Below, in pieces: positions 1 to 32,289 of a DNA stretch of 32,289 bases. This DNA comes from an uncultured Lachnospiraceae bacterium (GTDB lineage: Bacteria > Bacillota > Clostridia > Lachnospirales > Lachnospiraceae). The stretch spans positions 1 through 32,289 of the forward strand of contig CANQGA010000016.1 of the NCBI GenBank assembly GCA_947600145.1, given 5' to 3'. The notes beneath the pieces are model-generated. The model saw only the letters and a program-made list of their open reading frames with translations, ran no database searches and was not told the DNA's origin. The translations under genes and the position numbers were made by a program. Within the stretch, counting starts at the first letter, position 1. Each line of letters starts with the position of its first letter.

Positions 1-180
1 TATCTCGCAGGAAGTGGGGCGCATATCAAGGCTCTTTCCTCAAACGTAGTAAATGAGTAGTAAATTCGGCTTGTTACCCTGCGAAACTGCCCGTAAAATC
101 AAGGCTTTTTGAGATAATCAATATTTTTTGTGTAAAATGTCTATACAAATGTACAAATTTGGGAGCACAGGCTGCAGATG

Positions 181-912
181 CTACAGCTTTCGCATCACCT
201 GCAGCGCCCTGCCGCGGCAGACCGTCTGGTAATGCTCTTCGTAATAGGCGATGCTGGCGTATTCCTGGCGGATCTTCTGTCCGTATTCAGCCAGGATATT
301 GCAGACGCGGCTGAATGCCAGGTCGTCGGCCCCCTCGCGGGTCACCACGAGGTAATAGGAGGAAGAGTCCGGCTTCTTATACAGCGTATTCACGCCGTCG
401 TAGAGTTCCCCGCAGGCCCGCGCCGCGTCGGAGATCTGGTCCAGGCTGGAAAATGTGTAGATCCGCGCCGCCGCGGCCGGCTGTTCGTCCGCTTCGCCGG
501 AAGTCGTGTTCTCCGCCGCCGGAGGTTCCTCCGCGATGGGCAGTCCCAGAAGCTTGGCCAGACCGTCGGCGCCTTCCAGAAGCTCGCTCGCCAGTTCGTT
601 CAGCATATCCGAATCGTCGTCGTCCGCCGGCGCGAACTTGGAGAAGCGGGTGTCCAGCTCTTCCGGATCCTCGATCTTGGTGATGACCAGCATGACGCTC
701 TCGTTGGACAGCGGGATGGCTTCCACCATCAGCGGGATATCCTCCGCCTCGAAGCCGACTTCATTGGAGGCCTTCTGGATCATTTCTCGGAACAGCCCCC
801 GCGCTTTCTCGCTGCCGTAAGCCAGTTCGCGGAGATTCAGATTGCGCACGCTCAGATCGAAGCTTGTCAGCGTGCAGCGGATCTGGTTTTCATTGATACG
901 TTCTATCTTCAT
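181..912 (-). CDS. mecA: MecA-type adaptor protein
   Basis: The product is a 243-residue MecA-family adaptor, which in Firmicutes delivers substrates to the ClpC ATPase for ClpCP degradation and helps assemble ClpC hexamers. The N-terminus (MKIERINENQIRC) and the following SFDLSVRNLNLREL stretch match the family's substrate-binding domain (about residues 1-85). An acidic, Ala/Pro-rich linker with a DDDD run spans about 90-150. The C-terminal alpha/beta domain, the part that binds ClpC in this family, starts near IYTFSSLDQ and ends in AYYEEHYQTVCRGRALQVM. Length is near the family norm. The ATG start has an AAGGA box about 11 bases upstream. The gene is divergent from the kinase cluster. No clpC is visible here, so the partner is inferred. 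Only 180 bases follow the stop before the window edge, and I recognise nothing in them. Confidence 0.9.
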   Translation of the reverse strand: MKIERINENQIRCTLTSFDLSVRNLNLRELAYGSEKARGLFREMIQKASNEVGFEAEDIPLMVEAIPLSNESVMLVITKIEDPEELDTRFSKFAPADDDDSDMLNELASELLEGADGLAKLLGLPIAEEPPAAENTTSGEADEQPAAAARIYTFSSLDQISDAARACGELYDGVNTLYKKPDSSSYYLVVTREGADDLAFSRVCNILAEYGQKIRQEYASIAYYEEHYQTVCRGRALQVMRKL

Positions 913-959
913 TCAGGATCACATCCTTCCCTTACAGACGAATAAAATACATCACCATA

Positions 960-989
960 AATATACTATATGTTACGGTCAAATATCAA
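960..989 (-). promoter_or_regulatory. mecA: Candidate SigmaA promoter for mecA
   Basis: On the minus strand TTGATA (984-989) and TATATT (960-965) are 18 bases apart, about 50 bases before the mecA start. An overlapping alternative is TTGACC (977-982) with TATGGT (954-959), 17 bases apart. The region is strongly AT-rich compared with its surroundings. Confidence 0.45.
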
Positions 990-1039
990 TTCCTATGTAG
1001 CATTTTTTCGAAAAAATTTTGGAAAATTTAATTTTTCCG

Positions 1040-1068
1040 TTGCGAAATCGGCCGGTTTATATTAGAAT
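1040..1068 (+). promoter_or_regulatory. Candidate SigmaA promoter for the kinase cluster
   Basis: TTGCGA (1040-1045) and TAGAAT (1063-1068) are separated by 17 bases, which predicts a start near 1075 and a leader of about 27 bases before the GTG at 1102. Just upstream is an AT-rich inverted repeat (GGAAAA...TTTTCC, 1021-1038), possibly an operator or part of the AT-rich promoter island. Confidence 0.55.
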
Positions 1069-1101
1069 AAGATCTGTAAGAGGTGGTATTGACAGAAGGG
1101 G

Positions 1102-2520
1102 GTGACGGGAAAGGACACCATTCTGTTTGGAAAATACCAACTGATCCGTATACTGGGGCAGGGACGCAGCGGCACCGTGTATCTGGCGCTCCACAGGGAG
1201 CTTCAGGAGTACCGGGCCATCAAGCAGGTTGCCAGGTCGGCCGCGTGTCAGGGCCGGTTTTATAAGGAGGCGCTGCTGCTTAAGCGTCTGCGGCATCCCG
1301 GAATTCCCATCGTATACGATCTTGAAGAGGACAGCCAGTATATTTATCTGATCGAGGAGTTTCTTGAGGGAGACTCCATCTACGACCTCGTGAGCGAGCG
1401 GGGTCCTCTGAACCGGGACGCAGTGATCCGTTACGGGATCCAGATCTGCGAACTGGTCCATTATCTGCATTCAGCAGAGGAAGTCCCTATATTGTATCTT
1501 GATCTGCAGCCAAGGAATCTGTTAGTGTGCCATGGGCAGGTGAAGCTTCTTGACTTTGACCGTTCCGATACGCTGTTTTCCGCGAATGCGGCGGATGAGC
1601 GGTACGGGACGGACGGCTTTGCCGCGCCGGAGCAGCGCAAAGAAGGGCGTCTCGGCGTCCGCACGGATATCTATCAGATCGGCGCGGTGCTGTATTACAT
1701 GGCAGCCGGGCGGCCGCAGACAGAGGGAACTGACAGGGCGGTTTCCGGTCCGCTGGGAGCCGTGATCCGCAGGTGCCTTCAGAATGACGCCGCGCTGCGC
1801 TACGGTTCAGCCGGCGAAGTGGGGGAGGCGCTTGGCGGACTGCACTCCAATACAGAGTGTTTGCGTCAAATACAATCACCATCTCTTACAGCAGCTCTCG
1901 TCGGGGCCCGGGGAGGCGCCGGCGTTACACACATTGCGATCGGTCTGACGGTCTGGCTTGGCCGGACGGGCCGGCCTGCCCTGTATGAGGAGCATAACCG
2001 TTCCGGAGATGTGCGCGCGATGGGAGAGACCTTCGGGATCCGTCCGGATTCCTATGGGATCTGTACTGTCCGGAAGCTGCCCATGAAACCGCGCTACGGA
2101 GAAGCCGTGCAGCTGAAACGCTGTGAATATCCGGCTGTGGTGCGGGATTACGGTACGGATCTTCAGGCCGTGCTTCAGGATTATGAGGCCGGGCAGCTGA
2201 CGGTTATTTTCCTGGTATTCGGAGGAAAATGGTGGGACAGGCTTCCGAAGGAGCTGTCTGCCGGAACGCGCGCGGAGATGGTATTTCTCTGCAGCCGTGC
2301 CCTGCCCGGGCCGCTTAAGAAACCGCCCGGGGTGTCCGGGACAAGGTGTTTTCGGGTGCCGCAGTTTGCGGACCCGTTTGAACCGGACCGGGGAGCAGAA
2401 TCATTTTACCGTACCATCATGGACGGATATCTGTCGGAAAACGCGGCAGAAGAACGGAGCGGATCATGGGGCATCATCAGAAGAATACGGCGCCGGCCCG
2501 GACAAGGGTCACCGGCGTGA
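1102..2520 (+). CDS. Ser/Thr protein kinase fused to a degenerate P-loop domain
   Basis: A 472-residue two-part protein. Residues about 10-245 are a Hanks-type kinase: glycine loop GQGRSGTV (19-26), ATP-anchoring K41 in AIK, catalytic-loop Asp D134 and Asn N139, and an APE-type motif (175-177). It deviates from consensus in three places: HRD reads YLD, the catalytic-loop Lys is Gln136 (LDLQPRN), and DFG reads DFD (151-153). From about residue 260 a second domain begins with VGARGGAGVTH (267-277). This resembles a ParA/MinD deviant Walker A but lacks the lysine. No membrane segment is evident. The in-frame stop at 1090 leaves GTG 1102 as the first plausible start; its purine-rich AGAAGGGG lies unusually close, and AGGTGG sits 15 bases upstream. 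Kinase activity and nucleotide binding by the second domain are unproven. The CpaE/TadZ/ParA-like fold is inferred from the loop alone. Confidence 0.8.
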   Translation: MTGKDTILFGKYQLIRILGQGRSGTVYLALHRELQEYRAIKQVARSAACQGRFYKEALLLKRLRHPGIPIVYDLEEDSQYIYLIEEFLEGDSIYDLVSERGPLNRDAVIRYGIQICELVHYLHSAEEVPILYLDLQPRNLLVCHGQVKLLDFDRSDTLFSANAADERYGTDGFAAPEQRKEGRLGVRTDIYQIGAVLYYMAAGRPQTEGTDRAVSGPLGAVIRRCLQNDAALRYGSAGEVGEALGGLHSNTECLRQIQSPSLTAALVGARGGAGVTHIAIGLTVWLGRTGRPALYEEHNRSGDVRAMGETFGIRPDSYGICTVRKLPMKPRYGEAVQLKRCEYPAVVRDYGTDLQAVLQDYEAGQLTVIFLVFGGKWWDRLPKELSAGTRAEMVFLCSRALPGPLKKPPGVSGTRCFRVPQFADPFEPDRGAESFYRTIMDGYLSENAAEERSGSWGIIRRIRRRPGQGSPA

Positions 2521-3062
2521 CGGGAGCTGGGCGCGCCACGGGAACCACACATCTGTGTGTCCTGGCGGCCAATTACCTGTGCGGCGCGTGCGGGCGGAAA
2601 ACGGCGGTTCTGGAATGGAACGGCCATGGGGATTTCGCGCGCTTCGGAAGCGTGTGCACAGGCCTTTCGGCGGAAGAAAGCCGCTATCAGATCCAGGAAG
2701 TGGACTTTTATCCGAGGTCCACGGGAAGTGTTCTGGCAGACTGTCTTCATATGGGCTATGAGGAGATCCTGATCGATTTCGGGAGCCTTGCGGAGCAGAA
2801 TGTCGAGGAGCTGCTCAGGTGTCACAGGGTATTGCTGACGGTTTCCTTCAGCGAGTGGCAGATGGAAGCGTTTGGGGATCCGGGGGGATGGAAGGAGCGC
2901 GCCGCGGAGAACGGCTGGCTATGCCTGGCTGCGTTCGGCAGCGAGGAATCCAGAAAGAGATGGAACAGAAGACGCAAACCGACCGTGCAGCGGATCCCGC
3001 TTTCAGCGGACGCGTTCACTGTCACGCAGCAGGTGATGGAATTCATGGGGGAGATCCTGTGA
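2466..3062 (+). CDS. Degenerate P-loop (ParA/MinD-like) protein
   Basis: A 198-residue protein overlapping the kinase gene by 55 bases in another frame. Near the N-terminus VTGAGRATGTTH (about 18-29) has the spacing of a Walker A loop following a beta strand, but lacks the usual lysine. It closely resembles the VGARGGAGVTH loop of the upstream kinase fusion, including the final TH. A later EILIDFGSLAEQN segment could be the Walker B-like strand. ATG 2466 has a GGAG box six bases upstream. A GTG at 2517 would give a tidy 4-base overlap with an AAGGG box, but would delete the strand before the loop, so I prefer ATG 2466. The pairing suggests a hetero-oligomer or shared pathway with the kinase. 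Function is unknown. Confidence 0.7.
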   Translation: MGHHQKNTAPARTRVTGVTGAGRATGTTHLCVLAANYLCGACGRKTAVLEWNGHGDFARFGSVCTGLSAEESRYQIQEVDFYPRSTGSVLADCLHMGYEEILIDFGSLAEQNVEELLRCHRVLLTVSFSEWQMEAFGDPGGWKERAAENGWLCLAAFGSEESRKRWNRRRKPTVQRIPLSADAFTVTQQVMEFMGEIL

Positions 3063-3151
3063 CTGACCCTTTTCTCAGAGATGTGTCACGATACCTCCGA
3101 AAAGGGAGAGGGTCACCGGGAAGCGAGCATGCGGATGAGAAGGGAAACAAG

Positions 3152-3376
3152 ATGGACGAGTATCTTCAGAAGGAGAGAAAGCAGTATGTAAACGGCCTCA
3201 AGCGCTACGAGGCCAGGGGGATTCCCGTCTACATCGACGGAGTTGTGCCGGAGGATGGGGACTGGGAGAAGATATTTCAGGTGAATGAGGACGGCTCCTT
3301 CTATATGTGCGATTATGTGGGAGCGGAGGAAGGCCGCCTGAAGGAGATCCGGTTCGACCGGGTCTATAATCGGTAA
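3152..3376 (+). CDS. Small hypothetical protein
   Basis: A 74-residue acidic, Tyr-rich protein starting MDEYLQKERKQYVNGL and ending EIRFDRVYNR. The ATG at 3152 has AGAAGGG seven bases upstream; the same frame stays open further upstream, but only this start has a good ribosome-binding site. It lies 89 bases after the second P-loop gene on the same strand and is probably in the same operon. I see no signal peptide, membrane segment or known motif. The pattern of short strands with charged turns suggests a small folded domain. I do not recognise the family. Confidence 0.6.
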   Translation: MDEYLQKERKQYVNGLKRYEARGIPVYIDGVVPEDGDWEKIFQVNEDGSFYMCDYVGAEEGRLKEIRFDRVYNR

Positions 3377-3490
3377 AAGAGTATCACAAGTGGGGCCCCG
3401 CGGAGCATCTTCTTCCGTCTGCAGCCAGAAAGTGGGGCGCAGGGTGGGTGGGAATTAAAGAAAACTTAAGAAGTTATTGCAGTGAAAATG

Positions 3491-3499
3491 TGGTATACT
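3491..3499 (+). promoter_or_regulatory. Extended -10 promoter ahead of the GH18 gene
   Basis: TGG-TATACT at 3491-3499 is an extended -10 element; no good -35 is visible at 17 bases. It predicts a transcript starting near 3506, just before the hairpin element at 3515. TATACTGT recurs in promoters at 10820 and 24026. Confidence 0.5.
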
Positions 3500-3514
3500 G
3501 TCCACATAGGCAAT

Positions 3515-3586
3515 GAGCAGTGGGGATTCAGAAGGCTGAACCCGGGTATCGTGCTTGCACGTAAGGCCCGCGCCGGCCTTCTGAAT
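3515..3586 (+). repeat. Variable-arm hairpin element, copy 1 (short form)
   Basis: The element opens with GAGCAGTG (3515-3522). Arms ATTCAGAAGGC (3526-3536) and GCCTTCTGAAT (3576-3586) are perfect complements, with a CGGG/CCCG pair inside. At the tip is TCGTGCTTGCACGTAAG (3549-3565), the reverse complement of the core in the other three copies, containing the small hairpin GTGC-TT-GCAC. The two satellite hairpins and closing stem of the longer copies are absent. It sits in the predicted leader of the GH18 gene, 15 bases after TATACT. The rest of the 3377-3642 gap shows nothing else I can assign. Confidence 0.75.
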
Positions 3587-3642
3587 TACGTCAGTGCGCA
3601 GGAGAGGCTGTCGGATTTGGGGAATACACAGGAGGAAGACTA

Positions 3643-5295
3643 TTGAAACGCAGGATCATTCCGGTACTCGTAGTGATCGTATTGCTGCTCCTGATCGCGG
3701 GAGGCGCCGTCGCGGCGAGATATCTTGAACGTTACATACCGTCGAAGGAGATGGCGGACGTCCGGGAAGCCCTGGAGGTGCCTGACGGCGGGACGGCGTT
3801 TTTCTACAATGATGAGAGGCTGCAGGACGTCGACGCCGTGGTGCGGGACGGCCAGGCTTATCTTCCGCTCGCATGGGTAAATGAGACTCTGAACGAGAAG
3901 TTTTACTGGGACGATGTGGAGAAGCTTCTGGTCTATACGCTGCCGGATACGGTCGTGTACGCGGATAAACGGACGATGGGAAGCGGGGGGAAGCCGCTGC
4001 TTCTGGAAGAGGATGACCGGGTGTATCTGTCCGTGGGGCTGGTGTCGTCTTATACGGATATCCGCGCGGAGCTGTTTGACGACGGCGTTCCGAGGCTGTA
4101 TCTCTATGATGAATGGGAGCCGCGGACCGTGGGGACCGCGGAGAAGGAAGCCCAGGTACGTGTCCGGGGAGGGATCAAGAGCCCGATCCTGACGACGGTG
4201 GCCGGCGGAGGAGAATTCACTGTTCTGGAAAGCGGTGAGGAATGGTCGAAGGTCCGCACGGCCGACGGTTTTATCGGATGGCTGCAGAATAAGCGGATCC
4301 TGAGCACCCGCCCGGAGACGCCGGTCAGTACGTTCGTCGAGCCGGAGTACACAAGTCTCTCGCTGGGAGAGCGGGTGTGCCTGGTCTGGCACCAGACGCT
4401 GGAGGAAGCTGACAACGGCGAGATGGAGCGCCTGATCGCCCGGACGAAGGGAGTCAATGTCATTGCCCCGACCTGGCTGATGCTGACGGACAGCAGCGGC
4501 AATTTCGATTCCCTGGCGGATCAGGCTTATGTGGATAAAGCCCATGAGCTGGGGATGCAGGTGTGGGCGGTAGTCGATAACTTTAACAGGGGAGACGATC
4601 TCGATTCCTCGGTGCTTTTCGCGAAGACTTCCGTGCGGCAGAAGCTGATCGGGGATCTGGTCGCGGAGGCGGAGCGGTTCGGCATCGACGGGATCAATCT
4701 GGATATCGAATCCATTTCCACGGACACGATGCCGGATTATGTGCAGTTCATCCGCGAGATGTCGGCGGCGTGCCGAGTCGCCGGCCTGATCCTTTCCGTG
4801 GATAATTATGTTCCGTCCGGCTATACGGCCGGATATAACCGTGCCGAGCAGGGCAGGGTGGTCGATTATGTGATCATCATGGGCTACGATGAGCATTATT
4901 CCGGCGGGGAGCCGGGGTCCGTGGCGTCGCTTCCCTTCGTGGAAGGAGGGATCAAGGACACGGTGGCGGCCGTTCCGAAGGAGAAGGTGATCAACGCGAT
5001 TCCTTTCTATACGCGTCGGTGGACGGAAGGCGGAGAATCCAAGGCTTTGGGACTGGACGCGGCGCAGGCATGGGTAACGGAGAACAATGTGAGCCTGTAC
5101 TGGCAGGAAGAGCTGGGTCAGTATTACGGAGAATTGCAGGGAGAAGACGCAAGGCAGCTGATCTGGATGGAAGACGAGCGTTCCTTACAGCTTAAGATGG
5201 AATTGATCGACCGGTATGAGCTGGCGGGCGTAGCCTGCTGGAAGCTGGGCCTTGACACGGAGGCCATATGGGATATCGTGAATCCGAATGAATAG
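3643..5295 (+). CDS. Membrane-anchored SH3/GH18 glycosidase
   Basis: A 550-residue exported protein. A lysine/arginine start and hydrophobic stretch (about 6-25) form an uncleaved signal anchor. Residues about 40-150 resemble a stalk domain of the copper amine oxidase N-terminal type. About 165-222 is a bacterial SH3-like domain (VRVRGGIKSPILTTV...GFIGWLQ). The rest is a glycoside hydrolase family 18 barrel with the signature DGINLDIE, where E356 is the expected acid/base and D354 its partner, plus a VIIMGYDEH strand. This layout matches the SleL/YaaH-like peptidoglycan N-acetylglucosaminidases involved in spore cortex or wall turnover, so a wall substrate is likely. The start is TTG 3643, with GGAGG seven bases upstream. 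The next gene follows after 18 bases, indicating co-transcription. A role specifically in spores is inference. Confidence 0.85.
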   Translation: MKRRIIPVLVVIVLLLLIAGGAVAARYLERYIPSKEMADVREALEVPDGGTAFFYNDERLQDVDAVVRDGQAYLPLAWVNETLNEKFYWDDVEKLLVYTLPDTVVYADKRTMGSGGKPLLLEEDDRVYLSVGLVSSYTDIRAELFDDGVPRLYLYDEWEPRTVGTAEKEAQVRVRGGIKSPILTTVAGGGEFTVLESGEEWSKVRTADGFIGWLQNKRILSTRPETPVSTFVEPEYTSLSLGERVCLVWHQTLEEADNGEMERLIARTKGVNVIAPTWLMLTDSSGNFDSLADQAYVDKAHELGMQVWAVVDNFNRGDDLDSSVLFAKTSVRQKLIGDLVAEAERFGIDGINLDIESISTDTMPDYVQFIREMSAACRVAGLILSVDNYVPSGYTAGYNRAEQGRVVDYVIIMGYDEHYSGGEPGSVASLPFVEGGIKDTVAAVPKEKVINAIPFYTRRWTEGGESKALGLDAAQAWVTENNVSLYWQEELGQYYGELQGEDARQLIWMEDERSLQLKMELIDRYELAGVACWKLGLDTEAIWDIVNPNE

Positions 5296-5313
5296 GAACA
5301 GAGGCTTAGACGT

Positions 5314-6771
5314 ATGAGAAGAAGGGGAATTATTGTCCTGCTTGCGGCCGCGGTGGCAATGGGCGGCTGCTCGGGGTACTATCGGCCGTCGTCGGAGTCT
5401 GTCCGGCCGCCGGAAGCATCGGAGACGGCGGAGACGGCGGGAGCGGAGCCGGGATACGATGGGGAGACGATCGCGGCGGCGCAGGGGCCGGGCGGGGGTG
5501 TGCCCGATTCGGGGGATATGACGGTCGAATCGCTGGAGATCGGCGATGGGGGCGGCCGCGCGATGAACCCGGAGATCATGATCGCTTCGGATATTCATTA
5601 TCTGGCGAAGGAACTGACGGATTTCGGGGATGCTTTTGAGAATATGTCGGAGAATGGGGATGGGAAGGTAGTTCCCTATGTCTGGGAGATCCTGGATGCG
5701 TTTCTGGACGTTGTGACAGAACGGAAGCCCCAGGCCCTGATCCTGAGCGGCGATCTGTCGCTTCAGGGCGAACAGCTCAGCCATGAGGCGCTGGCACAGA
5801 AGCTGGCGCGGGCAGAGCGGGCCGGCGTTGAGGTAGTCGTGATCCCCGGAAACCATGATCTGAATAATCCGGCAGCTGCCGGCTATCAGGGAGAGACTGT
5901 GATCCCCGCGGATCAGACGTCTCCGGAGGAGTTCGCGGAGATCTACGCGGATTACGGATACAGTGAGGCGGTAAGCCGTGATCCGGCTTCCCTGAGTTAT
6001 CTGTATGAGCTGTCAGACGGCACCTGGCTTCTGATGCTGGACAGCTGCCAGTATGAGAACGGCAATCAGGTGGGAGGCATGATCCGGTCCGAGACTTATG
6101 AGTGGATGGGAGAATGGCTGGCGAGGGCATGGGAGACCGGCCGGAACGTGATCGCGGTGGCCCATCATAATCTGCTGGATGAGAGCCGCATCTATGAGGA
6201 CGACTGTACCATAGAGCACAGTGAAGAGCTGGAGCGCCTGCTGGACGACTGGGACGTCACCCTGTTTCTGAGCGGCCATCTGCATGTGCAGCATTACCGT
6301 TCTTCAAGGTCCTGCGATATCAATGAGATCGTCACCGGTTCTCTGGCCATGGCGCCGTGTCAGTACGGCGTGCTGAAGTATTTCGGGCCCGAGAAATATG
6401 ATTATCATACCGAGAAGGTGGATGTGAAGGCCTGGGCGGAGCGCCATGATAACCCGGACGCGAACCTGCAGAATTTTGACGAGTACGCGGAGGAATACCT
6501 GCGCACGGTATTCTATAATCAGGCGTATACAAGTCTTCAGGATAAGGGCAAAGAAGAGGCTGACGTGGACGGAATGGCTGATTTCTACGCGTTTTTGAAC
6601 GCCTATTCCGTGGCCGGCCGCGCCGTGGAGATCAGGCAGGAGGCGCTGGATTCCTGGGAGTACATGCTGTGGCAGGAATACAGCCGGACAGATATCAAGA
6701 GCATGTATCTGGATGAGATACTGGAGGACGCGGTCTGCGATTACAATACATTTCAGAGAGATGAAGAGTAG
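5314..6771 (+). CDS. Lipoprotein metallophosphoesterase
   Basis: A 485-residue calcineurin-like phosphoesterase predicted to be tethered outside the membrane. The signal peptide ends in a lipobox, AMGGC, making C19 the lipidated residue; a disordered Glu/Gly/Ala-rich linker runs to about residue 85. All metal-binding motifs are present in order: SDIHYL, SGDLSLQGEQ, PGNHDLNN, AHHNLL and SGHLHVQHY. An intact di-metal hydrolase is therefore expected. The substrate is unknown: a phosphodiester, nucleotide or wall polymer are all possible. The gene follows the GH18 gene by 18 bases, and both products act at the cell surface, so a shared envelope role is plausible. The ATG start has AGAGG nine bases upstream. 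Confidence 0.85.
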   Translation: MRRRGIIVLLAAAVAMGGCSGYYRPSSESVRPPEASETAETAGAEPGYDGETIAAAQGPGGGVPDSGDMTVESLEIGDGGGRAMNPEIMIASDIHYLAKELTDFGDAFENMSENGDGKVVPYVWEILDAFLDVVTERKPQALILSGDLSLQGEQLSHEALAQKLARAERAGVEVVVIPGNHDLNNPAAAGYQGETVIPADQTSPEEFAEIYADYGYSEAVSRDPASLSYLYELSDGTWLLMLDSCQYENGNQVGGMIRSETYEWMGEWLARAWETGRNVIAVAHHNLLDESRIYEDDCTIEHSEELERLLDDWDVTLFLSGHLHVQHYRSSRSCDINEIVTGSLAMAPCQYGVLKYFGPEKYDYHTEKVDVKAWAERHDNPDANLQNFDEYAEEYLRTVFYNQAYTSLQDKGKEEADVDGMADFYAFLNAYSVAGRAVEIRQEALDSWEYMLWQEYSRTDIKSMYLDEILEDAVCDYNTFQRDEE

Positions 6772-6798
6772 CGGCGAAGGACAGAGAAGCCGCTCTTT
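6770..6798 (+). terminator. Possible weak terminator after the phosphoesterase
   Basis: AGCGGC (6770-6775) pairs with GCCGCT (6789-6794), followed by CTTTTC. The stem is short and the T run weak, so read-through into the TIR gene is likely. Confidence 0.4.
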
Positions 6799-6828
6799 TC
6801 ATTCTCCGGTCTTATGGAGGGAACAGCG

Positions 6829-9800
6829 ATGCGATTGGTCTGCGAAACCAGAGAGGGCGTGAGTCCGCAGGGGCTGCCAAGGATCTATTATACCGGGCAT
6901 CCCGCGGATCAGGACATCTATAAGGCGGAAATATTTTCCGATATCTTAAAACTTCAGAACTGCGCCATCTATTATGACGCGGAACCGGAGGCGGCCTGGG
7001 ATGAGGAGGAGCTGCTGCGGGAGATAGAGGGGATGCAGCTGATGGTGTTTCCGGTGACGCACCGGCTCTTCGCCGCGAAGAACCGGACGCTGGATACCGA
7101 GTTTCCATTCGCCGTACGGCGGCACATCCCGGTGCTGCCTCTGCAGGAGGAGCCGGGGCTGGAGGAGATCTTCAATAAGCGGTGCGGCGATCTGCAGATG
7201 CTGCTGCGGCATGATCCGGATCCGATCGCGATGCCCTACGAACAGAAGCTGGAGCAGTTCCTCTCGTCGGTTCTGGTCGGGGACGAGCTGGCCGCTAAGA
7301 TCCGCGCGGCCTTTGACGCGTACATTTTCTTAAGCTACCGCAAGAAGGACCGGAAATATGCCCGGGAGCTGATCCGGCTGATCCATCAGAATGACTTCTG
7401 CCGGGACATTGCCATCTGGTATGACGAATTTCTGACGCCGGGAGAGGACTTTAACGACGCCATCGCGGATGCCCTTGAGAAGAGCAGCCTGTTCGCCCTT
7501 ACGGTGACGCCCAACATCGTGGAGTTCAACAATTACGTCATGCTGCATGAATATCCCAGCGCAAGGAGGATGCAGAAACCCATTCTGCCGGTGGAGATGG
7601 TTCCCACGGACAAGAAGATCCTGCGTCTGGCGTTTGAGGGGCTGCCGCCCTGCGCCAGCGCCTATGAAAAGGGGGAGCTGTCCGGCGCGCTGCTGGAGGC
7701 GGTGCGGCATCTGGCGATCCAGGAAAATGATAACTCCCCGGAGCATAATTTCTTCATCGGACTGGCCTACCTGAACGGGATCGATATGGAGGTGGACCGT
7801 GAGCGGGCCCTGAAACTGATCACCGGCGCGGCGGAGGCGGGGCTTCCGGAGGCGCTTTCGAAGCTGGCGGAGATGTACCGGCGGGGCGAGGGCGTGGAGC
7901 GGAACTGCAGGACTGCCGCCGCATGGCAGAGGAAGCTGGCGGACCGGATGAAGGCAGTCTATGAAGAAAGCGGGTCGGAGAGCGACAGTGTGAACTGGGT
8001 GGACGCGCTCTGGAAGCTGGCCGTTTATCGGGAGGAAACCTCGGAAGGCGTAGCCGGCTGGAGGGAGGCGGCGTCTGCCTGCGAGAAGCTGAACGAACGG
8101 TTCGGCGACTGGTCGACCAGAAGAAATCTGGCATACTGTTACCGGAGGCTTGCCGCGGCGATCCGGAATGTGGATCTCAGCTATGGATACGACGGAGAAT
8201 GCAATAAAGAGGAAAAGGAGATCCGCTTGAAGGAGCTGGAGCTGCGCAGGCAGCTGTGCCATGAGCTGTGGACGCAGGAGGCGAGAACCGATCTGGCGGA
8301 ATGCTGCCGGCGGTTCGGAGACCGGATCATAGACAGAGGGCCGCTTCCCGAATATACCTGGTATGAAGAGGACGAGCCGGAGTACGCGCGGGAGAAGGAA
8401 AAGTATGACCGGGAATATGAACAGTCGTGTGAGGAAAGAAAAGCATGCTACCGCGAAGGCCTGACCGTATACCGTCAGCTGTTTCGGGACACCGGCGAAG
8501 ACCGGTACAGGCGCTGTATCCTGTATATGGAAAAAGAGCTGAGCATGATGGAGGCGGATCCTCAGGAGCAGGAGCGCGCGAGGATGGCGTATCTGCTCTT
8601 CTGCAGGCAGTGGGTACGCAGGGAGGACAGCGCGGAAGCGCGGCAGGAGCTTGCGGGGATCTGTGAGGAAGAGGGAGATTCCTGCGGCGAAGACCGGAGC
8701 CGGGCGATCGGATTCTACACGGAGGCGCTGGATCAGCGGTTGAAGCTGTGTGAGGCCGGAGCGCCGCTGCACCGTTTAAAAGATCTCGCCGGAAAGCTGG
8801 AGAAGGTCTGCCGGGACGCCGGGATGCTAAAGCGGGCGGAAGAATGCGCACGGCGCGTCCGTGAGGCGGAGGACCGGTGGAAGACAGGGCGCGACCGGAA
8901 AGCGGAGAGCCTCCTTCATGATGGTCCGGAGGATCTGGCGGATCGGGAAACGCTGGTGAAGATCTTTGAAGAACAAAGCGATGAGTACAGCAAAGCGGGA
9001 GATTATGACAGCGCCCTGGAATGCTGCCTGAAGGCGCTGGAACAGTGGTCCCTGCTGGTTCAGGAAACAGGAACTGCCGAGCACTGGGAAGATGTCTGTG
9101 TCTTCCTGCACAAAATAAACGGTCTCTGGGAGAAAACGGGCGTATCAGGCTATGACCGGGTTCTGCGGAGCAGTCTGGAAGTGCTTGGACAGTGGGTCCG
9201 GCTGTTTCGGGAGACCGGCGCCGACAGTCAGTGGGGAGAGATCTGCAACGTGTTGAACCAAATGGGAGATCTCTGTGAGAAGGCGGAGGATCCCATGCAG
9301 GCCAAAAAGGACTATCTGGCCGTCCTGGAGCCGGTGTGGACGAGGATCGGTGCGGCCGGCCGCGAGTTCATGGTGCGCCTTTGCAGTGAACTGAGCTGGC
9401 TCTCACGGGAGACCGGGGATCCGGCGCGGGCGAAGGAATTCCTTCTGTGGGCGGCGGGGAAGATGGGGGATATAGCCAGTCCGCTGTGGATCGCCGGACT
9501 TGGGATGCTGGAAGAGGAGATCATCACGCAGGAGCGCATCATGGCGGAGAAGGGCCTTTCTAAATGGGATTACCAATACGGAACCGACGCGAAGGATGTC
9601 AGATACTATACGATGATGGATCTTGAGGATACATATGACATCTACGATTCCCTGGCGTCCATTTGCCGGGAGACCGGAGATCTTGCCGGCGCGGAGACTT
9701 ATTATCAGACGATGATCGGGATCTGCGAGCGGATCACAGATCAGGTGTCTTCGGAACCGGTGCTGAAGATGCTGGCCGGTCTGTACGGCGGGATGGCGGA

Positions 9801-9882
9801 GACCTGCGAAGAGGAGGGGCTGTCGGATGAGGCCGCGGAATACAGGAAGAAGGCAGAAACTGTGAGCGCTGAAGCCGGATAA
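6829..9882 (+). CDS. Tandem-TIR protein with Sel1/TPR-like repeats
   Basis: A large protein of 1,017 residues. ATG 6829 is preferred over the in-frame ATG 6814 because GGAGGG lies seven bases before it. Residues about 164-257 are a clear TIR domain: YIFLSYRKKDR, IAIWYDE (194-200), LTPGEDF, VTPNIVEF and KPILPVEM, with E241 in LHEYPSA at the position of the NADase glutamate. Residues about 17-105 look like a second, diverged TIR: RIYYTGHPADQ, CAIYYD (45-50), MVFPVTHRLF and HIPVLPLQ, with E91 in DTEFPFA. Residues about 306-375 hold two Sel1-like repeats (LAYLNGIDMEVDRERALKLI, MYRRGEGVERN). The rest is Glu/Arg-rich helical repeat sequence resembling TPRs. TIR domains can hydrolyse NAD+ or act as scaffolds. 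Neither activity is shown here, and no defence partner gene is adjacent. Confidence 0.85.
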   Translation: MRLVCETREGVSPQGLPRIYYTGHPADQDIYKAEIFSDILKLQNCAIYYDAEPEAAWDEEELLREIEGMQLMVFPVTHRLFAAKNRTLDTEFPFAVRRHIPVLPLQEEPGLEEIFNKRCGDLQMLLRHDPDPIAMPYEQKLEQFLSSVLVGDELAAKIRAAFDAYIFLSYRKKDRKYARELIRLIHQNDFCRDIAIWYDEFLTPGEDFNDAIADALEKSSLFALTVTPNIVEFNNYVMLHEYPSARRMQKPILPVEMVPTDKKILRLAFEGLPPCASAYEKGELSGALLEAVRHLAIQENDNSPEHNFFIGLAYLNGIDMEVDRERALKLITGAAEAGLPEALSKLAEMYRRGEGVERNCRTAAAWQRKLADRMKAVYEESGSESDSVNWVDALWKLAVYREETSEGVAGWREAASACEKLNERFGDWSTRRNLAYCYRRLAAAIRNVDLSYGYDGECNKEEKEIRLKELELRRQLCHELWTQEARTDLAECCRRFGDRIIDRGPLPEYTWYEEDEPEYAREKEKYDREYEQSCEERKACYREGLTVYRQLFRDTGEDRYRRCILYMEKELSMMEADPQEQERARMAYLLFCRQWVRREDSAEARQELAGICEEEGDSCGEDRSRAIGFYTEALDQRLKLCEAGAPLHRLKDLAGKLEKVCRDAGMLKRAEECARRVREAEDRWKTGRDRKAESLLHDGPEDLADRETLVKIFEEQSDEYSKAGDYDSALECCLKALEQWSLLVQETGTAEHWEDVCVFLHKINGLWEKTGVSGYDRVLRSSLEVLGQWVRLFRETGADSQWGEICNVLNQMGDLCEKAEDPMQAKKDYLAVLEPVWTRIGAAGREFMVRLCSELSWLSRETGDPARAKEFLLWAAGKMGDIASPLWIAGLGMLEEEIITQERIMAEKGLSKWDYQYGTDAKDVRYYTMMDLEDTYDIYDSLASICRETGDLAGAETYYQTMIGICERITDQVSSEPVLKMLAGLYGGMAETCEEEGLSDEAAEYRKKAETVSAEAG

Positions 9883-9967
9883 CTGCCCCTGGGAAGCCGA
9901 AAGCCGCTTCGATGAAGAGGGGTAACCGCGTTGGGGCGGAGGAGCGGCGCACGGGCAGGCGGTCCGT

Positions 9968-10723
9968 TCACCGGGTATTCAGATATTCCAGGATCCCCAT
10001 ATGGATCGTCCACGCTGTCCGGTCCTGATACTCCTCCGTATTCAGGAGCGCGGCCTCGGACCAGTTGCTTAAGAAGCCGCATTCCACGATGACGATAGGA
10101 CTTTTGACGTGGAGCAGCAGGTAGTAGCTGTCATTGGCTTTGGCGGAGCGGGTGTTGGCGGCGCCCAGCACATAGTCGAAGCGCTTCTGAAGGATCTCGG
10201 CCAGACGGCGGCCGTTCTCGGAGGACTTGTAATAGAATACCTGTGCGCCCTTCACGGACTCCTCGTGGTAGCTGTTCTGATGGATGCTGACCACCAGGTC
10301 GGGAGAGGCGTCGTTGATCAGCCGGCAGCGGTTTCGCATGTCGGCTGTTTTTTTGTTGGAATCGGATTCACCGCAGAGGGCGGTGTCTGAGTCGCGGGTC
10401 ATGACGACCTCCACGTCGGAGGCTTCCAGATACTGCTTTACCCGCTGGGCGATCCTGAGATTGATGTCCTTTTCCAATGAGCCGTCCACGGCGATCTTGC
10501 CGGGGTCGAAACCGCCGTGGCCGCTGTCGAGGACGACCACCGGTTTCCGGTCGGCCGCGATACCGAAATAAGGATCCGCGTCCGCGCGGCCGGAAGAGGC
10601 GGCGGAGGTTCTACCGGCCGCCTGTGCCGATACGATGACCGCCGCCTGCCGGGACAGCTGGAAGACAAGAAAAAACATCAAAATGGCCATGAAGAATTCC
10701 ATGCGGAATAAATTTGGTCTCAA
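9968..10723 (-). CDS. cwlD: CwlD-like N-acetylmuramoyl-L-alanine amidase
   Basis: A 251-residue Amidase_3 enzyme that cleaves the amide bond between N-acetylmuramic acid and the stem peptide. A hydrophobic segment at about 9-33 exports or anchors it. Zinc and catalytic motifs are complete: DSGHGGFDPG (H69), E84 in GSLEKDINL, SIHQNSY (H148) and VECGFLSN (E214). Size and motif set fit CwlD, which makes muramic-delta-lactam in spore cortex, but a vegetative amidase of the same family cannot be excluded. The TTG start at 10723 has GGGAG seven bases upstream; the next ATG, at codon 8, has no ribosome-binding site. It converges with the TIR gene (85 bases apart) and diverges from the Sua5 gene. Confidence 0.8.
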   Translation of the reverse strand: MRPNLFRMEFFMAILMFFLVFQLSRQAAVIVSAQAAGRTSAASSGRADADPYFGIAADRKPVVVLDSGHGGFDPGKIAVDGSLEKDINLRIAQRVKQYLEASDVEVVMTRDSDTALCGESDSNKKTADMRNRCRLINDASPDLVVSIHQNSYHEESVKGAQVFYYKSSENGRRLAEILQKRFDYVLGAANTRSAKANDSYYLLLHVKSPIVIVECGFLSNWSEAALLNTEEYQDRTAWTIHMGILEYLNTR

Positions 10724-10796
10724 AGGAGGGCTCCCGAATAAAGAAATTCTTTTTATTTATAGAAAAAATATGAGGAAAAAAGAACAGGTTTTTGAC

Positions 10797-10825
10797 TTTA
10801 CATGAAACCCGGAAAGAAGTATACT
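10797..10825 (+). promoter_or_regulatory. SigmaA promoter for the Sua5 operon
   Basis: TTTACA (10797-10802) and TATACT (10820-10825) are exactly 17 bases apart, predicting a start near 10832 and a leader of about 45 bases. The AT-rich stretch 10740-10790 between this and cwlD probably also holds the cwlD promoter, which I could not define. Confidence 0.65.
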
Positions 10826-10877
10826 GTCCATATTGGCAGCAGCCGGTGGAATATCGGGATCGAAGGTTTTAAACGGT

Positions 10878-12035
10878 ATGGATACGAGAATTGTTGTGAT
10901 AGACAGAGAAAAACTGCAGACAGCGGACGAGCTCCTTATGGAGGCCGCGCGGATCCTGCGCGGAGGCGGGCTGGTGGCGTTCCCGACGGAGACCGTGTAC
11001 GGTCTGGGGGCCAACGGATTGGACGACGCGGCGGCAAGGAAGATCTACGCGGCCAAGGGGCGCCCGTCAGATAATCCGCTGATCCTGCATATCTCGGCGG
11101 CGGAGGAGCTTGCGCCGCTGGTGCGGGAAGTGCCGGAGGCGGCGCGGAAGCTGATGGAGGCGTTCTGGCCGGGACCGCTGACGATGATATTTGAGAAGAG
11201 CGGGATCGTGCCCTACGGCACGACGGGAGGGCTGGATACCGTGGCTGTGCGGATGCCCAGCGATCCGGTCGCCGGCCGGATGATCGCGCTGGCGGGGGTT
11301 CCGGTCGCTGCGCCCAGCGCCAATCTGTCCGGGCGGCCCAGTCCGACGACGGCGCAGCATGTGATCGAGGACATGAGCGGCCGGATCGAGATGATCCTGG
11401 ACGGCGGCCCCGTGGGGATCGGCGTGGAATCCACGATCGTGGACGTGACCGGTCCGGTGCCGATGCTTTTGCGGCCGGGGGCGGTCACCATGGAGATGCT
11501 GCGGGATACGGTCGGGGAGGTGGCTGTCGATCCGGCGGTCGCCGGGCCGGTGGCGGCAGATGTGAAGCCCAGGGCCCCGGGTATGAAATACCGTCATTAC
11601 GCGCCGAAGGCGGAGCTTGTGCTGGTGGAGGCAGCCAGCCCGGCCGGGGAGAATCCGGGTTCCGGCGATCGCCCGGCCGGGACGGCAGCTGTTCTGCCCT
11701 GCGGCGTTTCCGCGGCCGGTACCGCGGTCAGCGCCGCCGTCATCGACACGATCAACCGTCTGACCGGCGAGCGGATGGCGGAAGGCCGCCGCGTCGGGAT
11801 CCTCTGCACCGATGAGACGAAGGATCGCTATCCGCGGGGGATCGTCCGCAGCGTGGGCCTGCGGGCCAGCCAGGAGACCGTCGCCCACAGCCTGTTCGCA
11901 GTGCTGCGGGAGTTCGACGATCTGGGCGTGGATTACATTTATTCGGAAAGCTTTGCCCGCGACCATCTTGGCCAGGCGATCATGAACCGTCTGACGAAAG
12001 CCGCGGGATATCATATCATTTACTGTGAGAACTGA
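10878..12035 (+). CDS. ywlC: Threonylcarbamoyl-AMP synthase (Sua5/YwlC type)
   Basis: A 385-residue enzyme that makes threonylcarbamoyl-AMP from threonine, bicarbonate and ATP, the first step of the t6A modification at tRNA position 37. The YrdC domain (about 15-205) carries PTETVYGLG, KGRPSDNPL, GPLTMI and APSANLSGRPSPTT. The C-terminal Sua5 domain (about 235-385) begins after the linker PGMKYRHYAPKAEL, which distinguishes this longer form from short TsaC. A low-complexity Ala/Gly/Pro stretch (about 250-285) interrupts the second domain. ATG 10878 is chosen because an in-frame TTG at 10833 falls at the predicted transcription start; GAAGG lies 11 bases before the ATG. dCMP deaminase and the exonuclease follow. 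Confidence 0.92.
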   Translation: MDTRIVVIDREKLQTADELLMEAARILRGGGLVAFPTETVYGLGANGLDDAAARKIYAAKGRPSDNPLILHISAAEELAPLVREVPEAARKLMEAFWPGPLTMIFEKSGIVPYGTTGGLDTVAVRMPSDPVAGRMIALAGVPVAAPSANLSGRPSPTTAQHVIEDMSGRIEMILDGGPVGIGVESTIVDVTGPVPMLLRPGAVTMEMLRDTVGEVAVDPAVAGPVAADVKPRAPGMKYRHYAPKAELVLVEAASPAGENPGSGDRPAGTAAVLPCGVSAAGTAVSAAVIDTINRLTGERMAEGRRVGILCTDETKDRYPRGIVRSVGLRASQETVAHSLFAVLREFDDLGVDYIYSESFARDHLGQAIMNRLTKAAGYHIIYCEN

Positions 12036-12061
12036 TCAGAAAAAGAAGGAGGGAGAACAAC

Positions 12062-12562
12062 ATGGCTGAGAGCAGAAAACGAACGGATTACATTTCCTGG
12101 GACGAATATTTTATGGGGGTGGCGGAGCTGTCCGGCATGCGCTCCAAGGACCCCAACACCCAGGTGGGCTGCTGTATCGTCAGCGCCGACAACAAGATCA
12201 TGTCCATGGGATACAACGGTCTGCCCATCGGATGCTCCGACGATGAGTTTCCCTGGAACCGCGAGAATGCGGACGGCGATCCCTACAACGCGAAATACGT
12301 TTACGTGGCCCACAGCGAGCTGAACGCGATCCTGAATTACCGGGGCGGTAGCCTGGAGGGCAGCAAGCTGTATGTGACGCTGTTTCCCTGCAATGAATGC
12401 GCGAAGGCGATCATTCAGGCGGGGATCAAAACGGTCATTTACGCGGACGACAAATACGCGGACAGTCCGGGAACCAGGGCTTCCAAGAGAATGTTCGACG
12501 CGGCGGGCGTCCGCTACTATCCGTACAGCGCGACAGGCCGCGAGATGAAGATCCGGGTATGA
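12062..12562 (+). CDS. dCMP deaminase
   Basis: A 166-residue zinc-dependent deaminase of the ComEB/dCMP deaminase family, converting dCMP to dUMP for thymidylate synthesis. The zinc site is complete: HSELNA (H84, E86) and PCNEC (C110, C113). The insertion with IGCSDDEFPWNRE is typical of dCMP deaminases rather than tRNA adenosine deaminases. The ATG has AGGAGGG about nine bases upstream. Its stop overlaps the start of the exonuclease gene (ATGA at 12559-12562), indicating translational coupling. The nucleotide role is well supported by family knowledge; allosteric control was not assessed. Confidence 0.92.
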   Translation: MAESRKRTDYISWDEYFMGVAELSGMRSKDPNTQVGCCIVSADNKIMSMGYNGLPIGCSDDEFPWNRENADGDPYNAKYVYVAHSELNAILNYRGGSLEGSKLYVTLFPCNECAKAIIQAGIKTVIYADDKYADSPGTRASKRMFDAAGVRYYPYSATGREMKIRV

Positions 12563-13284
12563 CGGTCCCGAACTCTTACACGGCCGTCGACCTGGAGACT
12601 ACCGGTCTGAACCCGAAGACGGACAAGATCATCGAGATCGCCGCCATCCGGGTGATCGACGGGCAGATCACGGCGGAGAAGACGACATTTGTGAATCCGC
12701 ATCAGGCGTTGAGTCCGGACATCCGCAGTCTTACCGGCATCTGCGACGAGATGCTTGCGGACGCGCCGGATATCGGTCAGGTTATCGGCGAATACGTGGA
12801 GTTTGCCCGGGATCTGCCGCTTCTGGGGCACAACATCCGTTTTGATTACAGCTTCCTGAAGCACGCGGCGGTCAATCATGACCTGGAATTTGAGAAGGAA
12901 GGGCTGGATACCCTGCGGTTCTGCCGCGCGTTTATGCCGAAGGAGATCCCGAAAAGCCTGGGTTCCGCGTGCGCGTACTATCAGGTGAAGCATGGAAACG
13001 CCCACAGGGCCATGGGGGACGCGCGGGCGGCCCATGAGCTGTACCAGGCGCTGGCCGCGGCCGTGGGTGAGAGCGGCGCGGAGATATTGGCGCCGGGGCC
13101 GCTGGTCTGCAAAGTGAAAAAGGAACAGCCGGCGTTAAAAAGGCAAAAAGAGGTCTTGCGCGAATTGGCAAAATATCATAGAATAAATCTAACTGTGGAC
13201 ATCGAGTACCTTTCCCGCAGTGAAGCGTCAAGACTGACGGATAAAATTATCGCACAGTATGGAAGAATAAGAAGGGACATTTGA
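12559..13284 (+). CDS. DEDDh 3'-5' exonuclease (DnaQ/PolC-epsilon-like)
   Basis: A 241-residue protein. The exonuclease domain (about 6-168) has all DEDDh motifs: DLETTG (D11, E13), GHNIRFDYSF (D96) and HRAMGDA (H149, D154), which bind two metals to remove 3' nucleotides. A C-terminal extension (about 190-241) is rich in Lys/Arg and helical, ending SRSEASRLTDKIIAQYGR; it may bind nucleic acid. The start is taken at ATG 12559, overlapping the deaminase stop; the frame is open further upstream inside the deaminase gene, but the DLETTG motif needs only this start. Whether it proofreads, trims RNA or repairs DNA cannot be told from sequence. Confidence 0.88.
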   Translation: MTVPNSYTAVDLETTGLNPKTDKIIEIAAIRVIDGQITAEKTTFVNPHQALSPDIRSLTGICDEMLADAPDIGQVIGEYVEFARDLPLLGHNIRFDYSFLKHAAVNHDLEFEKEGLDTLRFCRAFMPKEIPKSLGSACAYYQVKHGNAHRAMGDARAAHELYQALAAAVGESGAEILAPGPLVCKVKKEQPALKRQKEVLRELAKYHRINLTVDIEYLSRSEASRLTDKIIAQYGRIRRDI

Positions 13285-13308
13285 GAAAGAATAAAGAGGT
13301 GAGGAACT

Positions 13309-13419
13309 GTGTTTGATTTCAATAATAAAAAGACGAAGAAGATCGTGTCTTCGATCATCGTGATCCTGCTGGTTCTGGCCATGGTCGCTCCCATGGTGCT
13401 CGGATCGCTGCATTTCTGA
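13309..13419 (+). CDS. 36-residue single-span membrane peptide
   Basis: The reading frame MFDFNNKKTKKIVSS begins at GTG 13309 behind AGGTGAGG and ends at TGA 13417-13419. After a short Lys-rich cytosolic start comes one hydrophobic span (about 12-33, IVSSIIVILLVLAMVAPMVLG) and a three-residue tail. It lies 24 bases after the exonuclease stop. The strong ribosome-binding site and clean charge/hydrophobic pattern favour a real small membrane protein. Function is unknown. The 119 bases after it contain a GC-rich inverted repeat (GGGGC 13436-13440 / GCCCC 13450-13454) without a T run. Confidence 0.7.
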   Translation: MFDFNNKKTKKIVSSIIVILLVLAMVAPMVLGSLHF

Positions 13420-13538
13420 CCGCTGGGTATACGCGGGGGCCATACAGTTGCCCCGTGCGCCGGCGGACAGACGGCGGACAGGCCCGGCTTCAGGCGGAGG
13501 GGGGGCAGGCAGACCGGCAGTAGTCTGAGGAGCAGATT

Positions 13539-14936
13539 ATGAGGAATGCCATAAGAAGCGCGGGATGTGCGGCGGTGTGCTGCATGTTCCTGCTGATACC
13601 GTCTGAGAGCGGCGCGGCAGTCCCGCGGGGACTGTCTGTCGGGGGTCAGGATATAAGCGGTCTGAAGACCTGGGAAGCGGAGAAACGGATAGAGGAATAT
13701 GTGGCCGCCATGAAGCGGCAGAAGATCGTGATCGATGTGGCCGGGCATCCGGTGGAGACGGATGCGGCGTCCCTTGGTCTGACATGGGTCAATGAGCGGG
13801 TGGTGTCGGAGACCGTGGGAGAGTATGAGACCGGCAATATCATCGAGCGGTATTTAAAACAGAAGGATCTGGAAATGGATCCGGTGGATGCGGCCCTGGA
13901 TATGAGGCTTCCGTCCGCCGGTGTGAAGGAATATGTGGAGTCGGCGTGCGCCGGATACGCCCAGGCGGCGGTGGACGCTTCGATCACCAGGGAGAACGGC
14001 CGGTTTGTCGTGACGCCGTCCCGGGATGGGACAGCGGTGGACGCGGAGTCTACCGGGGAAGCGCTTAAGGCCGCGGTCGATGAAGCGGTCCGGACAGGGC
14101 TCTCAGAGCCGGTTGCGGTCTCCGCGGTAATGATGCCGGTCTCCCCGGCGAGGACGACGGAGATGCTGGCCGGGATCCAGGATGTTCTGGGGACCTATTC
14201 GACGGATTTCTCCGGCAGCAGCGAGAGCCGGGCCGCGAATCTGCGGGTCGGGGCCGGCAAGATCAACGGTACGGTGCTGATGCCGGGCGAGACGCTGTCC
14301 GGGTACGCGTGCATGCAGCCGTTTACCACGGCTAACGGCTACGCCACCGCGGCGGCCTATGAGAACGGCCAGGTGGTGGACAGCGTGGGCGGCGGCGTGT
14401 GCCAGATCGCGACGACCCTGTATAACGCGGCTCTGCTGGCGGAACTGGAGATCACGGAGAGGCAGAACCATTCCATGATCGTCACCTATGTGCCGCCGTC
14501 GAGGGACGCGGCCATCGCGGGGACGTATAAGGATATTAAGATCACGAATCCGTACGACACGCCGGTGTATGTGGAAGCCGGGACGTCCGGAAGGACGCTG
14601 ACGTTCACGATCTACGGACGCGAGACGCGGCCGGCGGGGCGTACCGTCGAATATATATCAGAAACGCTGAGCACGACGGCGCCTCCGGACGCGATCAGCC
14701 AGTATGACGGATCGCTGGCCCCGGGGACGAGGGTGAAGGTGCAGTCATCCCACACGGGACGGAAGTCCCGTCTTTGGAAATGTGTCCGCGTCGACGGCGT
14801 GGAGGTGGAGAGGACGCTGCTTCATACCGACACATACAGTCCGTCCCCGGCTGTTTATCGGGTCGGTCCGGCTGCGGCGCAGGCGCTTGTACCTCTGCCG
14901 GAGGCGAGGGTGGAGCTGGCGGCGCCGGGCGATTGA
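13539..14936 (+). CDS. VanW-family exported protein (YoaR-like)
   Basis: A 465-residue protein with a signal peptide (about 1-27), two repeats resembling the putative peptidoglycan-binding domain found before VanW (about 30-200), and a VanW domain (about 215-370) recognised by TEMLAGIQDVLGTYSTDFSGSS, LMPGETLSGY, GGGVCQIATTLYNAAL and NHSMIVTYVPPSRDAAI. A G5-like beta tail follows (GRTVEYISETL...). VanW proteins occur in some vancomycin-resistance clusters but are common in Clostridia without any resistance link; no van genes are nearby. A cell-wall role is likely and unproven. The ATG has GAGGAG six bases upstream. The next gene starts 11 bases after the stop. Confidence 0.85.
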   Translation: MRNAIRSAGCAAVCCMFLLIPSESGAAVPRGLSVGGQDISGLKTWEAEKRIEEYVAAMKRQKIVIDVAGHPVETDAASLGLTWVNERVVSETVGEYETGNIIERYLKQKDLEMDPVDAALDMRLPSAGVKEYVESACAGYAQAAVDASITRENGRFVVTPSRDGTAVDAESTGEALKAAVDEAVRTGLSEPVAVSAVMMPVSPARTTEMLAGIQDVLGTYSTDFSGSSESRAANLRVGAGKINGTVLMPGETLSGYACMQPFTTANGYATAAAYENGQVVDSVGGGVCQIATTLYNAALLAELEITERQNHSMIVTYVPPSRDAAIAGTYKDIKITNPYDTPVYVEAGTSGRTLTFTIYGRETRPAGRTVEYISETLSTTAPPDAISQYDGSLAPGTRVKVQSSHTGRKSRLWKCVRVDGVEVERTLLHTDTYSPSPAVYRVGPAAAQALVPLPEARVELAAPGD

Positions 14937-14946
14937 GGCACAGGGT

Positions 14947-15510
14947 ATGAGACAGATCGAGAGAGAAAGCAGGGGAATCCTGCGGCCGGGACAGGACCTG
15001 GTCGTGGCCGGCTTTGCGGGGCTTGCAGGTTCCCGCCGGATCGCCGCGGAGCGGGGCGCGGAGCTGAGCCGCTGGTTTTCCGCGGCGTACAGGGCAAAAC
15101 TGCGGGAGGAACAGCCTGCGGCCTGCCGGCCGGAGTGGATCCTCTGCGGGGCGTCCGAATGGGAAGAAGCAGGGGAGGGCGGTGTTTATACCGCCCTTTG
15201 GACTCTGTCCGGCGCGTATGGAGTGGGTTTTACCGTTGATCTCAGGAAGATCCCGGTGAAGCAGGGAACCATTGAGATCTGCGAGCGCTATGGACTGAAT
15301 CCGTACAGGCTTTGGTCCGAGGGATGTACCGTGCTGGCGGCGGACAACGGCGGCCGCCTGACGGAGCGGCTGGCCGCGGAAGGCGTCACCGCCGCGGTCA
15401 TCGGATGTGTCCGTGAAGGGATCGCCCGGGAGGTTACATACGGTGACGTGAGAGGTTTTATGGAGCGGCCAAGAGAAGATGAACTCTGCCGCCTGGGGAT
15501 CGTGCTGTGA
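14947..15510 (+). CDS. Lone PurM/HypE C-terminal-like domain protein
   Basis: A 187-residue protein resembling only the C-terminal half of AIR synthase/HypE-type enzymes. Recognisable parts are DLVVAGFAGLAGSRRIAAERG near the start, EGGVYTALWTLSGAYGVGFTVDL, KIPVKQGTIEICERYGLNPYRLWSEG and the end EGVTAAVIGCV. The usual N-terminal domain, which supplies conserved ATP-binding aspartates in the superfamily, is absent. ATG 14947 follows GAGG by eight bases; the open frame extends back into the VanW gene but there encodes compositionally biased sequence with no family resemblance. It may be a decayed enzyme or a dedicated small family. No hydrogenase or purine genes are adjacent. Confidence 0.65.
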   Translation: MRQIERESRGILRPGQDLVVAGFAGLAGSRRIAAERGAELSRWFSAAYRAKLREEQPAACRPEWILCGASEWEEAGEGGVYTALWTLSGAYGVGFTVDLRKIPVKQGTIEICERYGLNPYRLWSEGCTVLAADNGGRLTERLAAEGVTAAVIGCVREGIAREVTYGDVRGFMERPREDELCRLGIVL

Positions 15511-15571
15511 GAAGCGGAAAACTGCAGCCGGATGATTACGGAAGGATCAGAAATCGAGGAGGTTTATAGAG

Positions 15572-16054
15572 ATGAGAGAGAAGATTTTAGCGGTTCTGGA
15601 GAAGAATGCCCGCATTGATCTGAAGGATCTGGCGGTTCTGCTCGGCGAGAGCGAGGCCGCTGTCGCCAACGCCATTGCCGATATGGAGAAGGAGCATATC
15701 ATCTGCGGCTATCATACCCTGATCAACTGGGACAATACGTCTGAAGAGAAGGTCATGGCCCTGATCGAGGTGAAGGTGACGCCTCAGCGCGGGATGGGAT
15801 TTGACAAGATCGCCGAGCGCATTTATCAGTACAACGAGGTGAACGCCGTGTATCTGATGTCCGGCGCCTACGATTTCACCGTATTTATCGAGGGAAAAAC
15901 CATGAAAGAGGTGGCCCTGTTCGTCTCCAGCAAGCTGTCCACGCTGGATTCCGTTCTGAGTACCGCCACCCATTTCGTGCTGAAGAAATACAAGGACCAC
16001 GGGACGGCCCTGGTGGAAGAAGTACATGATGAAAGGATGCTGGTTACCCCATGA
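15572..16054 (+). CDS. Lrp/AsnC-family regulator
   Basis: A 160-residue transcription regulator. Residues about 1-50 form the helix-turn-helix (DLKDLAVLLGESEAAVANAIADMEKEHII) and about 65-140 the ligand-sensing RAM domain (VMALIEVKVTPQRGMGFDKIAE..., VYLMSGAYDFTVFIEGKTMKEV). Such proteins usually bind an amino acid and form octamers. Its stop overlaps the aminotransferase start (ATGA at 16051-16054), so it likely senses a substrate or product of that enzyme and regulates its own operon. The ATG has GAGGAGG about nine bases upstream. The ligand is unknown. Confidence 0.9.
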   Translation: MREKILAVLEKNARIDLKDLAVLLGESEAAVANAIADMEKEHIICGYHTLINWDNTSEEKVMALIEVKVTPQRGMGFDKIAERIYQYNEVNAVYLMSGAYDFTVFIEGKTMKEVALFVSSKLSTLDSVLSTATHFVLKKYKDHGTALVEEVHDERMLVTP

Positions 16055-17238
16055 GAAATCCACTTTCCGAGACGATCGTCCAGATCGAGCCTTCCGGCAT
16101 CCGCAAATTTTTCGACATTGTCAGCGAGATGAAAGACGCGATCTCCCTCGGCGTGGGCGAGCCGGATTTTGACACGCCCTGGCATGTGCGGGAGGAAGGC
16201 ATTTATTCGCTGGAGAAAGGCCGCACGTTCTACACCGCCAACTCCGGTCTTATGGAGCTGCGCCGTGAGATCGCGAATTACCTGTACCGGCGCTGCGATA
16301 TGAGCTATCAGCCGGAAGCGGAGATCCTGGTGACTGTGGGCGGAAGCGAGGCCATTGATATCGCCCTGCGCGCCATGCTGGATCCCGGCGACGAGGTGCT
16401 GATCCCGCAGCCGTGTTTCGTGTCCTATGTGCCGTGCACGATCCTGGCGGGAGGAACGCCGGTGGTGATCGAACTGGAGGAGAAGGACCAGTTCAAGCTG
16501 ACGCCTGAGAAGTTGCTTGAGAAGATCACGGACAAGACGAAGATCCTGATCATGCCGTTTCCCAATAACCCCACCGGCGCGGTCATGCGCCGCGACGAGC
16601 TGGAGGAGATCGCGCGGATCGTGATCGAGAAGGATCTGTTCGTGATCTCCGATGAGATCTACTGTGAGCTGACGTTCGGCGACGAACGCCATGTGTCCAT
16701 CGCGTCCCTGCCGGGGATGAAGGAGCGGACCGTGCTGATCAACGGATTTTCCAAATCCTACGCGATGACCGGATGGCGTCTGGGTTACGCGGCGGCGCCG
16801 AAGGTGATCTTAAAGCAGATGCTGAAGATCCACCAGTTCGCGATCATGTGCGCCCCGACCACAAGTCAGTACGCCGCGGTGGCGGCGCTGCGCGACGGCG
16901 ACGCGGATGTGGAGATGATGCGGGAGTCCTACGACCAGAGACGCCGGTTCGTGCTGAACGCGTTTAAGGAAATGGGCCTGGACTGCTTTGAGCCGGAGGG
17001 GGCGTTCTACGCGTTCCCCAGCATTAAGCGGTTCGGCATGTCCTCGGATGAATTCGCCAACCGGTTTTTGCAGGAGGAGAAGGTGGCCGTCGTGCCGGGA
17101 AGCGCGTTCGGCGCCTGCGGCGACGGATATCTGCGTGTTTCTTACGCCTATTCGCTCAAGAGCCTGAAGGAAGCGCTGGGGCGGATGGCGAAATTTGTGG
17201 AACGACTGGATAAAGAGCAGAAGCAGACCGGACGCTGA
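16051..17238 (+). CDS. Class I PLP aminotransferase
   Basis: A 395-residue fold-type I aminotransferase, AspC/PatA-like. The PLP lysine is K235 in NGFSKSYAMTGWRLGY. Other markers are LGVGEPDFDTPWHV near the N-terminus, TVGGSEAIDIALRAMLDPGDEVL, PFPNNPTGAV and FVISDEIYCELTF. Length is normal. Substrate specificity (aspartate, aromatic or branched amino acids) cannot be read from these motifs. Translational overlap with the Lrp-type gene is a common arrangement in Clostridia and suggests a regulator-enzyme pair. Confidence 0.92.
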   Translation: MRNPLSETIVQIEPSGIRKFFDIVSEMKDAISLGVGEPDFDTPWHVREEGIYSLEKGRTFYTANSGLMELRREIANYLYRRCDMSYQPEAEILVTVGGSEAIDIALRAMLDPGDEVLIPQPCFVSYVPCTILAGGTPVVIELEEKDQFKLTPEKLLEKITDKTKILIMPFPNNPTGAVMRRDELEEIARIVIEKDLFVISDEIYCELTFGDERHVSIASLPGMKERTVLINGFSKSYAMTGWRLGYAAAPKVILKQMLKIHQFAIMCAPTTSQYAAVAALRDGDADVEMMRESYDQRRRFVLNAFKEMGLDCFEPEGAFYAFPSIKRFGMSSDEFANRFLQEEKVAVVPGSAFGACGDGYLRVSYAYSLKSLKEALGRMAKFVERLDKEQKQTGR

Positions 17239-17326
17239 GCGTCTGGACGAATCCGTCGCTCCGGTGATGTCAAACGCAAACTGCCGGGCGGGTATGGCGG
17301 CTGCCCCACGTAAAAGGAGGAATCCT

Positions 17327-17827
17327 GTGAACATCGTACTTCTTGAGCCGGAAATGCCGGCCAATACCGGCAACATCGGCCGCACCTGCGTCGCTACCGG
17401 CACGCGGCTCCATCTGATCCGTCCGCTGGGCTTCCAGCTGAACGAGAGGATGTTAAAACGTGCCGGCCTGGACTACTGGGACAAGCTGGATGTGACGGTT
17501 TACGATGATTATGACGATTTTCTGGCCCGCCATCCCGGCGGGCGGATCTATATGGCGACGACGAAAGGGCGGAAGGTCTATACGGATGTCCATTACGACC
17601 CGGACGCCTGGATCATGTTCGGCAAGGAGAGCGCCGGCATTCCGGAAGAGATCCTTCTGGAGAATCAGGAAAACTGTGTGAGGATCCCCATGTGGGGCGA
17701 TATCCGCTCCCTGAATCTGTCGAATTCCGTCGCCATCGTTCTCTACGAAGCCCTGCGGCAGAACGGATTCGAAAAAATGACGCTGCAGGGGGAGCTGCAC
17801 CGGCTCCGCTGGAAAGAAAATGAGTAA
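17327..17827 (+). CDS. trmL: tRNA (cytidine/uridine-34-2'-O)-methyltransferase
   Basis: A 166-residue SPOUT methyltransferase that methylates the ribose of the wobble nucleotide of tRNA-Leu isoacceptors using S-adenosylmethionine. Diagnostic segments are EPEMPANTGNIGRTC (about 7-21), FGKESAGIPEEIL and RIPMWGDIRSLNLSNSVAIVLYEALRQ, which form the trefoil-knot cofactor site. The GTG start at 17327 has a strong AAGGAGG six bases upstream; the upstream in-frame extension overlaps the aminotransferase and has no family similarity. A hairpin terminator follows. Confidence 0.92.
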   Translation: MNIVLLEPEMPANTGNIGRTCVATGTRLHLIRPLGFQLNERMLKRAGLDYWDKLDVTVYDDYDDFLARHPGGRIYMATTKGRKVYTDVHYDPDAWIMFGKESAGIPEEILLENQENCVRIPMWGDIRSLNLSNSVAIVLYEALRQNGFEKMTLQGELHRLRWKENE

Positions 17828-17831
17828 ATGG

Positions 17832-17869
17832 AAGGGCACTGCATGTGAATGAGCGCATACAGTGCCTTT
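17832..17869 (+). terminator. Terminator between convergent trmL and GNAT genes
   Basis: GGCACTG (17835-17841) pairs with CAGTGCC (17860-17866), with an extra CATG/CAT pairing inside, and is followed by TTT. On the minus strand the hairpin ends in CTTCC, so it may also weakly serve the GNAT gene. Confidence 0.6.
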
Positions 17870-17870
17870 G

Positions 17871-18389
17871 CTATACCAGTTCCTTCATCAGGATCGCCCG
17901 TCGCTTTCCCCCGTGCTTTATCTTCTCTCCGATGATCCGGTAGCCCTGTTTCAGGCCGTTGTTCATACTGTAAATATTGTCCGGATGGATCGTGCCCATC
18001 AGGTAGCGGAAGCCCAGCGCGCGCAGGTCCGCCTCGGCGGCCTGCATCAGGCGGTACTGGAGCTGGTGGCCCCGGTACTGGGGAAGGACCGCGGCGGTGT
18101 CCATGTGGGCGACCCTGGGGAGCTCTTCGTCCGCAAGACCGGCGTCACGTCCCATGTTCTCGTCGGAGAGGCCGGGGATGACTGCCAGAAAGATGCCGGC
18201 AACGGCGCCGGTTTCGGTTTCGACGGCCTTGTAGCCAAGGCCTTCGCCGGAGGTGAGCATACGATAGGTATAGTCGGAATTGTCCGCGAAGTACCAGTCT
18301 TTGTTATCCATGCCGCGCCAGACAGTCTGGATGATGTCTGCGAAGAGCTGGTAGTCCGCGGCATCGGCACGTTCGATCTTGAAATCCAT
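17871..18389 (-). CDS. GNAT-family N-acetyltransferase
   Basis: A 172-residue acetyltransferase. The acetyl-CoA loop is AVLPQYRGHQLQYRLMQAAEADLRALG, preceded by the strand RVAHMDTAAV and followed by YLMGTIHPDNIYSMNNGLKQGY, the usual GNAT order. The substrate (small molecule, peptide or protein) is unknown. ATG 18389 is chosen: AGGAGG lies about 11 bases upstream, while the open frame beyond runs into low-complexity Pro-rich leader. The predicted leader is unusually long, about 280 bases, and carries a variable-arm element plus two GC-rich hairpins, so post-transcriptional control is possible. Confidence 0.85.
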   Translation of the reverse strand: MDFKIERADAADYQLFADIIQTVWRGMDNKDWYFADNSDYTYRMLTSGEGLGYKAVETETGAVAGIFLAVIPGLSDENMGRDAGLADEELPRVAHMDTAAVLPQYRGHQLQYRLMQAAEADLRALGFRYLMGTIHPDNIYSMNNGLKQGYRIIGEKIKHGGKRRAILMKELV

Positions 18390-18441
18390 GGGGCGGGTGA
18401 CCTCCTTTTTTTGAGTGAGGGGGGTGGACGGGTGGATGGGG

Positions 18442-18522
18442 GACGGGCTTAAGGGCCCGGGAGGGCCCTTTGCGCGTGTGTGGGGGTGGACGGGCTTAAG
18501 GGCCGGAGGCCCTTTGCGCGTG
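18442..18522 (-). repeat. Duplicated GC-rich hairpin in the GNAT leader
   Basis: The block GACGGGCTTAAGGGCC...GGCCCTTTGCGCGTG occurs at 18442-18478 and again at 18489-18522, differing by small indels. Each copy folds on itself: AAGGGCCC/GGGCCCTT (8 bp) in the first and AAGGGCC/GGCCCTT (7 bp, triloop) in the second. Both lie between the variable-arm element and the GNAT start codon. Neither has a T run that would make it a standard terminator. Confidence 0.75.
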
Positions 18523-18534
18523 GGGCTGGGGAAC

Positions 18535-18664
18535 GCAGTGCGGGGGCTCAAAAGCCTGGCGGCTTTTTCGCCCACGGGCTGGCGCCCTATGAAATCAAGC
18601 GCGGAAGTTCGCGCTTACGTGCAAGCACGACGCGGGAACTTCTGCGTTTGATTTCGCACTGCTC
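18535..18664 (-). repeat. Variable-arm hairpin element, copy 2 (cloverleaf form)
   Basis: Read on the minus strand it starts GAGCAGTGCG (18664-18655). The closing stem pairs 18535-18542 (GCAGTGCG) with 18655-18662 (CGCACTGC). The long hairpin has ends GAAATCAA (18591-18598) / TTGATTTC (18648-18655), inner pairing GAAGTT/AACTTC and CGCG/CGCG, and the shared core at 18614-18630 on its tip. Two small hairpins follow: GGGC/GCCC (18576-18579, 18584-18587) and AAAAGCC/GGCTTTT (18550-18556, 18561-18567). A TATACT promoter element lies 12 bases before it. Confidence 0.8.
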
Positions 18665-18676
18665 CCTGCTTACGTG

Positions 18677-18685
18677 AGTATATCA
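18677..18685 (-). promoter_or_regulatory. Extended -10 promoter for the GNAT leader
   Basis: The minus strand reads TGA-TATACT, an extended -10 element, 12 bases before the conserved GAGCAGTG start of element copy 2. No convincing -35 is seen. The geometry closely matches the promoter ahead of copy 1. Confidence 0.5.
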
Positions 18686-18726
18686 GAAAAAACATCAGAT
18701 AGGTAGTGGTATATTTTATATTTTTG

Positions 18727-18735
18727 TGGTAGACT
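18727..18735 (+). promoter_or_regulatory. Candidate promoter for rubredoxin
   Basis: TGG-TAGACT is an extended -10-like sequence in an AT-rich island, about 63 bases before the rubredoxin start. Another candidate, TGG-TATATT, begins at 18707. Neither has a good -35. Confidence 0.35.
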
Positions 18736-18797
18736 AGAAAAAAAGAGGGAGGGGAAGTGCGTTTTCCGCTCCGAAAATAAAAAGGAGGATACTGACG

Positions 18798-18956
18798 ATG
18801 AAGAGATACGTGTGTTTAGTGTGCGGCTATGTGTATGATCCGGAAGAGGGCGATCCCGAGAACGGCATCGATCCGGGGACTGAGTTTGAAGATCTTCCTG
18901 ATGATTGGGTCTGCCCGATGTGCTATGTAGGAAAGGATCAGTTTGAGGAGGAATAA
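18798..18956 (+). CDS. Rubredoxin
   Basis: A 52-residue one-iron electron carrier. Cysteine pairs are [15 protein letters not shown] (C6, C9) and [16 protein letters not shown] (C39, C42), and the acidic middle with [14 protein letters not shown] is typical. In Clostridia rubredoxin usually passes electrons to oxygen- or peroxide-reducing enzymes; no partner gene is adjacent. The second knuckle reads CPMCYVG where most rubredoxins have CPxCGxG, so a bulky Tyr replaces the conserved Gly. The ATG follows AAAGGAGG. It is a single-gene unit with its own terminator. Confidence 0.93.
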
Positions 18957-18961
18957 GAGCA

Positions 18962-18989
18962 AGCCGGGAATCGCTTCCCGGCTCCTTTT
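18962..18989 (+). terminator. Rubredoxin terminator
   Basis: AGCCGGGAA (18962-18970) pairs perfectly with TTCCCGGCT (18975-18983) around a four-base loop, followed by CCTTTT. This is a 9-bp intrinsic terminator, five bases after the stop codon. Confidence 0.85.
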
Positions 18990-18995
18990 ATTTCT

Positions 18996-19112
18996 CCATG
19001 CATGCAGGGCGCCGGTGACGTTTTGTATGTATTTCCATGCATGCAGGGCGCCGGTGACGTTTTGTATGTATTTCCATGCATGCAAGGCGCCGGTGACACC
19101 TTGCATGTATTT
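18996..19112 (+). repeat. Three tandem 39-bp repeats
   Basis: Units span 18996-19034, 19035-19073 and 19074-19112. The first two are identical; the third differs at five positions, all transitions. Each can fold ATGCARGG against the YYTTGYAT-like sequence near its end. In unit 3 the core eight pairs are all Watson-Crick; in units 1 and 2 four of them become G-U pairs on the plus strand. The block lies between the rubredoxin terminator and the yhaN stop. It can be read as a short coding repeat on either strand, but no supported gene covers it. Confidence 0.9.
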
Positions 19113-19120
19113 CTGCCGCG

Positions 19121-20983
19121 TCAGATCCGGATCAGATTGTACTCGATCTGGTTGGCCGTCAGCATCTGGGCCTCCCGCTGGTGGCAGGTGAAGATGATCA
19201 TCTGGCCGCCGTAGGATCTGGCCAGCCATTTCAGAGCGCTCTTTAACCGCTCGTCGTCATAGAGCACGAAGCTGTCGTCGAAGATCAGGGGCATGTTCTC
19301 CTTGTCGCCCTGGATCAGCTTGGCCGCCGCCAGGCGCAGGGCCAGGTAGATCTGATCCATGGTGCCGCTGGACACCTGTTCGATGGGCACCAGCTTGGTT
19401 CGGGTGTTCATGAAGGCGTTCAGGTTTTCGTCGATGCTCATGCTGGAGTAGATGCCGCCGGTGATGCCGGCGATCAGGTCCGATGCCGTCTTGTTCAGGT
19501 ACAGTCCGAAGGAATCCCGGATGGACATGGACAGATCGGTCATGGTCTCCTGGGCCAGGTCGATGGCGGCCAGTTCCTGCGAGATCCGCGCGTTCTCCGC
19601 CAGCGTGTGCTTTAAGGATTCCATCTCATTTTTATAGCCGGCGAGAAGCTCCAGCTTCTTCTCCAGTTCCCATTGCAGCTTCTGCTGGCGCGCGATGGCG
19701 TCGCTGCAGTCGTTCTGCTTCGTGTTCAGCATGCCCAGCTCTTTGGTGATCGTCTGCACGGCTGCCTCGGTCTGCTCCGTGACGGCGTTCAGACGCTTGA
19801 ACTCCGCCATCCTCGCGCGAAACGTCTCCAGGGCCTGGTCGGACAGATCCGTGTCGCCGATATGCCGGCGGAAGGTCTCCTGCAGCGTCTGGCTGCTGAC
19901 GGAAAGTTCTTTATTCAGCCGTTTGGCGCGGGCTGTTAAGATCCGAAAACCCACGCAGCAGCAGGCCGCGGCTGTGATTAGGATGCCGGAGGCGAACAGG
20001 GGAGGAAGCCCGATATCGTACAGGAAACCGATCCGGTCGCCCAACAGGTAGACCGCGACGGCTCCGACCGCCAGGATCACGGTCAGGGCGAGCAGAACGC
20101 CGGTCATGACGCGGCGCGATCTCTTTTCGCACGCCGTCTTTACAGCCCGGTAATCGGTATAGAGTTCTTCCGTCTGTTTCTCATACTGTTCGATGGAATT
20201 CTGATCTGTAAACTGGTTCTGTTCCAGAAGCTGGCGGCCTCTGGCGGCTTTCTGAAGCAGCTCTTCCTTTTCCGCCTGCTTCTTCTCGATCGCGCTGTGG
20301 GTGTCGCTGCGCAGCTTCTGGAATTCAGGAAGCTGGTTTTCGTATTCGGGCGCGGAGACATCCTTTTCGATGGCCTTGATCTCTCCCAGAAGCGTCGTGT
20401 AGGAGCGCGCCGCTTCCGGAACCAGCTGGCTTTCCAGCTCTTTGCGCTGCGCTTTCAGGTACGCGGAGGCTTTGGTGATATTGAGCGCCATATTGCCGGA
20501 TGTGTTCATGTTGGCGATATAGTTTTTGAGCTCCGATACCATACCGTCGTCGGTGGCGCTTTTAAGCTGGCCGATGCTGATGGTGTTGTTGTAGGCGGTC
20601 TCGCTTAATCCGCCCAGAAGTTCATTCATAAAGGAGTCGGCGGCTTCCATTTCCTTTCCGAGGGTCTCGTCGATGATGCGGAAGTCCTTCTTATCCTTTC
20701 GGAAGGTCCGTTCTATGCGGTAAATGTGCCCTTCATGCTCCAGCCGCAGGGAACCTTCGTAGGTTCCGCTGTCTTCCCATGGCTCATACTGGCTGTACAG
20801 GTCCTTTCTGGCGGCCCGTCCGCGCTGGGGCTTCAGCCCGAAGAGCATACAGCGGATAAATGTATGCAGCGTGGATTTGCCGGCTTCGTTCTTGCCGTAT
20901 ACCACGTTGATGCCGTCTGCGAATGAAATGGCGCGGTCGTGGAATTTCCCAAATCCTTTTATCTGAAGTTCCAGGAATTTCAT
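19121..20983 (-). CDS. yhaN: YhaN-like SbcC-type ATPase with membrane hairpin
   Basis: A 620-residue SMC/Rad50-like ATPase. Walker A is GKNEAGKST (30-38); the ABC signature is VSSGTMDQ (537-544); Walker B is PLIFDDSF (565-572). Coiled-coil arms run about 170-290 and 355-490. Between them two hydrophobic segments (about 293-313 and 327-348) replace the zinc-hook region, so the arms probably meet at the membrane. This layout is that of YhaN; at 620 residues it is clearly shorter than the Bacillus protein I recall, through shorter arms. It should pair with the YhaO nuclease, whose stop lies two bases before this ATG and whose end contains the AAAGGAG box. The complex is expected to process DNA ends or aberrant structures. 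Confidence 0.85.
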   Translation of the reverse strand: MKFLELQIKGFGKFHDRAISFADGINVVYGKNEAGKSTLHTFIRCMLFGLKPQRGRAARKDLYSQYEPWEDSGTYEGSLRLEHEGHIYRIERTFRKDKKDFRIIDETLGKEMEAADSFMNELLGGLSETAYNNTISIGQLKSATDDGMVSELKNYIANMNTSGNMALNITKASAYLKAQRKELESQLVPEAARSYTTLLGEIKAIEKDVSAPEYENQLPEFQKLRSDTHSAIEKKQAEKEELLQKAARGRQLLEQNQFTDQNSIEQYEKQTEELYTDYRAVKTACEKRSRRVMTGVLLALTVILAVGAVAVYLLGDRIGFLYDIGLPPLFASGILITAAACCCVGFRILTARAKRLNKELSVSSQTLQETFRRHIGDTDLSDQALETFRARMAEFKRLNAVTEQTEAAVQTITKELGMLNTKQNDCSDAIARQQKLQWELEKKLELLAGYKNEMESLKHTLAENARISQELAAIDLAQETMTDLSMSIRDSFGLYLNKTASDLIAGITGGIYSSMSIDENLNAFMNTRTKLVPIEQVSSGTMDQIYLALRLAAAKLIQGDKENMPLIFDDSFVLYDDERLKSALKWLARSYGGQMIIFTCHQREAQMLTANQIEYNLIRI

Positions 20984-20985
20984 GG

Positions 20986-22059
20986 TTAACTCCTTTCGTC
21001 CGTCGTGCGCAGGAGCGCGTGAATGCCGTAGTAGAGTGCCTTTTTCTCCACCGGACTTAAGTCCGGCTTGTCGAATGCCCGGATATAGAAGCCGATCATG
21101 TCGCTGGGGTGTTCGGCGAACAGTTCGGTGAAATCATACTGCGGTTCCGATTCATCTGTGATATCCGCGACGCGGTAACGGGAGGCCAGGTTCTCCAGGT
21201 CGAATTCGATCTCCGGATCCCGCATGCCGCGGATGCGGAAACGGTAGATATGCTGCGGCCCCCGTTTCTTGATCTCCTGGGAGATCTTGAGTTCCAGCTC
21301 CGCGTTGGTCGTGCGGGGCGTGATATTGACGATCAGCGGTATGTACTGGGAACGGCACAGACGGACAAATTCCAGAGAGTCCACCTGCCGGGTCACCGGA
21401 TTGACATTTCCCAGGAATACGCCGTGCTGCCCGGTCTCCGTATGGTCAAGCGGTTCGGGAGAGCCGGGAAATGCGGCCTTGTTCTCGGCCACGACCTCCG
21501 GTTTGTGGATATGGCCCAGGGCAATGTAGGAATAGTTGGACGCCGCCAGGGCGCTTCTGTCCAGCGGCAGATGGGCCGTATCGCCGCCGTGGAGCATCAG
21601 GATATGGATACGGCCGTCAAAGGAGACCTCCAGCTTATCCGCCGGAAGACTTTCGCGGATCTCCGCCGAATGGTAGCTGAATCCGTGGACCTCCACATTG
21701 CAGTCCTCGAAAAAGACGCTCTCCATCTCCCCGCTCATCAGGCAGGTGACGTTGGGCGCCCAGGAGAAGCTCAGGATCGCCGAGTTGGGCCGGATACGGT
21801 CGTGATTGCCGGCGATCAGCACCACATGGACGGAAGGGATCGTGGAGAACAGATAGTTGATCTCCTTCAGATCCTTCTGCAGGGGCTGGCGGTGGAACAG
21901 GTCGCCGGAGATGAACAGGAAATCCACCTCCCGCGTCCGCGCCAGATCGATGATCTGCGCAAATGTATCCCTGATGGCCTGTGCCCGCTCCCTGCTCCAT
22001 GGCTTGTCGCCGTCCGGGACCATGCCCCAGTGGATGTCGGCGGTGTGAAGGAATTTCAT
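20986..22059 (-). CDS. yhaO: YhaO-like SbcD/Mre11-type nuclease
   Basis: A 357-residue metallophosphoesterase nuclease. Metal-binding motifs are complete and ordered: TADIHWG (D8, H10), SGDLFHR, AGNHDRI, LHGGD and GHIHKPE. After the catalytic domain (about 1-230) a capping region follows (RTTNAELELKISQEIKKRGP...). The family subunit cuts DNA when driven by its YhaN/SbcC ATPase partner, which is encoded two bases downstream. GGGAGG precedes the ATG by about nine bases. The gene lies 336 bases downstream of asnS on the same strand; that interval is filled by two variable-arm hairpin elements and their remnants, and I found no clear promoter in it. Confidence 0.88.
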   Translation of the reverse strand: MKFLHTADIHWGMVPDGDKPWSRERAQAIRDTFAQIIDLARTREVDFLFISGDLFHRQPLQKDLKEINYLFSTIPSVHVVLIAGNHDRIRPNSAILSFSWAPNVTCLMSGEMESVFFEDCNVEVHGFSYHSAEIRESLPADKLEVSFDGRIHILMLHGGDTAHLPLDRSALAASNYSYIALGHIHKPEVVAENKAAFPGSPEPLDHTETGQHGVFLGNVNPVTRQVDSLEFVRLCRSQYIPLIVNITPRTTNAELELKISQEIKKRGPQHIYRFRIRGMRDPEIEFDLENLASRYRVADITDESEPQYDFTELFAEHPSDMIGFYIRAFDKPDLSPVEKKALYYGIHALLRTTDERS

Positions 22060-22152
22060 ATGTGATGTCCTCCCATTTTCTTGTGTGCTTGAGTGCGCGG
22101 TCTACTGGATACGCGAGTCCGCAGTGCGCGGCGGGGCTTGATACGCGGGTCC

Positions 22153-22260
22153 GCAGTGCGGCGCTCAAAAGCCTGCGGCTTTTTCGCGTGAGGGCTTCGC
22201 CCTATGAAATTGAACCTCCTGCAGGCCGCTTACGTGCAAGCACGACACGGCTTGCAGGAG
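22153..22260 (-). repeat. Variable-arm hairpin element, copy 3 (yhaO side)
   Basis: The long hairpin has arms CTCCTGCA (22216-22223) and TGCAGGAG (22253-22260), inner GGCCG/ACGGC-like pairing, and the shared core at 22229-22245. Satellite hairpins are AGGGC/GCCCT (22191-22195, 22199-22203) and AAAAGCC/GGCTTTT (22167-22173, 22177-22183). GCAGTGCG is at 22153-22160, but its closing partner is missing: the next sequence is the end of copy 4. Sequence 22146-22209 repeats exactly at 22264-22327. Further remnants (ACGCGAGTCCGCAGTGCG) occur near 22111-22128. Confidence 0.8.
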
Positions 22261-22270
22261 AGTCGGGTCC

Positions 22271-22395
22271 GCAGTGCGGCGCTCAAAAGCCTGCGGCTTT
22301 TTCGCGTGAGGGCTTCGCCCTATGAAAGATGACACAGAAGCATCTGCTTACGTGCAAGCACGACGCAGATGTTTCTGCACCATCTTTCGCACTGC

Positions 22396-22397
<2 letters not shown>
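22271..22397 (-). repeat. Variable-arm hairpin element, copy 4 (asnS side)
   Basis: Full cloverleaf form. The closing stem pairs GCAGTGCG (22271-22278) with CGCACTGC (22388-22395). The long hairpin has GAAAGATG (22324-22331) / CATCTTTC (22381-22388), inner CAGAAGCATCTGC against GCAGATGTTTCTG, and the core at 22347-22363. Satellite hairpins are AGGGC/GCCCT (22309-22313, 22317-22321) and AAAAGCC/GGCTTTT (22285-22291, 22295-22301). The minus-strand start, TGAGCAGTGCG, overlaps the TGA stop of asnS, so the element begins exactly where the coding region ends. Confidence 0.82.
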
Positions 22398-23787
<1,390 letters not shown>

Positions 23788-23841
23788 AAATGTGCTCCTT
23801 TGCCTTTGCTGCCTGTCTGCGGGCATAAAATCATATCATCT

Positions 23842-23870
23842 ATTATACTGTATTTCCCATGGGGATTCAA
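23842..23870 (-). promoter_or_regulatory. asnS: SigmaA promoter for asnS
   Basis: On the minus strand TTGAAT (23865-23870) and a perfect TATAAT (23842-23847) are 17 bases apart, giving a start near 23835. Between here and the glgC promoter (23871-24002) I see only AT-rich sequence with no further feature. Confidence 0.75.
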
Positions 23871-24002
23871 GGGTTAAGTTTGGCGCGGCGGTATCGGATT
23901 TCCGGGCGGGAAGGATGCTTAAATTTTGTTTAAAACTAGCATAAAGATACATAAAAAGTCGAATCTTGCATGGTTTAAAGTATAAAATTCTTAATTATTT
24001 TA

Positions 24003-24031
24003 TTCACTATTCAAAAATATTGTGGTATACT
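24003..24031 (+). promoter_or_regulatory. glgC: SigmaA promoter for glgCD
   Basis: TTCACT (24003-24008) and TATACT (24026-24031) are 17 bases apart, and TGG before the hexamer adds an extended -10. The leader of about 110 bases is GC-rich and includes the inverted repeat CCGCG...CGCGG around 24078-24096. Confidence 0.65.
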
Positions 24032-24146
24032 GTTTGTATATGCGGTAAATCATGCCTTTTCACGCGCTGCGGAAGGCCGCGGACGGCGGTCGCGGCGTAC
24101 GGATCGGGATGACGAATCTTAAGAACAGCAAGAAGGTGAGTATTCA

Positions 24147-25421
24147 TTGGTTAAGAAAGAGATGATCGCGATGCTGCTGGCGGGCGGCCAGGGAAGCCGT
24201 CTGGGCGTCCTTACCCAGAAGGTGGCCAAGCCCGCGGTGTCGTTTGGGGGGAAATACCGCATCATCGACTTCCCGCTCAGCAACTGCATCAACTCCGGCG
24301 TGGACACGGTAGGCGTGCTGACCCAGTATCAGCCCCTGCGGCTGAATTCCCACATCGGTATCGGGATCCCGTGGGATCTGGACCGGAATGTGGGCGGCGT
24401 TACGATCCTTCCGCCGTATGAGAAGAGCATGGGCAGCGACTGGTACACCGGAACGGCCAACGCCATTTTCCAGAATCTGGAATATATGGAGAGCTACAAT
24501 CCGGAGTATGTGCTGATCCTGTCCGGCGACCACATCTATAAGATGGATTATGAGGTCATGCTCAATTACCACAAGGCCAACAACGCGGACGTGACCATCG
24601 CGGCCATGCCGGTGCCGCTTGAGGAGGCCAGCCGGTTCGGGATCCTGATCACGGACGACACCAACCGGATCGTGGATTTTGAGGAGAAGCCGGCAAATCC
24701 CAGGAGCAACCTGGCGTCCATGGGTATTTATATTTTCACATGGAAGGTCCTGAGGGAGGCGCTGATCGCGCTGCGCGACGTTCCGGGATGCGACTTCGGC
24801 AAGCACATCATTCCCCACTGCCATGAGAAAGGGCAGAGGATCTTCGCGTATGAATACAACGGCTACTGGAAGGACGTAGGAACGTTAAGCTCCTACTGGG
24901 AAGCCAATATGGAACTGATCGACATTATTCCGGAGTTTAATCTCTATGAGGAATACTGGAAGATCTATACCAAGAGCGATATCATTCCGCCCCAGTATAT
25001 CGCGGATACGGCCCGCGTGGAGCGCAGCATCATCGGCGAGGGGACGGAGGTATACGGAGAGGTCCGCAATTCCGTCATCGGAGCCGGCGTTCTGATCGGG
25101 GCCGGCGCGGTGGTGAGGGATTCCATCATCATGCGGGGAGCCGTCATCGGGGACGGAGCCGTTATCGACAAGGCCATCGTGGCCGAGGATGTGCGTGTGG
25201 GAAGCCGCGCGCAGATCGGCGTCGGCGAGTACGCGCCCAATACATACGATCCCAAGGTCTATCAGTCGGATCTGGCTACGATCGGCGAGCGCAGCGTGAT
25301 CCCCGACGGCGTGAAGATCGGCCGCAACACGGCCGTTTCCGGCGAGACGGTTTTTGAGGACTATCCGGACGGAGAGCTTAAGAGCGGCCAGTCCATCATG
25401 AAGGCAGGTGGTTTGCGATGA
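24147..25421 (+). CDS. glgC: Glucose-1-phosphate adenylyltransferase
   Basis: A 424-residue ADP-glucose pyrophosphorylase catalytic subunit, making ADP-glucose from ATP and glucose-1-phosphate for glycogen synthesis. The nucleotide-binding loop is [14 protein letters not shown], followed by [20 protein letters not shown]; sugar-site segments include [10 protein letters not shown] and FEEKP. A left-handed beta-helix of hexapeptide repeats (about 290-380, [20 protein letters not shown]...) forms the C-terminus. The start is TTG 24147 with AGGTGAG six bases upstream. The stop overlaps the glgD start by four bases, so the two subunits are translationally coupled. Confidence 0.94.
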
Positions 25422-26539
25422 GGGCGATCGGTATCGTACTTGCGGGAGGCAACAACAAACGGATGCGCGAACTGTCCAACAAGCGGGCCATCGCGGCCAT
25501 GCCCATCGCCGGCAGCTACCGCAGCGTGGATTTCGTGCTGAGCAACATGTCCAACTCCCATATTTCCAGAGTGGCGGTGTTCACGCAGTTTAATTCCCGT
25601 TCGCTGAACGAGCATCTGAATTCCTCCAAATGGTGGGATTTCGGGCGCAAGCAGGGAGGACTCTATCTGTTTACGCCGACCATCACCACGGAGCGTAACG
25701 ACTGGTACCGCGGGACGGCGGACGCATTGTACCAGAACCTGGATTTCCTGAAGAGCAGTCATGAACCGTATGTGGTCATGGCGGCGGGCGACGGGATCTA
25801 CAAGCTGGATTACAACAAAGTCCTGGAATATCATGTGGAGAAGAAGGCGGATATCACCATCGTCTGCAAGAAGATGCCTGCCGGTGAGGATGTGACCCGG
25901 TTCGGCGTCGTGAGAGTGGCGGACGACGGACGGATCCTGGACTTCCAGGAGAAGCCCATGGTGGCTGATTCCAACACGGTTTCCTGCGGCATCTACGTGA
26001 TCCGGCGGCGCCAGCTGATCGAGCTGATCGAGCGGGCCGCCCAGGAGGACAGGTTCGATTTCGTCAAGGATATTCTGGTCCGCTGTCGGAATGTGAAGCG
26101 GATCTACGCGTATGAACTGGACTCTTACTGGAGCAATATCGCCTCCGTGGAGTCCTACTATAAGACAAATATGGATTTCCTGAAACCGGAGGTGAGAAAC
26201 TACTTCTTCCGGGAGTATCCGGAGATCTATTCCAAGGTTGGGGACATGCCGCCCGCCAAGTATAATCCCGGCGCGGTGGTCCGTAACAGCCTGGTATCCA
26301 GCGGCAGTATTATCAACGGCACTGTGGAGAACTCCATTCTGTTCCGGCAGGCGTACATTGGTAATAACTGCGTGATTAAGAATTCCATCATTCTCAATGA
26401 TGTATATATTGGAGATAACTCCGTGATTGAGAACTGTATCGTAGAAAGCCGTGACACGATACGAGCCAACACAACGTATATCGGTTCGCCCGGCGACGTG
26501 AAGATCGTCGTCGAGCAGAACGCCCGGTACACGCTGTAG
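25418..26539 (+). CDS. glgD: GlgD subunit of ADP-glucose pyrophosphorylase
   Basis: A 373-residue paralogue of GlgC. The nucleotide loop is altered to [25 protein letters not shown], losing the GQGSRL pattern, and the sugar-site strand reads [10 protein letters not shown] rather than [10 protein letters not shown], as expected for the regulatory, catalytically weak GlgD partner that raises GlgC activity in Firmicutes. A shorter beta-helix tail follows ([19 protein letters not shown]...). The gene starts at ATG 25418 within the glgC stop. After the stop a small inverted repeat (GGAGCG 26550-26555 / CGCTCC 26568-26573) without a T run separates it from spoVG. Confidence 0.93.
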
Positions 26540-26632
26540 GCGATGGAAGGGAGCGTACGCCTTGCTTCGCTCCACCCGTGCCGTACTTTAAGCGCAGGCG
26601 GGAATTCAGATGAAGACAGAGAGGAGTACAGT

Positions 26633-26920
26633 ATGCAGATCACAGACGTAAGGGTCAGGAAAATCGATAAGGAAGGCAAGATGAAAGCGATCGTTTCCAT
26701 AACCCTTGATAACGAGTTTGTCATCCATGACATCAAAGTTATTGAGGGAGAACGAGGACTCTTCATCGCGATGCCCAGCCGCAAGACGGCTGAAGGCGAG
26801 TACCGCGACATCGCACATCCGATCAATTCCGAGACCAGAGATATGATTCAGCGTGTGATTCTGGATAGGTATGAGACTACAGAGGCAGGCAGCGACGGTA
26901 TATTCGGAAGCACAGAGTAA
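26633..26920 (+). CDS. spoVG: SpoVG-family regulator
   Basis: A 95-residue SpoVG protein. The family signature is clear: [39 protein letters not shown], then [10 protein letters not shown] and [14 protein letters not shown]. SpoVG is a small nucleic-acid-binding protein affecting septation, sporulation and other programmes in Firmicutes; its targets here are unknown. The ATG at 26633 has GAGGAG six bases upstream. The in-frame extension back to 26543 falls in a spacer without a ribosome-binding site. A strong terminator follows at 27032. Confidence 0.95.
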
Positions 26921-27031
26921 CCAGCATCCATAGAAGAGGCAGAATAAGCGGCGCCGGACGCGAACCCGGGAGACGGCTTTCACCGGGGGAGCGGCCGGCG
27001 CATGAAAAAGGGTATGGGATGGTTGTTTGAA

Positions 27032-27069
27032 ATGCGGGATCCTGCGGGCGCAGGGACGCATATTTTTTT
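27032..27069 (+). terminator. spoVG terminator
   Basis: ATGCG (27032-27036) pairs with CGCAT (27057-27061) and, inside a small bulge, CCTGCG pairs with CGCAGG; a run of seven T follows (27063-27069). Between spoVG and this point lies another inverted repeat (GCGCCGG...CCGGCGC, about 26950-27001). Confidence 0.7.
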
Positions 27070-27134
27070 ATCAGGACAGATATTCTATAACAGAAACGGC
27101 GCGTCAGGCGTCATGAAGAACAAATGAAACCGGC

Positions 27135-27187
27135 AGCGTTAGCTGTGAAGCGGGGCGGGGACACCCCCGTTTCTGCCAGCTAACGCT
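27135..27187 (+). repeat. Long perfect-arm hairpin upstream of pth
   Basis: AGCGTTAGCTG (27135-27145) and CAGCTAACGCT (27177-27187) are perfect complements. Inside, AAGCGGGG and CCCCGTTT pair with one mismatch, giving a stem of nearly 20 pairs. There is no T run, and the loop does not carry the core of the variable-arm elements. It sits 36 bases before the pth start, so it may act on pth-mfd expression. The remainder of 26921-27222 holds only the spoVG terminator and a poorly defined AT-rich patch near 27080-27091 that could be a promoter. Confidence 0.7.
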
Positions 27188-27222
27188 TTGTGCGCGTGCA
27201 TAGAATAAGGAGATTCCGAGCG

Positions 27223-27810
27223 ATGTATGTGATAGCGGGCCTGGGCAATCCGGGGAAGGAGTACGAACACACGAGGCATAATGTGGGATTTGAAGTCGTC
27301 GACCGGCTGGCGGAGCGGTATGATATCCCGCTGACGGAGCGGAAGCACCGGGCGTATTGCGGAAAAGGCCTCATCGGAGGGCAGAAGGTGATGCTGGTGA
27401 AACCGCAGACCTTTATGAACCTGAGCGGAGAAAGCGTGAAGAGCGCCGCTGACTTCTACCAGATCCCGGCGGAGCAGGTGATCGTTGTATATGACGACGT
27501 CAGCCTGGATCCGGGACAGCTGCGGATCCGGACGAAAGGGAGCGCGGGAGGCCATAACGGCATGAAGAATATCATCGCCCGGATGGGGACCCAGGAGTTC
27601 CCGCGGGTGAAGGTGGGCGTCGGCGCGAAGCCGGAACGGATGGATCTGGCCGATTACGTGCTGAGCCGTTTCTCCAAAGGGGAATGGGAAATGATGGAGG
27701 ACGCGTTTGACGAGGCGGCGGAGGCGGTCGCGGTGCTGATATCGGACGGAGCGGAAGCGGCGATGAACCGGTTCAACGCGAAGAAGACCGGCGCGGCGGA
27801 CGCGGAGTGA
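27223..27810 (+). CDS. pth: Peptidyl-tRNA hydrolase
   Basis: A 195-residue enzyme that frees tRNA from peptidyl-tRNA dropped by stalled ribosomes. Motifs: AGLGNPGKEYEHTRHNVGF (catalytic His H20 in RHN), KPQTFMNLSGESV, YDDVSLDPGQLRIRTKGSAGGHNGMKNI. Length is normal, with a short Ala-rich tail. ATG 27223 follows AAGGAG by ten bases; the upstream in-frame region overlaps the hairpin and lacks conserved sequence. It is followed by mfd after 15 bases, the common Firmicute pth-mfd order. Confidence 0.95.
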   Translation: MYVIAGLGNPGKEYEHTRHNVGFEVVDRLAERYDIPLTERKHRAYCGKGLIGGQKVMLVKPQTFMNLSGESVKSAADFYQIPAEQVIVVYDDVSLDPGQLRIRTKGSAGGHNGMKNIIARMGTQEFPRVKVGVGAKPERMDLADYVLSRFSKGEWEMMEDAFDEAAEAVAVLISDGAEAAMNRFNAKKTGAADAE

Positions 27811-27825
27811 GAGACAGGGCGGAAT

Positions 27826-30800
27826 ATGAGCAGAGTGTTTGAAAACGCGCTGGCGGAGCTGGCGGAATTCGAGGAACTGAATACGGACCTGAACCGCGGG
27901 AAGGGACCGGTGCAGGTCAGCGGCTGCATGGACTCCCAGAAGGTGCATCTGATGCAGGAGGCCGGGGAACGGCTGGCGTGGAAGCTGGTCGTGACCTACG
28001 ACGAGACGCGGGCGAAAGAGATCTATGACGATTTCCGGTGTTTCGGGGACCGGGTATGGCTGTATCCGGCGAAGGACCTGCTGTTTTACAGCGCGGACAT
28101 TCACGGGAACCTGATCACACGGCAGAGGATGCAGGTGGTGAAGGCGCTGATCGGGGGCGCGGACCGCGGCGCTTCGGCTGCCGGGGCAGCTTCCGGCAGC
28201 GCGTCCTGCGCTGCCGCGGCGGGCGCGGGCGGCGTTGTCGTCACCACGCTCGACGGCCTTATGGACCGTCTTCTGCCGCTTTCCGCGCTGAAGGAGCAGA
28301 TCCTGCGCGTCCGCTCCGGCGACATCATCGATATCGAGGAATGGAAACGCCGCCTGACGGCTCTGGGCTATGAGCGCATGGCGCAGGTGGACGGCATGGG
28401 GCAGTTTTCGATCCGCGGCGGGATCCTGGACATTTTCCCGCTGACGGAGGAGCTGCCGGTCCGGATCGAGCTGTGGGACGACGAGGTGGACTCGATCCGC
28501 AGCTTTGATGTGGAGAGCCAGCGCTCGGTGGAACAGCTGGACGCGGCGGTCATTTATCCGGCTTCTGAGCTGGTACTGACCGGGGAGCAGATCACGGAGG
28601 GAATGGAGCGGATCCGGGCGTCCGCGGACCGCTATGAGAAGGCGCTGCGCGGGCAGATGCGGACGGAGGAGGCGTACCGCATCCGTTCTGTCGTGCAGGA
28701 GCTTGAGGCGCGCGTGGAAGATGGTCCCGGCGCGGGCGGTCTTGACAGCTTCCTCACCTGTTTCTGCGGCGATACGGTATCCTTCCGGGACTATTTCCCC
28801 GCGGGGGATACGGCGGTGTTCCTGGATGAGCCGGCCAGGCTTAAAGAGCACGGCGACGCGGTGGAGACGGAATTCAGGGAGAGCATGATGAGCCGTCTGG
28901 AGAAAGGGTATCTTTTGCCGGAGCAGGCAGAGCTTCTGTATCCGGCGAAGGAGACGCTGGCCGGCCTTCTGGGCCCTTATACAGTCCTTGTGACCGGCCT
29001 GGAACAGCGTCTGGCCGGGATGCCGGCGGCCCGGCGTTATGGGATCAGCGCGAAGAATGTGAATTCCTACCAGAACAGCTTTGAGATCCTGATCAGCGAC
29101 CTGAAGCGGTGGAAGAGGGAGCGCTACCGGGTGGTCCTGCTGTCCGGTTCCCAGACCAGGGCCAGCCGTCTGGCGGGAGATCTGCGGGAGTACGAGCTGA
29201 GCGCGTTTTACAGCGACGCCCCGGACCGGAAGGTCCTGCCCGGGGAGATCATGGTGCGCTACGGGAACCTTCACCGGGGATTTGAGTACCCGCAGATCAA
29301 ATTTGTCGTTATCACCGAGGGCGATATGTTCGGGACGGCGAAGAAGAAGCGCCGCCGCAAAAAGGCTGCCTATGAGGGGCAGAAGATCGCAAGCTTCGCG
29401 GAGCTTTCGCCGGGGGATTACGTGGTCCACGAGGAACACGGGCTGGGGATCTACCGGGGAATTGAGAAGATCGAGCAGGATCATGTGGTGAAGGACTACC
29501 TGAAGGTGGAGTACGCCGACGGCGGCAATCTCTACCTGCCGGCCACCCGGCTGGACGTCATCCAGAAATACGCCGGCGCGGACGCGAAGGCCCCGAAGCT
29601 GAACCGGCTGGGCGGCGACCAGTGGAAGAAGACCAGGGACCGGGTCAAGGGCGCGGTGAAGGAGATCGCAAAGGAGCTGGTGGAGCTCTACGCGGCCCGC
29701 CAGGAGACGGACGGATTTGTTTACAGCGAGGACACGGTCTGGCAGCGGGAGTTCGAGGAGCTGTTCCCGTATGAGGAGACGGAGGACCAGCTGGAGGCCA
29801 TCGAGGCCACGAAGCGGGACATGCAGAGCCCGAAGATCATGGACCGTCTGATCTGCGGCGACGTGGGGTACGGCAAGACGGAGATCGCCCTTCGGGCGGC
29901 CTTCAAGGCGGTTCAGGACGGACGGCAGGTCGCCTATCTGGTGCCGACCACGATCCTGGCCCAGCAGCATTACAATACCTTCGTGCAGCGCATGAAGGAA
30001 TTTCCGGTGCGGGTGGATCTGCTGTCGAGGTTCCGCACGCCGGCGGAACAGAAGAAGACGCTGGAGGATCTCCGCAGGGGGCTGGTCGATATCGTGATCG
30101 GGACCCACAGGATCCTGTCGAAGGACGTGCAGTTTAAGAATCTCGGACTTCTTGTCATCGATGAGGAGCAGCGGTTCGGCGTGGCCCACAAGGAGCGGAT
30201 CAAGCAGATGAAACAGAATGTGGACGTGCTGACGCTGACGGCGACGCCGATCCCGCGGACGCTCCATATGAGTCTGGCCGGGATCCGCGACATGAGCGTG
30301 CTGGAGGAGCCGCCGGTGGACCGTGTGCCGATCCAGACCTATGTGATGGAGTACAATGACGAGATGGTCCGGGAGGCGATCCGCCGGGAGCTGGCCCGGG
30401 ACGGGCAGGTCTACTATGTGTCCAACCGGGTCCAGGATATCGCCGACGTGGCGGCCCGCGTGTCCCGGCTGGTGCCGGACGCGGTGGTGGTCTACGCCCA
30501 CGGCCAGATGCGGGAGAGGCAGCTGGAACAGATCATGCTGGATTTCGTGAACGGGGAGATCGATGTGCTGGTGTCCACCACGATCATCGAGACCGGCCTG
30601 GATATCCCGAATGTCAATACGATCATCATTCAGGACGCGGACCGCATGGGCCTGGCGCAGCTCTATCAGCTCCGCGGCCGTGTCGGCCGTTCCAGCCGGA
30701 CGGCGTACGCGTTTCTGATGTACCGCCGGGACAAACTGCTGCGGGAGGAGGCTGAGAAACGGTTAAAGGCCATCCGCGAGTTCACGGAGCTGGGCAGCGG

Positions 30801-31422
30801 CATCCGCATCGCCATGCGCGATTTGGAGATCCGCGGCGCCGGCAATGTCCTGGGCGCCGAACAGCACGGCCACATGGAGGCGGTCGGGTACGATCTGTAC
30901 TGCAAGCTGCTGAACCAGGCGGTCTCCGCTCTCAGGGGCCGCCGGACGGAGGAGGAAGAGTTCGACTCGTCGGTGGAATGCGATATTGACGCCTATATTC
31001 CTTCTTCTTATATTAAAAATGAATATCAGAAGCTGGATATCTATAAGCGGATCTCGACGATCGAGAATGAGGAAGAATCCATGGATATGCAGGATGAGCT
31101 GATGGACCGCTTCGGCGAGATCCCGCGGTCCGTGGATAACCTTCTGCTGGTCGCGCAGCTGAAGGCGATGGCCCACCGGGCTTATGTGACGGAGGTGCTG
31201 GTAAACCGCCAGGAGGTGCGTCTTACCATGTTCCCGCGGGCGAAGCTTAACACCGCCCGTATTCCGGAGCTGATCCGCTCCTATGGCGGGAAGCTTAAGA
31301 TGCTGACCGGCGAGACGCCGGGCTTCCTCTACCAGGAGCTGAGAAAACAGAACAGGGACAGCCGGGAGATGATGGATGAGGCGGAGCGGCTTCTGAAGAA
31401 GCTGGGAGAGATGGCGGAGTGA
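27826..31422 (+). CDS. mfd: Transcription-repair coupling factor
   Basis: A 1,198-residue DNA translocase that removes stalled RNA polymerase from lesions and recruits UvrA. Domain order: UvrB-like N-terminal module (about 1-340), RNA polymerase-interaction region near LSPGDYVVHEEHGLGIYRGI, RecG-like helicase core with Walker A GDVGYGKTE (about 677-686), DEEQ (779-782), TATPIPRTL and the QLRGRVGRS motif, then the C-terminal TRCF domain. An Ala/Ser/Gly-rich stretch at about 111-135 interrupts the N-terminal module and looks like a lineage-specific loop. The ATG has only a weak AGGGCGG before it, but pth is close enough for coupling. Confidence 0.95.
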   Translation: MSRVFENALAELAEFEELNTDLNRGKGPVQVSGCMDSQKVHLMQEAGERLAWKLVVTYDETRAKEIYDDFRCFGDRVWLYPAKDLLFYSADIHGNLITRQRMQVVKALIGGADRGASAAGAASGSASCAAAAGAGGVVVTTLDGLMDRLLPLSALKEQILRVRSGDIIDIEEWKRRLTALGYERMAQVDGMGQFSIRGGILDIFPLTEELPVRIELWDDEVDSIRSFDVESQRSVEQLDAAVIYPASELVLTGEQITEGMERIRASADRYEKALRGQMRTEEAYRIRSVVQELEARVEDGPGAGGLDSFLTCFCGDTVSFRDYFPAGDTAVFLDEPARLKEHGDAVETEFRESMMSRLEKGYLLPEQAELLYPAKETLAGLLGPYTVLVTGLEQRLAGMPAARRYGISAKNVNSYQNSFEILISDLKRWKRERYRVVLLSGSQTRASRLAGDLREYELSAFYSDAPDRKVLPGEIMVRYGNLHRGFEYPQIKFVVITEGDMFGTAKKKRRRKKAAYEGQKIASFAELSPGDYVVHEEHGLGIYRGIEKIEQDHVVKDYLKVEYADGGNLYLPATRLDVIQKYAGADAKAPKLNRLGGDQWKKTRDRVKGAVKEIAKELVELYAARQETDGFVYSEDTVWQREFEELFPYEETEDQLEAIEATKRDMQSPKIMDRLICGDVGYGKTEIALRAAFKAVQDGRQVAYLVPTTILAQQHYNTFVQRMKEFPVRVDLLSRFRTPAEQKKTLEDLRRGLVDIVIGTHRILSKDVQFKNLGLLVIDEEQRFGVAHKERIKQMKQNVDVLTLTATPIPRTLHMSLAGIRDMSVLEEPPVDRVPIQTYVMEYNDEMVREAIRRELARDGQVYYVSNRVQDIADVAARVSRLVPDAVVVYAHGQMRERQLEQIMLDFVNGEIDVLVSTTIIETGLDIPNVNTIIIQDADRMGLAQLYQLRGRVGRSSRTAYAFLMYRRDKLLREEAEKRLKAIREFTELGSGIRIAMRDLEIRGAGNVLGAEQHGHMEAVGYDLYCKLLNQAVSALRGRRTEEEEFDSSVECDIDAYIPSSYIKNEYQKLDIYKRISTIENEEESMDMQDELMDRFGEIPRSVDNLLLVAQLKAMAHRAYVTEVLVNRQEVRLTMFPRAKLNTARIPELIRSYGGKLKMLTGETPGFLYQELRKQNRDSREMMDEAERLLKKLGEMAE

Positions 31423-31462
31423 GAGCGCCTGCGCGGGCGAAAACACGGAATGGAGGAAAAGT

Positions 31463-32191
31463 ATGGGAAAGATAAGAGAAGTTATTTTTGATCTGGACAG
31501 CACCCTGTATGATTTTGACACAGGTCATGCCGCGGGAATGCGGCGGATGGACGCGTATGTGCTGGAACAGTTCGGGGTGGAACCGGAAGAATTTCACCGG
31601 GTATACAGCAGGCTCTTCGAAGAGATCAGCGCGAATCTGGGCAGGGACAACGCGGCGCTGCACAGCCGGAGCATCCGGATCCAGAACATGCTGGAGGAAT
31701 GGAAGAAGCCGCTGTTTCCGCACCTGAAGAATCTGTATGAGGCATATTGGAACGGCCTGCTTGATGTGATCTCCCCGGAACCCGGAAGTCTCGACTGCGT
31801 AAAGGAACTGCGCCGGATGGGGATCACCGTAGGGATCGGAACGGACATGACGGCCAGAATGCAGTATGAAAAACTGGAGAAGCTTGGCTTCGGTCCCTAT
31901 ATCGATCATATCGTGACCAGCCAGGAGGCGGGCGTGGAAAAACCCAGCCGCCCGTTCATGGAGCTGTGCGTCAAAAAATCAGGAGCGGCGCCGGAGGAGT
32001 GCCTTTTTGTGGGAGATAATATTAATCGGGATGTGGCCGGCGCGCTGGGAGCGGGGCTTAACGCCGTCTGGTATAACCGGAAAAGGCAGACGGTTCCGGA
32101 GGGATTTCCGTTTGAGGCCGACCGTTATCATGAGATCCGCGGCTATTCGGAGCTGATCCCATATATTCTGCGTCTGGGCGGCGGGGAATAA
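31463..32191 (+). CDS. HAD-family hydrolase (pyrimidine nucleotidase-like)
   Basis: A 242-residue HAD superfamily phosphatase. Motif I is FDLDSTLYD (nucleophile D10, acid D12), motif II GTD in TVGIGTDMTAR, motif III K160 in GVEKPSRPF, motif IV FVGDNINRDVAGA. The helical cap between about 18 and 100 is of the type found in YjjG-like nucleotidases, although the substrate cannot be fixed from sequence. GGAGG lies seven to eight bases before the ATG. The gene is 40 bases after mfd and may be co-transcribed. The last 98 bases of the window show no assignable gene. Confidence 0.88.
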   Translation: MGKIREVIFDLDSTLYDFDTGHAAGMRRMDAYVLEQFGVEPEEFHRVYSRLFEEISANLGRDNAALHSRSIRIQNMLEEWKKPLFPHLKNLYEAYWNGLLDVISPEPGSLDCVKELRRMGITVGIGTDMTARMQYEKLEKLGFGPYIDHIVTSQEAGVEKPSRPFMELCVKKSGAAPEECLFVGDNINRDVAGALGAGLNAVWYNRKRQTVPEGFPFEADRYHEIRGYSELIPYILRLGGGE

Positions 32192-32289
32192 CGGGAAGAA
32201 GCCGTTCGGAGGCCGGGCTGGAAAGGATATCCGGCAGCGGCATGGTCAGAGCGAGGCGAACGCCGCGGAGATCGCGGCGCTGAACGAAC

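Follow-up and report, generated by a model that had tools for sequence, protein, structure and literature searches.

A four-way-junction hairpin family of gut Lachnospiraceae, often placed behind a -10 box: a probable mobile element and probable relative of the Clostridiales-1 RNA

Four long hairpins with an identical tip, located in a 32,289-nucleotide stretch of DNA from an uncultured Lachnospiraceae bacterium (contig CANQGA010000016.1; hereafter the window), are probably copies of a small, dispersed, non-autonomous DNA element of gut Lachnospiraceae, here called family A. The reading that we favor, with moderate confidence, is that of a mobile element that folds into a four-way junction, often lies behind a -10 box, is a probable relative of the Clostridiales-1 RNA and has its arms regenerated. 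The tip and layout are already known, being those of the named Rfam family Clostridiales-1 in another genus. What is apparently new is the dispersal with presence or absence at individual loci, the fixed -10 spacing, and the coupled change of the arms together with scarce G-U pairs on the transcribed strand. The promoter beside many copies, which is absent from an earlier sequence-only reading of the window, is the most informative feature.

The 17-base tip CTTACGTGCAAGCACGA occurs exactly four times in the window, compared to an average of 0.05 in shuffled sequences, and each occurrence caps a long hairpin, which bears out the claim of the sequence-only reading. The tips lie at 3549-3565 (-), 18614-18630 (+), 22229-22245 (+) and 22347-22363 (+), the copy at 3515 being inverted relative to the rest. 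Read on the strand opposite to this core, the family A fold is a four-way junction of about 130-150 bp, built from a closing stem, two small hairpins and a 23-bp hairpin whose fixed tip is GUGCUUGCAC; the fold z-scores on that strand are -3.96 (3510), -7.32 (18533), -6.57 (22269) and -4.10 (22159). As claimed earlier, the two small hairpins (AAAAGCC/GGCTTTT and GGGC/GCCC) are seen in three window copies, the copy at 3515 having neither, and the closing stem GCAGTGC/GCACTGC is complete in two, at 18535 and 22271, its right half being lost from the copy at 22153. The features are as follows, with strands given for the fold.

3494..3499, +, -10 box TATACT immediately preceding copy 1
3500..3599, +, copy 1, lying between the -10 box and a glycoside hydrolase 18 gene at 3643-5295, minimal form lacking the small hairpins (model match 3510-3599, 37.8 bits, not in the training set)
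3526..3548, +, copy 1, 5' arm, 23 nt
3549..3565, +, copy 1, conserved tip TCGTGCTTGCACGTAAG
3566..3588, +, copy 1, 3' arm
18677..18682, -, -10-like box TATACT preceding copy 2
18533..18669, -, copy 2, complete element (118 bits, in the training set), upstream of the gene at 17871-18389 (-), which we take to be an acetyltransferase and which has no Pfam match at 1e-5
18656..18662, -, copy 2, closing stem, 5' strand
18633..18655, -, copy 2, 5' arm
18614..18630, -, copy 2, conserved tip
18591..18613, -, copy 2, 3' arm
18576..18587, -, copy 2, small hairpin GGGC/GCCC
18550..18567, -, copy 2, small hairpin AAAAGCC/GGCTTTT
18535..18541, -, copy 2, closing stem, 3' strand
22269..22402, -, copy 3, complete element (131 bits, in the training set), between an sbcD-like gene and asnS, at the stop codon of the latter
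22366..22388, -, copy 3, 5' arm
22347..22363, -, copy 3, conserved tip
22324..22346, -, copy 3, 3' arm
22159..22265, -, copy 4, 5' end lost (70.5 bits, not in the training set), in tandem behind copy 3, towards the sbcD-like gene at 20986-22059 (-)
22229..22245, -, copy 4, conserved tip
22206..22228, -, copy 4, 3' arm, partner arm truncated

The four-way layout proposed in the sequence-only reading is correct, and covariation supports the fold. In a stepwise reduction that favors intact copies, requiring paired arms left 48 of the 62 distinct tip copies of the genus, and locating both sides of the closing stem left 42; of these, 38 entered the alignment (without L002, L014, L016 and L061) and 33 the pair count (without L026, L037, L057, L064 and L074). 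In these 33 intact copies, 96.6% of the pairs are formed, versus 75.2% in shuffled copies, and two-sided changes are found at 23 of the 24 arm pairs. The pairs of the tip stem also covary (CGTG../..CACG and TGTG../..CACA, with rarer CGCG and CATG forms). A covariance model built on the family recovers all four window copies, two of which are outside its training set, as well as six loci from other genera with scores above 100 bits; the antisense strand of the family's own hairpins scores 21.6-35.3 bits under the same model.

Family A is dispersed, and individual loci either carry it or lack it. At the asnS-sbcD locus, the hairpin is present in 7 of the 23 genomes of the genus and absent from 16, and the cultured Lacrimispora celerecrescens 152B has eight copies with different flanks but the same ends. 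One and the same copy is also kept at a locus in several species. Some hairpin-free sites carry stub-like remnants (that of window copy 18535 in two species, and the L065 locus in others), which indicates that copies have been lost as well as gained. A phage or plasmid origin was set aside after searches of phages (one window copy as query) and plasmids (one composite query) gave no match and viral contigs gave no exact match to the family A pattern.

Families A, B and C have the same tip but different ends, which argues against a tie between the tip and any one transposase. Family B, in which many copies have this tip, ends in 14-bp terminal inverted repeats, and among its 27 copies with both flanks the 8-bp target duplication is exact in 6 and has one mismatch in 10 (mean 0.6 for shuffled flanks); 331 family B ends are present in one genome. 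Such a sister family lends support to the view of family A as an ordinary MITE whose cut-and-paste transposase is encoded elsewhere, with the tip and fold as recognition structure and the promoter location reflecting A+T-rich target choice or survival. This explanation is nevertheless quite unlikely, since visual inspection of the family A loci compared revealed neither target-site duplications nor terminal inverted repeats, the tip recurs between unlike ends, and the -10 spacing described below is exact to the base. IS66 was set aside as a partner after its transposase (PF03050) was not found in three family B-rich genomes. Transfer of the element as single-stranded DNA into a melted promoter strand by a Y1 (HUH) transposase, in the style of IS200/IS605-derived palindromes, would account for the one-sided insertion behind a fixed hexamer, the hairpin body and the target duplication not being seen, but we regard it as very improbable: the Y1 transposase (PF01797) was not found in 5 of 10 genomes (G000, G005, G010 and G013 with family A, and G190 with family C), G000 being the window genome with an assembly about 94% complete, and neither the tip nor the family A 5' end motif was present at ten Y1 loci. 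A Y1 partner was set aside for want of any association.

In many family A copies, the location relative to a promoter is fixed and one-sided. A -10 box (at least 5 of 6 letters) stands at one position before 43 of the 66 copies, the other 23 being without it. With similar flanks removed, the -10 is at this position in 37 of 55 copies, against a mean of 0.6 and a maximum of 3 at other positions, and a -35 accompanies 22 of these 37 boxes (mean 5.1 and maximum 9 at shifted positions). No such -10 was found on the opposite side of the element, where any one position has at most 2 of 45. For some copies, the box in front is a TATAAT-like hexamer located at a stop codon. Hairpin-free relatives retain the -10 at four loci (3 of 3, 7 of 7 for window copy 3515, 6 of 6, and 1 of 1), and in genome G190, a Clostridiales-1 carrier, a -10-like hexamer precedes 13 of 22 family C ends (null 4-7%). 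Because many copies lie at a fixed distance behind the -10 with the same end facing the promoter, the transcript already made there would begin with the element.

Stable hairpins at the extreme 5' end are known to protect messengers in Firmicutes. This protection, the conserved tip and junction, the strong covariation, the fixed promoter spacing and the retention of the same copy at one locus in several species are all consistent with an ordinary selected RNA, either a trans-acting sRNA or a 5' leader that stabilizes or tunes its messenger, in which only pairing matters and which spreads by ordinary duplication. We consider such an RNA unlikely, given the identical ends within differing flanks, the asnS copy missing from most relatives, the behavior of the arms discussed below, and the absence of a single shared pathway among the 10 of 53 downstream genes that were chosen by eye and scanned. 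These ten code for LepA and three tRNA synthetases (translation), NusB, LGT, AddB, a DnaB_2 protein, an AAA protein and a glucosamine-phosphate isomerase, and this functional mixture speaks against a cis-regulatory leader of one pathway.

Across the genus, nearly all copies have arms of 23 nt, and these arms fall into lineages. The sequence-only reading saw no similarity between the arms of different copies, which is true between lineages but not within them: in 48 copies, 8.7% of arm pairs share at least 10 of the 17 central positions, versus 0.6% when shuffled, this excess being due to pairs of similar arms, many from one locus, and once pairs sharing at least 13 of 23 positions are dropped, the 922 arm pairs average 4.75 of 17 versus 4.5 shuffled. 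That each arm matches its own partner holds for 48 of the 62 tip copies (at least 15 of 23 Watson-Crick positions); 10 are below this threshold, of which 8 resemble truncated tandem units and 2 pair with an offset, 1 is cut by a contig end, and 3 repeat arms already counted. Guide- or spacer-like arms are unlikely because arms at the same locus drift together between species.

Between copies at the same locus, 64 arm differences are coupled and 31 uncoupled, in comparisons that are not independent; without two comparisons of L023, whose arms were replaced (window 18535 group), the numbers are 46 and 21. RNA helices usually show a large G-U excess. On the transcribed strand of family A, mismatches counted as independent events comprise 8 G-U versus 16 A-C. 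The core strand has 21 G-U versus 9 A-C cells in the 33 intact copies (p 0.04), 16 versus 8 as independent events (p 0.15), and 33 versus 26 in 48 copies including some partial arms (p 0.43), and its 2:1 lean towards G-U is far from the excess usual in RNA helices. A tRNA acceptor-stem control (3 G-U and 0 A-C of 28 pairs, from 4 tRNAs) is too small for use. Fewer G-U than A-C on the transcribed strand and mostly coupled arm changes are as expected of template-switch repair of an inverted repeat and argue against the selected RNA; the arm data are more easily explained by regeneration of the inverted repeat than by RNA-helix selection alone. The choice left earlier between selected structure and regenerated repeat is thereby narrowed towards regeneration. 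Template switching has been proposed to create and maintain RNA hairpins (PMC8794818), and family A would be a natural case of it.

According to the preferred reading of a mobile element with regenerated arms, the element folds into the four-way junction on the strand read from the neighboring promoter. Its insertion would be aimed at the -10/+1 region, with A+T-rich or melted DNA as the probable target, as opposed to copies simply surviving at promoters, and some factor may recognize the tip and junction. Template switching during replication would regenerate the arms, which would then need only to match each other, and the capped 5' hairpin may be tolerated by the messenger or even protect it. 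Counting against this reading are the IS66 and Y1 searches without a match, the target duplications and terminal repeats unseen in family A, the stub-like remnants, the copies without a -10, the low RF01699 and cross-model scores, and the G-U lean of the core strand. A tentative extension is a class of structured mobile elements, with Clostridiales-1 as the named member, that insert in one orientation precisely between the -10 and the start point of host promoters and become the 5' part of the host messenger, with arms kept by template switching and not by sequence selection, and with the tip as a handle shared by several element families that are otherwise unrelated. Both earlier options, an RNA class and a mobile palindrome, seem partly right. 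Insertion aimed at the regions where bacterial transcription starts would be unusual, and among the literature matches listed there was no relevant paper on small promoter-aimed mobile elements; the eight copies of the cultured L. celerecrescens 152B make such insertion testable.

REP/RAYT elements (PMC3733652) are likewise short dispersed hairpins. Their palindromic repeats are GTAG/CGTC-tagged, whereas in family A GTAG precedes GCAATGAGC in 13 of 66 copies and is not conserved; family A also differs in its four-way fold, its place behind promoters, and a window genome in which no Y1 transposase was found. Bacterial MITEs are resembled by family B, which is dispersed, has the same tip inside and contains no coding gene, but whose terminal inverted repeats and 8-bp duplications are both unseen in family A.

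The statement that no named family has this design needs correction, since an element of another genus that shares this tip and layout is Clostridiales-1 (RF01699), at 69-121 bits. This RNA was described in 2010, and its name and accession otherwise led, among the matches listed, to papers on other subjects; the tip letters gave nothing relevant among the matches listed. Family A shares with it the long first hairpin with the GCUUGC tip (upper case in the consensus) on the same strand and, at the family level, the closing stem with three hairpins (complete in 2 of 4 window copies), but differs in the arms, the closing stem and most other sequence. A motif similar to the GGGAG/CGGA last-hairpin loop of Clostridiales-1 is found in part of family A, such as the GGAG/CGGA-like internal loop in the last hairpin of the aligned copy L054, and is absent from the window copies. 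RF01699 matched 8 of 26 family A loci at 31.1 to 42.6 bits, below its gathering score of 48 (E limits of 1, 1 and 0.01), and did not match the window copies at E up to 10, while Clostridiales-1 loci score 20-30 bits under the family A model, no better than family A antisense hairpins. Unrelated Rfam microRNA hairpin models match some copies about as well as RF01699; these were set aside as hairpin artefacts and also weaken the sub-threshold RF01699 matches, so that the score supports the kinship less than the tip and layout do. Family A is probably a diverged relative of the Clostridiales-1 RNA, below the gathering score, and would represent an added subfamily that the present RF01699 model mostly misses, thereby giving an orphan Rfam family testable biology in movement, promoter targeting and 5' leaders.

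The 17-base core occurs four times in the window, once on the minus strand, and in folding every copy forms the tip of a stable hairpin. The pattern CTTNNGTGCAAGCACNA was matched at nine places in the window's own genome and at least once in 21 of 26 genus genomes. Across 397 sampled genomes of the bacterial family, the tip pattern was matched in 58 and a backward control in 2; besides families A, B and C, the 58 take in other elements and some matches that are likely due to chance.

Element families carrying the tip (names are our own)
Family A: the element found in the window
Family B: ends GTTACTATTCACAG/CTGTGAATAGTAAC
Family C: ends ATGATGCAAGGGTC/GACCCTTGCATCAT

The same tip is present in more sequences (loci L142, L143 and L146), whose ends by eye fall outside these families. 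Because two contigs of the window's genome (C186 and C238) break off within or next to tandem arrays of the element, the copy number in that assembly is a lower bound.

The conserved -10 boxes and the matches to RF01699, the Clostridiales-1 model, are on the complement of the strand on which the core is written, and family A copies were therefore compared there. Among 33 intact copies, 96.6% of cells are paired (shuffled mean, 75.2%), sliding the partners lowers pairing to 33-47%, and two-sided changes occur at 29 of 43 pairs; the outer pair of the tip switches in step from C-G (27 copies) to U-A (6 copies). Scored with the resulting covariance model, the four window copies give 131, 118, 70.5 and 37.8 bits; the two lowest-scoring ones lie outside its building set. 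The model also gives more than 100 bits at six loci from other genera. Family B loci reach about 38-54 bits. Family C loci reach 20-30 bits, but family A hairpins read in antisense do as well, and this score is thus uninformative on the kinship of A and C.

A strong G-U excess would be expected of an RNA helix that evolved one step at a time, and this excess is absent on both strands. On the transcribed strand, the 759 arm cells of the 33 copies comprise 708 Watson-Crick, 9 G-U, 21 A-C and 21 other pairs, and the mismatches counted as independent events are 8 G-U, 16 A-C and 19 other. Same-locus copies across species differ at 64 coupled versus 31 uncoupled arm positions (21 non-independent comparisons), the latter being 12 G-U, 11 A-C and 8 other. 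On the core strand, G-U is favoured 2:1 (p 0.04 by cells, 0.15 by events). Template switching, which perfects quasi-palindromes and has been proposed to maintain RNA hairpins (PMC8794818), accounts for the arm pattern. The alternative is strong selection, acting either on flawless pairing of the DNA or on folding of the core strand.

Pattern scanning of public genomes returned 67 stretches and 66 distinct family A copies; the stretches come from Lacrimispora celerecrescens, Hespellia stercorisuis, Enterocloster and many gut metagenome assemblies, among others. A TATAAT-like hexamer (at least 5/6) lies at one fixed position upstream of 43 of the 66, and of 37 of 55 once similar flanks are removed (other positions: mean 0.6, maximum 3); 22 of those 37 also have a -35 element (at least 4/6, spacing 16-18; shifted positions: mean 5.1, maximum 9). 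On the opposite side, among 45 copies with a placeable 3' end, a -10 hexamer was found in at most 2 at any fixed position. In the Clostridiales-1 carrier genome G190, a -10-like hexamer precedes 13 of 22 family C ends (null, 4-7%). Downstream on the same strand, 53 of the 66 copies are followed by an open frame that has a motif resembling a ribosome-binding site, searched up to 420 nt from a start point about 55 nt behind the arms. Ten downstream genes picked by eye from these 53 are housekeeping genes, three of them tRNA synthetases, and no common pathway was found among the ten.

The -10 is also kept at sites where the hairpin is missing: in 7/7 aligned relatives at the window 3515 locus, 6/6 at L065 and 1/1 at L060, some of these relatives carrying an apparent stub or decayed element, and, as an extended -10, in 3/3 relatives without the element at one L. 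celerecrescens locus. Two species carry an apparent stub or decayed element at the window 18535 locus. At another L. celerecrescens locus, TGTAAT, which contains a stop codon, precedes the element and one relative is empty. The direction of change at these loci is inferred by parsimony from the sequences compared.

The search found the sbcD-like gene in 23 of 26 genus genomes; the element adjoins it in 7 of the 23 and is absent in 16. At this site relatives carry single copies of one or other arm lineage, and the window tandem pair, whose second copy has lost its 5' part, is two arm lineages at a single site. The meeting of two lineages explains why its flanking parts are near-identical yet its arms differ, and we infer homogenisation between the two neighbouring copies. 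Other features of this region and of family B are as follows.

18990-19130: short tandem repeat (about 39 bases) that separates a gene we take to be rubredoxin-like from the ATPase gene; one frame reads repeated CMQGAGDVLYVFP
19121-22059: SMC-like ATPase and SbcD-like nuclease (Pfam AAA_23/AAA_15, Metallophos), directly behind two palindromic copies
Genome G264, loci L107-L116, L153-L180 in part: family B ends

SbcCD cleaves hairpins, which makes hairpins ahead of such a pair curious. Of 27 family B copies with both flanks, 16 are bordered by an 8-bp duplication, exact in 6 and differing at one base in the other 10 (shuffled flanks, mean 0.6). Family B ends (CTGTGAATMGTAAC, at most one mismatch) matched 331 times in the 2.8-Mb genome G264, many close to contig ends, a pattern as after heavy expansion. 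For family A, the best-supported account is a putative non-autonomous mobile structured element that would turn into a host 5' leader.

Clostridiales-1 occupies one table row in PMC2864571, where it is 'probably' an RNA, not cis-regulatory and not a switch. Family C in G190 is Clostridiales-1, RF01699 scoring 69-121 bits at all 6 loci given. At locus L136, a Clostridiales-1 copy is preceded, at a distance of 28 bases, by a T-box leader (1151-1365) that scores slightly under threshold, with 90.1 of 93 bits. RF01699 reaches 8 of 26 family A loci given, at 31.1-42.6 bits, under its 48-bit threshold, and gave no match to the window copies at E up to 10; some family A copies match microRNA hairpin models at similar E-values. 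Given these sub-threshold scores and microRNA-model matches, and on the basis of its tip and layout, family A is probably a diverged relative of Clostridiales-1 rather than a member.
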